In this document: in pieces, positions 1-64,000 of the stretch | How the letters are laid out: every line of letters starts with the position of its first letter | How positions within the stretch are numbered: position 1 is the first letter of the stretch | Assembly (NCBI RefSeq): GCF_007097395.1 | Contig: NZ_VKDC01000003.1 | Location: forward strand, 186,001-250,000 | DNA length: 64,000 bases | Source: Fulvivirga sp. M361 | Lineage (GTDB): Bacteria > Bacteroidota > Bacteroidia > Cytophagales > Cyclobacteriaceae | Direction: 5' to 3' | Translations under genes and position numbers: made by a program | The notes under the pieces: model-generated | What the model saw: only the letters and a program-made list of their open reading frames with translations | What the model was told of the DNA's origin: nothing | Databases searched by the model: none

Positions 1-804
1 ACAAGTATTAACGATGATTTCCTTGATGAGGACACAAATACGATCAACCCTCCAAATACTGGTTCGAGACTTAAGGTGGGTGAGCCCATAGGGCTTATCT
101 TCGGATATGTAGCCGATGGTATTTTCCAAGAGCAATCCGAAATTGATGCTCTTAACGCCTCTGCGCCTGATGGCAGTTACCAAAGAGATGGAACGGCACC
201 CGGTGATTTGAGATTTCTTGATATTAACGGGCCGGATGGAATACCGGATGGAGAGGTTAATGCTTTCGATCAAACAATTATTGGTGACACTCAAGCGGAT
301 TGGTTCGGTGGTTTTACCAATACGCTTACTTATAAAGGTCTTACGTTAACAGCCTTATTTACTTATTCCATCGGCAATGACTTGTTTTGGGAAAGTCAAC
401 GTGTAGGTATTACGTTTGCAAGTGCCTTTGCCAGCGAGAATAAGATCGCTGAAGTGTTAAATAATTGGACAGCAGAAAACCCTACCGATCAGCCAAGATC
501 GGTTTTTCTTGACCCAAATGATAATGACCGTTTTTCAAGCTATTATGTGCATGATGCTTCTTATCTCCGCTTGAAAAATATCAGTTTGTCATATCAATTG
601 CCTGCATCTATCTTGAAAAGAACGAAATTCATTAACACCTGTGTGTTCCATGTATCGGCAACTAATCTATTAACATTTACTAACTATCCCGGTGCAGATC
701 CCGAGACTAACAATTTGTTTAACAATGATGTAAGCTCAGGCAGGGATAATAATCGCTTTCCACAAGCAAGGTTATACAGCGGGGGAGTAAGAATAAGCTT
801 TTAA
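1..804 (+). CDS. SusC/RagA-family TonB-linked outer membrane transporter, C-terminal part
   Basis: The reading frame is open from the first base of the window, so the gene starts upstream; 267 codons are visible. The product is the C-terminal strand region of a SusC-type beta-barrel, which imports oligosaccharides or peptides across the outer membrane using TonB energy. Typical SusC features are visible: a GEPIGLIFGYVADGIFQ stretch, an aspartate-rich DINGPDGIPDG loop, the W-FGGFTNTLTYKG strand and a final aromatic residue (RISF), as expected for a C-terminal barrel strand. A SusD gene follows after 20 bases, the normal order of such a pair. The substrate cannot be told from this fragment. Start and N-terminal plug are outside the window. 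Confidence 0.95.
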   Translation, partial: TSINDDFLDEDTNTINPPNTGSRLKVGEPIGLIFGYVADGIFQEQSEIDALNASAPDGSYQRDGTAPGDLRFLDINGPDGIPDGEVNAFDQTIIGDTQADWFGGFTNTLTYKGLTLTALFTYSIGNDLFWESQRVGITFASAFASENKIAEVLNNWTAENPTDQPRSVFLDPNDNDRFSSYYVHDASYLRLKNISLSYQLPASILKRTKFINTCVFHVSATNLLTFTNYPGADPETNNLFNNDVSSGRDNNRFPQARLYSGGVRISF

Positions 805-824
805 TATAATTCAAACTGATAAAT

Positions 825-2186
825 ATGAAGCATATATATATAATACTTATAATTATTTTAACCATTACAGGATGTGGCTTAACGGATGTCTTAGATAATG
901 AACCACCTAATAATCTTGTTCCTGAAAATGTGGTTAATGATGTATCAGGTGCTGAAAATCTACTCAATGGCGCTTATGCCACACTAAATGAGCAGGGTTA
1001 TTATTTGCATACAGAGTATACACCGGGTCTGTTGAGTGGTAGTATGGAAATTCGTACGACTATAGGTGATGCGCAATTGGAGCAAAATGCTGTTGAGACT
1101 GATAATTCAGTTACTTTGCCAACGCTGTGGGGTGTATTTTATGAGATGATCAATGCGGCTAACAATGTTATTGATTTAGTTCCTGAATTGGATGACAACC
1201 TATTCTTGAACGGCCGTAAGGAAGAAATAATTGGCGAAGCCCATTTTCTAAGAGCTATGGCTCATTTCGATGCACTCAGGTATTTTGGGCAGTTCTATGA
1301 CCTTAATAGCGCACTAGGGGTAATAACTCGTACAGAACCATCTGATTTTGTAACAAGGAACCTGGGACGAAGTAGTGTGAGAGATGTTTATGAATTGATT
1401 ATAGAAGATCTGGATGTTGCTATTAATCAATCGCCTGATCTCACTGTGCCCTATTACAGTTCAAAAACGTCGGCGAAAGCACTGAAAGCGCGAGTTAGGC
1501 TGTACATGGGTGAATACGCTGAGGCGGCCGTATTGGCTGATGAAGTGATTGAGGAAGGTCTCGTTTCACTCAGTTCTACATTTGCCGATGTATTTGATGA
1601 TGGAATTACATCAGATGAGATGATCTTTATGCGCTATCGGGATGATGTGAATTTTAACAGTGCGCTATTAAATAGGAAAAGATTTCAATATGGCTTTAGA
1701 TGGTATCAAGCTGGTGAATGGCTTGTGGATCTTATGGGCACTGATCCCAGAGCAGGTGAGACTTATTCTTTGAGTAATTTAAGTATACAGAAAGTCTATA
1801 ATATTGATACTTATAATCCTACATATTATATACGTCTGGCTGAGATGTATCTTATTAAGTCAGAAGGACTGGCCCGGAGTGGAGCTTCGTTAGAAGAAGC
1901 TAAAGCTCCCTTGGAAGAAATACGGTCGCGTGCGTTCGGATCACCACAAATTTCTGCTGCTACCACGATCCCTGAGCTACTTGACGAAATTTATACAGAA
2001 ATTGTTCTGGAGTTGTCCTTTGAACATGGAGCCGAATGGTTTGCCGGTATTCGCTTCGATAAAATTATAGATAACAAGCCGACGGTTACATCAATAGATC
2101 AGTATATATTACCAATTCCACAATCAGAGATTGATGCTAATGGTGCACTTAGTATAGGAGATCAAAACCCTGGATATACACAATAA
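825..2186 (+). CDS. SusD/RagB-family surface glycan-binding lipoprotein
   Basis: The 453-residue product has a lipoprotein signal (hydrophobic stretch then LTITGCG, lipidated Cys 17) and is expected on the outer membrane surface as the lid of the SusC channel just upstream. SusD hallmarks are an N-terminal helical, TPR-like region with the AHFLRAMAHFDALRYFG segment around residue 140, and the C-terminal RagB signature YYIRLAEMYLIKSEGLAR around residue 330, then a VLELSFEHGAEWFAGIRF segment. It is at the short end for the family. No glycosidase follows; the next genes are an HTH protein and an unrelated barrel protein, so this pair may be a lone transporter, or its enzymes lie upstream of the window. 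Confidence 0.95.
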   Translation: MKHIYIILIIILTITGCGLTDVLDNEPPNNLVPENVVNDVSGAENLLNGAYATLNEQGYYLHTEYTPGLLSGSMEIRTTIGDAQLEQNAVETDNSVTLPTLWGVFYEMINAANNVIDLVPELDDNLFLNGRKEEIIGEAHFLRAMAHFDALRYFGQFYDLNSALGVITRTEPSDFVTRNLGRSSVRDVYELIIEDLDVAINQSPDLTVPYYSSKTSAKALKARVRLYMGEYAEAAVLADEVIEEGLVSLSSTFADVFDDGITSDEMIFMRYRDDVNFNSALLNRKRFQYGFRWYQAGEWLVDLMGTDPRAGETYSLSNLSIQKVYNIDTYNPTYYIRLAEMYLIKSEGLARSGASLEEAKAPLEEIRSRAFGSPQISAATTIPELLDEIYTEIVLELSFEHGAEWFAGIRFDKIIDNKPTVTSIDQYILPIPQSEIDANGALSIGDQNPGYTQ

Positions 2187-2189
2187 AAA

Positions 2190-2294
2190 TTTCAACATAG
2201 TTGAAAAGACGTATGGGGTATTGTCTCTTGTTTGGTTTAGGTTAACGATGATACCTCGTACGTCTATAAATTAACACTTTAAACTGCGGTTTAA
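2190..2294 (+). terminator. Run of hairpins after the first SusD gene, probable terminator or mRNA end
   Basis: Directly after the SusD stop there is a perfect 7-base inverted repeat with a 3-base loop (2190-2196 / 2200-2206). It is followed by a 15-bp stem whose arms, 2207-2221 and 2251-2265, pair along their whole length with two G-U pairs around a 29-base loop. A third, small hairpin (TTAAAC / GTTTAA) lies at 2279-2294. There is no strong T-run, so this could be an mRNA-stabilising 3' end rather than a classical intrinsic terminator. Confidence 0.55.
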
Positions 2295-2429
2295 CCCTCA
2301 TTTTATGAATAACAACCATTTGTACGTAACCAATAGCATTACTTACAGTCTTCTTTCGGTTCTCCGGAAATCGTGCAAAGTATTCGATGAACCAAGATAT
2401 GATTCACCAATACCAGTGATTTATAGCTG

Positions 2430-2687
2430 ATGCCATTAAAAAAATACATAGCCAGAGTAGAACAGTTTGACCAATTGATCAAATTGAAAGCGACAGGAAC
2501 ACCCTCCGAATGTGCGGAAAAATTAGGGATTTCAAAAAGGTCACTGTATGAATTGGTGGCTGAGTTGAAGGATGGTTTTGAGTTTCCAATCGAGTATAAC
2601 CGAACCCGAAGGAGTTTTATTTATACCCGGCAAGGCACTATGTGTACCCTTAATTTTGAAAAGCTAAATGAGGTGGATAACGGCTAA
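2430..2687 (+). CDS. Small helix-turn-helix protein
   Basis: This 85-residue product has a clear HTH_11/DeoR-like helix-turn-helix. The first helix is around residues 8-22 (RVEQFDQLIKLKATGT), the turn is PSECAEKLGISKRSLY and the recognition helix includes SKRSLYELVAELK. A short beta wing follows. It has no effector domain. Proteins of this size and make-up are common single genes in Bacteroidota and are presumed DNA-binding; the target is unknown. It stands alone, 164 bases after the hairpins of the SusCD unit and 373 bases before the next gene. Confidence 0.75.
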   Translation: MPLKKYIARVEQFDQLIKLKATGTPSECAEKLGISKRSLYELVAELKDGFEFPIEYNRTRRSFIYTRQGTMCTLNFEKLNEVDNG

Positions 2688-3060
2688 TAAGATATTGAAT
2701 TTGGTAAGTGCAGTATTGTTGCACTCATTGATTTTACTTTAGTGATTGGTTGTAGACTTTAATGAATAACATAGCTCTGGAGCGACCTACTACTTTGACC
2801 TGATTCTGAGCTTTGTGACTTTGATAAAATGGTAGCCTCGAAGGCCATACATATAAACTGATTAAAATGCTTGAAGTTGGGTTGTAGTGGTGATGTGACT
2901 TCCGCATAGACCGTAGGAAATGGGTGTCTGTTTCCACGATTATCAAAAAAAAGTATGCTATTATGTATTAAGAATAACCTAAGGCGAGTTTAGCATTACT
3001 CCCAAAACAAAACAGTATTGTGTCCAGCTAGTATGTTTTGTTCACCCGATTAAAAATCAG
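2688..3060. other. Intergenic region, no gene seen
   Basis: A 373-base AT-rich spacer. A small inverted repeat AGTGCA / TGCACT lies at about 2707-2725. I see no convincing ORF, RNA gene or promoter match. Confidence 0.6.
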
Positions 3061-5469
3061 ATGCGTTATTATTGCTTATTATGTTGCCTGTTTTGTTTTC
3101 AATTTTCCTATTCACAAGTAGATCCTGACTCAGCAATCAAGAAAATTAGGGTTGAGGGAAAGGTAATGGATTCCCTGAAAAATGAGCTTCCCTATGCTCA
3201 TGTAGTTTTTACATCGATAGAAACACAAAAAAAGGTTGCGGCTGTAACTCAGGATCAAGGCCTTTTTTCTATACAACTTACTCCGGGAGAATACACCGTA
3301 GAGGTGAGTTTTTTAGGCTATTTAAACCATACTCAAACGTATTTCCTGCAAAAGGATACAACACTGCCTGCTATTGTTTTGAAGGAAGGGGATCTTCAAT
3401 TAGACGAAGTCGTCATAAAAGCTGAACTTGAAAAAGACATTGAACATAGTGCTACAGGGATGACTTTTAATATCAAAAATGATTCATTATATAAAAAACT
3501 GTCCATCATAGAGGTATTGTCTTTTCTTCCCGGTGTACAGTTGGATGAAGAGGGCAATGTTTCCCTGGAAGGTTCACCCGCCACGATAATGCTCAACGGC
3601 AGATCGGCCAGATTATCGAAAGGGTTGCTCAACAATATCCTGGAAACCATGCAGGGCGATCAAATAGAGCGTATTGAATTGATCAGTACTCCTTCCGCCA
3701 AACATGGGGGCCGGGTAAAAACGATCATTGATATTGACCTGAAAAAACAACGTAAAGATGGTATATCGGGATCTGCTTCTGTTCGAGCCAGAAATGCCAA
3801 TTTAAGCGTTTTTCCTTCAGTAAGCCTCAACTATAAAATTGGTAAACTGATCTTTTCGGGTGCTGCCGGACCTTATTCCTACGCAAGAAGGGTCTCATCT
3901 TCTTTTGTGATCCGGGAACCAAGTGATCGGAGTTTATTCTTCAATGAAGAACAGAAGACGGTATCCAGGTACGATAGCAGGTACAGCAGATTAGGTGTGG
4001 ACTATACCATTAATAAATACCATTCAATCGGGGGGAATGTTGGTTTTGATAATGCAAACACAACAACAAAGACTGACTTTACTACAGAAAAGTTTGAGCA
4101 GGAAAACCTTCTAACCACCCAGTTGAATTTCAATGATAATAGTGATGAGGTACGTTCCCATTTTGCTGATCTGGCATATCGTTATGATATAGGAGAAAAA
4201 GGTGCTCGCCTGGACATAGCGGGTAATTACCGGTTGAATGATACTGAAAATAATCACCTTAACAGCAACGAACTGGTCCTGGTGAATGATCTTGATTCAA
4301 TCACAACGTTGAACAGAGATAAGAAGGCGCAAAATAACCGGCAAGTTAGTGGCCGACTGGACTATACCTTACCCATAAAAAACAGAAAGTGGAACTTTGA
4401 AACAGGGCTGAAATATGATTTTTTATCCATAGAAGATAACAATGTACTCGAAACATTTAATGAAGGGGGAGAAGCGTTTCAAATCGATCCGACATTCACC
4501 AACTCATTTGAATATCGTGAAGAAGTCTATGCAGGATACGCATCTGTCGCATCAAATCATGAACGTTTAAAGTATTCTCTTGGCGTCAGGGTAGAACGAG
4601 TGGAAACCAGAAGCTTTTCCATTACGTCAGACCGGGCGTTCAATAATTCATTTAATAATGTTTTACCGGTGATCATTGTCAAATACATGCTTGGGGAAAA
4701 ACAAACCAGTAATATCAATGCCTCTTATAGAAAAGGATATAATTTACCTCCCTACATACAATTAAACCCCTTCGAAGTTTTTGTGAATTCAACGATGATA
4801 CGACGCGGAAATCCAAAACTGACACAAAGTATTTATCACCTTCTTAAACTAGGGTATACCCTTAAAAACAAATATTTCTTTTCAGTCAATGCTAATTTTT
4901 ACAACAACCTATTTGCCAGTACACAGCTTCTTGAAAATGATGTAGCGATTATGTCATATCAAAATTTAGGTACAAGGTCTTTATACAGGTTAAACTTCAA
5001 TACCAATTTTAAGCTGGTGCCTTGGTGGAGGGTGAATATTATTAGTCAATTGATTTACAGTGTTTTAGACAATAATCGAACCAGTAATAAAGTATTTACG
5101 GGCAGTGCCACTCTAGCTAATACCTTTACATTGCCAGCTGATTTTGTTTTAAATATAAGGTCATCGTTTAGCAATGGTGAGGCCTATGGTTTTGGTGAAC
5201 CTAATCGTTTTATCCGTGTGAATTCAACAGCGAGTGTATCAAAGCAATTTTTCAATAAGAAGGCCAGGTTATCCATTAGTGTTTCGGACATCTTTGGGGT
5301 TACAAACAGAGAGAAAACTACTTTTGTATTAGATGAAACCACCATTTCAGCAAGGTCCGAAGTGCCACGACCTTTGATGATGTTCGTTTTTTCTTACCGC
5401 TTTTCATCAGGGGAAAAGATTAACAAAAAGGCCAAAAAGACCAGTGGTGTGGACGGGTCGAGGTTTTAA
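3061..5469 (+). CDS. TonB-receptor-like outer membrane beta-barrel protein with N-terminal CarboxypepD_reg domain
   Basis: The 802-residue product has a signal peptide (cleavage after SYSQ, about residue 19). A carboxypeptidase-D-regulatory-like beta sandwich (about 29-115; KVMDSLKNELPYAHVVF, SFLGYL) ends with LDEVVIKAELEKDIEHS. A plug-like domain (about 125-225, with the PGVQLDEEGNVSLEGSPATIMLNGR stretch split by an NGR turn) leads into a long barrel. This is the architecture of the 'outer membrane beta-barrel family protein' (OMP_b-brl_3) group rather than of SusC, and no SusD follows. These proteins are often of unknown substrate. The C-terminus has a short basic tail after the last strand (KKAKKTSG), which is unusual for a barrel end. 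It is probably monocistronic; a shared hairpin separates it from the convergent M16 gene. Confidence 0.9.
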   Translation: MRYYCLLCCLFCFQFSYSQVDPDSAIKKIRVEGKVMDSLKNELPYAHVVFTSIETQKKVAAVTQDQGLFSIQLTPGEYTVEVSFLGYLNHTQTYFLQKDTTLPAIVLKEGDLQLDEVVIKAELEKDIEHSATGMTFNIKNDSLYKKLSIIEVLSFLPGVQLDEEGNVSLEGSPATIMLNGRSARLSKGLLNNILETMQGDQIERIELISTPSAKHGGRVKTIIDIDLKKQRKDGISGSASVRARNANLSVFPSVSLNYKIGKLIFSGAAGPYSYARRVSSSFVIREPSDRSLFFNEEQKTVSRYDSRYSRLGVDYTINKYHSIGGNVGFDNANTTTKTDFTTEKFEQENLLTTQLNFNDNSDEVRSHFADLAYRYDIGEKGARLDIAGNYRLNDTENNHLNSNELVLVNDLDSITTLNRDKKAQNNRQVSGRLDYTLPIKNRKWNFETGLKYDFLSIEDNNVLETFNEGGEAFQIDPTFTNSFEYREEVYAGYASVASNHERLKYSLGVRVERVETRSFSITSDRAFNNSFNNVLPVIIVKYMLGEKQTSNINASYRKGYNLPPYIQLNPFEVFVNSTMIRRGNPKLTQSIYHLLKLGYTLKNKYFFSVNANFYNNLFASTQLLENDVAIMSYQNLGTRSLYRLNFNTNFKLVPWWRVNIISQLIYSVLDNNRTSNKVFTGSATLANTFTLPADFVLNIRSSFSNGEAYGFGEPNRFIRVNSTASVSKQFFNKKARLSISVSDIFGVTNREKTTFVLDETTISARSEVPRPLMMFVFSYRFSSGEKINKKAKKTSGVDGSRF

Positions 5470-5627
5470 ACCTGTTTTACCCCATCCATTTATCAGCTTC
5501 CGGTACCAGTATCCACCACACGGTATGCTCCAGGCTCTTCGCTATGCTTTTTCCCTAAGGAACAAAATGAATTTTCGGTAAAACCCTAATCAGGCCACAT
5601 TGAAAGATGGAGGTATCCGATTAAAAA

Positions 5628-5664
5628 AAGGAGATGCCCCAAATTTTGAGACATCCCCTTATAA
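5628..5664. terminator. Bidirectional hairpin terminator between convergent genes
   Basis: An imperfect stem (about AAGG-GATG at 5628-5637 with CATCCCCTT at 5652-5660) is preceded by a run of A and sits between the ends of the barrel-protein gene and the M16 gene. It suits termination in both directions, better for the minus strand, where the A-run reads as T. Confidence 0.55.
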
Positions 5665-5767
5665 CGATCCGTAAAATCCAAATGAGTTATTAATGACTTA
5701 GTGTGGTACTTTATTCTCTGTATTCCAATCGTTTAACATTGGCAGAATGGACATTGAAAAATTATAA

Positions 5768-8626
5768 TTAGTACTTCTCCTCCAGCTTATAATCAGGCGT
5801 TTCAACCTTCTCCTCCGGCATCAGAATAAAGGTGGCATGCTCTTTTTTGAAGTATATGTTTGCGGCCTCTTTAAAATCTTCCGCAGTAAGCCGGTTAATG
5901 TCCGCCTCATAGTCTAATATCTTCGCCGGGTCAAGACCGTATTCGTGGGCCGTTTTCAATTTTGATACCCAATACCCATTATACTTTAATCCTTCTTCAG
6001 CATTGGTCAGTTCGGCTTCTTTGATCTTGTTTAGATCTTCTTCGGAAATAGTTTCTGTTTTTAGTTTTTCTATTTCCTCCAGTACTTTGTCCGTTAAAGC
6101 ATCTACGTTTTCCGGGGCGCAGGTAAAGGCTACTTGCATTCGGTACCAGTCATAAGGCCGGTCGCTGGCGAAACCAGAAACCCTTACACCGTAGACTCCG
6201 GCCATTTTTTCACGCATTTCTTCTGTAAGTTTGATTTTTAGAAGCTTTGCTAACAAACTCAATTGATTTTTCTTTTCCAGCGAAAAATCCAGCTTGCCAA
6301 CAAATTGCAGATCTACCTGGCTTTTCTCCTCTACACCTTTTACTATGGTTTTTTTAATAGACCCTTCAGCGTAACGTAATCCGATGTCTTTCCAGGAGCT
6401 TGTCTCCTGCATGTTTGAAGGAAGACTTCCCAAATATTGAGTAGTTAAATTTTTGACCTTGTCCACATCAAAACTTCCTACAAAGATGAAGGTGAAGCCA
6501 TTGGCAGATGAAAAACGATCTTTATAAAACCCGTAGGCCTGGTCCAGCATCAATTCATTATTTATTTGGCCCTCAGTCATAGAGATACCTCTAAGGTGGT
6601 TATTGCTCATGGTCTCTCTAACTTTCATGCTGAAATATGCCCCCGGGCTGGATTCCATATTTTTCATTAGCGATGCAGTAGTCGCTTTTTTAGCGTCAAA
6701 TACATTTTCATCCTTGTTGGGAGCCGTAAAATATAGGTGGGTCATCTGAAGCATCCTTTCCAGGTTAGCTTCGGAACTTGAGCCAGAAAAAAGATCATCG
6801 TAATAATTAATGATAGGACGTGCCGAGACGGTCTTACCCATGTTCAGCTTTTTCAGGTCCGTAGTGGATATGCCGTTTATTCCACTGGCCCCAACAATGT
6901 TACTTGCATAGTAAGCCGATACAAAAATGGAGTCGGGTGCCTGGGAACTCCCGCCAGGTCTAAAGCCCGACATAGAAATCAAATCGTTTTGTAACTCCGT
7001 TGGCTTAACGATTACTGTTACTCCATTGGATAGTTTCCAGGTGGTTACATTCACCTTTTCATTATAATTGGTCTCCACTATTTCTCCGGGTGTTGGCTTT
7101 TTTGTCATCAATTGAACATCTCCCAGGCTATCTTCGTACTTGTCGATTTTCTTCGTTGAAATAGTATTCAACAGGTCGTTGATCTCTTTTTCGTCCGGTA
7201 GTTTCAACGATTCTTTAAGAGGCGCGCTAAGTATCGCCGAGATATTATTCTCACCTACCCAATCACTGGCTACTTTATTAACTTCTGTCAGGGTGATTCC
7301 GGGCAGCATACCTTTGTAGAATTCATAATTGAATGCCTCACCTACGATAGGTTTATTATCCATAAAATGATCTGTGTATTGCTCCACATAATACCGCGAT
7401 GATATTTTTCCGGCTTCCTTATAATATGTTTTTGTATTATTCAGTAATACAGCTTTATATCGGTCAAGTTCGGACTGTGTAAAACCATACCTTTTTGCAC
7501 GTTCGCCTTCTGTTAAAAGTGCTTCTATACCAGGTAAGATCTCATCTTCTTTGAGTGTAGCCCGTAAATAGTAGCTATCCATATTACTCAAAAAGTCACC
7601 AATGCCGGCGGAGGCAGCCAGTAATGGAGCGTCAGGCAACAATAGCATTTCTGACATCCTTTGACGTAACATTCCCGCATATAACCGATGCACCAAATGC
7701 TGCCTGTAGTCGTTCAAGGTGTTTTGTTCATGACCAGACTGCTTATGATAAACGGAAAAACTTACCCTGGTGGCCTCAGTATCTGTGATCACTCCAATTT
7801 TTGAATCATTATGACCGGGAATAGTGTAATGCACTCGCTCCCTGGCATTTTTGACTGACTTTAGGTCCTTAAACAATGTTTTGACCTTTGTTTCTACGCT
7901 TGCCACATCAAAATCACCTACCAGTATTAATGCCATAAGATCCGGTCGATACCAATCCTTGTAAAATCTTGTCAAGGCCTCATACTTTGAGTTCATTATT
8001 ACATCCAAAGTGCCTATAGGTGACCTATCGGCGTACCTTGAATTATTCGTCAATATGGGAATGGATTGGTAGTACATACGCATACCTGCACCACTCCTGG
8101 CCCTTAGTTCTTCTGCTACAACACCGCGTTCGTTATCAATTTCCTCTTCGGAAAAAGTAATGCCGTCAGACCAATCGCGTAATATTTGCAGACTGGTATT
8201 GAAAGTTTGTTCATCATCAGTAGGTACGGATAATTTATAGACAGTTTCGTCAAAACTGGTATGTGCATTTAAATCTGCTCCGAATTCCACCCCCAGGCTT
8301 TGTAAATAGCTGATCAGTTCATTCTTTTCAAAACTCCTGGTCCCATTGAATGCCATGTGTTCTACAAAATGAGCCAATCCAAGCTGGTCTTCGTCTTCTA
8401 AAATAGAACCGGCATTTACAACTAACCTTAATTCAGCCCTGTGCTCTGGTTTTGTGTTTTTCTTAATATAGTAGGTAAGTCCATTATCCAGTTTACCCAT
8501 TTTTATTGTGGGATCAATTGGAATGGGTGAATTAAGATTATTTTCCCCAAATGAGGTCGTCTGAGCCTCCAGGTTATTAACGCCTACAAGTAACAATGCC
8601 AGTATTATTGTTTTAACAGAAATCAT
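5768..8626 (-). CDS. M16-family zinc metallopeptidase (insulinase/pitrilysin type), two-lobed
   Basis: The 952-residue product has a signal peptide (cleaved near NNLEAQ, residue 22), so it is periplasmic or surface-exposed. The inverted zinc motif HFVEH gives ligands His86 and His90 and catalytic Glu89. The third ligand is Glu166 in DNERGVVAEE, at the family's standard distance. After the first M16 + M16_C half (about 40-480) comes a second, inactive half (about 510-930) lacking HxxEH, so one chain forms the whole clam-shell. The length (about 930-960) is usual for Bacteroidota members. The family degrades peptides and partly unfolded proteins; the real substrate is unknown. It stands alone, divergent from the BNR-GH105 gene across a 680-base spacer. 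Confidence 0.95.
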   Translation of the reverse strand: MISVKTIILALLLVGVNNLEAQTTSFGENNLNSPIPIDPTIKMGKLDNGLTYYIKKNTKPEHRAELRLVVNAGSILEDEDQLGLAHFVEHMAFNGTRSFEKNELISYLQSLGVEFGADLNAHTSFDETVYKLSVPTDDEQTFNTSLQILRDWSDGITFSEEEIDNERGVVAEELRARSGAGMRMYYQSIPILTNNSRYADRSPIGTLDVIMNSKYEALTRFYKDWYRPDLMALILVGDFDVASVETKVKTLFKDLKSVKNARERVHYTIPGHNDSKIGVITDTEATRVSFSVYHKQSGHEQNTLNDYRQHLVHRLYAGMLRQRMSEMLLLPDAPLLAASAGIGDFLSNMDSYYLRATLKEDEILPGIEALLTEGERAKRYGFTQSELDRYKAVLLNNTKTYYKEAGKISSRYYVEQYTDHFMDNKPIVGEAFNYEFYKGMLPGITLTEVNKVASDWVGENNISAILSAPLKESLKLPDEKEINDLLNTISTKKIDKYEDSLGDVQLMTKKPTPGEIVETNYNEKVNVTTWKLSNGVTVIVKPTELQNDLISMSGFRPGGSSQAPDSIFVSAYYASNIVGASGINGISTTDLKKLNMGKTVSARPIINYYDDLFSGSSSEANLERMLQMTHLYFTAPNKDENVFDAKKATTASLMKNMESSPGAYFSMKVRETMSNNHLRGISMTEGQINNELMLDQAYGFYKDRFSSANGFTFIFVGSFDVDKVKNLTTQYLGSLPSNMQETSSWKDIGLRYAEGSIKKTIVKGVEEKSQVDLQFVGKLDFSLEKKNQLSLLAKLLKIKLTEEMREKMAGVYGVRVSGFASDRPYDWYRMQVAFTCAPENVDALTDKVLEEIEKLKTETISEEDLNKIKEAELTNAEEGLKYNGYWVSKLKTAHEYGLDPAKILDYEADINRLTAEDFKEAANIYFKKEHATFILMPEEKVETPDYKLEEKY

Positions 8627-9310
8627 TAAACGATGGTGGTTTTACAATGCTTTTAAAATTATCAACAAATGCCGTCTGAGTTCAACGGCACAGGTATTCA
8701 TAAAGTAAAAGTAGAGGTGGAAGATGCGATAATACAGCACCAAATAAGTCTTTTCCCAGCACAAAGTTATTGATGTGGCAGAGTGAAGGGCGACTAAATA
8801 TACCGCCGTTTGATATATTCTTTTATCATAGCGAGTAGGTCGTGCAAACCTCTCAGACAAGCTCTAAGCCTTTATGCTAATCAGAGGATTCGATAAACAC
8901 AGAGCTTTATAGTTGAGTGGGTTGTATTGGAATAATATGAAGAAAAATGTTTTGACTTTAGCATTCTTAAAACCTTCAATATGTATGAATGTTATCAAAA
9001 TGTGTTGATAATGAGATTAGTATGCAATTATTTGTATAGTATGAGATAATATCTCACTATTTCTCAGCTAACGTATTACCGTTCTTTGAATAAGGATTCA
9101 TAAGTGTCATTTTGCAAATAACGACTTAGCCTTCAACACCCTCAACCACTATCTTGGATGAAGGGTTCTATCAATTATTGTCAAAATTTCAAAACTATGG
9201 AAACTTTGTGGTAAAGAGACGAATAGAAAACTTACTTTAACCCTGTACTAAAAGTTCTGAAAACAAATCGTGAAAACTAATAATCATTAACCAGAACATC
9301 ACACGTTAAA
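8627..9310. promoter_or_regulatory. Divergent intergenic region with two perfect palindromes
   Basis: The spacer lies between the M16 and BNR-GH105 genes. TTATCAA / TTGATAA (8992-8998 / 9005-9011) is a perfect 7-base inverted repeat with a 6-base loop. TGAGATA-A-TATCTCA at 9042-9056 is a perfect 7+1+7 palindrome. They lie about 250-320 bases before the BNR-GH105 start and look like operator half-site pairs rather than terminators: low GC, no T-run. No regulator gene is adjacent. The ORF at 8642-8860 on the minus strand looks spurious. Confidence 0.4.
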
Positions 9311-11776
9311 ATGAATGAAGTGAAAAATATTATCCTGTTATTTACTATTCTTATCGTTACAGCTTCAGTAGCAAAAGGGCAGCTAAAACTTGTACAAACA
9401 AAGGTCAATAAAACCGTCGGGCAAAATAGTGAATCCTATAAATCATTCACTTTTAATGGTTCCTGGTGCTGGTATACTGATCCCAGGGCGGTTTATTATG
9501 AAGGAAAGTATAAACGGACTTACTCGGGATGGGTGGATAATTATGGAAACATCATCATGGCGTGGTATGACCATGATACAAAAGAGATAGAGACTCATAT
9601 AGTAGAAGAAAATCTTGAAGTGGATGATCATGACCATCCATCTATTTTATTTGATGGTGAGGGGAAACTACTGGTCTTTTTTAACCGGCATGGTTACGGA
9701 GAATCTTCGGTGGCGCCTCCGGGTTTTTTGATCAGATCTGAGAATGCTGAAGATATTTCGAAATGGAAACAGGTACAACACCTCTATTTGAATGATGAAG
9801 CAAAGAAACCTACACCGAATGCTTCCATGTCCCAGGACTATAGTCATCCCATAAGGTTGGAAGCTGAGAATGGAAGGATCTATCTCTTCTGGCGGGGGAT
9901 CGATGGTAAACCCAGCTATTCTCAAAGTGACGATAACGGTCAGACCTGGACTAAAGGGCGTTTTATTTATACACCGGATCCTACCTATGCGTTCAGACGT
10001 CCCTATACCAAAGTGTATTCAAATGGAGATAGTAAAATACACTTCACTTTTACAGATGGGCATCCGGATAAAGAAAAGAACAACAATATATATTATACCT
10101 ATTATGAGGATGGGGCATTTTATAGGGCCAATGGCGAAAAGATCAAAAACATTACAGCATTACCGTTAAAGACGGAAGAGCTGGATGTAGTATATGACGC
10201 TAAAGAAGGTGGTGCAAAAGCATGGAACTGGGACATTGCAGAAGATGAAAAAGGTAACCCCGTCATTGCTTATGCTAAATTCCCAACAGATACCACACAC
10301 TATTATTGTTATGCAAAATGGTCCGGAAAAACCTGGATGAACCGGACATTGATCAACTCGGGAAGCTGGTTTCCCAAGACACAGAAAAATAGGAGAGAGT
10401 GGGCGCCACATTATTCCGGTGGGATGAACATTGACCATGAGAATACAAATGAATTATACCTTTCCGTTAAACGTGATTCGGTCTTTGAAATAGAAAAGTG
10501 GACCACCGGCAATGATGGAAAATCATGGAAGATAGATTTGATCACCCAGGGGTCTGCTAAAGATAACATTCGTCCTTTTGCGGTAAGAGGAGCTAAAAAA
10601 GGTAATCCCTTGCAGGTCTTGTGGATGCAAAATACGCAATACATCGTTTATAGTCATGCTTCCTGGACCAATACCACCTGGGAAGAACGTTTTCACAGCT
10701 CCATAAAAATGGGCATACCATCACCAGACATCACAGACCCTCTAAAGCCCGGACAGATCATTGATATTATGCGTCAAACTGCAGATTGGCAATTTGCCAA
10801 CCCTTATGACCTCACACGTGTGACGGATTGGCATTGGGGCACCTATTTTGTCGGTCTGGAAGCCTTGTATGAGTTGACCAGGGAGGACCGCTATAAACAA
10901 GAAATGATCAACATTGGGGAACATGCTAACTATAAGATCAACGATAAGATTTTCTATGCTGATATGCTGACGGTTATTTCAAATTGGGCATGGCTTTATG
11001 AGAGGGAGAAAAAGCCGGAAATGATCGAGCATAGTCAATGGGTATTGGACGCACACCTTGCTACCCGACGCGCGTACAAGGCTGATGTCAGGTTTAAGGA
11101 CAATCCTTATTTTGATGAATGGTGGACATGGTGCGATGCTCTCTTTGTCGCCCCTCCGGTATTTGGTAAAATGGCACAGGTTACAGGTGAGAAAAAATAC
11201 CTTGACTACATGGATAGAATGTTCTGGATCACTTCAGACTATCTGTATTCCAAGGAAGATTCACTCATGTTCAGAGACGACCGTTATTTTGAACAACGGT
11301 CTGAAAACGGAAAAAAAATATTTTGGGGACGTGGAAACGGTTGGGTCATAGCAGGCATTTGCAGAATAATGGATTTGCTGCCCGGGAACCATCCCAGCCG
11401 GGCGAAGTATGAACAGATGTATCAGGAAATGGCTTTCAAACTAATTAGCCTTCGCGGTAAGGATGGATTATGGAGAGTAAGCCTTCTTGACCCCGAATAC
11501 CAGGATGTAGGAGAATCCTCAGGTAGCTCTTTTTTTGTATATGCCCTGGCATGGGGATTAAACAACGGTCTGCTGGAAGCCCGTCATAGAACGGCCGTGG
11601 AGAATAGTTGGAAGGAGCTATGTACTAAAGTCAATGAAAACGGCAGGCTTGGCAGCGTACAGGCAGAAGGCATAGATCCGCGTAAATTTACGGAAGAAGA
11701 CTGGCAGGTGTATGGAACAGGTGCCTTTTTAATGGCAGGCAAGGAAATGTATGAGCTAATGACTTCGGATAAATAA
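9311..11776 (+). CDS. Fusion of BNR_4 beta-propeller and GH105 unsaturated uronyl hydrolase
   Basis: An 821-residue secreted protein (signal peptide ending SVAKG, about residue 23). Residues about 45-450 are a BNR_4-type propeller, opening with GSWCWYTDPRAVYYEGK and carrying repeated HDHPSI, SHPIRLE and FRRPYTK segments. That fold houses ulvan lyases (PL24/PL25) and the rhamnose-glucuronate-cleaving family first named GH145 and now PL42. Residues about 465-815 are GH105/GH88: WTWCDALFVAPPV with the likely catalytic Asp609, then FWGRGNGWVIAGI and ESSGSSFFVYALAWG. GH105 enzymes remove the 4,5-unsaturated uronic acid left by a polysaccharide lyase, so the fusion could make and then remove such an end. 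Whether the propeller is an active lyase is not shown by the sequence. It precedes nagB by 557 bases. Confidence 0.88.
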   Translation: MNEVKNIILLFTILIVTASVAKGQLKLVQTKVNKTVGQNSESYKSFTFNGSWCWYTDPRAVYYEGKYKRTYSGWVDNYGNIIMAWYDHDTKEIETHIVEENLEVDDHDHPSILFDGEGKLLVFFNRHGYGESSVAPPGFLIRSENAEDISKWKQVQHLYLNDEAKKPTPNASMSQDYSHPIRLEAENGRIYLFWRGIDGKPSYSQSDDNGQTWTKGRFIYTPDPTYAFRRPYTKVYSNGDSKIHFTFTDGHPDKEKNNNIYYTYYEDGAFYRANGEKIKNITALPLKTEELDVVYDAKEGGAKAWNWDIAEDEKGNPVIAYAKFPTDTTHYYCYAKWSGKTWMNRTLINSGSWFPKTQKNRREWAPHYSGGMNIDHENTNELYLSVKRDSVFEIEKWTTGNDGKSWKIDLITQGSAKDNIRPFAVRGAKKGNPLQVLWMQNTQYIVYSHASWTNTTWEERFHSSIKMGIPSPDITDPLKPGQIIDIMRQTADWQFANPYDLTRVTDWHWGTYFVGLEALYELTREDRYKQEMINIGEHANYKINDKIFYADMLTVISNWAWLYEREKKPEMIEHSQWVLDAHLATRRAYKADVRFKDNPYFDEWWTWCDALFVAPPVFGKMAQVTGEKKYLDYMDRMFWITSDYLYSKEDSLMFRDDRYFEQRSENGKKIFWGRGNGWVIAGICRIMDLLPGNHPSRAKYEQMYQEMAFKLISLRGKDGLWRVSLLDPEYQDVGESSGSSFFVYALAWGLNNGLLEARHRTAVENSWKELCTKVNENGRLGSVQAEGIDPRKFTEEDWQVYGTGAFLMAGKEMYELMTSDK

Positions 11777-12333
11777 TTAAGTCTGATTTTTAATACCAAT
11801 CATTGGATGTGATAGCATAAGAATACAGGCTTTAATTCTTTGTTTTCATTCATGTTAAGCAGGTGTAATCCATCTAATCTCAGGTAGGTAGTATTCCAAG
11901 GTATTTTCCCAAAGAAAAATAAGATGCGTTTGTCCGTGTAGCGTGGGTGCTATAGTGGATTTTAAAGAGGAATACCGGTATAGGGCTTACAGGCTTCAAA
12001 AGTACTGCCGTAGTATCCAAAAATTTCAAGCGTGTTGTATAAGATGGTATTAAAGTATTCGGAGAAAACTTTAATATTGAAGTGTAAAGAGTAGGGAAGA
12101 GGCTGAAAGTGAGTGTATTTGGAAAGGTACGGGGCCGTTTACCGCATAAAAAAATATTGAGAACTTCTATCAATGCAGAACCAGAAATAACGGGTCATAA
12201 AGTATATGATCACTGGTTATCCTTCAAAGAGTAAAAAAACGAATGTCATAGTATAAATATACTTTGTACAAGAGTTTTAAAATCTTATAATTGATTAAAA
12301 TAAGACGTCAACAATTGTTAACAGAACACTACC
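11777..12333. other. Intergenic region before nagB with a small palindrome
   Basis: 557 bases without a supported gene. AGTATA-AA-TATACT (12250-12263), about 70 bases before nagB, is a possible operator, and TTGTACAA follows at 12265-12272. Reading the plus strand gives protein-like scraps, but stop codons occur at about the chance rate, so I do not call a gene. Confidence 0.4.
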
Positions 12334-14253
12334 ATGATCACAGACATCAGCTACGAAGAAGTAGGTTTCTTTGAAGAAACCCGGTACGAGAAAATTCACA
12401 ATAAAATATTTGATAACTCTGCTCTGGCATCAAAAGTAATCGCAAAGGAAATTGCGCAACTGATCACAGAGAAGCAAAAAAATGGAGAGACTTGTGTTTT
12501 AGGCCTTGCAACAGGATCATCACCCATAAAGGTGTATGAAGAACTGGTTAAAATGCATAAAGAGGACGGGCTGAGCTTCTTTAATGTCGTTACTTTTAAC
12601 CTGGATGAATACTATCCTTTAAATAGGGAGAATGCGCAAAGTTACTACTACTTTATGCATCAACACCTGTTTAATCACATCGATATTCCTGCTGATAATA
12701 TTAATATTCCGGACGGTACCACTTCGATGGATAAGATGGAGGAATATTGTATCGAGTATGAGATGAAAATCAAAAGCTATGGCGGACTTGACTTTCAGCT
12801 TTTAGGGATAGGACGAACGGGCCATGTAGGTTTTAATGAACCCGGATCCCATTATAATTCCGGGACCAGGATCATCACCCTTGACTATCTGACACGTTAT
12901 GATGCTACCTCAGATTTTAATGCGATAGAAAATGTTCCTAAAAAAGCTATTACTATGGGTATTGGTACTATACTCAGAGCGAAACGCGTTGTACTTTTAG
13001 GCTGGGGGCATAAAAAGGCGGAGATAATAAAGAAAACCATTGAAGGACCCATAACATCAGATGTACCGGCTACCTTTTTACAACAACATAAGAATACCAC
13101 TTTTATTCTTGATAATGAATCTGCTTCAGAATTAACACGTTGTAAAACCCCATGGCTCGTCAAGCAATGCAAATGGGATGAATCACTAAAAAGAAAGGCC
13201 ATCACCTGGTTGAGCCACGAAGTTAAAAAACCTATACTGAAGTTAACCGACAAAGATTATAACGAACAGGGGATGTCCGATCTGCTGGCGCTTGAAGGGT
13301 CAGCGTATGATCTGAACATCAAGATGTTCAATGGTTTGCAGAGAACCATTACAGGTTGGCCGGGAGGAAAACCTAATGCAGACGATTCGAAAAGACCGGA
13401 AAGGGCTAACCCGGCGAAAAAAAGAGTTTTGATCTTCAGTCCACATCCGGATGATGACGTTATTTCCATGGGAGGGACCTTTCTCAGACTCGTTGAACAA
13501 GGACATGAAGTACATGTGGCTTACCAAACTTCCGGCAACATCGCAGTTTCTGATGATGAGGCGCTTAAATTTGCTGAGGTAACACAAGATATTGCCGGGA
13601 ACAATGATGCTGTTTCCACCTATCAGCACATTATTGATCTGCTTAAAAAGAGTGCAGGTCAGGGTAAAGACCATGAAGAGGTAAGGAACCTGAAATCGGC
13701 CATTAGAAAATATGAATCCTATGCAGCCGTACGGTCTATTGGCCTTGCAGATGAGTACGTTCACTTTTTGAACATGCCCTTTTATGAAACGGGAGAGGTC
13801 AAGAAAAAGCCTTTAGGATCGGAAGACATTGCTATAGTTTCTAAGATTATTGAAGATGTCCGCCCGCATCAGATCTATGCTGCAGGTGATCTGGCAGATC
13901 CGCATGGTACACATAAAACTTGTCTGGATGCCATATTTGAGTCATTGGATAACCTGAAAGAAAATGATTTTATGAACGATTGCTGGGTGTGGTTGTACAG
14001 AGGCGCCTGGCATGAGTGGGAAATTCACGAAATAGAAATGGCCATTCCATTAAGCCCGGATGAAGTAACGAAAAAAAGAAACGCCATACTTTTCCACCAG
14101 TCACAAAAAGATCGTGTGATGTTCAAAGGTGATGATTCAAGGGAGTTTTGGATGAGGGCGGAAGAACGAAACAGATCCACTTCAAAACTATATCATTTCC
14201 TCGGATTGGCTGAATATGAAGCCATAGAAGCTTTTAAAAGATACCATTTCTAA
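12334..14253 (+). CDS. nagB: Glucosamine-6-phosphate deaminase fused to an LmbE/PIG-L-type deacetylase domain
   Basis: A 639-residue cytosolic fusion. The N-terminal half (about 20-285) is the NagB/SugarP isomerase fold: LATGSSPIKVYEEL phosphate loop, FNLDEYYPL, and GIGRTGHVGFNEPGS. The C-terminal half (about 365-610) is LmbE/PIG-L: FSPHPDDDVISMGGT metal site and LADPHGTHKTC. NagB turns glucosamine-6-phosphate into fructose-6-phosphate and ammonia; LmbE domains are zinc N-deacetylases, so the fusion may deacetylate and deaminate GlcNAc-6-P, an inference. In the motif where E. coli NagB has the catalytic Asp of DGH, this protein has Thr162 before Gly-His164; as I recall, the fused Bacteroidota form commonly shows this. 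Length and fusion are normal for the phylum. Confidence 0.93.
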   Translation: MITDISYEEVGFFEETRYEKIHNKIFDNSALASKVIAKEIAQLITEKQKNGETCVLGLATGSSPIKVYEELVKMHKEDGLSFFNVVTFNLDEYYPLNRENAQSYYYFMHQHLFNHIDIPADNINIPDGTTSMDKMEEYCIEYEMKIKSYGGLDFQLLGIGRTGHVGFNEPGSHYNSGTRIITLDYLTRYDATSDFNAIENVPKKAITMGIGTILRAKRVVLLGWGHKKAEIIKKTIEGPITSDVPATFLQQHKNTTFILDNESASELTRCKTPWLVKQCKWDESLKRKAITWLSHEVKKPILKLTDKDYNEQGMSDLLALEGSAYDLNIKMFNGLQRTITGWPGGKPNADDSKRPERANPAKKRVLIFSPHPDDDVISMGGTFLRLVEQGHEVHVAYQTSGNIAVSDDEALKFAEVTQDIAGNNDAVSTYQHIIDLLKKSAGQGKDHEEVRNLKSAIRKYESYAAVRSIGLADEYVHFLNMPFYETGEVKKKPLGSEDIAIVSKIIEDVRPHQIYAAGDLADPHGTHKTCLDAIFESLDNLKENDFMNDCWVWLYRGAWHEWEIHEIEMAIPLSPDEVTKKRNAILFHQSQKDRVMFKGDDSREFWMRAEERNRSTSKLYHFLGLAEYEAIEAFKRYHF

Positions 14254-14570
14254 AAGAGCTTTGGGATGAATGAAACGATGAAATACGGAGTGGATTTGAT
14301 CCCCCTGGCCAGATTTTGAATAAATATTTAGTTAAAAAGAGGATTGCCCAACTACCATTTGAATAAAAGAACAGGACATGAATTATTAGACGCTTAACTT
14401 AACTTGTATTAAGCTGAAATAGCTATCTGTGTTTGGGTAGCCTTAAGGTTAGTTTTGTCGGCACAACCTTCCGGCAGGCCAGACTGGCATTAATCTTTTA
14501 TGGATCTATTCTTATATAAAAGTGCATTTCTATAATGCCTGACCATTGGGCGAGTCTAAAAAAATAAAGT
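14254..14570. other. Intergenic region between nagB and the symporter pseudogene
   Basis: 317 bases. The only structure seen is a 6-base inverted repeat AAGGTT / AACCTT near 14446-14470 with a 14-base loop. No gene is supported. Confidence 0.4.
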
Positions 14571-16334
14571 ATGGAATTAGCAGTATTAGATTATATAATT
14601 ATCTTCTCATTTCTTATTATAAGCCTTTTTATTGGCTTAAAATTTCGAAAACAGGCAGGGAAAGACCTGGCCCATTTTTTCCTTGGCGGTAGAAGTCTGC
14701 CCTGGTATATAGCAGGTACCTCTATGGTAGCAACTACATTTGCCGCAGATACGCCTCTGGCGGTAACAGAGCTTGTTGCTCAGAGTGGTATTGCAGGGAA
14801 CTGGTTATGGTGGAATATGTTGGCAGGAGGTATGCTCACCACGTTCTTTTTTGCCCGGTATTGGCGACGCGCTGACGTGCTTACAGATATCGAATTTATT
14901 GAGATGCGGTATTCCTGAAAGGTAGCGTCTTTTTTACGGGGTTTTCGCTCGTTGTATTTTGGAGTATTCCTGAACGTTCTGGTGATAGGTTGGGTGAACC
15001 TGGCCTTGATGTCCATTCTGGAGGTTTTCTTTAATATACCTGCACATGAACAGCTCTGGTATGTAGGCGGAGCTATGCTTTTGGTAGTGGCGTACTCAGG
15101 ATTATCAGGCCTGCTGGGTGTAGCGTTCACCGATGTTGTTCAGTTTGTTATTGCCATGATCGGGAGTATAATCTTGGCAGTTATTGTACTGAACAGTGAT
15201 CGTATCGGCAGTATGGATAGTTTAAAAGCGAATTTGCCGGAAGGGACATTGCGTTTTTTCCCTAAAGTAGGCGCTGAAACTTCAGGATCAGTATTAGCGT
15301 TGGGGGCAGGCAGTTTTCTTGCATTCATTGGCTTTCAATAGTGGGCGAGTTGGTATCCTGGCAATGAACCTGGCGGCGGCGGATATATAGCTCAGCGTAT
15401 GATGAGTACAAAAACGGAGAAAGATGCCATTTACTCTACACTATTCTTTCAGATCGGCCATTACTGTATACGACCCTGGCCCTGGATCATTGTAGCGCTT
15501 TGTGCTGTTGTTTTATATCCTGATCTATCTGCCAGCGATAGTAAACTAGGCTATGTGCTCGCCATGAAAGAGTTCTTACCTACCGGTTTGAAAGGGTTAT
15601 TATTAGTAGCCTTTTTTGCCGCTTATATGAGTACCATATCCACCCAGCTTAATTGGGGGACAAGCTATCTGATCAATGATTTTTATAAAAGATTTATTAA
15701 CCCGCAAGCAGGGGCTAAACAATTCGTAACCGCATCCAGGGTGGGTACTTTTGCATTAATGTTGATTGCTCTTTTTGCAACTTCATTTATGACCACCATC
15801 TCAGGAGTATGGAGTTTTATAGTTGAATGTGGTGCAGGCCTGGGAGTAGTTTTAATTTTAAGATGGTACTGGTGGCGTATCAATGCCTGGAGTGAGATAG
15901 TAGCTAACATAGCGCCATTTGTCGGATATGCATTGGCCAAGTACGTATTTGCTCATTACGACCCTTCCTGGGGGCTTGGCATCGGAGAAAATCCGAAGGG
16001 TTTCTTTTTTACTGTGGGTTTTACAACAGCCGCGTGGTTGATTGCCACATATATCAGCCCTGCTACGGACAAAGAAAAACTAAGACTATTCTTTGATAAG
16101 ATCCAGCCTGATGGTAACTGGCGTCCATTCCGGAAAACCAGCAATGGTAGAAGATTATTGGTTTTAGGGGTCTGTTGGTTAAGTGCTATAGTGATGGCTT
16201 ATTCATTTCTTTTCCTTACCGGGAGTCTGATCTTTAAAGAGTGGAATGATGTACTCATTTATGGAATTCTGGCTACCGTTTCTTTTATGATCTTGAAATT
16301 AAGCTCTGGTAAAGTGAAGATCTTTGGAGATTGA
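14571..16334 (+). pseudogene. Sodium/solute symporter (SSS family) gene interrupted by two in-frame stop codons
   Basis: Three consecutive pieces lie in one and the same reading frame and together give a 587-codon SSS transporter of normal length. The parts are separated by TGA at 14916-14918 (codon 116) and TAG at 15339-15341 (codon 257); there is no frameshift. The flanking protein is intact across both: MRYS-stop-KVASFLRGFRSLYFG, where family members have Gly, and GFQ-stop-WASWYPGNEPGGGGY, where they have a second Trp. Each stop is therefore explained by one substitution (GGA to TGA, TGG to TAG). SSS proteins import sugars, sialic acid, inositol and similar solutes with sodium; beside nagB an amino-sugar or uronate substrate is plausible. 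A dead gene is likeliest; base-call error or readthrough are alternatives. Confidence 0.9.
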
Positions 16335-16702
16335 TCTAAATCGGTTTTGAGTTGGTATATATATAAGGTGCCAAATCAGATTATCGGAATAGTCCTCAGT
16401 AATATCCGATGTGTCATTAACCCGATGATTGCCTTTACCAGTAGACATGAAGAATTTGATAAATAAACTTTGTAGAAACTCCTTTCAGATAAGGTTTGTT
16501 GAGCTAATAATCTGAATAACAGCTTTTTTTGTATACTAAATAACTAGCTGCATTCAATAAATAAGTATGAATGCATAATAAACCCCAAAATTATGACTTA
16601 AATAAAACACTAAACTCACTTAGGTTGCGGTGAATATGGCGTGCAGTATTCATAATTAAATTACTATCGAAACTGTATGCATTTAAAAAACTGCAATAAA
16701 TT
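16335..16702. other. Intergenic region with short inverted repeats
   Basis: 368 bases, no gene. GCATTCA / TGAATGC (16550-16556 / 16568-16574) is a perfect inverted repeat with an 11-base loop, and a 6-base pair ATCGGA / TCCGAT lies near 16385-16413. Function unknown. Confidence 0.4.
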
Positions 16703-17572
16703 ATGATGAACAGAAGTGTTTTATTTTTAGCTTTTACAATGACCATTTTGGCATTTTTTTCATGTAGTGATGATGATTGTATAGAGATGACCTGGTATGA
16801 AGATGCTGATGGAGATGGGTTTGGAAATATCGATAATACTCAATTTTCCTGTGATCAACCGGAGGGTTTTGTGTCAAATAATGCTGACTCGGACGATAAT
16901 AATGCTTTGGTAAACCCTGATGCAACTGAAGTTGCTGATAATGAAATAGATGAGAATGGAGATGGGTTCTACAGTTACAACCTTTTTTTTGATAATGATA
17001 ATGATGGCTTTGGAGCTGCAGGAACACAGGCTGTGACAGTGAATGTTCCCAATGTTGTCAATTCGGAGGCCAATACTCCACAGAGATATTCACTGAATGA
17101 TCGGGACTGCAATGATTCGGATGCTTCTATCAATCCGAATGCCTCTGAAGTGCGTTATAATGGGATAGATAATAATTGTGATGGGGCTCCTGTAAGCCTG
17201 ACCTTTGTAAAAGAAGATAATGCGGATTGGACGCTGGAGGAAAATCAGGATAGAATTACAGAAAACACCTGGATCACCAGGCAGGATAGGCGTAGCATTT
17301 TTAATATTGCTGACAGTGATGTAACCAGTACTGACTGTAGCGATGAGCACCCTGTAAATACAGAATGGGCATTTGGCACAACCAAAAATATAGCCTCCTT
17401 GGAGTTTGGGACTTTTCTGGGGGAGAACTTTGCCGATTGCAGCCCCCCTAGTATAATTGGCCGTGAGGCAGTTCTTCATATTATTGATGAAGATATTTAC
17501 ATTGACATAAAATTTCTTTCGTGGACACGGAATGCACAAGGTGGAGGATTCTCTTATATCCGTTCTAACTAA
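16703..17572 (+). CDS. MopE-like lipoprotein with putative metal-binding aspartate-rich repeats
   Basis: 289 residues. The start MMNRSVLFLAF and the lipobox LAFFSCS (Cys 21) make it a lipoprotein. Residues about 30-150 hold three copies of the 'putative metal-binding motif' repeat of MopE-type proteins: YEDADGDGFGN, FDNDNDGFGA and the paired DRDCNDSDASINPNASEV / GIDNNCDG. The aspartate spacing (DxDxDG) resembles calcium loops. The C-terminal half (about 165-289) is beta-rich and unrecognised. The first half of the second unit reads DNEIDENGDGFYS, where the usual form is GIDNNCDG, so one unit has lost its cysteines. It is probably surface-exposed, with role unknown, and monocistronic with a strong terminator behind it. 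Confidence 0.85.
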   Translation: MMNRSVLFLAFTMTILAFFSCSDDDCIEMTWYEDADGDGFGNIDNTQFSCDQPEGFVSNNADSDDNNALVNPDATEVADNEIDENGDGFYSYNLFFDNDNDGFGAAGTQAVTVNVPNVVNSEANTPQRYSLNDRDCNDSDASINPNASEVRYNGIDNNCDGAPVSLTFVKEDNADWTLEENQDRITENTWITRQDRRSIFNIADSDVTSTDCSDEHPVNTEWAFGTTKNIASLEFGTFLGENFADCSPPSIIGREAVLHIIDEDIYIDIKFLSWTRNAQGGGFSYIRSN

Positions 17573-17590
17573 GCAGCAGAATATGACATT

Positions 17591-17640
17591 CGCCTCATGT
17601 ATGGCTTCTACTCTATATATGAGGTGATTTTTCTATTTTT
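17591..17640 (+). terminator. Intrinsic terminator after the MopE-like gene
   Basis: Arms 17591-17602 and 17615-17626 pair over 12 bases, two of them G-U, with a 12-base loop. They are followed by a T-rich run to 17640. It lies 19 bases behind the stop codon. Confidence 0.8.
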
Positions 17641-17686
17641 TGAAGAAACAAGGTTCAATGCTATGGCTGACGTAAGTCAGTATCAT

Positions 17687-18445
17687 TCACTTTAAAACTG
17701 TAAGCTCAATCCCGGTAGCTCCACTGATTTCAAAGGTGCCTTTGTTCTGAACATAAGCAATTACACTGCCGTTTTCCAGCTTTGGATTGTTTGCGAAGGG
17801 TAGCATAAGCTGTCCTTTTTTCCTGGCTGGGATACTTTTAAACGAACGCACGACATTATCATGTCGTAACGTGCGATTTCTATTTTCACCCCTTTTCACT
17901 TCTGTAGCAATGTTACGTTCCACTAAAGCAATGTTTAACACTACATCATTAAGTGGTCCTTCCATATCATAATGGATGATGAGTTCTTCATGAGTTCTTT
18001 TAACATCCAGGTTCAAATGATGTACTGCAGGTTGAGATAAAGCCTCTTCTATGGCCTTTTTAGCATTTGCCTGACTGGATCCTACAAACTCCCTTTTACC
18101 ATTTACCACCATTTGTGGAGTATAAATACTACTGTTTCTGAAGAAAGCACCATAGTCACGTTGGCGTTGAGTATATTCTTTGCTGCTGTAGGGATCTTTC
18201 CATCCCAGGTAATTCCAATAGCTGACATGAAATGAAAGCCCGAATACCTTAGTATCATTTTTTTCTTTTACTATTTCACTTAACAGCTTGTCTGCGGCAG
18301 GACATGAAGAACAACCCTGGGAGGTGAATAACTCTATCACGGCAAAACCGGTCTTTTCGGCCCGGACATCTTTACCGCTGGTAAAGCTAAGTAAAGCAAG
18401 CCCTACACCAGCAAAGACAATAATTAGAAGAACTATCTTTTTCAT
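17687..18445 (-). CDS. DUF1223 secreted thioredoxin-like protein
   Basis: The 252-residue product has an N-terminal membrane anchor or signal (MKKIVLLIIVFAGVGLALLSF). It is followed by VIELFTSQGCSSCPAADKLL, the DUF1223 opening in which a CxxC (CSSC) lies at the start of a thioredoxin-like domain. Further on come FHVSYWNYLGWKDPYS and YTPQMVVNGKREFVGS, both typical of the family. The C-terminal part (about 145-250) is a beta sandwich. The family's role is not established; the motif suggests a periplasmic redox protein. A separate thioesterase gene lies upstream on the same strand across about 140 bases, so co-transcription is possible. Confidence 0.9.
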   Translation of the reverse strand: MKKIVLLIIVFAGVGLALLSFTSGKDVRAEKTGFAVIELFTSQGCSSCPAADKLLSEIVKEKNDTKVFGLSFHVSYWNYLGWKDPYSSKEYTQRQRDYGAFFRNSSIYTPQMVVNGKREFVGSSQANAKKAIEEALSQPAVHHLNLDVKRTHEELIIHYDMEGPLNDVVLNIALVERNIATEVKRGENRNRTLRHDNVVRSFKSIPARKKGQLMLPFANNPKLENGSVIAYVQNKGTFEISGATGIELTVLK

Positions 18446-18585
18446 ATCAAAACGAATTAATCATCTATTGACGGACAGATTGAACACCTTTTATCAAATG
18501 TTAGATTGCTGTCACTACTTCAAATGATTACGCGCTTATTGCCAAGGTGTTATGTTAAACTCCTGACAAATACTGTTTTTTGCTT

Positions 18586-19011
18586 TTATGAATCGAAGCT
18601 TTGTAGTTCTGCTACCAGCCATTCCGGCAAGGGGGTAGTTTTGCGGGAGGTCATATCAAACATGACCTGGGTAGTCTTACCTGAGGCATGGATAAAAGTG
18701 TTATTGTCTTTTTCCGATGTGATGAGATATTCTAACTCAAAGCTTTTCGTACCGAAATGACCGGCGCGTATCCATACTTTTGGGTGTAAGTCAGTCAATT
18801 TCAATTCCCTTTTGTAATCACACGTTACATTGGCAATTAAGAACATGTTTTTGTACCAGTTCCAGGTAGGACTGGCCTCTGTCATATATCGGCCCCTGCC
18901 TAATTCAAAGTACTGTAAGTAAACGGAATTGTTGACATGATTTAAAGGGTCCAGGTCTATCCAACGGATTTGCAAGTCTTGTTGAAATTTAAAATGTTCA
19001 GTTGACAGCAT
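18586..19011 (-). CDS. Acyl-CoA thioesterase of the 4HBT (YbgC/FadM) hot-dog family
   Basis: 141 residues, the usual length of a single hot-dog domain. The active-site segment is IRWIDLDPLNHVNNSVYLQY, with the catalytic Asp in the DxxxHVNN motif, followed by the long central helix. Such enzymes hydrolyse acyl-CoA thioesters in the cytosol; the chain length preferred here cannot be told. No signal peptide. The gene is oriented away from the large glycan operon that starts 560 bases to the right. Confidence 0.92.
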   Translation of the reverse strand: MLSTEHFKFQQDLQIRWIDLDPLNHVNNSVYLQYFELGRGRYMTEASPTWNWYKNMFLIANVTCDYKRELKLTDLHPKVWIRAGHFGTKSFELEYLITSEKDNNTFIHASGKTTQVMFDMTSRKTTPLPEWLVAELQSFDS

Positions 19012-19508
19012 GCTTCAAGTGGTTTAAGTTGTTGCAAGAATATCTGTAACTACTGAAAAAAGAAAGAGACCCGTGCGATTCTATTATTGTTCGTTATTCA
19101 TTTAAACTGAAATCAGGTCCGTCCTTGTCAATGTTGTTATAACTGTGATAAGAATGGGTTTTTGGCAATCCGGGTGACGTTTTCTTCGAAATACAGTTCC
19201 TCAATACTTTGTTAGTTTAATTGTATCTTGTTGATAATCAACAATTATAGGAAGGTGCATGCATGGTATAGTTACAGCTTGACAGGGTTTAGTCGTAGCC
19301 TTATCGTTTGATATTCTAAAATTACTCCCAGGCAATAGATCCTTAAAATAGGTGTTGGTTGCTTCTTACAGTTGAGATTTAAGAATATGGAAATGGCGCT
19401 TAAATATTATCAGAATATTATTTTTTTAAAGATATAGAGCAAATCTGTCTAAAAGTGCGGGGTGTGGTTCTCAAAAATTAGGAAATCAACATTAAATCAA
19501 TTAAGTTT
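19012..19508. other. Leader region of the glycan operon, left part
   Basis: About 500 AT-rich bases between the divergent thioesterase gene and the operator before SusC. No gene is supported. The stretch TAAGTTTA just before 19509 resembles the Bacteroidota -7 element (TAnnTTTG) with one mismatch, which would put the transcription start on the operator. Confidence 0.35.
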
Positions 19509-19523
19509 ATATGTAGTACATAT
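19509..19523. promoter_or_regulatory. Candidate GntR/FCD operator in front of the SusC gene
   Basis: ATATGTA-G-TACATAT is a perfect 7+1+7 palindrome 51 bases before the SusC start. The same core, TATGTA-G-TACATA, occurs as a perfect palindrome (34025-34039) in front of the divergent GH28 operon beside the GntR gene. Odd-centred palindromes of this size are typical for GntR-family regulators. Binding is inferred. Confidence 0.65.
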
Positions 19524-19574
19524 TAACATTTTTCAAATTTATGTAACTGACAATCTGAAAAACAAATTCGAACT

Positions 19575-22500
19575 ATGAAAAAAACTTTACAGATTAAGAA
19601 ACTTAGGTATCTGCCAGCATTCTTATTGACGATCCTTTTTCTTGTGACTGGTATTGACAGTAATGCCCAGGGACTTGGACAAGATAATGTCACCGTGTCA
19701 GGTACTGTGGTCGATGGTGAGACAAATGAGGGATTACCAGGTGTTTCAGTGCTGGAAAAAGGCACCACAAATGGAACAGCCACTGACGTAAACGGGCAAT
19801 ATAGCGTTAATGTTTCCAGAGGAGCTGTTTTAGTGTTCAGTTCTATTGGCTATGAAAGTCAGGAGGTAACTGTCTCCAGCCAGTCAAAGATCGATATAGG
19901 ATTGAAACTGGACGTACAGTCACTTGATGAGGTGGTTGTAATTGGCTACGGTACGGTAAAAAAATCTGATCTTACCGGTTCTGTGGTCACTGTGGACCAG
20001 GAAGTGATTAAAGAAGCCAACAAAGTTAACTCTTTCCAGGCTATCCAGGGGCAGGTAGCCGGTGTGGACATCCAGGCTTCCAGTAATAAACCTGGTGGGG
20101 CCTTTAACATCCGTATACGAGGGGCCAATACGGTGAACAAAACAGAATCCGGTCAAAGCGGTGGCTTTAGTCCGGGGCAAGACCCATTATTCGTAGTGGA
20201 TGGGATATTTGTAGATGATATTTCGTGGGTAAATCCGGCTGATATTGCCCAGATGGATGTACTAAAAGACGCATCTGCCACTGCGATCTACGGAGCCAGG
20301 GGGTCTGCCGGGGTGGTGATCATTACCACCAAGAAATCGGAGTCTGGAAAGCTTAGCATTCAATACGATAACTATTTTGGAGTAAAACGTGCGTACAACC
20401 TTCCTGATATGTTCGATGGACCGCGGTTCGTACAGTTTATGCGTGATGCTGTGGTAGGGATAGACTATAGCGGAGGAAATTTTAGCACTCGTCCTGAAGA
20501 CGTGGTACTGGAAAACTTTCTACGACCTAATGAGATCTCTAATATTTCCAATGGCAGCTACACGGACTGGGTGGACCTCATGCTGGAATCAGGGTTTCAA
20601 ACCAACCATTCCGTTAACCTTACAGGCGGGCAGGGGAAAACAAGTTACGGCTTTGGCGCTGCATATACGCAGGACAAAGGTACGTTTCCGGGAGAGTCTT
20701 ATGAACGTTTTAACCTTAGGACTAATCTAAGGTCCGAGCTTTCAGATAGGTTTACATTATCTTATAACGGCTATGTAACCTATGATATATTAAACGAAGG
20801 AAGTCGTGAGGGTTTCAGAAGTGCGTATCGTCTGAGGCCTACGGGAAGTCCGTTTGACTCCAATGGTGATCCCCTGTTTTTTCCTATAGAAAGTGAGACG
20901 TTTATTACCAATCCACTTTTTGAGGAAGACAATATTACACGAGAGACCAAAACACTGAGGTATGTTGGTAATCTGAGTCTGTCTTTCCAGCCCGCCAAAG
21001 GATTTAAATTCACCACTTCTTTTTCACCTAACCTGGAATCACAGCGTTATGGAGAATATCGGGGATTATTTTCAAAGTCTGTCAGTAATCGACCTGATGT
21101 AAGAAGAGCACAGGTGAATCATGCAAATATTTTTGGATATACCTGGGACAATATCATAGACTATTCAACAAGTTTTGGTGTCGATCATGACTTCAAAGTA
21201 GGCTTGATCTCTTCTTTATGGAAGCAAGATGTAGAATCGTTTGAAACCCAGGTAAGGAGCTTTACTACAGATGAATTTCTTTTTTATAACCAGGATGCAG
21301 GGTCTGACATTAGAACATTGGGCGGTAACCTCGTCAATTCTTCCATTGCGTCTTTTAGCGCCAGAGTCAACTACACATTCAAATCAAAATATTTGTTGAC
21401 ATTGACAGGTCGTTATGATGGGGCGTCCCTATTGGCCGATGGAAATAAATGGGCATTTTTCCCATCCGCGGCTTTTGCCTGGCGTATTAAAGATGAACCG
21501 TTCTTAAGTACGGTAGATGTTGTATCTGATGCCAAGCTGCGACTGAGTTATGGTGAAGTGGGGAATACAGGCGCTTCCAACGGGCTTGTGCCTCTTCAAT
21601 CACAATCTAACATAGCACAAGATTTTACCAACCTGGGAGATCAGGCGGTACCCACTGCCTTTTTTGCTAATATTCCTAATGATGAACTGTCTTGGGAAAG
21701 GACCCGGGAGGTGAACATTGGCCTTGACTTTGGTCTGTTTTCTAACCGTATTGTCGGTACCCTGGATGTTTATAACAGAAAAACCTCTGACCTGATCCAA
21801 TTCAGAGATCTGCCTGATGTGTCCGGGTTTGGCGGGATCTGGCAGAATATCGGCGAAGTGCGTAACAGTGGGGTAGAACTCTACCTGAAGGGTGTCCCTG
21901 TTAATACAGGCGACTTTAAATGGACGGTTAGTATGAACTTCGCCAAAAACAAGAATGAACTCCTTTCCCTGAACAGCAATGCATCGGAAGAGCTTTTCAG
22001 CGTACGTGAAGCTGAAATGATCAACCGGGTCGGTGAAGAATTGGGTTCCATGTACTGGTTTGAAGCGATTGGTGTCTGGCAGATAGATGAACTCGATGAA
22101 GCGCAAAGATTTGGCCAGCAACCCGGGCAGGTGAAGGTCAGGGACCAGAATGACGATGGTGAGATCAACGACCTGGACAGGGTCGTGCTGGGTTCCCAGG
22201 CTCCGGACTGGACAGGCGGACTTACCAATACATTGAACTACAAGAATTTTGACTTTACTGTATTCGCCTATACAAGACAAGGGGTGATGAACTACAGTTG
22301 GTTCCATCGTTCCCATGGATGGGATGCAGATGACCGCCCGGCGCGTTTTAACGGGTGGGACACCAATTATTGGACGCCGGATAATCCTACCAATGACTGG
22401 CACCAACCGGGAAATTCAGGACCCCATAAAAGGGCTTTGTTTTATCAGGACGTATCATTCGTCAAAGTGGGCTACATTACCGTGGGCTATGCATTTCCCA

Positions 22501-22673
22501 GGGCTATCACCGAGTCTTTGAAGTTGGGTAGTTTAAGGATGTATGCTACGGTGCAAAACCCGTTTGTTTTTACCGATTATGAAGGTTGGGACCCTGAAAA
22601 TGCAGGAAGAAATTCCTGGGGTGCGGCTCACCTGACCCGGTCTTTCATAGCCGGAGTGAACGTAAGGTTTTAA
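19575..22673 (+). CDS. SusC/RagA-family TonB-linked outer membrane transporter
   Basis: 1032 residues, full length. A signal peptide ends near DSNAQG (about residue 32). A CarboxypepD_reg-like domain follows (about 40-118; GTVVDGETNEGLPGVSVLEK), then the TonB-box-like LDEVVVIGYGTVKKSDLTGS. The plug (about 135-245) has the IRIRGANTV and PLFVVDGIFVDD segments and DASATAIYGARGSAGVVIITT. The barrel ends with TRSFIAGVNVRF. It imports glycan fragments through the outer membrane. SusD follows after 11 bases, and five enzymes continue the operon, two GH92s, GH125, GH28 and PI-PLC. This predicts an alpha-mannose-rich, inositol-containing ligand. A GntR-type operator lies in the leader. Confidence 0.97.
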   Translation: MKKTLQIKKLRYLPAFLLTILFLVTGIDSNAQGLGQDNVTVSGTVVDGETNEGLPGVSVLEKGTTNGTATDVNGQYSVNVSRGAVLVFSSIGYESQEVTVSSQSKIDIGLKLDVQSLDEVVVIGYGTVKKSDLTGSVVTVDQEVIKEANKVNSFQAIQGQVAGVDIQASSNKPGGAFNIRIRGANTVNKTESGQSGGFSPGQDPLFVVDGIFVDDISWVNPADIAQMDVLKDASATAIYGARGSAGVVIITTKKSESGKLSIQYDNYFGVKRAYNLPDMFDGPRFVQFMRDAVVGIDYSGGNFSTRPEDVVLENFLRPNEISNISNGSYTDWVDLMLESGFQTNHSVNLTGGQGKTSYGFGAAYTQDKGTFPGESYERFNLRTNLRSELSDRFTLSYNGYVTYDILNEGSREGFRSAYRLRPTGSPFDSNGDPLFFPIESETFITNPLFEEDNITRETKTLRYVGNLSLSFQPAKGFKFTTSFSPNLESQRYGEYRGLFSKSVSNRPDVRRAQVNHANIFGYTWDNIIDYSTSFGVDHDFKVGLISSLWKQDVESFETQVRSFTTDEFLFYNQDAGSDIRTLGGNLVNSSIASFSARVNYTFKSKYLLTLTGRYDGASLLADGNKWAFFPSAAFAWRIKDEPFLSTVDVVSDAKLRLSYGEVGNTGASNGLVPLQSQSNIAQDFTNLGDQAVPTAFFANIPNDELSWERTREVNIGLDFGLFSNRIVGTLDVYNRKTSDLIQFRDLPDVSGFGGIWQNIGEVRNSGVELYLKGVPVNTGDFKWTVSMNFAKNKNELLSLNSNASEELFSVREAEMINRVGEELGSMYWFEAIGVWQIDELDEAQRFGQQPGQVKVRDQNDDGEINDLDRVVLGSQAPDWTGGLTNTLNYKNFDFTVFAYTRQGVMNYSWFHRSHGWDADDRPARFNGWDTNYWTPDNPTNDWHQPGNSGPHKRALFYQDVSFVKVGYITVGYAFPRAITESLKLGSLRMYATVQNPFVFTDYEGWDPENAGRNSWGAAHLTRSFIAGVNVRF

Positions 22674-22684
22674 AATTCAAAAAA

Positions 22685-24328
22685 ATGACTAACATGAAAC
22701 AAACAAAAATAAAATCAACTGCATTGATATACATTTTTGTGATCAATATAGCATTGAGCGGTCTCATAGGTTGCGATGACTTTCTGGAAGAGACTAACCG
22801 GACTTCCATAACCGATGCAAACGGTCTGTCAGATCCTGATACTTATGACCAGTTTGTTGCTGAAGCCTATAACCAGTTACGTGAGGCGCTGGTCAATTTT
22901 GGTCTGGATCATCAGGGGACAGACATAGCTACGCGTGAAGACCTTATCACCGGCGTCAGCGAATTAAATGATTATGTTAATATCAACCCAAGTAACGGAA
23001 CTGTTACGGACTATTGGAAGGCTTATTACGAAGTGATACTTGCCGCAAATAATGTAGAACTGGTTTCTGGCCAGGTACAGGGGCTCTCTGATGCAGCCAG
23101 GGACCTGGGGCTGGCTGAGGCTTTATTCATAAGGGCCTATGCCTATTTTCATCTTGTCGAAAATTACGGAGATGTACCACTGGTAGTGGAAGAGGTTGAC
23201 CTGAATGCACTTAACTTTGTCAAATCACCTGAGGAGCAGGTCTATGATCAAATGGTGGCAGACCTTCAACAGGCCATAGCTGGCTTACCTGAAACGGTGA
23301 CGGTCTTTGGAAGAGCAACAAAAGATGCGGCTAAGCACCTGTTGGCCAAAGTATTGTTAACCCGTGGGTACAAGAGCTATGCTAATTCCAATGACTTTGA
23401 GGAAGCGGCACGACTGGCTGAAGAGGTGATCGCCAACCACCCGCTGGAAGATAGTTATGCGGAGTTGGTAAGTATAGATAACCAGAGAAATTCGGAGGTG
23501 ATATTTAGTGTCCTGTACGGGCCGGATGCGTTGTCTCGTGGTCCGGGAGGTGTCAGACATACATTTTTTAAGTTTAGCTATGATGTATATCCGGGATTGA
23601 ATCGTTCAAATACTTATGGACGTGGTAACGGGCAGATGGTCACCCCGTTTTTCATTAGTCTTTTTGAAGACGATGACGAACGGGAAGCGGCTACTCTGAG
23701 AAGAGTGGTGTATGCTGTTGAAGATTTTGCTGAAACCGACGACGGGCCTGTTGTTATAGCGGTAGGTGATACTGCCATTTATTTTCCGAAAGTACCCTGG
23801 TCACAGGCTGAAATTGACTCCAAAGTATACGCAGTGATCAATCCTGATACTTACTTTGAGATCAACTTTGGTAATGGTGTAGCTGCCCCAATGTTCCTGA
23901 AATTTGATGATCCCACTGTACCTTACGCAAATCCGGGAATAGCTCCCGGAGGTATTCGGGACGCTATCCTGATGCGGGCCGGGGAGACACGACTTATTGC
24001 GGCAGAGGCTTATTTAAATGCCGGAAACGCCGGAACGGCAGCAGATCATCTGAATGCTATCAGGACCCGGGCCGGCGCCAGTGTGATCCAGGCCAATGAT
24101 GTGGACTTAGACCTGATACTGGATGAAAGTGCGAGAGAATTAGCAGGTGAAGTAAGCCGGTGGATGGAACTTAAGAGAACAGGAAAATTGATGGAAAGGG
24201 TGCTGGCCCATAATCCGCATGCAGCGCTTAACAACAGTATAGAAACCTGTCATGTGGTGAGACCCATTCCACAAAATGATATTGATGCTACGAACCGATC
24301 ATTGATACAGAATAGTTGTTATCAATAG
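22685..24328 (+). CDS. SusD/RagB-family surface glycan-binding lipoprotein
   Basis: 547 residues. Two ATG codons open the frame; the signal runs to the lipobox ALSGLIGCDD. The SusD fold is shown by the helical N-terminal half with LAEALFIRAYAYFHLVENYGD (around residue 145, split by the Leu-Phe turn), and by the C-terminal RagB region with ETRLIAAEAYLNAGNA and ESARELAGEVSRWMELKRTG. It closes with the RPIPQNDIDATNRSL segment common to full-length SusD proteins. It is the partner of the SusC just upstream. A strong hairpin separates it from the enzyme genes. Confidence 0.97.
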   Translation: MTNMKQTKIKSTALIYIFVINIALSGLIGCDDFLEETNRTSITDANGLSDPDTYDQFVAEAYNQLREALVNFGLDHQGTDIATREDLITGVSELNDYVNINPSNGTVTDYWKAYYEVILAANNVELVSGQVQGLSDAARDLGLAEALFIRAYAYFHLVENYGDVPLVVEEVDLNALNFVKSPEEQVYDQMVADLQQAIAGLPETVTVFGRATKDAAKHLLAKVLLTRGYKSYANSNDFEEAARLAEEVIANHPLEDSYAELVSIDNQRNSEVIFSVLYGPDALSRGPGGVRHTFFKFSYDVYPGLNRSNTYGRGNGQMVTPFFISLFEDDDEREAATLRRVVYAVEDFAETDDGPVVIAVGDTAIYFPKVPWSQAEIDSKVYAVINPDTYFEINFGNGVAAPMFLKFDDPTVPYANPGIAPGGIRDAILMRAGETRLIAAEAYLNAGNAGTAADHLNAIRTRAGASVIQANDVDLDLILDESARELAGEVSRWMELKRTGKLMERVLAHNPHAALNNSIETCHVVRPIPQNDIDATNRSLIQNSCYQ

Positions 24329-24348
24329 AAAATAAGGGTTTAATAGTT

Positions 24349-24385
24349 AGGGCCGGGCTTTTCCAAAACAGAAGAGCCTGGTCTT
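24349..24385 (+). terminator. Hairpin between SusD and the enzyme genes, probable attenuator
   Basis: A 15-bp stem (24349-24363 with 24371-24385) pairs completely if four G-U pairs are counted, around a 7-base loop. It sits 20 bases behind the SusD stop and 28 before the GH92 start. There is no long T-run, so it may lower, rather than stop, expression of the enzymes relative to SusCD, or protect the SusCD mRNA end. Confidence 0.6.
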
Positions 24386-24413
24386 ATCTTTCACCTAGTG
24401 CAGCTAATAATCC

Positions 24414-26441
24414 ATGAGGAGTATCCCCTTTCTGGCTTTGATTGCCTTATTACAATGTACCCCATCGGAGACACCTTCCTTTGATCCGGTCAGTTATGTA
24501 GATGTATTCATAGGGACGGCTGGCGATAATGGTCAGCTTGACCCGGCGGCCACCGTCCCTTTCGGTATGGTAAAACTGGGACCTGACACCGACCCTCTTA
24601 ACCATAGCGGATATAACTATGAAGCGGAAAAGATCCGTGGCTTCTCGCACAACCGTATAGGAGGGGTAGGCTGTAGAGGCGCAGGAGGTAATATCCGCAT
24701 TAAACCGGGAATAGGTATTCCGAATGCCAATAGTGAATGGTATCGGAAAGCGACGGAAGAAGGTACCCCAGGTTATTATAACGTTACCTTCCAGTCAGGT
24801 ATTCAGGCCGAGATGACGGTCACTAACCAGGTGGGCTTTCACCGTTACACATTCCCTGAAACGGACAGCGCTTACTTTGTCATAGATCCGGCGGCTACCT
24901 TCGAAAAGCTGGAAGTGTTGGATCACAAGGTGATATCAATAAACGGAAACGAGCTCACCGGTTTCATCACAGCACAGAATGTATGTAACCAGGGGGCTTA
25001 TACCACTTATTTCGTGCTATATGCCAGCGAGAACTTTGGAAATACCTGGTATGAAGATGATAAGCTCTACTGGTTGCTAAACACCCAAAGAAATCAACAG
25101 GTAGAGTTTAGCGTAGTATTGTCCCCCGTTAGTATAGCGCAGGCAAAAAAGGATTTTGAGGTGAGCTACGCAGATTATGATTTTGACAAGGCCAGAGAAG
25201 AAGCCAAAGAGCGATGGAGTAGTTTACTGAGCAGGATAAAAGTAAAGGAAGAAGAAGATCAAATGACCTTATTTTATACCCACTTGTATCGTACTTTACT
25301 CACGCCGGTCAATACCACTACTACTGACAATACCTATAAAGGCACGGACGGAAAAATACATAGAGCGGATGGTTACACACATTACGATTCATGGTCCATG
25401 TGGGACACCTTCAGGACCAAATTCCCACTGATCACGCTATTGTATCCTGAGCTGGCACAGGATTTTGTAAAATCGGTCGAGGACCTTTATGTAAATGGGA
25501 AATTTGACTGGGCAGGCTTTCATGAACCGGTACCTACTGTTCGCACTGAGCATACCATACTTTTCTTGTTAGATGCATATAGAAAAGGGCTCAACATTAA
25601 TTGGGAAAGGATTTATCCTTACCTCGTCAGTGAAATGGATAGTTTGCCTTATCGTTCGCCGGACAATTGGCTGGAGTCTTCCTATGATAAGTGGGCCATG
25701 TCCCAAATTGCTGAGATAGTTGGTAACTCAAAAGATGCTGAAAAGTATCAGAATGAATCTGCTCAATACCGGCAAGTGTGGGCTAATCATTTTCAACCTA
25801 TAAATGATAGCTCTGACATTATGCACGGCTATGGCCTATATGAAGGTACGATATGGCAATACCGCTGGCATGTGCATTTTGATATCGAAGGACTGATCGA
25901 GCAGCTTGGAGGCAGGCCGCAGGCCATCGAACAGTTGTCTTACTTTTTTGACCACCACCTTTACAATCATGGGAACCAACCGGATATTCATGCACCATAC
26001 CTTTTCAATGCATTTGGAGCTCCCGGGCTTACGCAAAGATGGGTGACTAAAATACTTACCGGACCCATGGAACAGCATTATGGTACGCACCGCAAATGGG
26101 AAAGTCCGTATCAAGGAAAGATCTACAAAAACGATCCAAGGGGATACTTTCCTGAAATGGATGATGATGACGGCACGATGTCAGCATGGTACGTACTAAG
26201 CGCCATGGGGCTATATCCGTTGGAAATAGGAAAGCCTTTTTATGAACTTACAGTACCCATTTTGGATGAAATACATATAACACTTAACAATGGGAAAACA
26301 TTTGAGATAATTAGCGATAAACCAGATAGCGGGAAATATACTGTTGAATCTGTAACCCTCAACGGAACTAAAAAGACGGATTTTCGGATACATCATTCTG
26401 TCATATCAGAGGGAGGACTCCTGAAGTATAATTTGAAATGA
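24414..26441 (+). CDS. GH92 alpha-mannosidase, lipoprotein
   Basis: 675 residues with a short lipoprotein signal (ALIALLQC). The N-terminal beta-sandwich begins VSYVDVFIGTAGDNGQLDPA and includes VPFGMVKLGPDT and GFSHNRIGGVGC. The (alpha/alpha)6 domain holds WDTFRTKFPLITLLYPE, the catalytic-acid segment YEGTIWQYRWHVHFDIEGL and the calcium/base region MDDDDGTMSAWYVLSAMGLYP. GH92 enzymes are calcium-dependent inverting exo-alpha-mannosidases, most often alpha-1,2, also 1,3, 1,4 or 1,6. Linkage cannot be read from sequence. It is the first enzyme of the operon and overlaps the GH125 gene by four bases (ATGA), so the two are likely translated together. It is expected to be lipid-anchored, periplasmic or surface-exposed. 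Confidence 0.95.
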   Translation: MRSIPFLALIALLQCTPSETPSFDPVSYVDVFIGTAGDNGQLDPAATVPFGMVKLGPDTDPLNHSGYNYEAEKIRGFSHNRIGGVGCRGAGGNIRIKPGIGIPNANSEWYRKATEEGTPGYYNVTFQSGIQAEMTVTNQVGFHRYTFPETDSAYFVIDPAATFEKLEVLDHKVISINGNELTGFITAQNVCNQGAYTTYFVLYASENFGNTWYEDDKLYWLLNTQRNQQVEFSVVLSPVSIAQAKKDFEVSYADYDFDKAREEAKERWSSLLSRIKVKEEEDQMTLFYTHLYRTLLTPVNTTTTDNTYKGTDGKIHRADGYTHYDSWSMWDTFRTKFPLITLLYPELAQDFVKSVEDLYVNGKFDWAGFHEPVPTVRTEHTILFLLDAYRKGLNINWERIYPYLVSEMDSLPYRSPDNWLESSYDKWAMSQIAEIVGNSKDAEKYQNESAQYRQVWANHFQPINDSSDIMHGYGLYEGTIWQYRWHVHFDIEGLIEQLGGRPQAIEQLSYFFDHHLYNHGNQPDIHAPYLFNAFGAPGLTQRWVTKILTGPMEQHYGTHRKWESPYQGKIYKNDPRGYFPEMDDDDGTMSAWYVLSAMGLYPLEIGKPFYELTVPILDEIHITLNNGKTFEIISDKPDSGKYTVESVTLNGTKKTDFRIHHSVISEGGLLKYNLK

Positions 26442-27901
26442 TCAAGCATTCAGCAAAGGTTATGATGGAAGCACAACATTCGAACGGAGATTTTATAAAG
26501 TTGAAAGGTTTGACAGGAGTGAATGTTTTTATACATCCTAAGCCATTTTCATTTGACGATAAGTTCTTATCTCAACGTCCGGAAATGGAGGAGAGAAATT
26601 TTACCAGTCCGGCGGTCGAGCATAAAATAGAACAGGTTAAAAAACGCATTAAAAACGAAGAGCTGGCCTGGATGTTTGAAAACTGCTATCCAAACACCCT
26701 GGATACGACAGTAGATTTTGAATACATTGACGGAAAACCCGATACCTTCATTATAACAGGTGATATTGATGTCATGTGGCTAAGGGATTCTACCGCGCAG
26801 GTATGGCCATATTTTGAACTGATTGACCGGGACGAAAGGTTGAAAGAGTTGTTCAGAGGGCTGATCAATCGTCAGGCTAAGTGCGTTTTACTGGATTTTT
26901 GTGCTAACACTTCTTATAAAGGTAAGCATAAGGTATCTGAACGGAAGGGTGACAAGCTAAAGATTGCCACGGGAGTCAGTGAAAGCAAATGGGAGATTGA
27001 TTCCCTTTGTTATTTTATCCGGCTTTCTTATCGTTATTATGAACTTACCGGAGATAGATCTGCGTTTGATGAAAGTTGGGACCAGGCCATGCGCCTGGTG
27101 CTACGAACTTTTCAAAAGAAGCAGAGGAAAGGCGATACCACTTCCTCTTTTTTTGAAAGGAGCCAGGGTAAACGAACCTTATCACTAAGATATAGAGGTA
27201 AAGGAAGTCCCTCCAATCCCATTGGATTGATCGCCTCAGCCTTCAGGCCTTCCGGTGATGGGTGTATGTATCCTTTTTGCATACCTTCTAACTTATTTGC
27301 AGTGGAGGCATTGGGCCAGTTAAGTGAGATGTACATTGAGGTTATGGGCAACCGAAAATTTGCTGATGAGTGTATGTGTATGGGGAAGGAGGTAAGAGAA
27401 GCTTTAGATCACCATGCTGTTGCCGAGCATTTAAACTATGGAAAAATATATGCCTATAAAGTGGATAGTTACGGGAATAAGTTGTTTCCGGATGACCCTA
27501 ATGTACTATCGTTGATCTCCCTGAAATATTTATTGTCCAAAGAAAACTATGACAGCAACGTCTACTTCAACACCCGACGCTATTTGCTAAGTAATGATCA
27601 CCGTTATAGTTTTAAAGGGAAGGTGGCCGAAGGATGGGGAGGCCCTCATACCGGTCTCTATACTATACGGCCTATGGGGATTATCCTCAGGGCAATGACC
27701 AGTGAAGACGATGAGGAGATAATGATCTGTCTCAAGACATTGATAAAAATGCATGATGGGTCTGGTTTTATGCATGAAACCTTTCACAAAGACGATGCCT
27801 CCGGGTTTCCCCGAAGTTGGTTCGCCCGGACAAATACATTATTTGGTGAGATGATTCTTAGGCTGTCGACACAAAAACCAAAACTGCTGAAATCCATTTA
27901 A
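26438..27901 (+). CDS. GH125 exo-alpha-1,6-mannosidase
   Basis: 487 residues. Family hallmarks are FENCYPNTLDTTVDFEYIDG, then DVMWLRDSTAQVWPYFEL around residue 115, MYPFCIPSNLFAVEALGQ, and FPRSWFARTNTLFGEMILRL at the end. GH125 enzymes are inverting, metal-free exo-mannosidases specific for alpha-1,6-linked mannose, for example in N-glycan and GPI-type cores. Unusually there is no signal peptide: the frame is closed by a stop just before the start codon, and the first 45 residues are polar. It may therefore act in the cytosol after import, or the N-terminus may have been lost. It overlaps the GH92 gene by four bases and is followed after three bases by a second GH92. Confidence 0.95.
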   Translation: MIKHSAKVMMEAQHSNGDFIKLKGLTGVNVFIHPKPFSFDDKFLSQRPEMEERNFTSPAVEHKIEQVKKRIKNEELAWMFENCYPNTLDTTVDFEYIDGKPDTFIITGDIDVMWLRDSTAQVWPYFELIDRDERLKELFRGLINRQAKCVLLDFCANTSYKGKHKVSERKGDKLKIATGVSESKWEIDSLCYFIRLSYRYYELTGDRSAFDESWDQAMRLVLRTFQKKQRKGDTTSSFFERSQGKRTLSLRYRGKGSPSNPIGLIASAFRPSGDGCMYPFCIPSNLFAVEALGQLSEMYIEVMGNRKFADECMCMGKEVREALDHHAVAEHLNYGKIYAYKVDSYGNKLFPDDPNVLSLISLKYLLSKENYDSNVYFNTRRYLLSNDHRYSFKGKVAEGWGGPHTGLYTIRPMGIILRAMTSEDDEEIMICLKTLIKMHDGSGFMHETFHKDDASGFPRSWFARTNTLFGEMILRLSTQKPKLLKSI

Positions 27902-27904
27902 AAC

Positions 27905-30187
27905 ATGCTGCATAAAAAGATACTCGTACTTCTGTTCTTTACCTGGTGTTTTGCATCATGTACATCAGATAATAAAGTCACGGTAATGCCCGCTTCGGTC
28001 CGTCCGGTAGACCAGGTCTATCCATTACTGGATGCTGCTAACTCCAGGTGGTTCTTTTTTGCTTCGGCGTGCAGACCCTTTGGTATGGTTACACTCCATC
28101 CGGATACACAGGTTGGAGGTGCCTGGGGAAGTGGGTACAAATATGACACGGATACGATAAAAGGATTTAGTCACATCCATGGGTGGCAGATCTCAGGTGT
28201 TTCTGTGATGCCTGTTACGTTCAATGAAGCACCTGATCCTTTGTTAACCGATTACTATTCAGCGTTCAGCCATGATAAGGAACATGTCCGTGTGGGGTAT
28301 CATAAGGTGGTGCTGGACCGCTATCAGGTTACCACCGAATTAACCAGCACCAGGAGAGTAGGTTTGCACCGTTATCATTTTCCCCGGAATGAGTCCGTTG
28401 GCATCGTTTTTCAATTGGAAGGAATATTAGGTCCATCCATGATCAAAGACGGCCGGTTAGTCCAGGTCGGGCCAAAAACCCTTTCCGGCCAGTTGACCAA
28501 TGGTCCGACAAAGAGACGTCCAAAAGACGTAGTAGCCTATTTTGAAGTGGCGTTTGATAAAGCCATTGCCGGGCTTACAGGAGAAAATAAAGGAAACAAG
28601 CTGGTGACATTTCCGACCGGAACGGAGGACGTAATGATGAAGGTGGCTATTTCATACACTTCAAATGAAAATGCCAGGCTTAACATGCGTGAAGAACTGC
28701 CCGGATGGGATTTTGACCAGGTAGTGGAAAATTCACAAGTTGAGTGGGATGTGTTATTGAGTAGAATAGTGGTAAAAGATGATGATAGTTTGGCTGTGAG
28801 AAGGTTTTACACCGATCTCTGGCATTCTCTCCAGGGGCGTAGGACCATCAGTGATGTGAATGGCGCCTATCCTGACAACACGGGCGAAATGTTTAGGGTT
28901 GGGCAACTGCCGCAGGACAGCCTTGGCAAACCAAAGTTCAGCCACTATAATTCGGATGCCTTCTGGGGCGCCCAATGGACTTTGAATACGCTCTGGGGGC
29001 TTTTATACCCAAAGAGATACGAGGAATTTGTCAACTCACTCCTGGTATACTATCAGGACGGAGGACTTATACCCCGGGGTCCTTCCGGCGGGAACTATAC
29101 CTACGTAATGACGGGTGCTTCATCCACGCCGTTCATTGTGAGTGCTTACCAGAAAGGCCTTCGGGGATTTGACGCTGAAGTTGCCTACGAAGGAATGAAA
29201 AAAAACCATATGCCAGGGGGTATCATGGGGCATTCCGGATACGAACATGGGTCTGCATCAGGAGGGGGCCTTGAAGACTATATTGAACACGGTTATGTAC
29301 CTTATCCGAATCCCGATGGTGATTTTGGCTATCACCAGGACGGGGCTAGCCTTACTCTTGAATATGCCTACCAGGACTGGGCATTGGCACAAATGGCCAA
29401 AGCGTTGGGTAAAAAAGCAGACTATGACTATTTTTTGGGAAGATCAGAAAATTACAAAAACCAGTTTGATCAAGAGACCGGCTGGATGAGGCCCAAAGAT
29501 ATAAATGGCCAATGGCGGCCGGCTTTTGACCCGTATGAATATGAACACGGCTTCAATGAATCCAATGGAGCGCAGTCTACCTGGTTTGTGCCACACGATG
29601 TGCATGGCCTGGCTGCATTGATGGGAGGAGAGGCAGCAGCCGTAAAAAAACTCAATGCCCAATTCGAAAAAGCAGCCTTGATGGGTTTTACAGCCGGCAC
29701 TTCGCATGAAAGGGGAGAAGACCCGAACAGGGCCCGGGTGCCTATTAACTATGGAAACCAGCCTTCCATACAAACGGCTTTCATTTTTAACCATTTGGGC
29801 CGTCCTGACCTGACGCAATACTGGTCGGGTGAAGTAGCAAAGAAGGCTTTTGGCGGGTTATCACCACATACCGGCTACAACGGCGATGAAGACCAGGGGC
29901 TGATGGGGTCTTTGGCTGTTTTACTAAAACTGGGACTTTTCCAGATGAACGGGGGAACAGAAGAAGACCCGCGGTATGAGTTTGGAAGCCCCATGTTCGA
30001 CCAGGTGTTGCTGCATTTACCCAACGATAAGTCGCTTGAGCTTCTGAGAGAAGGAGAAGGTGTTTTTATTGAAGAGTTGACGTATAACGGCAAGACCCTT
30101 ACGGATTTTTTCCTTACACATACTCAACTGATGGAGGGGGGTATATTGAAATTTAAAATGAGCGAACAATTAAACAGTAAAGAATGA
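27905..30187 (+). CDS. GH92-family glycosidase, divergent member, lipoprotein
   Basis: 760 residues with a lipoprotein signal (FTWCFASC). GH92 fold: the N-terminal sandwich has CRPFGMVTLHPDTQVGGAW, KGFSHIHGWQ and RRVGLHRYHFP. The helical domain has WTLNTLWGLLYPKRYEEFV, NESNGAQSTWFVPHDVHGL and NYGNQPSIQTAFIFNHLG. It differs from the first GH92: the motif that usually reads like DDxGxMSAWYV is GDEDQGLMGSLAVLLKLGLF, and the subsite loops differ, so a different linkage or a non-mannose alpha-glycoside is likely. The two genes are not recent duplicates. The downstream GH28 gene overlaps by four bases. Confidence 0.93.
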   Translation: MLHKKILVLLFFTWCFASCTSDNKVTVMPASVRPVDQVYPLLDAANSRWFFFASACRPFGMVTLHPDTQVGGAWGSGYKYDTDTIKGFSHIHGWQISGVSVMPVTFNEAPDPLLTDYYSAFSHDKEHVRVGYHKVVLDRYQVTTELTSTRRVGLHRYHFPRNESVGIVFQLEGILGPSMIKDGRLVQVGPKTLSGQLTNGPTKRRPKDVVAYFEVAFDKAIAGLTGENKGNKLVTFPTGTEDVMMKVAISYTSNENARLNMREELPGWDFDQVVENSQVEWDVLLSRIVVKDDDSLAVRRFYTDLWHSLQGRRTISDVNGAYPDNTGEMFRVGQLPQDSLGKPKFSHYNSDAFWGAQWTLNTLWGLLYPKRYEEFVNSLLVYYQDGGLIPRGPSGGNYTYVMTGASSTPFIVSAYQKGLRGFDAEVAYEGMKKNHMPGGIMGHSGYEHGSASGGGLEDYIEHGYVPYPNPDGDFGYHQDGASLTLEYAYQDWALAQMAKALGKKADYDYFLGRSENYKNQFDQETGWMRPKDINGQWRPAFDPYEYEHGFNESNGAQSTWFVPHDVHGLAALMGGEAAAVKKLNAQFEKAALMGFTAGTSHERGEDPNRARVPINYGNQPSIQTAFIFNHLGRPDLTQYWSGEVAKKAFGGLSPHTGYNGDEDQGLMGSLAVLLKLGLFQMNGGTEEDPRYEFGSPMFDQVLLHLPNDKSLELLREGEGVFIEELTYNGKTLTDFFLTHTQLMEGGILKFKMSEQLNSKE

Positions 30188-31743
30188 GATCATTACACAC
30201 TATGAAGTACACCCTGGTCCTTTGTTACCTGTTGGTTAGCGTTAACCTGCTGTCAAAAGACATTAATATTCTTACGTTTGGAGCTAAACCCGATGGCGAA
30301 ACCCTCAACACTTCGTTCATTCAAAAGGCAATAGATAAGGTGAGTAACGCCGGGGGTGGGAAGGTGATTATACCGGCAGGTACTTTCCTTTCGGGAAGTA
30401 TTATCCTGAAATCAGGTGTGCACCTTTACCTGGAAGAAAACGCAATTTTGCTGGGTACTACAGACATTTATCAGTACACAAAACTTAATTCGTGGAAGGC
30501 GTTGGTGCTGGCAGACCAGGTCAATAACATCAAAATTACCGGTAAAGGTATCATAGACGGTCAGGGTCGAAAACTGGCTTTAAATGTGGATAGCCTGTTC
30601 CATATCGGGGAAATTAATATTGGTTATAACTTCAGAAGGATGCGCCCTAATGAAGATGGCAGACCTCAGTTGATCAATTTTAAGAACTGCAAAAACATAG
30701 AGGTCAGCGGGATTGAATTAAGGAATGCTTCCAATTGGGTACAGACTTATGATCAGTGCCATAACCTGGAAATTGATAACATTAGTGTAAATAGTACGGT
30801 GTATTGGAATAATGATGGGATCGATATCAGCGATTGTAAGAATGTGCGGATAACCAATTCTTTTATTAACTCGGCCGATGACGGGATATGCCTCAAGTCA
30901 CATAGCGCTGAGCATTCCAATGATAGTATTTACATTGCCAATTGTACGGTACGGTCCAGCGCCAGCGCCATTAAATTCGGAACAGCTTCAGACGGAGGTT
31001 TTAAAAATGTGAAGATCCATGACATTACTGTATATGACACGTTCAGGTCCGCCATAGCATTGGAATCCGTGGACGGCGGTGTTTTAGAGAACATAGATAT
31101 TAGTGACATTGTCGCCACCAACACCGGCAATGGTATTTTCATCCGCCTGGGTCATCGCAACACACAAGGGCAGGTGGGAGTATTAAAGAACATTAGTATT
31201 CGAAATGTGCGGGTTGAGATCCCTTTTGAGCAACCTGACCTGTATTATGATTGTCGGGGTCCCCGATTACCTTTTTTCCATAATCCCTTTCCTAACTCTA
31301 TCACCGGTATTGAAGGGCACTATGTGGAAAATGTACATTTGGAAAACATAACGATCACCCATCCGGGAAGGGCTTCGAGTGGCTATGCCCAGGTACCACT
31401 TTATCGTCTGGCCGGTGTGCCGGAAAATGCATCAGACTATCCCGAGTTTCACATGTTTGGGGAGTTGCCTGCCTGGGGGTTTTATGTCAGGCATGTAAAA
31501 GGGCTTACCTTTAAGAATGTACAACTCAAATTGAAGGAAGATGACTTCAGGCCGGCACTTGTGTTTGACGATGTGCATGATCTGGAACTCGATGGGTTAA
31601 AAGTATATCCACGGACAACGCATGATCAATTGATATTTTGGAACGTTGAAGATTATAACATAGCACACAGCACGGTAGATGATAAGAAACTTGACAGCCC
31701 TGTGATTTTAGAGAATGTTATCACCGGTAAAAATAAAGAGTGA
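30184..31743 (+). CDS. GH28-family polygalacturonase-like enzyme, secreted
   Basis: 519 residues. A start at Met 1 overlaps the GH92 stop by four bases; Met 7 (MKYTLVLCYLLVSVNLLS) gives a cleaner signal peptide. The rest is a right-handed parallel beta-helix opening with NILTFGAKPDGETLNT and AIDKVSNAGGGKVIIPAGTF. The GH28 catalytic residues are visible as NNDGIDISDCKNVRI (around residue 215) and SADDGICLKS, with the second Asp pair as DD. The usual GHG motif is not obvious. GH28 enzymes hydrolyse galacturonosyl and related alpha-uronosyl linkages. In a mannosidase/PI-PLC operon this one may cut a uronic acid in the same glycan; that is inference. The 3' end overlaps the PI-PLC gene by four bases. 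Confidence 0.9.
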   Translation: MRSLHTMKYTLVLCYLLVSVNLLSKDINILTFGAKPDGETLNTSFIQKAIDKVSNAGGGKVIIPAGTFLSGSIILKSGVHLYLEENAILLGTTDIYQYTKLNSWKALVLADQVNNIKITGKGIIDGQGRKLALNVDSLFHIGEINIGYNFRRMRPNEDGRPQLINFKNCKNIEVSGIELRNASNWVQTYDQCHNLEIDNISVNSTVYWNNDGIDISDCKNVRITNSFINSADDGICLKSHSAEHSNDSIYIANCTVRSSASAIKFGTASDGGFKNVKIHDITVYDTFRSAIALESVDGGVLENIDISDIVATNTGNGIFIRLGHRNTQGQVGVLKNISIRNVRVEIPFEQPDLYYDCRGPRLPFFHNPFPNSITGIEGHYVENVHLENITITHPGRASSGYAQVPLYRLAGVPENASDYPEFHMFGELPAWGFYVRHVKGLTFKNVQLKLKEDDFRPALVFDDVHDLELDGLKVYPRTTHDQLIFWNVEDYNIAHSTVDDKKLDSPVILENVITGKNKE

Positions 31744-32792
31744 AAAGCAGATATTACATTTTACTACTGGCAGCATTGTGCTGCTGTCAGCCTAAGGCTG
31801 AGTTGAGACTGAATGATGTACGGGTGATCGGAAGTCACAATAGTTACAAGCTGCCCATCGAAAAAGCACTCCGGGACCTTCTGTCACTGCAAGATTCGGC
31901 CCGGATGGCAAGCTTACAATACGGTCATCTGCCGCTCAGCGAACAACTTGATCTTGGCTTGAGAAACCTGGAAATAGACCTGTTCCATGATCCGGTCGGT
32001 GGTCGGTTCGCAAATCCGAAAGGGCTGGAAATGTTGGCTGCTTCGGGACAACAACCCTTACCCTATGATGAAAAGAATGATCTGTCAAAACCAGGGTTCA
32101 AGGTCTTTCACGTACAGGACATCGATTTCAGAAGTCATAAGCTCCTTTTCGAGGAGGTTTTAAAAGAGCTGAAATACTGGTCAGACCAAAACCCCGATCA
32201 TTTTCCCGTATTTATCACATTAGAAGCCAAAGATAAAGCCATTGAGGGTTTGACACCTCCTTTGAAGTTTGCGGAAAGTGCGTTAGACAGTATTGACCTG
32301 GTACTGAATCAATATATGGGGACTGATAAGCTGATCACACCTGATTGGGTGAGAGGCGAAAAAACGACACTTGAAGACAAAATACTACAGGACGGCTGGC
32401 CGCTTTTGAGGGAATGCAAGGGAAGATTCCTTTTTATACTGGATGATGCTAAAGAAAAAAGAGCTCTGTACATTAAAAATTATCCGGGATTAAGTGGCCG
32501 GGTAATGTTCACCAATTCCCCTGCGGGTACTTCAGAAGCTGCCTTTATGATCATCAATGATCCGAAGAAGGAGCAGGAGCGGATAAAACGGTTGGTTAAG
32601 AAAGGGTATATGATAAGGACACGTGCCGATGCCGGGACCCGGGAAGCCCGGACCGGTGACTATTCGAAATTTGAAGCGGCCCTCTCCAGCATGGCCCATG
32701 TGATCACAACGGATTATTACCAGCCGTCACAGCTTTTTGAATCCACTTATTCAGTCCGTTTTAAAGAGGGTGGTTTTGTGAGACACTTTTAA
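31740..32792 (+). CDS. Calcium-dependent phosphatidylinositol-specific phospholipase C (PI-PLC C1-like), lipoprotein
   Basis: 350 residues, GTG start inside the GH28 stop (GTGA overlap). The signal ends in a triple-cysteine lipobox (LAALCCCQ). The TIM-barrel opens with LNDVRVIGSHNSYKLPIEK, whose first catalytic His is in GSHNSY. LGLRNLEIDLFHDP follows (acidic metal ligands), then FKVFHVQDIDF with the second His. The C-terminal part has FITLEAKD and RADAGTREAR, all typical of the PI-PLC-C1 group found in bacteria and fungi. Family enzymes cleave phosphatidylinositol or inositol-phospholipids between glycerol (or ceramide) and the phosphate. It is the last gene of the mannosidase operon. It should act in the periplasm or on the surface. 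Confidence 0.9.
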   Translation: MKSRYYILLLAALCCCQPKAELRLNDVRVIGSHNSYKLPIEKALRDLLSLQDSARMASLQYGHLPLSEQLDLGLRNLEIDLFHDPVGGRFANPKGLEMLAASGQQPLPYDEKNDLSKPGFKVFHVQDIDFRSHKLLFEEVLKELKYWSDQNPDHFPVFITLEAKDKAIEGLTPPLKFAESALDSIDLVLNQYMGTDKLITPDWVRGEKTTLEDKILQDGWPLLRECKGRFLFILDDAKEKRALYIKNYPGLSGRVMFTNSPAGTSEAAFMIINDPKKEQERIKRLVKKGYMIRTRADAGTREARTGDYSKFEAALSSMAHVITTDYYQPSQLFESTYSVRFKEGGFVRHF

Positions 32793-33215
32793 AAACTTTA
32801 AACCTACTACTTTCTGTCTCATAAACTCGTCTCGTGAAGAAGTCGCTAATTTTTCCGATGGTGTAGCTAAACGTACGATAATTAGTTTATTTTAATTGTT
32901 GCCACGATTTTAATGCACCACCATTGCAGTATCCTCCTAAAACGCTCTGTCCATATCTTGCTACCGATACCCGCTGAGTAAACATTTTATGCATAGCTTA
33001 TCGCACCTTGTTAGGTTTGGGGAGGATGTTAAATCGACCGATACCAAACGTAGACTCTTTCTCAACGTTATAGACTTACAAATTCTATTCGACGATATTC
33101 AACAACATCATCAGAAAATAAAAGAATATAAATGTAAGTCTATTATAATGCTCTATTGTTGTCTTAAAAAAAACAGACTCACATGTTTAAAAACTGTAAC
33201 AATTTAGTGCCCATG
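32793..33215. other. Intergenic region after the mannosidase operon
   Basis: 423 bases between the PI-PLC gene and the convergent regulator gene. No clear terminator hairpin with a T-run was found and the ORF at 32989-33207 looks like chance. Transcripts from both sides could meet here. Confidence 0.4.
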
Positions 33216-33917
33216 TCAAAGCCTGGCATAATGCGGAGTAAGATGCGCCCTCATGTTTCTGCGTAACTCTGCCGCCGTACCTTTTTCCAGGGTTGTTACC
33301 AGGTCCATATGTGAGATATCCCCTCTTGGGGGTTCGGATTTCAGGTGCGATTCCACTTCCATCATATAGTTGAAAATCGGAAGCAACATTTGCTGGAAAC
33401 GGGTCAGTGTGGAATTGCCCGTCATAGCGTAGAGCTTACCGTGAAATGCAATTTCATACCCTAACCGTACTTCGAGGGAATGCTTACACTCGGGATCCTC
33501 TGCCTCTTTCCGGGCAATATCTTTTAACTCTACAATATCTTCATCCGTTTTTCGCACCACAAGCAGGTCGGACATCCCCACTTCAAGTACCAACCTGAGC
33601 TCAAAAATATCTTTCATGGTTTTATCACTGAGAAGGCTGGGGTCCATGAGCCGGGTCACACTGCTTAGCAGGTCCGGTTCAGTAATGACCATTCCCTTAC
33701 GTTTCTTAGACTCTACTATGCCCAGCATTCTTAACCTGCTGAGCGCTTCCCGCACCACATTTCTGCTTACACCGAGCTCTTCAGCCAGCTCGATCTCTTT
33801 GGGCATGGCATCACCTACCTTGAAGTTGTTCTTTTTCAGGTACTCCATCAGGTTTTGCTCTACCTGATCTGCCAGTGAGGTTTTTACAACTGGGGATAAC
33901 TTTAACGATTTAGTCAC
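33216..33917 (-). CDS. GntR-family transcriptional regulator, FadR/FCD subgroup
   Basis: About 233 residues from the GTG at 33917; a longer frame exists to 34130, but its first 71 residues are hydrophobic nonsense and run into the divergent GH28 gene, so the GTG is preferred. The winged HTH is at about residues 8-75 (LADQVEQNLMEYL, ELAEELGVSRNVVREALSRL, GIVESKKRKGMVITEPD). The FCD effector domain follows (about 95-225) with FELRLVLEVGMSDLL and the helix with YEIAFHGKLYAMTGN, whose His is a likely metal ligand. FCD regulators often bind organic acids such as uronates. It sits between two operons that share a palindrome and probably represses both until an inducer, perhaps a uronate or inositol catabolite, is present. 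Confidence 0.9.
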   Translation of the reverse strand: MTKSLKLSPVVKTSLADQVEQNLMEYLKKNNFKVGDAMPKEIELAEELGVSRNVVREALSRLRMLGIVESKKRKGMVITEPDLLSSVTRLMDPSLLSDKTMKDIFELRLVLEVGMSDLLVVRKTDEDIVELKDIARKEAEDPECKHSLEVRLGYEIAFHGKLYAMTGNSTLTRFQQMLLPIFNYMMEVESHLKSEPPRGDISHMDLVTTLEKGTAAELRRNMRAHLTPHYARL

Positions 33918-34008
33918 TGATTGTCCGATTTTATAAAGTTGTCGAAATATATGGAGCCATAATTGATTTGTGGTCAAAAATTGTTCCTTAAAGTCATACT
34001 TTTTTGAT

Positions 34009-34039
34009 ATATTGCAATATGTAATTATGTAGTACATAA
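34009..34039. promoter_or_regulatory. Double palindrome in the GntR/GH28 divergent promoter
   Basis: ATATTGCAATAT (34009-34020) is a 12-base palindrome. TTATGTA-G-TACATAA (34025-34039) is a perfect 7+1+7 palindrome ending six bases before the GH28 start codon. The second shares its core with the palindrome at 19509-19523 before SusC. The spacing from the GntR GTG is about 110 bases. A likely operator of the GntR/FCD protein; the first palindrome could bind it too or another factor. Confidence 0.65.
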
Positions 34040-34045
34040 ATAGCA

Positions 34046-35431
34046 ATGGAATACAATATAACGGAATTTGGGGCAAAAGGCAATGGTGTAGCAGATGATT
34101 CTTTTGCAATACAGCAGGCGATTGATACATGTAGTGGCCAGGGAGGAGGGCGTATAGTAGTGCCTTCCGGGCGTACGTTCTTAAGTGGTCCTTTTAAGCT
34201 TAAGTCAAACATCGAATTTCACGTAGGGATTGGGGCAAAGCTGCTGGCCAACCCGGACGAAAGTGTTTACACAGAAAGTGCTTTTCGTGAAAACAGGGGG
34301 GAAGGCTCCATATGGATAGGTGGCGAGAATATTGAAAATGTTATTATTACAGGGGGTGGAACCATTGACGGGAACGGGATTTCTTTCATGGGACAAGAAA
34401 AAAATGATGCCTACGATTTGAAACCATTTGATGAAGTAGATCCCAGGCCGCATGTTATCACCATTATAGGAGGTAAAAGCATTAAGATCATGAATATAAC
34501 CATGAAGGATGCGGCTTACTGGGGCATTCATCTTGTAGGCTGCCACGACGTGAGCATGGAGGGTCTTTTTATTTATAATTGTTTGAAAATCAGGAATAGC
34601 GATGGGATAGACCTGGACCATTGCCAGAATGTGAATATTTCCAACTGCCATATCGAATCAGGAGATGATTGCATATGCTTCAAAAACAGGCGTGAGTATG
34701 CAGAGTTCGGACCTTGCAAGGACATTACGATAACCGGGTGTACGATGGTGTCTACTTCATGTGCAGTAAAATTTGGGTCCGAGAATGTTGACCAGATCAG
34801 AAATGTAACCATCACTAATTGTATTATTAAAGACAGTAACCGTGGCATTGGGATCCAAAATCGTGATGAAGGTACCATTTCAAATATTATTGTATCCAAT
34901 GTGATCATGGAGTGCAGGTTGTTTTCCGATGTCTGGTGGGGTAAATCAGAGCCGATATATATCACTGCTTTTCCCAGGTCGACTGAAAACCATAAAGACG
35001 CGGGGATCAGGTTGCCAAAAGGTGCTACAAGCGGTGAGGTAGGACAGGTATCGAATATTACTTTCGCTAACATTCGTTGTAAAAGTGAGAACGGTGTGTT
35101 TGTAGGTAGTTATGCCACGGATAAGGTACGTGACGTACGCTTTGAAGGAGTGGATATAGCCATTGATAAGACTACCGATTATCCTGGTGGGATCTATGAT
35201 TGCAGGCCATGTGCCGGCCCGGATACGCTTGAAGGCCGTACAGCTGGCTTTTTCTTATACAATGTTTCTGATGTAAATATCGTGGACTGTAGTCTCATTT
35301 GGGGGCCGCATCGCGCTGACTATTTTGAAACTTCGATCATCGACGAAGGGTCGGTCAATGTGAAGGTCAAAAATTTTGATTTTGCGGAAGAAAGCAGGAC
35401 AGGCCATACTAATTTAAAGATGATAAAGTGA
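34046..35431 (+). CDS. GH28/pectate-lyase-fold enzyme without signal peptide
   Basis: 461 residues. The ATG is preceded in frame by a stop at 34037-34039, so no longer form exists and the protein starts directly with MEYNITEFGAKGNGVADDS, the mature N-terminus of the beta-helix family. GH28 residues are present as NSDGIDLDHCQNVNI (around residue 192) and ESGDDCICFKN, then NCIIKDSNRGIGIQNRDEG. It should therefore be cytosolic, acting on a short imported uronosyl fragment, an unusual place for GH28. It opens an operon with a symporter (four-base overlap), MIOX and a phosphatase, so an inositol- or uronate-linked disaccharide is a sensible guess. The exact linkage is unknown. Confidence 0.88.
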   Translation: MEYNITEFGAKGNGVADDSFAIQQAIDTCSGQGGGRIVVPSGRTFLSGPFKLKSNIEFHVGIGAKLLANPDESVYTESAFRENRGEGSIWIGGENIENVIITGGGTIDGNGISFMGQEKNDAYDLKPFDEVDPRPHVITIIGGKSIKIMNITMKDAAYWGIHLVGCHDVSMEGLFIYNCLKIRNSDGIDLDHCQNVNISNCHIESGDDCICFKNRREYAEFGPCKDITITGCTMVSTSCAVKFGSENVDQIRNVTITNCIIKDSNRGIGIQNRDEGTISNIIVSNVIMECRLFSDVWWGKSEPIYITAFPRSTENHKDAGIRLPKGATSGEVGQVSNITFANIRCKSENGVFVGSYATDKVRDVRFEGVDIAIDKTTDYPGGIYDCRPCAGPDTLEGRTAGFFLYNVSDVNIVDCSLIWGPHRADYFETSIIDEGSVNVKVKNFDFAEESRTGHTNLKMIK

Positions 35432-37593
35432 TTTTCGGACTGACGGTTTTGGACATTATTGTATTGGTGGTCTACTTTGGGGTCATCATATACATTGGTG
35501 TTCGGGCGAGTTTCAGGATCAATAATACAGAAGACTATTTCCTGGGGGGTAGAAAGTTTGGTAAGCTCACCAGTACCTTCGCCAGTTTTGGCCAGGCCAC
35601 TTCCGCTGATGGGCCGGCAGGAGTAGCTACCACCACGTTCAATAACGGGGCTGCAGGCATATGGAGTTCTTTGCTCATGCTTTTTGTTACTCCCTTGTTT
35701 TGGATCACCGCGCCGTGGCTCAGAAGGCTGCATATCCTTACCATGGGGGATTTCTACCTTGAAAGATATGGCTCAGGGAAGATGGCAGCCACCTATGCGC
35801 TGATCGGTTCTATTGGAATGATGGGATTATTGTCCGTAGGGTATATGGCGGTAACAAAAACGACTATGGCCATGATGGCTAAGCCTGCCACAGAACTCAC
35901 TATACAGGAACAGCAGGAGCTGCAAGATGCCAATGAGCTGGTACACCTGGAATCGTCCTCTATTGATCAGCTTTCCGGTGCTGAGATAGAAAGACTTGAA
36001 TTATTACGTAAAGAAAAACCGAGAGGGATCTTCTCCTATGCCAATGAAAACGTGCTCATCTGGTCGATCTGTCTGCTGGTAATGTCTTATACAGCATTAG
36101 GAGGTTTGGAGGCAGCGGTTTATACAGACATGTTGCAGGGCATATTTATTATTCTGCTATCTATTGTTTTGATACCGTTTGCCATGGAGGCTATTAACCT
36201 GCGATATGGCGGTTCAGGCGGTATGGGCGCACTTAAAAACTTACATGAAAACTTACCTGAAAGTATGTTTGAGGTGTTTGGATCACCCCAAACCATTGAT
36301 TTTACCTGGTATTTCATTTTAACAGTAGCCCTGGTATCAGGAATGACAGTGGTCACCCAGCCTAACCAATTGGTGACAGCCGGTGCTGCTAAAGATGAGT
36401 TTTCCGCCCGGGTCGGATTTGTTACCGGCACTTTTATGAAACGTATTGTTACCATTATGTGGGGGTTGCTGGGCCTGTGCGCTGTTCTTCTATATACCGG
36501 CAAGATCACCAACTCTGACCTGGTATGGGGTTATGCTACACGTGAATTACTTGGACCGCTTAATTTAGGGCTCATAGGCCTGATGCTGGCAAGCTTGATG
36601 GCTGCCCTTATGTCTACCGCCGATTGTCTGATGATCACGGTATCCGGGTTGATCGTTAAAAATTTGTATAAACCTTTTTTCAAGGTCGATTCTCACAGGC
36701 ATCTCGTGTGGGCCGGAAGGGTAGCGGGAGCATTGTTCCTGGTGGGTGGTGCTGTGATCACTACACAATTTGACAATATTTTGCAGGTCTTGAAGTTTAT
36801 CTGGGAGTTTTTCGTAGTATTTGCTGCCGCTTTTTGGCTTGGCCTGAAATGGAGGAAAGCCAACGTACATGGTGCCTGGTGGTCTATTTTGGGAGCGTTT
36901 TCATTGTTTTACCTGGTCCCGGTCATTACTGCATTAGTATTTCCAGGTATAAAAACCTCGGAACAGCTCCTTAAACTGACACAGCCCGAGCCTATCGTCA
37001 GGACCTATATCGCCAAACAAGTAGATGTAGATGTCCGTAACGAATTGATCGCCAAATCTTCTGCCAACCAAAATGGCGAGAGTGAAATACCACCATTGAT
37101 CCGGGTAGGGGAGAAATTCTCAAAAACATACACACTTCCGAAGAAATCTATTTTCTGGTCCAAAGGTATTACCCAGGATGCAGACGGATCATTTTATGGC
37201 CAGGGGTATCCTTACTTTGAATTGATATTTCTGGATGCGATCGGATTTGACCTGTCAAAGAACCCGTATGCACTTAACGAAACCATCCGAATGCTCATCA
37301 GGCTTGTTTTCCCATTTATACTTTTGATCATTGGGTCGCTGCTGTTAAAGGCCGACCAGGAAGAGCAGATAGGCCGATTTTATCATAAAATGAGGATTCG
37401 TGTAGCATCTGGGGAAACGCTTAAAATTGATCATGAAAAAGAAATGGAGGAAAATAATGTATTGTTGTTTCCCGGGTCAGATTGGGAATTTTATCGCTGG
37501 AACAGGCAAGACCTTATAGGTTTCGTGCTCGCCTGCGGTATGGTGGTAGCTATCATTGGCCTGTTGTATTTAGTGGTCACTATCGGAAGCTGA
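35428..37593 (+). CDS. Sodium/solute symporter, SSS family
   Basis: 721 residues, GTG start in a GTGA overlap with the GH28 stop. The N-terminus has LTVLDIIVLVVYFGVIIYIG and then the family signature DYFLGGRKFGKLTSTFASFG. About 13 membrane helices are seen. A middle loop (about 150-200) is charged, and a long periplasmic or cytosolic insert lies at about 510-600 with RTYIAKQVDVDVRNEL. The protein is longer than typical SSS proteins because of this insert and the C-terminal extension. Family members import myo-inositol, sugars, proline or sialic acid with sodium. With MIOX as the next gene, inositol or a glycosyl-inositol is the likely substrate; this rests on context only. Confidence 0.92.
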   Translation: MIFGLTVLDIIVLVVYFGVIIYIGVRASFRINNTEDYFLGGRKFGKLTSTFASFGQATSADGPAGVATTTFNNGAAGIWSSLLMLFVTPLFWITAPWLRRLHILTMGDFYLERYGSGKMAATYALIGSIGMMGLLSVGYMAVTKTTMAMMAKPATELTIQEQQELQDANELVHLESSSIDQLSGAEIERLELLRKEKPRGIFSYANENVLIWSICLLVMSYTALGGLEAAVYTDMLQGIFIILLSIVLIPFAMEAINLRYGGSGGMGALKNLHENLPESMFEVFGSPQTIDFTWYFILTVALVSGMTVVTQPNQLVTAGAAKDEFSARVGFVTGTFMKRIVTIMWGLLGLCAVLLYTGKITNSDLVWGYATRELLGPLNLGLIGLMLASLMAALMSTADCLMITVSGLIVKNLYKPFFKVDSHRHLVWAGRVAGALFLVGGAVITTQFDNILQVLKFIWEFFVVFAAAFWLGLKWRKANVHGAWWSILGAFSLFYLVPVITALVFPGIKTSEQLLKLTQPEPIVRTYIAKQVDVDVRNELIAKSSANQNGESEIPPLIRVGEKFSKTYTLPKKSIFWSKGITQDADGSFYGQGYPYFELIFLDAIGFDLSKNPYALNETIRMLIRLVFPFILLIIGSLLLKADQEEQIGRFYHKMRIRVASGETLKIDHEKEMEENNVLLFPGSDWEFYRWNRQDLIGFVLACGMVVAIIGLLYLVVTIGS

Positions 37594-37614
37594 ATATCTT
37601 AATGTAAACTAATT

Positions 37615-38481
37615 ATGGAGTTATCAAAGCAAGAGAAAAAGAAAGCCCATGATCTTATCGAGGAGTGGGAAGACGATGTCCTGAGAAGATACCCTGAGGA
37701 GCCCGTCAAGGAAAAAAGTGAATTCAGAAACTACGATGATCCTGCCCGCGATACGGTGAAGGAGTTTTATCGTACGAATCACCAGTATCAAACGTACGAT
37801 TTTGTATTACAGAAGGAAAAGGAGTTTTTGTCACTGGATAGAAAGCAAATGACATTATGGGAAGCGGTGGAGTACCTCAACACCATGGTAGATGATTCAG
37901 ACCCTGACATTGACCTGGACCAGACCCAGCACCTGCTACAAACCTCCGAAGCCATTCGTGCTGATGGCCACCCTGATTGGTTTATTCTCACAGGGTTCCT
38001 TCATGACCTGGGGAAAGTACTTTGTTTGTTTGGAGAACCCCAATGGGCGGTGGTTGGAGATACGTTCCCCGTAGGCTGCGCTTTTTCTGATAAGATCGTT
38101 TATCCCGGGTTTTTCAATGACAACCCGGACACTAAAAACGCACGTTTTAATACCAGGCTTGGGGTTTATAAAGAGCATTGCGGGCTGGATAATGTACATA
38201 TGTCCTGGGGGCATGATGAATACATCTATCATATCATGAAAGATCATCTGCCGGAAGAAGGGTTGTATATGTTACGTTATCATAGCTTTTATGCTCAACA
38301 TAGGGAAAGGGCCTATGACCACCTCATGAGCAGGCATGATCATGAAATGTTCAGGTGGGTAGATAAATTCAACCCATACGATCTATATACCAAAGCACCG
38401 GTAAAACCGGATGTGCAGGCATTAAGGCCCTATTACGAGGACCTGGCTGCGAAATTTTTACCGGATACACTCACATTTTAA
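37615..38481 (+). CDS. myo-Inositol oxygenase (MIOX)
   Basis: 288 residues, close to the 285 of the mammalian enzyme. MIOX uses a mixed-valent di-iron centre to cleave myo-inositol with O2, giving D-glucuronate in one step. The six iron ligands of the mouse enzyme map to His106, His130, Asp131 (GFLHDLGK), His200 (SWGHDEY), His223 (RYHSFY) and Asp256 (NPYDLY). The substrate-lid motif GDTFPVGCAFSDKIVYPG is intact. No signal peptide: cytosolic. It follows the symporter by 21 bases and precedes a phosphatase by one. The usual bacterial inositol route (IolG dehydrogenase and others) is not in the window, so this operon uses the oxygen-dependent route into uronate catabolism. Confidence 0.96.
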   Translation: MELSKQEKKKAHDLIEEWEDDVLRRYPEEPVKEKSEFRNYDDPARDTVKEFYRTNHQYQTYDFVLQKEKEFLSLDRKQMTLWEAVEYLNTMVDDSDPDIDLDQTQHLLQTSEAIRADGHPDWFILTGFLHDLGKVLCLFGEPQWAVVGDTFPVGCAFSDKIVYPGFFNDNPDTKNARFNTRLGVYKEHCGLDNVHMSWGHDEYIYHIMKDHLPEEGLYMLRYHSFYAQHRERAYDHLMSRHDHEMFRWVDKFNPYDLYTKAPVKPDVQALRPYYEDLAAKFLPDTLTF

Positions 38482-38482
38482 A

Positions 38483-39862
38483 GTGAAAAATACGGCTGCA
38501 TTCTTGTTGATAATGTTGTCTGTTGTGCTGGAAGTACAGGCCCAAACTCATGAAGACCGCTATCGGCCTACGGACTGGCCGGACCATGTCATTCTAAATT
38601 TGACAGAGGAGGGAAATGAAAGAACGATCACCTGGAGAACAGATACTTCAGCCGGACCACAGTCAGTACAGTGGCTGGTGGCGGATGCCTCTTCTAATCT
38701 GGAAGAAAAAGCAAAAACAGCCGCTGCTCATTCGGAAATGATACAGACGGAGGAGGTACTGGCGCAATACAGTACATATCACTTTAAAGGTCTGACGGCC
38801 GGAATAACTTATGCCTATCGTGTGGGAGCGAAAGAGCACTGGAGTGAGTGGTATCAGTTTAATATTCCCCACGAGGACCAGGCTTTCACCTTTCTTTATT
38901 TCGGTGATGCACAGAATGACATGCGTGACCTGTGGTCGCGTTGTATCCGAAAGGCCACTGACCTTTCAGAAGAAGTCGATTTCATGCTCCACGCCGGTGA
39001 TATGGTAGATTTTGCCAGTGCCAACCGGGAGTGGGGAGAGTGGTTCTTTGGGGGTGGATGGATGTTCGCCTCTACACCACAAGTGCCTGTGGCAGGTAAT
39101 CATGAGTATGTCAGGAAAAACGGGCAACCGGCTTTGAATCATTATTGGAGAGCTTCATTTACTGTTCCGTTAAATGGTCCGGCCGGGCTGGAGGAAACGG
39201 TTTATTACTTTGACTATGAAAATGTACGGTTTATTGTTCTTGACAGTCGCGATATGCTCATTGATGATGAGCATGCAAAGAGGCAGGCCCACTGGTTGGA
39301 AACATTATTGAAAAATAATGATCAAAAATGGACCATTATAAGTCACCATCACCCCATTTACTCTGCCCGGGCCAATCGAGGGGATTACAAAGTACGAGCC
39401 TGGCTGGAACCTCTATACGATAAATACGGTGTAGACTTGGTGCTACAGGGGCATCATCATTCTTTCGCCAGGGGGCGTGGCGAAAAGGAAGTAGGAAAAG
39501 AAATGTTTTCCGGTCCGGTCTATTACGTTTCTAACAGTGGCCCAAAAATGTATGACACCAATTTTGCCCCCTGGATGGAACGTGTAGGTACTGATGTGCA
39601 GCTATTTCACCAGGTCAAAGTGGTGGACAATACCATTGAAGTATTGACGTATCTGGTCAACGGGGAGCTTTACGATCATATCAAACTAACGAAACGAGCT
39701 AACGGGGATAAAGAATTTCATGAGATTGCCATAGAGGGTATAAAAGAACGGCTTGATTTTTCACATGCCAGTTATGGAGCGGACATTGACCTGGGAGAGG
39801 AAAATAGAAAGCGTTTCAAAAAAATGGCGGAGGAGTATCTGAGGAAAAGACAGAAGCGATAG
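38483..39862 (+). CDS. Purple-acid-phosphatase-like metallophosphoesterase, secreted
   Basis: 459 residues; GTG start one base after the MIOX stop. Signal peptide MKNTAAFLLIMLSVVLEVQAQ. A fibronectin-III-like N-domain (about 30-130; VILNLTEEGNERTITWRTDT) precedes the calcineurin-like domain with all metal motifs: FGDAQND, HAGDMVDF, VAGNHEY, ISHHHPIYS and QGHHHSFARG. The family hydrolyses phosphomonoesters, often inositol phosphates. It lies behind MIOX, with a PI-PLC in the neighbouring operon. Release of myo-inositol from inositol phosphate in the periplasm is therefore the likely job. The C-terminal 35 residues are charged and probably helical. Confidence 0.92.
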   Translation: MKNTAAFLLIMLSVVLEVQAQTHEDRYRPTDWPDHVILNLTEEGNERTITWRTDTSAGPQSVQWLVADASSNLEEKAKTAAAHSEMIQTEEVLAQYSTYHFKGLTAGITYAYRVGAKEHWSEWYQFNIPHEDQAFTFLYFGDAQNDMRDLWSRCIRKATDLSEEVDFMLHAGDMVDFASANREWGEWFFGGGWMFASTPQVPVAGNHEYVRKNGQPALNHYWRASFTVPLNGPAGLEETVYYFDYENVRFIVLDSRDMLIDDEHAKRQAHWLETLLKNNDQKWTIISHHHPIYSARANRGDYKVRAWLEPLYDKYGVDLVLQGHHHSFARGRGEKEVGKEMFSGPVYYVSNSGPKMYDTNFAPWMERVGTDVQLFHQVKVVDNTIEVLTYLVNGELYDHIKLTKRANGDKEFHEIAIEGIKERLDFSHASYGADIDLGEENRKRFKKMAEEYLRKRQKR

Positions 39863-40074
39863 TGTCAATCCAACGCCTGACTTTCCGCTCAAAAAGCAGT
39901 AGGCAAGCATCCAATCTCAACATCCAGCTACTAGCACCTAGCATCCAGTTACCAGCACCCAGCATCTAGCACCTAACTTCTCTACTCTTTGCTCTCTGCC
40001 CCAGGCTCTCCGCCCTCTGCCCCAGGCTCTCCGCCCTCTGCCCCAGGCTCTCCGCCCTCTGCCCCTGGCTCTCT
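39863..40074. repeat. Two different 21-bp tandem arrays in a short spacer
   Basis: First array: units 39921-39941 and 39942-39962 differ by three transitions and are followed by a partial third unit (39963-39976); they begin CATCCAG. Second array: units 40005-40025, 40026-40046 and 40047-40067, the first two identical, with partial copies at both ends (39991-40004, 40068-40074), GC-rich, starting GCTCTCCGCC. The second array touches the stop codon of the next gene. An ORF reading SAPGSPP repeats on the plus strand is an artefact of the repeat. The left part (39885-39925) resembles 45580-45615. Confidence 0.85.
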
Positions 40075-41300
40075 CATTCCATTCCTTCAAAGGCGGCTTT
40101 TAGCTTGTTGCTTTGTTCTAAAACATTATAGTTTTCCCAAAAGAGTGGGTCGTCTTTACCCAGGCTGGTGGCGAATAGCTGTTTGCTTTTGAAAGCGTCT
40201 TCTTTAGAAAATGGCTGTATATTTCTTTTCTTTAGATCAGTGGTGATAATATGAAGGCCCAGGTCCATTTGTTCTGTTGTCTGGGTGTATTCCATTAAAT
40301 AATCAAATCCAAGACTAAGTCTTACCTGGCTTAACGCCCATTCAGTTCCATACAGGTCATAGTCTAATACCGCCCGCATTGAAGTGGCCGTAACATAGAA
40401 GGCTGACCCTTTACCGTTTTTTACATTTTTGCGGTTTAGAATATCAATACCGGAAGGCGTCATCTCAAATTCAATACGGATCACCGCCCTGGAGTCTGTT
40501 TCAATATACATTCTGCCCTGGTGAAAAGATTTGGGGGAGTCTTTTCGCGGATTGAACGATATGATATAAACATCCATTCCATTGTAATTGGTGATATCAG
40601 TCAGCTCATAATGGAACAGGTTAATTTTTTTGTTGGATAAGAAATTGCGCCTTCTTTTGATGAAATCATAGGAATTGAATGCGGTAGGACCAGCCCTGAC
40701 AGCAGGGGGTTGCCTGGTTTTATCGCTTGCCAGCTTGCCGTCCCGTTTTCTTCCTTTAATGACCTTTACCTGGTCTTCTTTTATGCTTTTCTTGTCATAA
40801 CCTGTTTTATAAGTGCTGATCACACCTTCCAGGTAGCTGTAGTATTCATCACTGATCTTTACAGATTCATTGTAAAATCCGGTCAACTGTGTTGGGTTTC
40901 TGCCATAGTTGTCGGGTATTTTACGGATTACTTCTTTTAACAGTACTTCGGGGTTTATATCAGTAACTACCACTTCTTCGAGTATTTTGCTCTCCGGGAT
41001 AAGTATTACTTCAAGGAAACTGCTTTCAATGGATGGGACGGGGATCAACTGAGTCGTATAACCAATGGCGCTAATGGAGACGGTGTCGGTTTTTGACGAC
41101 ATCGGGATCTTGAAAGAAAACTCACCATCTTCATTCACTACAGTGCCTATCGACCGGTTTTTAAGCGTAACATGGCTGTAAGGAACAGGTTCTTCTGATG
41201 CTTTGTCATAGACTGTACCCCTTACCACTAAAAAATCTGTAGATTGGGCTTTTACTATTCCTAAATGACTTAGAAAAAATAAGACAAAAATATATCTCAT
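40074..41300 (-). CDS. CarboxypepD_reg-domain outer membrane or periplasmic protein
   Basis: 408 residues with signal peptide ending LGIVKAQ. A carboxypeptidase-D-regulatory-like domain (about 25-110) has VRGTVYDKASEEPVPYSHV and AIGYTTQLIP. LEEVVVTDINPEVLLKEVIR links it to a C-terminal part (about 130-400) that is beta-rich and resembles the DUF5686-like region common in Bacteroidota. That assignment is weak. The C-terminal residues (KLKAAFEGME) end at the tandem repeat, the repeat's partial unit overlapping the stop codon. The role is unknown; such proteins are often tied to the envelope. It is followed on the minus strand by other envelope genes. Confidence 0.75.
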   Translation of the reverse strand: MRYIFVLFFLSHLGIVKAQSTDFLVVRGTVYDKASEEPVPYSHVTLKNRSIGTVVNEDGEFSFKIPMSSKTDTVSISAIGYTTQLIPVPSIESSFLEVILIPESKILEEVVVTDINPEVLLKEVIRKIPDNYGRNPTQLTGFYNESVKISDEYYSYLEGVISTYKTGYDKKSIKEDQVKVIKGRKRDGKLASDKTRQPPAVRAGPTAFNSYDFIKRRRNFLSNKKINLFHYELTDITNYNGMDVYIISFNPRKDSPKSFHQGRMYIETDSRAVIRIEFEMTPSGIDILNRKNVKNGKGSAFYVTATSMRAVLDYDLYGTEWALSQVRLSLGFDYLMEYTQTTEQMDLGLHIITTDLKKRNIQPFSKEDAFKSKQLFATSLGKDDPLFWENYNVLEQSNKLKAAFEGME

Positions 41301-41350
41301 TAACTAAAGGGTTATGCAGTAAGGAATGTTGAATTCTGATCTTAAGACTA

Positions 41351-41773
41351 TTATTTACTACAGGTGGCCTGGAAATCTACCACCTCCGCATTTTCTTCAG
41401 ATTTGGCCCGTGTTACCATTGCCAGGGCAAGCTTTTCATCCTGGATCTTTTTTAGCGGGTCTTCGCCCGAATAGCTTTCGTCAACATTCTTTCGGATCCA
41501 TTTTTCCGCTTGCCTTAAGAGTTTCCTGTACTTTGGTGACTTTACACAACAGTCAATGACGAACATATTACTCACAACCCTTTTAGCTCCTTTATTTACC
41601 TTGGCATCCATCCATACATACCAGGTATCACTTTCGGCAGCAGTATCTGTGGATTGACTTCTCCCACTTGTAGCGCTACTTAAAAAAGTGATTATCATAA
41701 GTATTTGTAAGAAATACAAAGTTGAAAAACGTGAACTATAAAGTTTCAATACTGACATTAATTGGTTTTGCAT
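41351..41773 (-). CDS. Small secreted protein of unknown function
   Basis: 140 residues; Met 6 (MSVLKLYSSRFSTLYFLQILM) may be the true start, giving a signal peptide that ends near SGRSQ. The mature part is helical, with WYVWMDAKVNKGAKRVVSNM, a vicinal pair of cysteines (CC, about residue 75) and one near the C-terminus. I do not recognise a family. It lies between the CarboxypepD_reg gene and the T9SS hydrolase, all on one strand, with gaps of about 50 bases on each side, so it may be in the same transcript. Confidence 0.7.
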   Translation of the reverse strand: MQNQLMSVLKLYSSRFSTLYFLQILMIITFLSSATSGRSQSTDTAAESDTWYVWMDAKVNKGAKRVVSNMFVIDCCVKSPKYRKLLRQAEKWIRKNVDESYSGEDPLKKIQDEKLALAMVTRAKSEENAEVVDFQATCSK

Positions 41774-41830
41774 GGAGATGTGAATTTGCTATACGTTTGA
41801 AACGAAAAGAATAGCAACAGGTTTGATCAA

Positions 41831-43120
41831 TTATCTTTTAATTATCCGATGGGTAACCAAACGCTTATCTTGCACAACGGTAAGAATATAAATGCCTGGG
41901 CTTAATCCGCTGATGTCTATTTCTTTTGTTCTTGTCCATGTGTTCAAGGGTCGGCCTGCAAGATTAGTGATCTGTGTTTGATCCGGAACAGGCCCGGTGA
42001 TAGTAAGGGTTTTTGTGGCTGGTTGTGGGTATACTACCTGGTTATTTTCATTCGGTATCTCCGTCGCCGTGATCTGGCATTCCAATGACATTATTCTTGC
42101 CCATAGATCATTCAAAAAATTAACCGGTGCTAATTCCTGATCATCCTGTGCCCCTTGACGTATTAATATCATGCCATTTTGTGGTGAAATGCTAATGAAT
42201 TGACCCTGTGATCCGGCTGCCGTATAAGTGTCGTCCGGTGCATCCGGTGTAAGCGGCCCTGTTAAGGAAGTTGGGCTCTCAGGAGTGATATGAGATGCTT
42301 TTCCATTTAACCACCACAAATAACCATAAGAAGGGTTAAGCTCTTGCGAAGTGTTGATCATATCCTTGTAATAATCCATATCGGATAAGATAGGAGAGTC
42401 GTTCCATTGTCCCTCCGCTTGTACCATAAGGCCAAACCGTGCCATGTCCCTGGCGCGGCTTACAAAAAAACTATTAAAACCGGCTTTAACCCAGACCCCG
42501 GACATTCCTATTTTTTCCTTTATGTGCGAATTGGTAAAAAGATTGAGATTTTCGGCAGCTGCATTCTCAATCACATTTCTTAGCAGTGAATATGGGCCAT
42601 TATGATACACCCATCGGGTTCCTGCATCTGTTTTGTAAATAAGGCATTCTGGCGAAGAGCAAAAGAAGTCGGTTTCATCTACTCCCGAAGTCATGGTCAG
42701 TTGATTTCTAATGGTGATCTTAGCTTCTTGTGCCGGAGTTAAACTCGTCCAGGCTGCCCCAAGGTAGTCGGACGTTTTATCATTGATATCGAGCAGGTTT
42801 TCTGCCTGGGCTATTCCGGTTAAAACAGCCATCAGGCTCTTGCCGGCAGAAAACCAGAACCATACACTGTCCTGCGTATAATTTCCGAAATATTTCTCTA
42901 ATACGATCTTCCCGTCTTTGAGTAGCATAAAAGATTTACTCTGTTCCCGGGCCAGGTAATCGTACAACGCATCGATACTAGTCTCGCACCAGTTGAAAGA
43001 TGCAGGGTCGGTAGTTTCCCATACATCACTATTTAAAGGAGGGAAATAGAGTTCTTGAGGTTCCTGGGCATGGATAGAAAGTGTTAGTAAAGAAAACGTA
43101 AAAAAATAAAAATACTTCAT
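41831..43120 (-). CDS. Beta-lactamase-fold serine hydrolase exported by the type IX secretion system
   Basis: 429 residues. Signal peptide MKYFYFFTFSLLTLSIHAQ. The class-C/PBP-like domain (about 40-345) has the SxxK nucleophile as SAGK (within FWFSAGKSLMAVLTG) and the segment YHNGPYSLLRN for the second motif, with GYLWWLNGKAS in the last third. The C-terminal 80 residues are a T9SS type A sorting domain ending SGLSPGIYILTVVQDKRLV and HRIIKR, so the protein should be carried across the outer membrane. Substrates of such hydrolases range from peptides to esters and cannot be told here. Confidence 0.9.
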   Translation of the reverse strand: MKYFYFFTFSLLTLSIHAQEPQELYFPPLNSDVWETTDPASFNWCETSIDALYDYLAREQSKSFMLLKDGKIVLEKYFGNYTQDSVWFWFSAGKSLMAVLTGIAQAENLLDINDKTSDYLGAAWTSLTPAQEAKITIRNQLTMTSGVDETDFFCSSPECLIYKTDAGTRWVYHNGPYSLLRNVIENAAAENLNLFTNSHIKEKIGMSGVWVKAGFNSFFVSRARDMARFGLMVQAEGQWNDSPILSDMDYYKDMINTSQELNPSYGYLWWLNGKASHITPESPTSLTGPLTPDAPDDTYTAAGSQGQFISISPQNGMILIRQGAQDDQELAPVNFLNDLWARIMSLECQITATEIPNENNQVVYPQPATKTLTITGPVPDQTQITNLAGRPLNTWTRTKEIDISGLSPGIYILTVVQDKRLVTHRIIKR

Positions 43121-43200
43121 GGTTGATCAGTTCTACTCTTTAGACCATTGAGCGATCAAAAAGTTTAATGTTCCAGGAGTTCAGTGGGAAGTTAAGAGGG

Positions 43201-45531
43201 TTAATCATTCAGTATTTCAAATTTTTTGATCAATTCGTTGCCTTCTTCATCTACTATGATCAACTCGTGCATCCCCTTTTTTTCACTAATTTCCATTTGA
43301 TGAAAATCACGAGTCATTCCTAGAAATGAGCCATCCAGGTGCCAAAAAATCTGAAGGCCGGGGTTCCGGTGGGCTAGCTCAAACACCACACCTCCGCGTG
43401 TCCCGTCTAATTCTATGGGTATAAATAGCTTATCGGAGTTTTTGGGATAGATCAATTCCATGGCGGCTGTTCGGTTGGCATCAGCACAGTCTTTGCGTAA
43501 AGGAGGTAAGGTGCGATAAAAAGGGGACGTTCTTTTGAAATACCACTCCTGGACAGGTGGTAAAACAAACCAACTCGCATTTTTTATGTTCGAGGGGGGC
43601 TCACAGTTCGTGTTTACCTGCCATTGTTCATCCTGGCTTAGATGTACCACTTTATGAAAAGGACAGCCCAGCATTTTGGAAACAGCTTTAGGTACCCAGG
43701 TAGTGTCTGTGCTGTTACATCGGGTGGAAGACGGGTATCCGCTTTTGACGCATACTGTGGCCTGCACCATGTCATCATAGGGAGGAAAGAACCAGTCAGA
43801 TGTTTTCAATAAGGTAAAGAGGTCAAACATCAAGGGAGCCGCTGCGGTGACTCCCGTGAGCCCCGTCCGTCCCTCGCCATCGGCATTTCCCACCCAAACG
43901 GCTACTACATATTCTGCGGTTACGCCCACGGCCCATGCGTCTTTATTCCCAAAGCTGGTCCCTGTTTTCCAGGCCACCTGACGACTGGACCGGAAAGATT
44001 GCCATCCATCCTCACTTACCGGCCGGCTTACTTGTGTCATGGCTTTGAAAGTGTGGTATATTGCTCCTGCAGACAGGTATTTGGTATTTCTAGGATAGCT
44101 GCTTAGTGTGGGAGTTATGAGATCCGTTTTAAAAAAATCATTGGATGAATATTCCACTCCCTGGTTTTTTAGTACCCTGGCCATTCCACCATACATATTA
44201 GCGAGGTCGATCAATCTGGCTTCAGCACCACCCAGGATCAATGAGAGACCATAATGATTGGAGGGATAAACCAGGGTGGACATACTCATATTTTTCAGAT
44301 CGTTATAGAATCGGTCTACCCCATATTGCTGAAGCATGCGTACAAAAGGGATGTTCAGTGACCGGTATAACGCTTCATCCGCTTTAACTGCTCCATCGAA
44401 CGAAGGGAAATAGTTTTTAGGTGCGTAACCTGATAAGTAAGTAGGTACGTCAGGCACAAGCATGTTAGGCAATAACTCTCCATGTGTTAATGCAGCCGCA
44501 TACAAAAATGGTTTTAGAATACTACCGGTACTTCTGGGGGCGATCACTACATCTACGGCATTATCATGGTTTTTGCCGGTAGTAGCGTTGCCCACATACG
44601 AAATGATACTACCGTCCTCCACTTTTAAAATGAGTGCAGCTCCATTGTAAACCTCATTGTAGGATAGCTGTGAGACATGATCGTTCAGTATGCGCTGGGT
44701 CTGTCTTTGGAGATTGGGTTTAAGGTTACTTTGTATTCTTTGCCCTCTGTGCCTGCTATATATTCTGTCCAATGCGTGAGGGGCTACCTGTGGCAGGGGA
44801 TAGGGACGTTCTGGAAGGGGCTCTAACTTTGCCAATCGATTGGTTTCATCATCCAGGATATCTTTTGATAATAGCCTGTCGAGTAGGAAATCCCGCTTTT
44901 GTTTTAACAGCTCTTTATTTTTACCCGGATAGATCAGCGAGGGAGCATTCGGCAATACTGCCAATACCGCATATTCTGCCCAGGAAAGCTCATAAGGAGA
45001 TCTTCCAAAATAGCGCCAGGAAGCGGCTTCCAGTCCTACTACATTTCCACCAAAAGGAGCATTTCCTGCATACAGGTTAAGAATTTCATCTTTGCTCAGG
45101 TTAGTCTCCAGGTGAAGTGCGATGAACGTTTCCAACAGTTTCTGCCAATAGTTTCGTGGCTTTCCGGCACGAAGCAGACGTGCCACCTGCATCGTAATCG
45201 TACTACCTCCCTGCACGATCTTACCTTCGCGAAGGTTTACGAGCAGCGAACGTAGTACCGCTACAGGGTTGATGCCAGGATGATATTCAAAGTATTGGTC
45301 TTCAAACTGAAGAATGCAAACTTTGAAACGATGTGGCACTGAGTCAGTAGCTGGGAAACGCCACTGCCCGTCTTCAGCTATACGAGCGCCAAGCAGGTCC
45401 CCATTTGATGCTTCTAATACAGTGGATGTAGGTGTTGTAAAAGAGGGTTCAGGAAGTATAAACCGAGAGATCATCAGCAAAGTCAAAACGACAATGCCAA
45501 ACCACTTTATACTCTTTTTCCAATTTACCAT
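43201..45531 (-). CDS. pbpC: Penicillin-binding protein 1C
   Basis: 776 residues. A membrane anchor (residues about 8-25) is followed by the glycosyltransferase GT51 domain (about 55-240) with EDQYFEYHPGINPVAVLRS and KIVQGGSTITMQVARLLR. The transpeptidase domain (about 270-590) has the nucleophile in RSTGSILKPF (SxxK) and the KTGTS motif (as WKTGTSFGNKDAW). A C-terminal PBP-C domain closes the protein. It polymerises and may cross-link peptidoglycan in the periplasm. The 1C type is often encoded beside an alpha-2-macroglobulin gene, as here, where the 1868-residue partner lies just upstream on the same strand. Confidence 0.95.
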   Translation of the reverse strand: MVNWKKSIKWFGIVVLTLLMISRFILPEPSFTTPTSTVLEASNGDLLGARIAEDGQWRFPATDSVPHRFKVCILQFEDQYFEYHPGINPVAVLRSLLVNLREGKIVQGGSTITMQVARLLRAGKPRNYWQKLLETFIALHLETNLSKDEILNLYAGNAPFGGNVVGLEAASWRYFGRSPYELSWAEYAVLAVLPNAPSLIYPGKNKELLKQKRDFLLDRLLSKDILDDETNRLAKLEPLPERPYPLPQVAPHALDRIYSRHRGQRIQSNLKPNLQRQTQRILNDHVSQLSYNEVYNGAALILKVEDGSIISYVGNATTGKNHDNAVDVVIAPRSTGSILKPFLYAAALTHGELLPNMLVPDVPTYLSGYAPKNYFPSFDGAVKADEALYRSLNIPFVRMLQQYGVDRFYNDLKNMSMSTLVYPSNHYGLSLILGGAEARLIDLANMYGGMARVLKNQGVEYSSNDFFKTDLITPTLSSYPRNTKYLSAGAIYHTFKAMTQVSRPVSEDGWQSFRSSRQVAWKTGTSFGNKDAWAVGVTAEYVVAVWVGNADGEGRTGLTGVTAAAPLMFDLFTLLKTSDWFFPPYDDMVQATVCVKSGYPSSTRCNSTDTTWVPKAVSKMLGCPFHKVVHLSQDEQWQVNTNCEPPSNIKNASWFVLPPVQEWYFKRTSPFYRTLPPLRKDCADANRTAAMELIYPKNSDKLFIPIELDGTRGGVVFELAHRNPGLQIFWHLDGSFLGMTRDFHQMEISEKKGMHELIIVDEEGNELIKKFEILND

Positions 45532-45534
45532 AAT

Positions 45535-45662
45535 ATTGCTCTATGCTCCATGCCCTAAGCCCTGGCTCAAAAGCAACAGGCAAAAAGCAGTCGACAAGCA
45601 CCCAATGTCAAAAACCTATACCCGGCACTTGCCCCCATGCTCCATGCCTTAAACCCTATGCC
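45535..45662. repeat. Dispersed repeat between the alpha-2-macroglobulin and PBP1C genes
   Basis: A 128-base spacer made of short degenerate repeats. ATGCTCCATGCC occurs at 45543-45554 and 45637-45648. The block AAAAAGCAG... at 45582-45616 matches 39891-39925, near the other array, in about 29 of 35 bases. Such word-like repeats are a known type of intergenic sequence in Bacteroidota. It separates two genes that are usually co-transcribed. Confidence 0.6.
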
Positions 45663-48600
45663 CTACTCCCCGGGCCGCACCACTTCCACCCATTGTCCTG
45701 CGGTACGTGCGAATATCTCGTTATCATACATAGATTCTGCCGATACGGCTGACAGGTAATATTTCCCCAGGTAGGCAGCATTAAGCATCACCCGAAAAGT
45801 TTTTGTATGGTTACCTGAATTATAGGTAGTATACCTGTACAGATCGAAATAAGTAAGCACTCTGTCATCACGAATATCCTGGTAATCAGGGATGTCAGCT
45901 GTATGTACGGATTGAGTGCCATCCATTCGCGTATTCAGTATTTCCCAACCTGATGGAAATATCTGGGTCAGGGCCATGTTTTCCAGTCTTAGGTTTGGAT
46001 TGTTATGACTTACCGTAACCTCTGCCATGAAATCGGTTCCCTGTTCAATCTTAGTGGGGTCCAGATTTTGGTCATCCATCGTTAAGTAATTCACATATAT
46101 TTCCAGGTTGCTCTGTGCGCTGGTTTCATTGCCCATAGGTGGTACGCCTGATATCGCCATTCGTGCAAAAAGTACACCCTCTCCTTTATTGGTAATACTT
46201 GCAGTTCCCTGTTTCGTTTTCGTGTTTTCAACCTGTATGAGTCTTAAAGGCAATGTAGAAGTCAGGTTGTCTTTTTGCTTCCCGATTTCATAGCTGAATT
46301 TCATCGCTTTGGAAGTACCATCCGACCCTGCAAACTTTACCATGGCCATCAGACAGTAAGCAGTAGATTGAGTACTTAACCATCGCTTGCCTGAGAGGGC
46401 AGAAGAAATACTTTTTACCAGAGTGATAGCTTCGGTGCGCCGATCCATAACACTCATAGCTTCCAGCACCATGGCATTGTCACGATCTATTGATCCGTAG
46501 GTGTAGCTGTCATTGCCTTTGGTAGGTACGTAAGTATGTACATTGGCAATCATTTTTTGAGCGGTTTGCTGCTGTCCGGCCAGGTGGTACGTCATCGCCA
46601 GGCGCCATATGCCGGTGGCACCAAGTTTGTTATCCGCTTTTAACCGGTTCATGGCCCCTATCTCCGGTTTTCCGGCAAGGGCCAGGGTGTACAAACGATA
46701 GACCTGTGCAAAATCATACCTGTAGTTGACATGACGGCCCCTGGAGTCAGTGGTTTTCACCGGGTTGTAATTTCGTGCGGTACGTTTTTGATATTGGATC
46801 CATTTGTTTTTCATGCCAATGGGAAGCGTAAAGCCCTTGGCTTCGGCCTCTAACATAAAATGACCTGCATAGCTGGTGGCCCAATCACTTGAACGCGTGC
46901 CGTTTGGCCAGTAGCTGAATCCACCATCACTGTACTGAAAAGAATTTAATTTTCGAAGCGCTGATTTAATATTGTCTGACATACGGGCCTCTACACGGCT
47001 GTCCACCTCCATTACATCCCCAATGTATAACTGAGGGAAAGCTTTGGAAGTAGTTTGTTCAATACATCCATGTGGATAGCCGATGAGGTATTTGAGCCTT
47101 CGTTCGAAGTCAATGGGTGGAATGTTGGAAAGCTCCAACGTGGCAGCATTAGTGCCATCCACGCCAAAAAAGCTATAGGCCAGCTCTGAAGTTTTGCCTG
47201 GTTCAATAACAGTTTCTACAAAATCCGTGGCTTCCGGGTTGGGGTTACGGACTTCCAGCTCTATCTCATGACTTGCTTTTTCACGGCCACTGCTTACTAT
47301 GACTTTTACCGTTCCCTTACCTATAGCTGAAGCCACGTCCAGTTCAAAATTTACCACCTGATCACCTGGTTGGTCAAAACGAATGGTCTGTGTATGGGTA
47401 TACCCTTTTTTGAAAAGTGTATTGGCCTCTACCTGTACTTTTACCTCTTTGATCTTTTTCTCCATAGCAAATACAGTGACCGGCAGTTTTACAGACTCTT
47501 CGGGACCAAGCACACGTGGGAGCGTAGCCAGTACCATGAGCGGTTTTTTCACCGGAGTGGTTTTTTCCGCATTTCCATAAGCCCCATCCTGACCGGCTAT
47601 GACCATAGTACGGACAGAGCCTACGTAGTTAGGAATATCAATTTCATGGACATTTTTATCACCACTTTCCAATTCATAGGGGCCTAAATAACGTACCATG
47701 GGCTTAAAGCGATTCACACTTTCTTTTTCATCAGCAGCTGCTTCTTCATCACCACCAATACTTAGCAAGCGTTCCAGCTTTCCGCCATAAGCCCCGATGA
47801 CCTGGTCATACAGGTCCCATGTTTTTACCCCCAATGCTTCCCTGGCATAGAAAACCGGGTGTGGATTTGGTGTGCGGAAACGAGTAAGGTCAAGTAAGCC
47901 ATCATCTACTATGGCCAGAGTGTACGTCATGGGCTTACCGCCTTTTTCCGATATTCTTACCTTTATTTTGGATTCGGGCTCCAGTTCGTCGGGCATGTTT
48001 ATGACCGGTTCCAGGTGGGTCTGTGGATCTTCCACCAGTAGTGGGATCACCCCATACAGTCGGATAGGCAAGTTATTTTCATGAACATGAGGCTGTAACA
48101 TGGTAACACTGACAAAGGCATTAGGCGCCATATCGGGAGTTATGGTTAAATTGTGAGTAATTTCACCTTCACTCACTTCCAGCCAGCTGGCTTCTATCAC
48201 TTTTGATCCCGATTCCACCGTAAGTAATGCGCGCCCATTGCCGCTGGAAGGAATGGATATTTTAGCTGTTTCCCCAACGCTGTATTTTTCTTTATCAGAA
48301 GAAAATGAAAGCATGGAAGCCCCACCGGGATTTTCGCGCTTTCCTCTGCCTGCCCATCCGGGCCAGTCCACATAGACAATTTTTCCGGTGCTATGCCCGC
48401 TTTTTCGGTCCGTAACACGGATCATATATCTTCCCCAGTCCGGGTATTCTATTTTAAAACTGAATGTTCCTTTGCCGTTGACGGTTTTAGCTTTAAACTT
48501 TTGGAGCCAGTTTTTATAGGAACTACCTACATAATTTGCCAGGTATTCATCAGAGGAATCCCACCACCATCTCCAGTTAAGTTTATACACGCTTACGTCC

Positions 48601-51269
48601 ATGCCGTCTACACTGACGGGTTTGCCTTCCGGGTCAACCGTTACTAGTTGAATAGTGTGTAAGGTATCGGTTAACAGCATTCCTCTACGGTCACCTTTAG
48701 GAGTTTTAATGCCTACATAATGTTCATAAGGTGAGTAGGGGATAGAGAACCGGTCGATGCTGAAATCCCCACTTTCCTCGAAAACGCGTGTTACGAAGTT
48801 GGCCCGTAGCTTTCCGGGAGCGGCGTCGTTTACCCTGATATTTGCTTTCACTGTAGCTGAACCGTTCTCATCAATGTTGTCGTCAAACAATATTTGTTCA
48901 TCTGCTTCAAAACGTCTGGCAGGGTCAGTGAAAGTGTATTCAGGATACTTATCAAAAGAAGTAGTACCGGGCGTCAGCGTTACGGCCACTTTAGCCCGTA
49001 GGTTCCTTGCTACGGCACCATGCAGCCAGGTGACATTCATTTCACCTCGTACATCCGGTCGATGCACGGAAAGCATGTCTACGCCAAAATCCATTTTTAC
49101 TTTGAGGCGATTGGGCTTAATGGCTTCAATTTTCAATATTTTGGTAAAAGTAGCTCCACCTACTTTGGCTTTCATCGTCCAGTTGCCGGTAGGAGCTTCG
49201 GCTTCCGTTTTTACCGTAAAATTGAAAAAACCGTTCAGCCCGGTATTTTTCACCATCCGGTGAGTGATCTGACCTAATGGATTGGTCATTTCAAAGATCA
49301 CCGGATGACTTTCCGGGAGCAGTTGGGCTTTATCTTCCAGCATCAGGTTGAGAAAAAGTGTATCTCCGGGACGCCAAACGCCTCTTTCTCCATAGATGTA
49401 GCCTTTTAATCCATTTTGCACGGTCTGACCACTGACATCGAACTGGCTAAGAGAAAGAGAAGAGCCGTGGTCCAATTTCAGGTAGCCTCTTTCAGTGCCA
49501 TTACGGGCCACCAGCAGAAAGGGTTTGGTAGACAGGTCCACTTCCACCATACCCTGACCATCTGTTTTGCCTGAAGTGATCAGCTGGTTTTGGAAATTGT
49601 AAAGTTCAATGTCTATTCCGGACAATGCATCTGTAGTGCGAAGGTCAGTGGCAGCCACTAAGATTTTCCGGTTTTTACCTCCTTTGGCAATCAGTCCGAT
49701 GTTGGACGCCAGTATGTTTCTGCTCACTTTTCGGTTTTGACGATAATACGCCTGGTGACAGGGATTGTCACGTTCATTCCAGTCATAATTGTAGCCGTAC
49801 CCATAATCGTCATAATAGTAATCCTGGTAATAGTCCCATTGAGAACTCTCCTGGTCCTCATACGTATCCCAGTTTTCTTCTGTCTCAGTGTTATCTTCTT
49901 CATCACTCTCACCTTCGCAAGCGTACATCGAGTAGGCCTTTCGGAATCCCAGTTCTATCCGGTAGATAGCGCCGGGTTCTTCTTTGATGATCTCAGCAAG
50001 GTCTAAAGTGAATTTGTTCCATACCCCATAATCTATGGGGGTGTCGGAAGTAAGATTGATCTTCTTTTTAAGGATCGGCCGGCCTACGCGTGTCATTTGC
50101 GCATTACCCCCTAGTCGGTTGACCTGTAAAAACTGTTGGATATTACTTTCATAGATCTTAATGATCTTCACATCTACAGCATTCAGGTTGACGGCTTCAA
50201 ATGGAAATACCATGCCGTCTGTGCCTGGCAGAATGATGCCGTTACCCGTTAAACGTACGGCAGGTTTAACTTCTACAAATGCCAGTTCTATTTTCTGGGC
50301 CTCGGCCAGTCGGTTACCCCGTATATTTTTCACCCCTTGTTCTACGATCAGGTTTTTCGTTCCTTTTTGGCGTGTGCTGGTGTATACTTTGACGGTATTT
50401 TCTTCTATTACATAACGAAGGTTAGAAACTCCATCGATACGAATGAGTCCCTGCAGGTTCTGGTCTTTTTTCAATGGGTCTGAAAAACGGACCTGTATAT
50501 ATTGTTCGGGCGATTGTATTACAGTAGCTTCCATCATGACAAAATCACTCAACGAGGGGATCTCGTATTCCAGATTGCCTTCTACTTCTACCTCTACAGG
50601 GTCACCAGACCACTCCAGTAATACAATGCCGGCACTTTCCTTTCGCTCTACGCTGTCTATGGTGAACTCATGGTATTTTCCGGAAGCGTAATGCGTCCAT
50701 CGTATCTTGAGGCGCTGCTTGTTTTGCTCCGCATGTAAGAGTTTAACCACTTCTTCTTCTGTCATATAATCAACAGAAGTCAACTGGCCGGTAAGGCTAT
50801 TCCAAACCAGGTCATTTTCATCGTACAATTGTGTGCCTTCCACAGAAAGATCAAAAGATTGAGTAGGCGTCTGGATCTGGTAGTTAAATTCATCAAATTC
50901 TGAGGTCACGTCCAGCACCTTACCTAATTCAAAGGTCACATCATATTGTGTGCCTGAGGCTAAGAATTCTTCAAAGCGAAACGCTATGGTTTGATTGTCT
51001 ATCCAAAAGGCTTTTCCTTTAGCTTTGGGTGAGAAGTCAAAGAGGGTTTCTTCAATAACCCCTTCAGATTCCGTAAACTGCTGGCTTGCACTGGCCAGTC
51101 GTATGGTTAATTCTGAGTTTTTTGAGATAAATCCCGAAGTAAAGCTGCTGATGTATTCGCTGAACGCCGGATCAGGGTCACCCATTTTTTCTTTTTTACA
51201 GCTGGTAAAGGGTAAGATAAAGGCCAGAAAAAGAAAGAGAAATGGCCGGGGTAAGGGCAAAGCGATCAT
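45663..51269 (-). CDS. Bacterial alpha-2-macroglobulin-like lipoprotein
   Basis: 1868 residues, a full-length bacterial A2M. Lipobox LPFTSCKK (Cys 24). MG-type beta sandwiches fill the first two thirds, including an MG2-like region with GYIYGERGVWRPGDTLFL around residue 635. The thioester motif is present as YPHGCIEQTTS (Cys1402, Gln1405) and is followed by an alpha-toroid of repeated helices. Such proteins trap attacking proteases by a covalent thioester and guard the periplasm together with PBP1C, which repairs the wall; the pbpC gene is next. Odd: residues about 453-500 are an acidic, tyrosine-rich insert (WDYYQDYYYDDYGYGYNYD). Confidence 0.95.
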   Translation of the reverse strand: MIALPLPRPFLFLFLAFILPFTSCKKEKMGDPDPAFSEYISSFTSGFISKNSELTIRLASASQQFTESEGVIEETLFDFSPKAKGKAFWIDNQTIAFRFEEFLASGTQYDVTFELGKVLDVTSEFDEFNYQIQTPTQSFDLSVEGTQLYDENDLVWNSLTGQLTSVDYMTEEEVVKLLHAEQNKQRLKIRWTHYASGKYHEFTIDSVERKESAGIVLLEWSGDPVEVEVEGNLEYEIPSLSDFVMMEATVIQSPEQYIQVRFSDPLKKDQNLQGLIRIDGVSNLRYVIEENTVKVYTSTRQKGTKNLIVEQGVKNIRGNRLAEAQKIELAFVEVKPAVRLTGNGIILPGTDGMVFPFEAVNLNAVDVKIIKIYESNIQQFLQVNRLGGNAQMTRVGRPILKKKINLTSDTPIDYGVWNKFTLDLAEIIKEEPGAIYRIELGFRKAYSMYACEGESDEEDNTETEENWDTYEDQESSQWDYYQDYYYDDYGYGYNYDWNERDNPCHQAYYRQNRKVSRNILASNIGLIAKGGKNRKILVAATDLRTTDALSGIDIELYNFQNQLITSGKTDGQGMVEVDLSTKPFLLVARNGTERGYLKLDHGSSLSLSQFDVSGQTVQNGLKGYIYGERGVWRPGDTLFLNLMLEDKAQLLPESHPVIFEMTNPLGQITHRMVKNTGLNGFFNFTVKTEAEAPTGNWTMKAKVGGATFTKILKIEAIKPNRLKVKMDFGVDMLSVHRPDVRGEMNVTWLHGAVARNLRAKVAVTLTPGTTSFDKYPEYTFTDPARRFEADEQILFDDNIDENGSATVKANIRVNDAAPGKLRANFVTRVFEESGDFSIDRFSIPYSPYEHYVGIKTPKGDRRGMLLTDTLHTIQLVTVDPEGKPVSVDGMDVSVYKLNWRWWWDSSDEYLANYVGSSYKNWLQKFKAKTVNGKGTFSFKIEYPDWGRYMIRVTDRKSGHSTGKIVYVDWPGWAGRGKRENPGGASMLSFSSDKEKYSVGETAKISIPSSGNGRALLTVESGSKVIEASWLEVSEGEITHNLTITPDMAPNAFVSVTMLQPHVHENNLPIRLYGVIPLLVEDPQTHLEPVINMPDELEPESKIKVRISEKGGKPMTYTLAIVDDGLLDLTRFRTPNPHPVFYAREALGVKTWDLYDQVIGAYGGKLERLLSIGGDEEAAADEKESVNRFKPMVRYLGPYELESGDKNVHEIDIPNYVGSVRTMVIAGQDGAYGNAEKTTPVKKPLMVLATLPRVLGPEESVKLPVTVFAMEKKIKEVKVQVEANTLFKKGYTHTQTIRFDQPGDQVVNFELDVASAIGKGTVKVIVSSGREKASHEIELEVRNPNPEATDFVETVIEPGKTSELAYSFFGVDGTNAATLELSNIPPIDFERRLKYLIGYPHGCIEQTTSKAFPQLYIGDVMEVDSRVEARMSDNIKSALRKLNSFQYSDGGFSYWPNGTRSSDWATSYAGHFMLEAEAKGFTLPIGMKNKWIQYQKRTARNYNPVKTTDSRGRHVNYRYDFAQVYRLYTLALAGKPEIGAMNRLKADNKLGATGIWRLAMTYHLAGQQQTAQKMIANVHTYVPTKGNDSYTYGSIDRDNAMVLEAMSVMDRRTEAITLVKSISSALSGKRWLSTQSTAYCLMAMVKFAGSDGTSKAMKFSYEIGKQKDNLTSTLPLRLIQVENTKTKQGTASITNKGEGVLFARMAISGVPPMGNETSAQSNLEIYVNYLTMDDQNLDPTKIEQGTDFMAEVTVSHNNPNLRLENMALTQIFPSGWEILNTRMDGTQSVHTADIPDYQDIRDDRVLTYFDLYRYTTYNSGNHTKTFRVMLNAAYLGKYYLSAVSAESMYDNEIFARTAGQWVEVVRPGE

Positions 51270-51883
51270 CAGGAATGTTAAGGTTTATATACAGTCCCTA
51301 ATATGGTCATATTATTTGAATAATGGAATGATGAAAGATAGCTTTTGGCTTTTTTCAGTGGTTGGACTTACCATGAAGTTGAAATAGGCAGGACCTGTAA
51401 TTTTACGGTTGCCTCTGATATTTTTGGATGGGTTTCTAACTGTTGTATCTTATAATAAAAGCAATATTTTGTACCATCCCCATAGAACACCCATTGAAAA
51501 TAAAGAGCTAACAAATGTTGAAACAGGGTAAATTTCATTACGCATGATAGCCGTTCGTTTCTATATCTTTATTATTCGCGGCACGGACACAAACTAGTTG
51601 GAGTATGAATTAAAATCAACTGGCTATAACATTTCTCAACTCATTTAAATTGCTTAATTTCATTCTGGAATTTAGAAAAAAGTTCATCTCTTAGCTGCCC
51701 GTCTGTTTATAATTATTTTCAAATTCTCGGACTAATTACCATGGGTGCATCAATGATTTCATAGTAGTGATTAGCTGATATTATAGATAAGGATATTGAG
51801 ATATTCCATTATGTAGTACTGTCACAGGCGACGCCGAAAACCTGTTAATAGAGTAGGTCTGAATAGTTCATTAAATCAAAATC
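51270..51883. other. Intergenic region before the small secreted peptide
   Basis: 614 AT-rich bases with no supported gene. A single half-copy of the 19509-type palindrome (ATGTAGTAC at 51811-51819) has a broken right arm (CTG in place of CAT) and is probably chance. Confidence 0.4.
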
Positions 51884-52132
51884 ATGAAAAAATTAAAAAG
51901 AATTTTACCGGTATTAGCTTTTTTATTTGCGATAGGTTTAGCTTTTGCTGACCCAGCCAGAGACTTTATTATTACTCCATCCGGGCAGGTTGCAGTTGTT
52001 TCTGAATTAGGTCCTGAATGTAATATAAATAACGTGGGACCAGCTTGTACAGTTTTTGGCTTGACAGTATATGATGCTGTAGATGCAAATGGAAATCCAA
52101 TAAATATAAAAAGACTAGGCCTACTACCTTGA
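51884..52132 (+). CDS. Small secreted peptide resembling DUF6520
   Basis: 82 residues. A typical signal peptide (MKKLKRILPVLAFLFAIGLA) is followed by a short mature part with two cysteines (ECNINNVGPAC). The N-terminus and size match the DUF6520 group of Bacteroidota small exported peptides; the group has no known function. It stands alone on the plus strand and is followed by an inverted repeat of about 85 bases. Confidence is lower for the family than for the ORF. Confidence 0.65.
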   Translation: MKKLKRILPVLAFLFAIGLAFADPARDFIITPSGQVAVVSELGPECNINNVGPACTVFGLTVYDAVDANGNPINIKRLGLLP

Positions 52133-52147
52133 CCGGGTAGTAAGTTG

Positions 52148-52233
52148 AGAGGCCGTCTCAAAAGTAATTTTGAATAGCCCCAGCTTTTGTATAAGAGGTA
52201 CCTGAATGCATTTACCTTTTTGAGACAGCCTCT
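52148..52233. repeat. IS-end-like inverted repeat (possible MITE or remnant)
   Basis: The arms AGAGGC-GTCTCAAAA (52148-52163) and its reverse complement at 52218-52233 match in 15 of 16 bases around a 54-base non-coding core. GAGGCTGTCTCAAAA-like ends recall Bacteroidota IS ends. The right arm could also act in a long-range terminator for the small peptide gene; the 54-base loop argues against a simple one. Confidence 0.45.
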
Positions 52234-52422
52234 TCAGTTGTAGTTTTCACTACGCTCCAATTGCCTTAAGCTTCATAAAGCTACTGGTTACCACTTGTTT
52301 CAGGAGTAATTCAGTATAGTAATGCATTGTTTTTATAAAATAATGTACTGAAAGGAGTAATACGACAAGTGCTGGAATAAGATGGTTTTACCTTACAAAA
52401 TCAAGCTAGAGTGAAATACTAA

Positions 52423-52545
52423 ATTTCATATCGATTAGAAAATGATACTCTTCAGATTAGTGTAAGTGATCTGGGTGCAGGGGTGTATTTTGTACGAAAA
52501 ATAAACGAAGAAAAAGTGGTTAGCAAAAGGCTTGTCAGACAATAG
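52423..52545 (+). pseudogene. Orphan T9SS sorting-domain tail
   Basis: The frame 52423-52545 has no start codon and is bounded by a stop at 52420-52422. It reads QISVSDLGAGVYFVRKI then NEEKVVSKRLVRQ before a stop. That is the terminal half of a T9SS type A sorting domain (the usual pattern is LSxGxYxV then a K-rich strand). Nothing in the next 300 bases upstream restores the rest, so it looks like the remnant of a deleted exported protein. Confidence 0.7.
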
Positions 52546-52662
52546 CGTATTATTAGCATGTGTCGCTTTATCAGATCTAAAACCTTGTTGAGGTTTAGTG
52601 CGGCGACCTCAAGACTAGTGTGAGGTTATATTTTATAAACAGATACTCAATAGAAAAAACTT

Positions 52663-53088
52663 TCAAGAAGATGATATTACTTTAACATTAACTAACCAAT
52701 TTCTTGCCTCTTCCGGATCATGGAATTGTTTTAATTCATAATTAGAAACTTTTTTAATAGTATCCCTGGCAGAAAGTTTAGCAAAGATATTATTGGGAAG
52801 TACTATGGCTTGAAATAGCTCACCATTCTTAATTAATTTGGACATGATTTCCTCGGCGATCCAATCTTTTGACCCATCAAAAGAACCTTGCATATTACGC
52901 AGATCAGCCAGCCATTTTTTAATGTTCCTGGCAAGTATTTGTTCTTGTACGTAGACCAGAACTTCCTTGAAATTGTCCTGACTGCCAAATACACCGTTCC
53001 AGACATCAGAAATAATGTCTGTCTCTTCCTCGTAATGAACGATGGCATAAGCTTTACCTGAGGTGTCTTTAAACTCTTTTAGTAACAT
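52663..53088 (-). CDS. Small cytosolic protein, SpoIIAA/STAS-like
   Basis: 141 residues, no signal peptide. The alternating strand-helix pattern (YAIVHYEEETDIISDVWNGV, then NIKKWLADLRNMQGS, then FQAIVLPNNIFAKLSARDTI) fits the SpoIIAA/STAS-like fold seen in many Bacteroidota proteins, but I recognise no conserved catalytic or phosphorylated residue. Function unknown. Monocistronic. Confidence 0.7.
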   Translation of the reverse strand: MLLKEFKDTSGKAYAIVHYEEETDIISDVWNGVFGSQDNFKEVLVYVQEQILARNIKKWLADLRNMQGSFDGSKDWIAEEIMSKLIKNGELFQAIVLPNNIFAKLSARDTIKKVSNYELKQFHDPEEARNWLVNVKVISSS

Positions 53089-53431
53089 ATTCTTTTGTTA
53101 AATACCAAAACTGAAAATTCAATACTGTCGTCATCATAGATGATTTGTTTTATTGATGCAGTATTAACTAAAAAAATACGAATAAGTTTTTGAAAAAAAT
53201 AGATTAATTTTTACACTAACACATTCATTATCAGATTTTAATGTTAAGAGTGTTCTTTATATTATAATAGATTTTCGGAAGAGAAAACGGATCTGTTATT
53301 TGTGATATAAGCAACTTTTTAAAGTAGCCTGAATCGATCCTCCTAGCTCCTGTACTTGGAGGTATTATGCTAAACTTAATATCAGGCGAGAACTGTGGTT
53401 GGCTTAGGTTACGATCTGATCTATTACAGCT
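53089..53431. other. Intergenic region, no gene seen
   Basis: 343 AT-rich bases between the STAS-like gene and the end of the PorP/SprF-like gene. No RNA gene, promoter match or hairpin of note was seen. Confidence 0.5.
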
Positions 53432-54328
53432 TCATTTATTTTCAATCGCAATACTGAGACTAAATTCATAATTATTCCCTGGCCCTTCATAGCCGGAGGA
53501 ATAAAGAATTCCCATTAACCGGATGTTGTTTTTCCATTTAATCCCACCATTTAAATTCAGGAAGTTGTTACCTTCCGTGACCCTATAAGATCCACCTATC
53601 AACAAGAGATCGCGTATTTCGAATAAAGTATTCAGATCTGCAAGCACATTGTCATAATCTGTTTGCAAGTATAGGGAAGGGTTGATCACGACATTCGAAA
53701 CTTTGAAAGAGTGATTCACATAAGCGTTCAGGAACTGAATGTTAGTTCGATTTAACCTTGAAAATTCATTGTCGTGAATTTCTGACTCCAGAACGTTACG
53801 AATGGAAATGCCAGCCTGGGTGTTCTGCCATATATACGCTATTCCAAAGTCAAGATCAAAAGCCGTGGTGGTAGATGATCGTTCAATGAGTATAGGATCA
53901 TCGGGGTCAATTACTTTATACAGGTACAAGTCGTAGGAATCTGAAATCAAACCAATACCTGTCCCTATGACCAAAGTTTGATCATCAAAGGCGAATTGAT
54001 AATTGTAAAGGGCTTTACCGGTGACCCTGGTGGATATTCCAGCTTGTCGGTTTTCCAATATAAGACCGATCCCACTGTTTAAGCTGGTCAACTGATTTTC
54101 ATATGAGATCAATGCAAAAGAAGGATGAAAATCGACTTGGGTATTATTGGCCCGAAACTGGATATCAAATTTCTGCTCATCGAAGATTCCTGCTGCTGCT
54201 GGGTTTATGGTTTTGAAATTGTTAAAATACAATTCAAAGGGAATAACTTCCTGACCTTTAATATGTCCGGTTATCATTATGCCTATTATGACAAAAAAAA
54301 CTTTTGTGATGCTATTTGGTAAGAACAT
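53432..54328 (-). CDS. PorP/SprF-family outer membrane protein
   Basis: About 298 residues from Met at 54328 (a longer frame reaches 54370, but this start gives a signal peptide, MFLPNSITKVFFVIIGIM, ending GHIKGQ). The mature start FELYFNNFKTINPAAAG is the family hallmark, followed by strands such as ALISYENQLTSLNSGIG and FAFDDQTLVIGTGIGLISD. PorP/SprF proteins are outer membrane beta-barrels tied to T9SS, gliding or cell-surface filament export. The gene overlaps by 17 bases the barrel-protein gene upstream on the same strand, so the pair is probably an operon. Confidence 0.85.
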   Translation of the reverse strand: MFLPNSITKVFFVIIGIMITGHIKGQEVIPFELYFNNFKTINPAAAGIFDEQKFDIQFRANNTQVDFHPSFALISYENQLTSLNSGIGLILENRQAGISTRVTGKALYNYQFAFDDQTLVIGTGIGLISDSYDLYLYKVIDPDDPILIERSSTTTAFDLDFGIAYIWQNTQAGISIRNVLESEIHDNEFSRLNRTNIQFLNAYVNHSFKVSNVVINPSLYLQTDYDNVLADLNTLFEIRDLLLIGGSYRVTEGNNFLNLNGGIKWKNNIRLMGILYSSGYEGPGNNYEFSLSIAIENK

Positions 54329-54893
54329 AAGCCAAAGACAGTTGGAATACTCTATTTTGAAATTTATCATCGCCTGGAATCACGTTCCTTGAAGCATTTG
54401 AGATCCCGTAGTTGTACCTGGCTTCCAGACTAAGTGAGCTCGAAAGTTCATACTCTATCCCAATCACAGCTGAAAAATCAATGTTTTTAAGCTGGCTGGT
54501 TACATCCTGATCTCCGTCTGCACCTTTGGTCTTAGCGTTTAAAACCGTTCCAAATTGGACTCCAATATTGAATGCGACCGGAGTTGCCCTTTGATATTGA
54601 AGTAGTACCGGAGCATTCAGGTACCAGTACGTAAATTTTACGTCGCCATTACCTGAATTCCTGGCTCCTTGATTTGACGCGATGATCTCCGGCCGTAAAC
54701 TCAGCTTTTCGGATAATTTGAGTGAGCTAAAAAAACCTCCGTGAAATCCCCATTTTGTGCTAAGGTTTTCAGTATCACCTCCGAGGCTGGAAATGTTTGT
54801 GCCTGCCTTTAACCCTATGACAGCGTTTTGTGCCTGGCCTGATTGTGAAAAAGCTACTATTAAAAAAAATAAAGTTAGGATTCTGGTCATGCG
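54312..54893 (-). CDS. Outer membrane beta-barrel protein (PorT-like)
   Basis: About 193 residues from Met at 54893 (54914 is an alternative start seven codons upstream). Signal peptide MTRILTLFFLIVAFSQSGQAQ. The mature part has alternating polar/aromatic strands, AVIGLKAGTNISSLGGD, LSLRPEIIASNQGARN and LSSSLSLEARYNYGISNAS, as in eight-stranded 'outer membrane beta-barrel' (OMP_b-brl_2) proteins. Role unknown. Its stop overlaps the start of the PorP/SprF-like gene, which suggests joint expression. Confidence 0.85.
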   Translation of the reverse strand, partial: RMTRILTLFFLIVAFSQSGQAQNAVIGLKAGTNISSLGGDTENLSTKWGFHGGFFSSLKLSEKLSLRPEIIASNQGARNSGNGDVKFTYWYLNAPVLLQYQRATPVAFNIGVQFGTVLNAKTKGADGDQDVTSQLKNIDFSAVIGIEYELSSSLSLEARYNYGISNASRNVIPGDDKFQNRVFQLSLAYVLTK

Positions 54894-55066
54894 CTGAGCC
54901 TTTATCGCTGGCAATGGTAATACAGTTCTCTATTATAATCCATACTTCTTTAGTCTGAGATTTTATTAAATCATGGTAGGTGAAAATAACTAACTTTCAT
55001 AACAGAAATCATGAACATTCTCACCTTTTTAATGCAAAAACAGTCATTCACTTTATTATCAATGTT

Positions 55067-55618
55067 TTAGTATATTAATTTTAGTTGGATCAATTTCAAT
55101 ACATTATCCAGATCACCTTGAGTATTAACCTGGGTCTGAATGGTTCGACCTTCTATATATTTTTTGGCCTCAGATAGGCCCTTTTTTATGGATTCAGGCA
55201 AATCACTGTTGAAGACCAGGTCAGCTGCTTTATCTCCCAATGTGAAGGCTACTCTGAAATAGTGAGGACATGGAACGATAAACAGCACATTCCTCTTTTT
55301 TGTGAACATTTTAAGGATCCAACCTGATTTCTTGTTATAAAACTTCCATTCAGGTTTAAAATCACCGTATTCACGCTCGATGAACGCAGCTATTTTATCT
55401 AAATATACCTTTGTATCAGCCAGGTCATGCGTTAGCATTTTGTCGTCAGGCTGGACTGATTTTTCCGTGTAAATACTGGCAGACATAATGTCATGACTTA
55501 AGGTTAGAAGCTCAGTGGCTTTAGCGTCTGTTTTGATCGGTGGGGTGGATATAGCACCCATACGATCAGGCTTGTAAAATAACGAAAAGAAGAGCTTGAG
55601 GCATATGATAAGCATCAC
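55067..55618 (-). CDS. DUF3788 protein
   Basis: 183 residues in the longest frame. Internal starts at 55561 (Met 20) and 55486 (Met 45) would give the usual size of about 140; the latter is more likely. The DUF3788 pattern is visible in EWKFYNKKSGWILKMFTKKR, LFIVPCPHYFRVAFTLGDKA and ESIKKGLSEAKKYIEGR. Members are small cytosolic proteins of unknown role, thought to be related to YjbR/MmcQ-type folds. Confidence 0.8.
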   Translation of the reverse strand: MMLIICLKLFFSLFYKPDRMGAISTPPIKTDAKATELLTLSHDIMSASIYTEKSVQPDDKMLTHDLADTKVYLDKIAAFIEREYGDFKPEWKFYNKKSGWILKMFTKKRNVLFIVPCPHYFRVAFTLGDKAADLVFNSDLPESIKKGLSEAKKYIEGRTIQTQVNTQGDLDNVLKLIQLKLIY

Positions 55619-55885
55619 TAGAAATGCTATATAATAAAGCTTTATGGCAGTATTCCTACGGACTTACTTACTATGAAGGACGTATAGAAAGAATTGATAT
55701 GCCAAATAGGTGAGTGGGCCATTGGTTCAGCGCGACCGGACTATTAGGAATATTGGTATTTATGGCCACCTTAATTGAGGTGGACATTTGTGCAAAAATG
55801 ATAACCTAAAAGCCTATGCTAACGTATATCCATTATCTTAAAACAAAACACGTTGAACGCAAGGCTAAGGATATTGGCAAATTTA

Positions 55886-56158
55886 ATGAAGCACTTAATG
55901 TTTAGCACATTGGTGTTAATATTGGCGTGTGCTCCGGCCATTGCAGAGGAAACCAGCGCTGAAAAGAACGAAGCCATAGAACGGTATGTCCTTGTAGAAG
56001 AGCAGGTTGGCATCAGGGCGAAAGCCAATGGAAACAAAAAGTTACTGTTCAGGCCATTTAGCGTTTTATCCTCTTCTTTCCAGTGTGTTGATGCCTTTAA
56101 TCACCTTAGTCGCCCCAAACTGTTTATTCTCTATCGAAACCTGAAATTATGTGACTGA
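55886..56158 (+). CDS. Possible small exported protein
   Basis: From Met at 55886 the frame gives about 90 residues, starting MKHLMFSTLVLILACAPAIA, a fair signal peptide, and then EETSAEKNEAIERYVLVEEQVGI. The end (FRPFSVLSSSFQCVDAFNH onward) does not look coding. It may be a real peptide whose end is degraded, or a chance ORF. A hairpin (CCACCT / AGGTGG) lies at 55766-55783, about 100 bases upstream. Confidence 0.35.
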   Translation: MKHLMFSTLVLILACAPAIAEETSAEKNEAIERYVLVEEQVGIRAKANGNKKLLFRPFSVLSSSFQCVDAFNHLSRPKLFILYRNLKLCD

Positions 56159-56218
56159 GTAAATGAATGTTCCTTTTAGTCTTTAAGTAATTATTAATCA
56201 TTAAAACATTCATTTATT

Positions 56219-56509
56219 ATGCAGGTAAACACTATCACAAGAGTGGATAAATCGAATATTAGCCACTTGTCCTTTCGAAAAGAAGAAGTACTTTATAACA
56301 CTTCGGATCAAGCCATTCGTCAATACAACCTCAACAGGGGCCTCAAGTTAGGCAACCTTTATAAAAGGAGTGTGTTAATACGATTTGAGACCGTCAACTA
56401 TGAGCCCATGGAAACAGAAGCCACCATCTGGGCAGTAACGGAGAAATACATTATGTTAAAAGGTGGGGCAGTGATCCCTATTAAAGCAATAATTAACGTT
56501 ATATTATAA
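56219..56509 (+). CDS. Conserved-looking small cytosolic protein, unknown
   Basis: 96 residues without signal or membrane segment. It has a beta-rich middle (YKRSVLIRFETVNYEPMETE) and a C-terminal strand pair (TIWAVTEKYIMLKGGAVIP) that suggest an SH3-like or small beta-barrel fold. No family is recognised. It is followed by a strong terminator, which supports a real gene. It lies 60 bases after the doubtful exported peptide. Confidence 0.65.
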   Translation: MQVNTITRVDKSNISHLSFRKEEVLYNTSDQAIRQYNLNRGLKLGNLYKRSVLIRFETVNYEPMETEATIWAVTEKYIMLKGGAVIPIKAIINVIL

Positions 56510-56523
56510 ATGATTTACACAAT

Positions 56524-56560
56524 AAAAGGGCTGTTTCGAAAGAGACAGCCCTTTTATTGT
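56524..56560 (+). terminator. Intrinsic terminator with GAAA loop
   Basis: A 14-base stem (56524-56537 / 56542-56555), complete apart from one G-U pair, closes on a GAAA loop. It has an A-run before and a T-run after, so it can end transcription in both directions between the 96-residue gene and the convergent gene at 56638. Confidence 0.9.
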
Positions 56561-56637
56561 GTTTTAGAGCATCTTTGTAAGATTTGGTTTAGCTGGGTTC
56601 ATTAGAGGCTTATTTTGTGTAAAGATGTAGCCCGGTA

Positions 56638-57270
56638 TTAAATACTTTCTTTTATATCCCGTCCTATGTCCCTGCCAATGCGTTCAAACGTCCTTGTCAT
56701 TTTTTTGAATTTGGAAGTGAATTTTGGTCTATAGAAATGACGACCACCTGTAACTAACCTTGCGTTCTGGTTGTAAACTTCAAAATCAACCTCGTGCACA
56801 TCTTGTGGAGCATTAGAAATACCTCCATTGGCTGAGGGTACAGGAGTACTTTCGTATGAAATTCGGTAGCGCGTTATGAAGAATACGTAGTCTACCTTTT
56901 GCTGTCCGACAAATGCCTTTATAGCGCTTTGAGACGCCTCATTGATCACCAAACCATTGTATTTTTTCTTCTTTTTATCTTTTATGGTTTTGGGAATTAT
57001 TTTATTCCATCTCCAGAAATATGTGGTGATAGTATCCCCTTGTCCTGCCTGGTGATAATGTACTTCTTGTGACGTGCTGTTGACTAAAGCATAAATGAGT
57101 TCTGTACGAAGTAGTGGGGCCAGCCCCTTTATGGAAGTTTTATTTTTTTTGGCCATTCTTTTCCCAACCTTTGTTGAAAATTGATTGTTTTCAAACCCAA
57201 CAATAAGTACTTTTTGCGCTTGAGATTGAAAAAACAGCAATAAGAAAGCGATAAGGAATAGTATTCTCAT
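56638..57270 (-). CDS. Secreted protein of unknown function
   Basis: 210 residues with signal peptide MRILFLIAFLLLFFQSQAQ. The mature part is basic, with KVGKRMAKKNKTSIKGLAP and a DKKKKKYNGLVINEAS segment. It then shows alternating strands such as VDYVFFITRYRISYES and a C-terminal RIGRDIGRDIKESI helix. I recognise no family. A shared terminator separates it from the neighbouring plus-strand gene. It is probably monocistronic. Confidence 0.7.
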   Translation of the reverse strand: MRILFLIAFLLLFFQSQAQKVLIVGFENNQFSTKVGKRMAKKNKTSIKGLAPLLRTELIYALVNSTSQEVHYHQAGQGDTITTYFWRWNKIIPKTIKDKKKKKYNGLVINEASQSAIKAFVGQQKVDYVFFITRYRISYESTPVPSANGGISNAPQDVHEVDFEVYNQNARLVTGGRHFYRPKFTSKFKKMTRTFERIGRDIGRDIKESI

Positions 57271-57591
57271 TTTTTAATTCTTTTTGCAAAGCTAGGAATT
57301 AAAGTAAGTCTCGTATTATAAAGAAATTATGATTTTTGGCAGTGTACCTTTGAAAGACTGACTCAAGTAATTGAATGATACACATCTACTCTTCAGGACT
57401 GACTAGTTTGGAGCTAATAAACCTTAATAGAGTATTTAAATAGTTAAAAATACCCGGAAGCTGGTATTGTGATTAATAACTCGCTGCACTAATTTCCATA
57501 CATTCAAGATGCGTTAAATAAGTCATGAGAAACAAGCTTCTTATTTTCAGGAAATTTCACTTTTTTTGTTTGAAATTTAAATTTTCAGATA
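57271..57591. other. Intergenic region before the coiled-coil membrane protein
   Basis: 321 bases, divergent between two genes. The only structure is a 12-base palindrome AAATTTAAATTT just before 57590. No RNA gene. Confidence 0.4.
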
Positions 57592-58413
57592 ATGGAAGAA
57601 ACACCAAAGTCAAAGGACTGGATATCCGTTTCGACTGTAAGTTCCGTTAGTGGTCTCTCAGGTTCAATTTGGCTGGTAACCAATTTTAGCTACTCTTTAT
57701 CTAACTACATTTATACATTTTCATTTGATGGAAAGATTGATAAGACGCTTTTTTGTCTTTTACTTTCTCTTGGTCTTGCAGTAGTTCTCGTTCCGAAAAT
57801 TATCCATAAGTTTTTCCCACCCATTGAAGACCGAACAATAAGGTCATTTGTCATAGCGCTCAATATTATTCTGGTCATATCAAGTGCCAACGGACTGCAA
57901 ACAGGGTTTAGCGCTATTTCAAGTGGAGGTGATCAGTCTGTTAAGAAAGCTGAATTTTTTCTGTTCGACTCAGACCCCTGGTTAAAGCCAAAAGGAATGA
58001 AAAAAGAAATTGAAATTCTTAAAACTGAAAAAGAAGTGGTAAGACAGCAATTGAAAGCGGCAAATCAAAGAATAGACTCGTTGAATAAAAAAATTGGAGT
58101 AGAAACAGACCTTGGCGCCATAGAAGACTTTGACGATCGGAATGAATTTCTTCTACAATCTGTAACCGCACTGGAAAAGACCAACCAGAGATATTTAGAC
58201 CTTATAAATGATAAATCCGATTCAATCACAACGCTTTTAATGTCATTTTCAAAGATCAAGCAAGAATATAAAAAACAGTTTTCTATCAATAAATCTTATG
58301 ATAGTCTGCTGCGACTGTTGAAAAGAGACATAGAATTGGAAAAGTTAAGAAAGAAACAAATAAACGATAGGATGAGAAAAATAGATTCTTTAGATCGATT
58401 AAATGAACACTGA
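57592..58413 (+). CDS. Membrane protein with cytosolic coiled coil
   Basis: 273 residues. There are three or four likely transmembrane helices: one near residues 16-32, LFCLLLSLGLAVVLVPKII at about 60-80, and SFVIALNIILVISSANG at about 88-105. A long charged coiled coil fills about 140-273 (KKEIEILKTEKEVVRQQL, then IELEKLRKKQINDRMRKIDS). No enzyme motif is seen. Such architecture could serve scaffolding or sensing in the inner membrane; the function is unknown. Monocistronic on present evidence. Confidence 0.75.
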   Translation: MEETPKSKDWISVSTVSSVSGLSGSIWLVTNFSYSLSNYIYTFSFDGKIDKTLFCLLLSLGLAVVLVPKIIHKFFPPIEDRTIRSFVIALNIILVISSANGLQTGFSAISSGGDQSVKKAEFFLFDSDPWLKPKGMKKEIEILKTEKEVVRQQLKAANQRIDSLNKKIGVETDLGAIEDFDDRNEFLLQSVTALEKTNQRYLDLINDKSDSITTLLMSFSKIKQEYKKQFSINKSYDSLLRLLKRDIELEKLRKKQINDRMRKIDSLDRLNEH

Positions 58414-58509
58414 TGCGGTGGGATCTTAACTTACGACAATCTGACTCTTAACTATATTTTCTGCTTCTTAGTTTTACCGGTTTAAGGTTTGTAGGCTCTG
58501 TATAGTATT

Positions 58510-59385
58510 TTACGACCGGTCGGCCAGAGCAGCTTTGCTTCGCTTAATACCCAGGTATACAACGGCTCCACCTGTGAAAAACATAAGCAAACTATATATG
58601 GCAGGTGCAATTGCAAACGTTGCGTTTCCAAGTAAGACTACTGCGATAGCGATGGCCATAGTGCCGTTCTGAATGCCAGATTCAATGGAAATGGAAATCG
58701 CACGGCGGTCCGTGATTTTGAAAAGTTTTGCTGAATAGAACCCAACCATCATGGTGGTTACATTTAGAACCAGTGCTGCAAAGCCGGCTTGCTGAAAATA
58801 GGGGACCACATGGTCTTTTTCTTTGATGATCAGCCCTATAATGACAAGAGCAATGACAACTCCTGAAGCTTTTCGGACAGGTTCAGACATTTTGTTGGCA
58901 AATGCTTCTCTTTTTCTTCTGATGAACATCCCTGTGCATACCGGGATCACAATGATCACAAAGTTTTGTACAATGGTCTGGACCACATTCAGTTCCACCA
59001 TTTGTCCCTTTTCGAAAAATTGTACCATTCCAAAGTTTACCACAAAAGGGATAGTGATGATGGTTATAAAACTACTGATGGCAGTCAGGCTTACCGAAAG
59101 TGCTGTATCTCCTTTTGCAAGATGTGCAATTAAATTCGAGGTTGGGCCGCCGGGACACGCTGCAAGGATCATTATTCCCACCGCTATTTCCGGGGCAACA
59201 GGGATAAGCGATGCTACTCCAAACGCAAGTAAAGGTAAAATGAGTAATTGATTTACTAATCCCACCATAATAGCTTTGGGGTATTTTAGTATCCGTCTAA
59301 AATCATCTGTCTCCAGGGACAATCCCATTCCAAGCATGATAATGATCAATGAAATAGCTAAAATGGCTGTAGATATACCGTCCAT
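58510..59385 (-). CDS. Bile-acid:sodium symporter family (BASS) transporter
   Basis: 291 residues with about nine membrane helices. Family features are the loop with ILAACPGGPTSNLIAHLAKG (the conserved GG/N region of the BASS sodium site) and, near the C-terminus, SIESGIQNGTMAIAIAV with a glutamine-asparagine pair. The family imports organic anions (bile acids, pyruvate, pantoate) with sodium. The substrate here is unknown. The start MDGISTAILAISLIIIMLG is a plain inner-membrane first helix. It is separated from the P1-peptidase gene by 600 bases. Confidence 0.93.
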   Translation of the reverse strand: MDGISTAILAISLIIIMLGMGLSLETDDFRRILKYPKAIMVGLVNQLLILPLLAFGVASLIPVAPEIAVGIMILAACPGGPTSNLIAHLAKGDTALSVSLTAISSFITIITIPFVVNFGMVQFFEKGQMVELNVVQTIVQNFVIIVIPVCTGMFIRRKREAFANKMSEPVRKASGVVIALVIIGLIIKEKDHVVPYFQQAGFAALVLNVTTMMVGFYSAKLFKITDRRAISISIESGIQNGTMAIAIAVVLLGNATFAIAPAIYSLLMFFTGGAVVYLGIKRSKAALADRS

Positions 59386-59987
59386 AATTTCCTGGCAGGT
59401 TAAGTATTAGTTTTGTGTTTTATACAAGTACCTGTAAATAGATAAGCGCGGCAAAACTACACAAAGCGTGAGGCTTTAAACTATTACAAATACGACCTAT
59501 ATAGGTCATTTTCCGACATAGATAACTATCTGCTTGCATCACTATATCTAAAATAGTTCTTCAATACGTTAGCCAGGACCGGAGATTTAGCATTTTGTGA
59601 AAAGACGAAGTTAAGGAAAAAGTCAGTTGCACCTGTATCCTGGCCTGGGCCTCCTGCAACCAACGACAAAATAAGAGATGATACAACCTTGTCCAATAGA
59701 ATACAGCAAGACAGTGGTTGACTTAAGATCGCTGTGATCTTTTGAAATAGGGTTATTAAGAAACAGGCTCACAACTCATCCCAGAATTACCTGTTTCAGA
59801 TCGGAAAAGAAGTGTAGGATGTAAGGCTGTAAAACAAATGTTCAGCCTGACATCCTAAAATGATGAACCAGTTTTTTTAAAGAGCTAATAGGGATAAAAT
59901 CGTCGATCAAATAATTTTTGATAATCAGAAACTTGGCTTACGTTAGCCGGAATAAAACCAGACCAGAGATTTCCAGAAATAAAAAGA
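59386..59987. other. Intergenic region with three consecutive hairpins before the P1-peptidase gene
   Basis: 602 bases without a gene. AAGATC-GATCTT (59725-59741), GAAACAGG-CCTGTTTC (59760-59797, 22-base loop) and a strong 14-bp stem (59815-59829 with 59843-59857, one mismatched pair and a 13-base loop) follow each other. This looks like a structured leader or a small RNA; no T-run of terminator type follows the last stem. The small ORF at 59918 overlaps the peptidase start and is probably not real. Confidence 0.45.
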
Positions 59988-61115
59988 ATGATTGTACAAA
60001 AAATAGTATTGATAGCATGTATACTGATTTCAAACCATTTATTCTCTCAGGACAAGAGAGCAAGAGATTATGGTATAGAGATCGGTATATTAAAAACCGG
60101 AAAATACAATGCCATTACAGATGTAAAGGGTGTTAAAGTCGGTCATACAACGATAATAGAAGGTGATAGCGTCAGAACAGGGGTTACTGCTATATTACCA
60201 CATTCAGGAAACATTTACCAGTTGAAAGCGCCGGCAGCTATTTACCTGGGAAATGGATTTGGAAAACTAGCGGGTTACAGCCAGGTAAAGGAATTAGGAA
60301 ATATTGAAACCCCTATCGTTTTAACGAATACGTTAAGCGTTCCTGAAGCTTCTAATGCATTAATTACCTATACACTGGCACAAAAAGACAATGAACATGT
60401 TCGCTCTGTTAATTCCATTGTCGGAGAAACCAATGATGGATGGCTTAATGATATAAGGGGCAGGCATGTCAAAGAGAAACATGTTTTAGATGCTATTCAT
60501 AATGCTAAAAGCGGAAAAATAGAAGAAGGTAATGTAGGTGCAGGAACAGGGACTATCTGTTTTCAATATAAAGGAGGAATAGGAACCTCTTCTCGCGTTA
60601 TACCAAAAAAATTGGGTGGGTACACAGTGGGTGTATTGGTACAGACCAATTATGGCGGTGTGCTTCAGATCAATGGCGTACCTGTAGCAAAAGAATTTGG
60701 CAATTACCCCAGACACTATTCCTATGATGTTGATGGTTCATGCATGATCGTAGTAATGACTGACGCTCCTTTGGGGGCCAGAAATTTGGAAAGACTTGCT
60801 AAAAGGGCCATGATGGGACTGGCCAAAACCGGCGGAATAGCTTCGAATGGAAGTGGGGATTATGTAATCGCGGTGTCTACGGCAGAAGACAATTTTATTC
60901 CACATAACAGTAGGTCACCATTTATAGCAACGGAAGAGTTGAAGAATGAAGCTGTTACACCTCTTTTCCTGGCGGTGATAGAAGCGACCGAAGAGGCCGC
61001 TTTAAATTCTCTGTTTGCTGCAAAAACTATGACCGGACGGGAGAACCACGAAATAAAGTCCATTCCTATTGATGAAGTCATTAAAGTGATGAAAAAATAC
61101 AATGGAATTAAATAA
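59988..61115 (+). CDS. P1-family aminopeptidase/esterase (DmpA type)
   Basis: 375 residues with a signal peptide (MIVQKIVLIACILISNHLFSQ). DmpA-type N-terminal nucleophile hydrolase: KVGHTTIIEGDSVRTGVTAI at the beginning, LTNTLSVPEASNAL, and GAGTGTICFQYKGGIGTSSR near residue 180. The self-cleavage site is the Gly-Ser in DVDGSCMIVVMTDAPLG, giving nucleophile Ser251, in line with Ser250 of DmpA. The family splits N-terminal D- or L-amino acids from peptides and amides. A secreted form in Bacteroidota probably feeds on peptides. Monocistronic. Confidence 0.93.
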   Translation: MIVQKIVLIACILISNHLFSQDKRARDYGIEIGILKTGKYNAITDVKGVKVGHTTIIEGDSVRTGVTAILPHSGNIYQLKAPAAIYLGNGFGKLAGYSQVKELGNIETPIVLTNTLSVPEASNALITYTLAQKDNEHVRSVNSIVGETNDGWLNDIRGRHVKEKHVLDAIHNAKSGKIEEGNVGAGTGTICFQYKGGIGTSSRVIPKKLGGYTVGVLVQTNYGGVLQINGVPVAKEFGNYPRHYSYDVDGSCMIVVMTDAPLGARNLERLAKRAMMGLAKTGGIASNGSGDYVIAVSTAEDNFIPHNSRSPFIATEELKNEAVTPLFLAVIEATEEAALNSLFAAKTMTGRENHEIKSIPIDEVIKVMKKYNGIK

Positions 61116-61484
61116 ACGGTAAAAAGCATTATGCCATAGGTTAGATGCATCAGTGCTCATTGGCTTAGGTGAGAACCTGGGTAGCCGCTGTTACCAGGAT
61201 ATCTTTTTATAAAACAATCCTTTCATAGCATAAGCCAGACAATAGTAAGACCTCGTTACTGCTGAGTAGTTACTATTCCCTACTACCGTTGTAAATCCAA
61301 AGGCGGGTACGCCTCCTTGTAAATCTTCATTACGTCAAGGTTCAGACGCAGGTAGCGCTACTTGCAATGGTTGACACAATGGATTAGTTTTAGTATTGAT
61401 GAGAGAACTATAACTCATTAAGTTTAGTCAGATATAATGGACAATGGACAATCGAACGATACGTAATGTAAATAGAGATGCGTT
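61116..61484. other. Intergenic region, no gene seen
   Basis: 369 bases. There is a perfect 10-base palindrome GTAGCGCTAC (61352-61361) inside a larger imperfect one and a small AGGCG / CGCCT hairpin near 61300. No tRNA or known RNA was recognised. Confidence 0.4.
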
Positions 61485-62129
61485 TTGATGCCGATAACCT
61501 TCACTATGCTAAAAAAGACCATCAGATTGAGACTGGTTATTGTCGCAATCATAGTATTCTATGCAAGCTTAATTACCGCTGCTGCCATTCGACTTCGGGA
61601 CAGTGTATTCCTTCCGGACCGGGTACTTATCTCAGATATTCTTTCAAAACACAATAATCCTGAAGGGGCCTGGATCGCTATATTGGGCATCAACATCTGT
61701 GTCATCCTTTTGTATCCTGTTACACAAGCCCTTCAAATAAATCAGGGTAAGCGTCTACGAACAGCGTCACTCACAGGGAGGTGGATGTTTTTCTTAGGAA
61801 TATTGAGCATCATTGCGCTGAGCCTTACTTCGCTCTTAGATGAAGGAGGATATAGTGATTTGCATGTATGGATGGCTTACGCATCCTTTATGGGAGTGGT
61901 AGGTGGTCTGACGATCGGGTTTACTATCAACTTTCTCTCCGGTTATAAAAGATTACTTTCATTGACCTTAACCATGATTCTTCTGGCCACTTTTTCCTAT
62001 CTGGCTTACCTATTTACTCAACCTGAATACTTCAATGGCAGGTTATGGTTATTGGCTGTATATGAATGGATGCTTAGTGCTATAATTTCAGCCGGTATCA
62101 TTCAGATAGTATGGATGGCAAAGCACTAA
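61485..62129 (+). CDS. DUF998-like inner membrane protein
   Basis: 214 residues with about six membrane helices. Met 8 (MLKKTIRLRLVIVAIIVFYA) is an alternative start. The first helix, the NNPEGAWIAILGINICVILL pattern and the WMAYASFMGVVGGLTIGFT segment are like DUF998 and related small hydrophobic proteins. The function is unknown. It ends 16 bases before a weak terminator-like hairpin and stands between the P1-peptidase and the metalloprotease. Confidence 0.7.
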   Translation: MMPITFTMLKKTIRLRLVIVAIIVFYASLITAAAIRLRDSVFLPDRVLISDILSKHNNPEGAWIAILGINICVILLYPVTQALQINQGKRLRTASLTGRWMFFLGILSIIALSLTSLLDEGGYSDLHVWMAYASFMGVVGGLTIGFTINFLSGYKRLLSLTLTMILLATFSYLAYLFTQPEYFNGRLWLLAVYEWMLSAIISAGIIQIVWMAKH

Positions 62130-62145
62130 CTTACGTTAGGTGATC

Positions 62146-62165
62146 AACAAGAACATCTTGTTTTT
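62146..62165 (+). terminator. Weak intrinsic terminator
   Basis: AACAAG / CTTGTT stem (62146-62151 / 62157-62162) with a 5-base loop, followed by more T residues, 17 bases behind the DUF998-like gene. Confidence 0.5.
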
Positions 62166-62401
62166 GACGCAAAATCCGTATTGATATGTATTCGGCAAGT
62201 AACAAGCGCTGTCGGATTATTACAAGCATTTGACGGAATTGTCTTGCCACTTTCACTCAATAACCAACCAACTTTACTGCAGAGATAAACCTCATCGAAT
62301 ACTTTAGTTATTGACCATCATCTGTTCAGCTATTGTCATGACTACATCTTTCGATTAGCGGGAAAAAATTGAAAACCGTAGGATTTAAAACCATACTAAG
62401 C

Positions 62402-64000
62402 ATGAAGGCAATCTTATTTTTTTTGTTGGTACTTCCACAACTGATTTTTGCACAAAATAGAGGTCTTTGGAAGGAAGGAAGCCCAAATACAAGGGCTTCC
62501 GTCCGCTGGCAGGATGTCAAACTCAACAGGAAAGAATTGAATAGCGAGGCCCTGAGTGTCATTTTGAGTGACATCAAGAAAAACGGAAGGGCTAAATTTT
62601 CAATCCCCTATCCATCAGGCGGTGAAATGACCTTTGACGTTCGCCCCTCCAATCTTTTATCTAAAGCAGTTCAGGAAAAGAATCCGGACATTCAAACCTT
62701 TAAAGGATATAGCAAAAACGGAGAGCTGGCCCGTATAAATTTGACTTCGGCAGGTCTGCATGCCATTGTCTTTTCAAAGGATGATACCATTTACCTGGAT
62801 CCCGTGAGCTACGGAATGATCTGTATGTGAGTTACTTTGAGGCTGATTATAGAAGCGCCCATAAAGACGATCAACGAGTTCCTTGTGGAAACGAGGAGCT
62901 GTATGAAAGCTACGACCGGGCGATTCATAATGGCAGGATATTAAATACAACATTTCAAAAAAGGACGGTCGGTCGTCAATTCAAAAAGTATCGCCTGGCG
63001 CTTCTTGTTAAAGCGAATTATACCAACGAAAGAGGAAGAGGTAGTGTAGACAAGGCGTTTGATGAGATCCTGACCATAGTAGACCGTCTAACCGGAATTT
63101 ATGAACCCAGTTGGCCATTACTTTTGAGCTGGTGACGGGTAAAGAAACGGTTTTTTCTAATAGCAATCCCGGACCATATGAAGGTAAAGAAACTAATCGT
63201 TTAAGTGGGGAAAACAATGATCGTATCCTGGCCATAGCATATTTAAACAATGAGGAAAATTTTGGTGTTGACAAATACGATATCGGGCATGTAGTAGCAG
63301 CTGGCCAGGAAGGAGGCAAAGCCGCTCTTGGCTGGGTATGCAGAGATAACCTGAAAGCGGGCGGGATGTCTACGTTTCCTTTTCGCCGGCCTGTTGATGT
63401 GTTTGCCACAGGAACTTTTGCGCATGAAATAGGACATCAGTTTGGTGCTCATCATACATTCTCTACTAATGAGGGCCCTTGCCTGGAGGGTTTTTCAAGT
63501 CGGGGCGCATATGAAATTGGAAGTGGAAATACCATTTTGTCATATGCCGGTGCCTGCGGAAATAATGACTTACAGGGACGGCGTGATGATTATTACCATG
63601 CAATATCTGTTCAACAGATATTGGGATACACCACAAACGAGCATGGAAGCGCATGTCCTGTTTTGGTAGAAACAAATAATACTCCTCCTACTGTAACCAT
63701 TCGGGAAGGAGGATTTGTAATCCCTGTCAATACTCCTTTTACATTAGTAGCTAATGCAAATGATGAAGACGGCGATGTCCTCATGTATAATTGGCAACAA
63801 TTTGATAACGCTGTAACGCAGGAAAATATGATTGGGACCGTGGAAGAGGGAGAACCTATGACGAGAGAGGAATATGCCAAAAGACTGCCCCCGAATACAC
63901 CAGAAGTACATATCGATTTACTATATCAAAATTATTTACAAGGGTTTGAGAATAGCTTTAGAGGAGATGGTCCTCTGTTTCGAAACTTTCGTCCTACTAC
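62402..64000 (+). pseudogene. Reprolysin-like (M12B-type) zinc metalloprotease, split by two one-base deletions and cut by the window edge
   Basis: Start at Met 62402 (62369 also possible) gives a signal peptide MKAILFFLLVLPQLIFAQ. Three frames must be joined. The first ends near 62815 after LDPVSYG; one lost A in GGAAATG, seen as GGAATG, explains it. The second runs to about 63106 (TGIYEP), where CCC should be CCCC. The third stays open to the window end. Joined, it shows a reprolysin-type propeptide, the catalytic HEIGHQFGAHHTF (HExxHxxGxxH) and a following Ca-binding-like module (NTPPTVTIREGG, DEDGDVLMYNW). Both losses are in short homopolymers, so they may be sequencing errors; otherwise it is a recent pseudogene. 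Secreted, C-terminal domain absent from the window. Confidence 0.85.

What the first reader, a model, noticed from the sequence alone, without database searches (positions are those of the whole stretch)
19575..39862. Possible polysaccharide-utilisation-like system for mannosylated inositol phospholipids (GPI anchors, PI-mannosides or GIPCs)
Two GH92 mannosidases, an exo-alpha-1,6-mannosidase (GH125), a PI-PLC, a phosphatase and a myo-inositol oxygenase are encoded with SusC/SusD and two GH28 enzymes in two operons linked by a common palindrome. Each step maps on a glycosylated inositol phospholipid: mannose trimming, phosphodiester cleavage, dephosphorylation, import and oxidation of inositol to D-glucuronate. 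GH28 could cut a uronic acid bound to inositol, as in plant and algal glycosyl-inositol-phosphoceramides. I know of no described Sus-type locus combining these enzymes. No sulfatase or lipase is present, so the lipid part would be left behind.
Basis: partly seen in the sequence, partly recalled or inferred. Interest (0 to 1): 0.9.

Follow-up and report, generated by a model that had tools for sequence, protein, structure and literature searches.

The report
Bacterial locus for eating glyco-inositol lipids
This Bacteroidota genome carries a gene set that looks built to strip and eat the sugar-inositol head of plant-type membrane sphingolipids, a food source for which our searches found no described bacterial gene cluster; the function is predicted from sequence, not measured.

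Summary
Two operons (SusC-SusD-GH92-GH125-GH92-GH28-PI-PLC; GH28-SSF-MIOX-phosphatase) flank a GntR/FCD gene and share a 13-bp palindrome found exactly twice in the 8.13-Mb genome, both times here; it is kept at both promoters in two related genomes, once with one mismatch.

The set is conserved. A same-genus contig has the whole layout with a GH115-like gene and GH29 instead of GH92a, GH125 and GH28a. Of 41 named PI-PLC loci, 12 have GH92; MIOX is in 9 of 12 versus 1 of 29 others. The second GH28 (GH28b) lies within 9 kb of MIOX in 14 of 17 sampled genomes that carry it; MIOX occurs in only 29 of 395. Partner families elsewhere (GH115, GH89, GH92, GH29, GH27) cover most published sugars of plant glycosyl-inositol-phosphoceramides (GIPCs).

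Best reading: a Sus-type locus for GIPC-like lipids, in which GH28b splits a uronosyl-inositol and MIOX opens the inositol. GPI anchors and PI-mannosides fit less well. Against it: PI-PLC is often not linked to MIOX, and nothing was assayed.

The parts
19510..19522 (.). palindrome TATGTAGTACATA upstream of susC, candidate GntR operator
   Evidence: conserved upstream of susC in L079 (exact) and L055 (1 mismatch)
19575..22673 (+). SusC-type TonB-dependent transporter
   Evidence: TIGR04056 823 bits; 53-57% identical partners in L055, L079, L153
22685..24328 (+). SusD-type surface lipoprotein
   Evidence: PF14322, PF07980
24414..26441 (+). GH92a alpha-mannosidase, lipoprotein-like signal
   Evidence: PF07971 319 bits; nearest solved CcMan5 4aq0, but keeps Glu where CcMan5 has Gln
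26438..27901 (+). GH125 exo-alpha-1,6-mannosidase family; no signal peptide seen
   Evidence: PF06824 437 bits; nearest solved BT3781 2p0v; frames checked
27905..30187 (+). GH92b alpha-mannosidase of a locus-specific type (motif ESNGAQSTWFVP)
   Evidence: PF07971 447 bits; 57-61% identical orthologues in 12 other PI-PLC loci
30184..31743 (+). GH28a, secreted, uronidase-like
   Evidence: PF00295; 53-54% relatives near PI-PLC in L073, L078
31740..32792 (+). PI-PLC-C1, lipoprotein-like; predicted cutting of the inositol-phosphate-lipid bond
   Evidence: PF16670 390 bits; AlphaFold model pLDDT 92 matches 5fyr, 3h4w and PLC-delta 1qat; H33 N34 E78 D80 H124 invariant in an alignment of 25
33216..33917 (-). 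GntR/FCD regulator (probable GTG start 33917; the ORF runs on to 34130)
   Evidence: PF00392, PF07729; start and length of relatives
34026..34038 (.). palindrome TATGTAGTACATA between GntR and GH28b, candidate operator
   Evidence: conserved in L055/L165 and L079
34046..35431 (+). GH28b without signal peptide; predicted uronosyl-inositol hydrolase
   Evidence: PF00295 107 bits; linked to MIOX in 14 of 17 genomes; signal peptide/SSF covariation
35428..37593 (+). SSF sodium:solute symporter, predicted importer of uronosyl-inositol
   Evidence: PF00474; 54-66% relatives only beside signal-less GH28b in the loci examined
37615..38481 (+). MIOX, myo-inositol oxygenase
   Evidence: PF05153 360 bits; residues 29-287 of 288 aligned with inositol oxygenase 2huo
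38483..39862 (+). purple-acid-type phosphatase, signal peptide
   Evidence: PF00149, PF16656; 58% relative after MIOX in G404

Best explanation
The two operons form one Sus-type system for eating the head group of glycosylated, uronic-acid-bearing inositol phospholipids, most likely GIPC-like sphingolipids of plants or algae. Shown: gene content, two-operon layout, shared operator-like palindrome, conservation of the set and of its physical linkages. Inferred: PI-PLC, an exported lipoprotein, frees the glycosyl-inositol-phosphate from the lipid; SusC/D carries it into the periplasm; GH92a, GH92b and GH28a (with GH125, whose location is unclear) take off the outer sugars; the purple acid phosphatase removes the phosphate; the 721-aa SSF symporter imports the remaining uronosyl-inositol; GH28b, which has no signal peptide, splits it in the cytoplasm; MIOX turns the inositol into D-glucuronate; both uronates enter the UxaC pathway, of which the genome encodes UxaC. 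The GntR/FCD protein probably represses both operons through the palindrome until a uronate-type product accumulates.
For: Same-genus contig G404:C133 has PAP-MIOX-SSF-GH28b / GntR / GH2-GH29-PI-PLC-GH92b-GH115-like-SusD-SusC. One search gave 41 named PI-PLC loci: 12 of 41 have GH92 in the held flank; MIOX in 9 of these 12 and 1 of the other 29 (Fisher 5.7e-6). The 12 are named as Flavobacteriaceae genera such as Maribacter, Cellulophaga, Algibacter and Polaribacter. GH115 or GH115-like is in 11 of the 12. L078 has GH89, GH27, GH115, GH92, GH28 and a GH29 relative around PI-PLC. Published plant GIPC heads: GlcA on inositol, then Man, Glc, GlcNAc or GlcN, further Ara, Gal, Man, Fuc (passages of PMC12201980 and PMC9113257). 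Genome level: PI-PLC 27, MIOX 29, both 11 of 395 (Fisher 2.8e-7). GH28b (>=54%) in 17 of 395 genomes; 14 also have MIOX and in 14 of 14 it lies within 9 kb (genome-level Fisher 2.3e-15). The 3 without MIOX have GH92 and/or GH89 near GH28b. GH28b without signal peptide goes with the window-type SSF in 7 of 7 loci including the window; GH28b with signal peptide goes with another SSF type in 11 of 11 loci where one was found. UxaC present.
Against: PI-PLC and MIOX are both present in 11 of 395 genomes, but PI-PLC lies in the fetched MIOX neighbourhood (about 10 kb each side) in only 2 of these (G000, G202). Of the 6 other PI-PLC-bearing relatives, only 3 have MIOX (G404, G423, G443), in G423 about 23 kb away. 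12 of 27 other MIOX neighbourhoods show none of GH28a, GH28b, GH92, GH89 or PI-PLC (recounted). L153 has SusC/D-GntR-GH28b-SSF but no MIOX in a 77% complete genome, its PI-PLC being elsewhere. 29 of 41 named PI-PLC loci show no GH92. GH125 was found in no other locus (0 of 41 and 0 of 33). The window has no GH115, GH89 or GH29 in the locus, so its own uronosidase would have to be GH28, a family whose NCBIfam models are polygalacturonases and rhamnogalacturonidases. Some partner families elsewhere (GH2, GH3, GH39, GH97 and the alpha-rhamnosidase GH106) are not explained by the published GIPC sugars. Many genomes are related, so p-values are too optimistic. No activity was measured; lipids of the habitat are unknown.
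Confidence: 0.6

Rival explanations
1. The locus feeds on GPI anchors of eukaryotic surface proteins: GH92, GH125 and GH92 take off the alpha-1,2, alpha-1,6 and alpha-1,4 mannoses and PI-PLC cuts the anchor.
For: Three mannosidases of suitable families in the window (linkages of the GPI glycan recalled); PI-PLC is the classic GPI-cutting activity (recalled).
Against: No glucosaminidase and no peptidase family among the locus proteins. GH28, GH115 and fucosidases in the homologous loci are unexplained. GH125 is not conserved (0 of 41).
Confidence: 0.1
2. The substrate is a soluble or polymeric inositol-bearing glycan (for example a uronosyl-inositol phosphoglycan), not a lipid, and PI-PLC is a side activity.
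For: MIOX-GH28b loci without PI-PLC in the fetched flank are common (12 of the 13 GH28b-bearing among 27 other MIOX neighbourhoods); L192 carries GH39, GH97 and GH106, more than GIPC needs.
Against: PI-PLC lies in or beside the set in the window, G404, G202 and L079 and in 12 GH92 loci; genomes with MIOX have PI-PLC more often than expected (11 of 395 have both).
Confidence: 0.14
3. Mannosyl-inositol lipids without uronic acid: bacterial PI-mannosides or fungal mannosyl-inositol-phosphoceramides.
For: Two GH92, GH125 and PI-PLC fit mannosyl-inositol-phosphate; the locus has no GH115.
Against: GH28a and GH28b would have no role; homologous loci carry an alpha-glucuronidase family.
Confidence: 0.08
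4. An ordinary alpha-mannan or pectin locus next to an unrelated inositol operon.
For: GH92/GH125 occur in yeast-mannan loci and GH28 in pectin loci (recalled); PI-PLC loci without GH92 are the majority (29 of 41).
Against: Shared palindrome at both promoters in three genomes; conserved two-operon synteny; GH92b orthologues share an unusual motif, exact in 11 of 13 and with one change in 2; no endo-mannanase or pectin lyase family among the locus proteins.
Confidence: 0.08

Closest known systems
Sus-type polysaccharide utilization loci of Bacteroidota
   Same: SusC/SusD pair, lipoprotein glycosidases, dedicated regulator, symporter
   Different: encodes PI-PLC, phosphatase and MIOX; the target appears to be a glycolipid head group; GntR/FCD regulator with a two-site palindrome
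Yeast alpha-mannan loci of Bacteroides thetaiotaomicron (recalled; GH125 BT3781 seen)
   Same: GH92 and GH125 families
   Different: no GH76 or GH99 (recalled as their endo-enzymes) among the locus proteins; PI-PLC, MIOX and GH28 added
Rhamnogalacturonan and polygalacturonan GH28 enzymes (NCBIfam BT4146, BT4153, BT4155, PglB models)
   Same: GH28a and GH28b belong to GH28 and hit these models
   Different: scores far below the cut-offs (best GH28a 260 of 500 bits, best GH28b 229 of 600); GHG and RIK motifs (recalled as GH28 hallmarks) replaced
Animal-type myo-inositol oxygenase (2huo)
   Same: nearly full-length MIOX match
   Different: placed after a glycosidase and a symporter and before a phosphatase, in a Sus-type system
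Bacteroides inositol-lipid synthesis (PMC9246714, abstract start and passages seen)
   Same: concerns inositol lipids in Bacteroidota
   Different: that work is on making inositol lipids; this locus is predicted to degrade glycosylated ones

Membership tests
Sus-type PUL | adjacent SusC and SusD genes | tested here: met
Sus-type PUL | linked carbohydrate-active enzymes, exported | tested here: met
   GH92a, GH92b, GH28a with signal-like N-termini, by eye; GH125 and GH28b without
Sus-type PUL | substrate-specific co-regulation of the genes | tested here: inconclusive
   shared palindrome at both promoters, conserved in two relatives; no expression data
GIPC-degrading system | enzyme for the inositol-phosphate-lipid bond | tested here: met
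   PI-PLC-C1 family, active-site residues invariant, fold match; activity not measured
GIPC-degrading system | enzyme for the uronic acid on inositol | tested here: inconclusive
   GH28b linked to MIOX; GH115 or GH115-like in 11 of 12 GH92 loci; activity unknown
GIPC-degrading system | growth on or cutting of GIPC | not testable with these tools
   needs bench work
Yeast alpha-mannan PUL | GH76 or GH99 endo-acting enzyme | tested here: not met
   no such family among the locus proteins
Pectin/rhamnogalacturonan locus | polysaccharide lyases, GH78, GH105 with GH28 | tested here: not met
   none among the proteins of 19575-39862; a GH88-type protein lies at 9311-11776
PF16670 PI-PLC-C1 | family match with conserved catalytic residues | tested here: met
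   390 bits against cut-off 29.9; H33 N34 E78 D80 H124 invariant in 25 sequences; catalytic roles recalled
MIOX | family match with conserved metal ligands | tested here: met
   360 bits; alignment to 2huo keeps the His/Asp positions (ligand identities recalled)
Bacterial iol inositol dehydrogenase pathway | IolG and further Iol enzymes | not tested
   none among the locus proteins; rest of the genome not searched for them

The most novel reading that the evidence does not exclude
A widespread, undescribed Bacteroidota pathway turns the head groups of plant and algal GIPCs into food, and its core is a new glycosidase activity: the GH28b type hydrolyses uronosyl-inositol, either in the cytoplasm after import by one SSF type, or in the periplasm with another SSF type importing free inositol, in most cases feeding MIOX. 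GH115-type alpha-glucuronidases take its place in Flavobacteriaceae such as Maribacter.
Probability: 0.5. Interest if true: 0.87.

Novelty: new variant of a known kind. Interest (0 to 1): 0.8.

Why it matters
GIPCs are described as the predominant glycosphingolipids of plant membranes (PMC12201980, abstract start in the listing), yet none of the papers listed by ten full-text searches describes, in its title or abstract start, a bacterial locus for using them. If the prediction holds, it extends Sus-type systems from polysaccharides to glycolipid head groups, gives GH28 a new activity, offers a reason why MIOX is kept in these Bacteroidota, and yields enzymes for dissecting GIPC structure, whose sugar stereochemistry standard LC-MS/MS does not resolve (PMC12201980 passage).

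Tried and rejected
GH92b specificity from the His-Glu pair (recalled as the alpha-1,2 signature of BT3990): present in the window, but the Glu is absent in all 12 other sequences, so not used.

GH92a as a mannosyl-phosphate-uncapping enzyme: its nearest solved relative is CcMan5, recalled as such, but the window keeps the Glu that CcMan5 has as Gln; not favoured.

GPI-anchored arabinogalactan proteins as target, because the full-length GH115 of L081 is nearest to BtGH115A, which I recall as the GH115 that a cited title calls specific for decorated arabinogalactans (title in the reference list seen): set aside, since no arabinogalactan set appeared among the locus proteins scanned. Not every ORF of every locus was scanned.

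AlphaFold model of the GH115-like protein: pLDDT 63; Foldseek hits GH138, GH115 and GH67 with low TM-scores; only the sequence profile match to GH115 structures (best E 9.7e-20) is relied on.

A first PI-PLC tree used wrongly oriented loci and was discarded; one search replaced it. 34 genomes with MIOX matches below the curated cut-off were dropped from counts. G162, one of the 28 other MIOX genomes, was not examined for its neighbourhood. Two GH28b matches at 34-36% (G143, G188) were left out.

Neighbourhood tallies come from tblastn with locus proteins within the DNA held; families not in the query set are missed, and contig ends cut some flanks (some loci are only 3-6 kb). Absence of GH28b from the GH115-bearing named loci holds for the held flank of at most 10 kb only. 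L055 and L165 are one contig and were counted once in the signal-peptide/SSF count. Signal peptides were judged from the first ATG and hydropathy, not with a dedicated program; GH28b of L153 could start further upstream at a TTG.

Full report
OBSERVATION. Pfam and NCBIfam scans confirm each gene. Operon 1 is SusC, SusD, GH92a, GH125, GH92b, GH28a, PI-PLC-C1 (19575-32792); operon 2 is GH28b, SSF, MIOX, purple-acid-type phosphatase (34046-39862); a GntR/FCD gene lies between them on the other strand. Genes within operons overlap by 4 bp or lie 1-85 bp apart. N-termini look like lipoprotein or secreted signals for SusD, GH92a, GH92b, GH28a, PI-PLC and the phosphatase, and not for MIOX, GH28b or GH125 (judged by eye).

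REGULATION. TATGTANTACATA occurs twice in the window with 0.00 expected, before susC and between GntR and GH28b. In the 8.13-Mb genome there are no further copies; the reversed control pattern also occurs twice, so the count is about what chance gives and the signal lies in the positions. Of 141 loci then held, four had exact matches: two copies of the window's own stretch (L001, L002), L055 and L079. L079 (Agaribacillus aureus) has it before both susC and GH28b; L055 (same genus as the window) has it between GntR and GH28b, and a one-mismatch copy 78 bp before susC. L153, which has the same GntR/GH28b pair, has only imperfect copies, with 1 and 2 mismatches. This fits one regulator on two promoters, but binding is not shown.

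CONSERVED SYSTEM. A PI-PLC search found 27 of 395 sampled phylum genomes and 7 of 58 relatives, the window's genome counted in both. Of 33 regions fetched around these PI-PLC genes, two carry GH92. One is G404, same genus. Its contig reads PAP-MIOX-SSF-GH28b / GntR / GH2-GH29-PI-PLC-GH92b-GH115-like-SusD-SusC, with identities of 55-77% to the window for the shared genes. The backbone is thus the same and the trimming enzymes differ. The other is G202, of another family: GH89-SusC, then SusD-GH92b-GH92-unknown-DUF4861-PI-PLC-metallophosphatase-HTCS-MIOX-GH2, then SSF-GH28a-GH28b. Of the six other PI-PLC-bearing relatives, three have MIOX (G404, G423, G443) and three do not (G398, G401, G412).

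NAMED RELATIVES. The genome-contig scan with the PI-PLC gave 41 loci. Twelve have GH92 within the held flank: Allomuricauda, two Algibacter, Gramella, Cellulophaga baltica, Flavobacterium undicola, four Maribacter, Polaribacter, Flavicella. MIOX is in 9 of the 12 and in 1 of the other 29 (L079). A GH115 or GH115-like gene is in 11 of 12, GH29 in 9, a metallophosphatase in 11, an HTCS-like regulator in 12. Full-length GH115 was confirmed by Pfam in L081 and L078 (440 and 453 bits); that of L081 is nearest to BtGH115A. The shorter GH115-like type matches GH115 structures by profile. L078 adds GH89 and GH27. The window's family is probably Cyclobacteriaceae, inferred from a same-family contig of 53253 bases (G412:C181) equal in length to the contig of L100, 'Cyclobacteriaceae bacterium Ww429'.

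MIOX AND GH28b. MIOX passes the cut-off in 29 of 395 genomes, 11 of which also have PI-PLC (Fisher 2.8e-7). I fetched 27 of the other 28 MIOX neighbourhoods (L038). GH28b relatives of at least 54% are in 17 of 395 genomes (two further matches at 34-36% left out), and 14 of these have MIOX, in all 14 on the same contig and 2.3-8.7 kb away (coordinates, distances; genome-level Fisher 2.3e-15). These 14 fall in five families (f1, f4, f5, f7, f8). The three exceptions (G238, G014, G120) have GH92 and/or GH89 near GH28b. Relatedness among genomes makes the p-values too optimistic. Against this: near MIOX, PI-PLC appears only in G000 and G202 of the 11 genomes with both; and 12 of the 27 neighbourhoods show none of GH28a, GH28b, GH92, GH89 or PI-PLC.

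TRANSPORT LOGIC. Where GH28b has no signal peptide (window, L079, L153, L165, L171, L198, L199) the neighbouring SSF is of the window type (54-66% identity in the six others), 7 of 7. Where it has one, the SSF is closer to another type (L071's) in 11 of 11 loci with an SSF found; five further loci (L154, L155, L156, L192, L197) showed none. The simplest reading is that the window-type SSF imports the uronosyl-inositol for cytoplasmic cutting, while the other type imports free inositol after periplasmic cutting. This is inference, and shared ancestry of the neighbouring genes is an alternative cause of the pattern.

ENZYMES. The PI-PLC model has pLDDT 92, and its best Foldseek hits are the Ca-dependent PI-PLCs 5fyp/5fyr/5fyo and 3h4w, then mammalian PLC-delta; H33, N34, E78, D80 and H124 are invariant in 25 sequences. 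That 3h4w-type enzymes can use a hydroxyl other than O-2 of inositol is recalled and would matter if O-2 is glycosylated. GH28b keeps the three Asp positions (NSD, GDD) but lacks the His and Lys of the GHG and RIK motifs (motif roles recalled), so a changed specificity is plausible. GH92b shares ESNGAQSTWFVP exactly with 10 of its 12 orthologues, two differing by one residue, where the solved GH92s shown have EGN followed by an aromatic motif.

SUBSTRATE. Plant GIPC heads carry GlcA on inositol, then Man, Glc, GlcNAc or GlcN, and Ara, Gal, Man and Fuc further out (PMC12201980 and PMC9113257, passages). The families seen across the loci (GH92/GH125, GH89, GH27, GH29, GH115, PI-PLC, phosphatase, MIOX) cover most of this list. 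Not explained by it: GH106 and GH39 in L192, and the roles of GH2, GH3 and GH97. GPI anchors or PI-mannosides leave the uronidases and fucosidases unexplained. The window's locus itself has no GH115, GH89 or GH29, so its own lipid may be richer in mannose, with GH28a/GH28b as the uronosidases.

LITERATURE. Ten searches were made. Searches found no paper; the others, in that order, listed 15 of 1368, 12 of 55, 15 of 33, 15 of 30, 15 of 12029, 5 of 5, 2 of 2 and 10 of 97 papers. None of the listed titles and abstract starts describes a bacterial GIPC locus; unlisted papers were not seen. Passages only were read in PMC12201980, PMC9113257, PMC11036162, PMC9522356 and PMC9246714. Most subscription papers and all bioRxiv preprints are missing from that library.

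VERDICT. Biochemical proof is missing.

Noticed in passing
window 12334-14253 (+): One protein joins a glucosamine-6-phosphate isomerase domain and a PIG-L de-N-acetylase domain.
   Followed up: no
window 9311-11776 (+): One protein joins a BNR_4 domain and a GH88-type domain; a SusD lies at 825-2186, which may mean another uronate-glycan locus.
   Followed up: no
window 14952-16334 (+): 15399-16334 matches only the C-terminal part of an SSF transporter; with the unscanned ORF before it this may be a split or decayed gene.
   Followed up: no
window 43201-51269 (-): A penicillin-binding transglycosylase/transpeptidase lies next to a bacterial alpha-2-macroglobulin, recalled as a usual pair.
   Followed up: no
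window 26438-27901 (+): GH125 has no signal peptide in any nearby frame although neighbouring glycosidases do.
   Followed up: partly
L038 6639-8435; relatives in L067, L069, L176, L179: A 598-aa protein without any Pfam match recurs in PI-PLC or MIOX loci; possibly an undescribed enzyme family.
   Followed up: partly
L074 9137-10990: A BD-FAE-type esterase domain is fused in frame to the PI-PLC; L085 and L086 have open frames of like length with the same esterase match.
   Followed up: partly
L083, L088, L090, L091, L096: PI-PLC is followed by a 42-44% relative of the locus metallophosphatase in loci without GH92 or MIOX in the held flank, perhaps a simpler inositol-phospholipid module.
   Followed up: no
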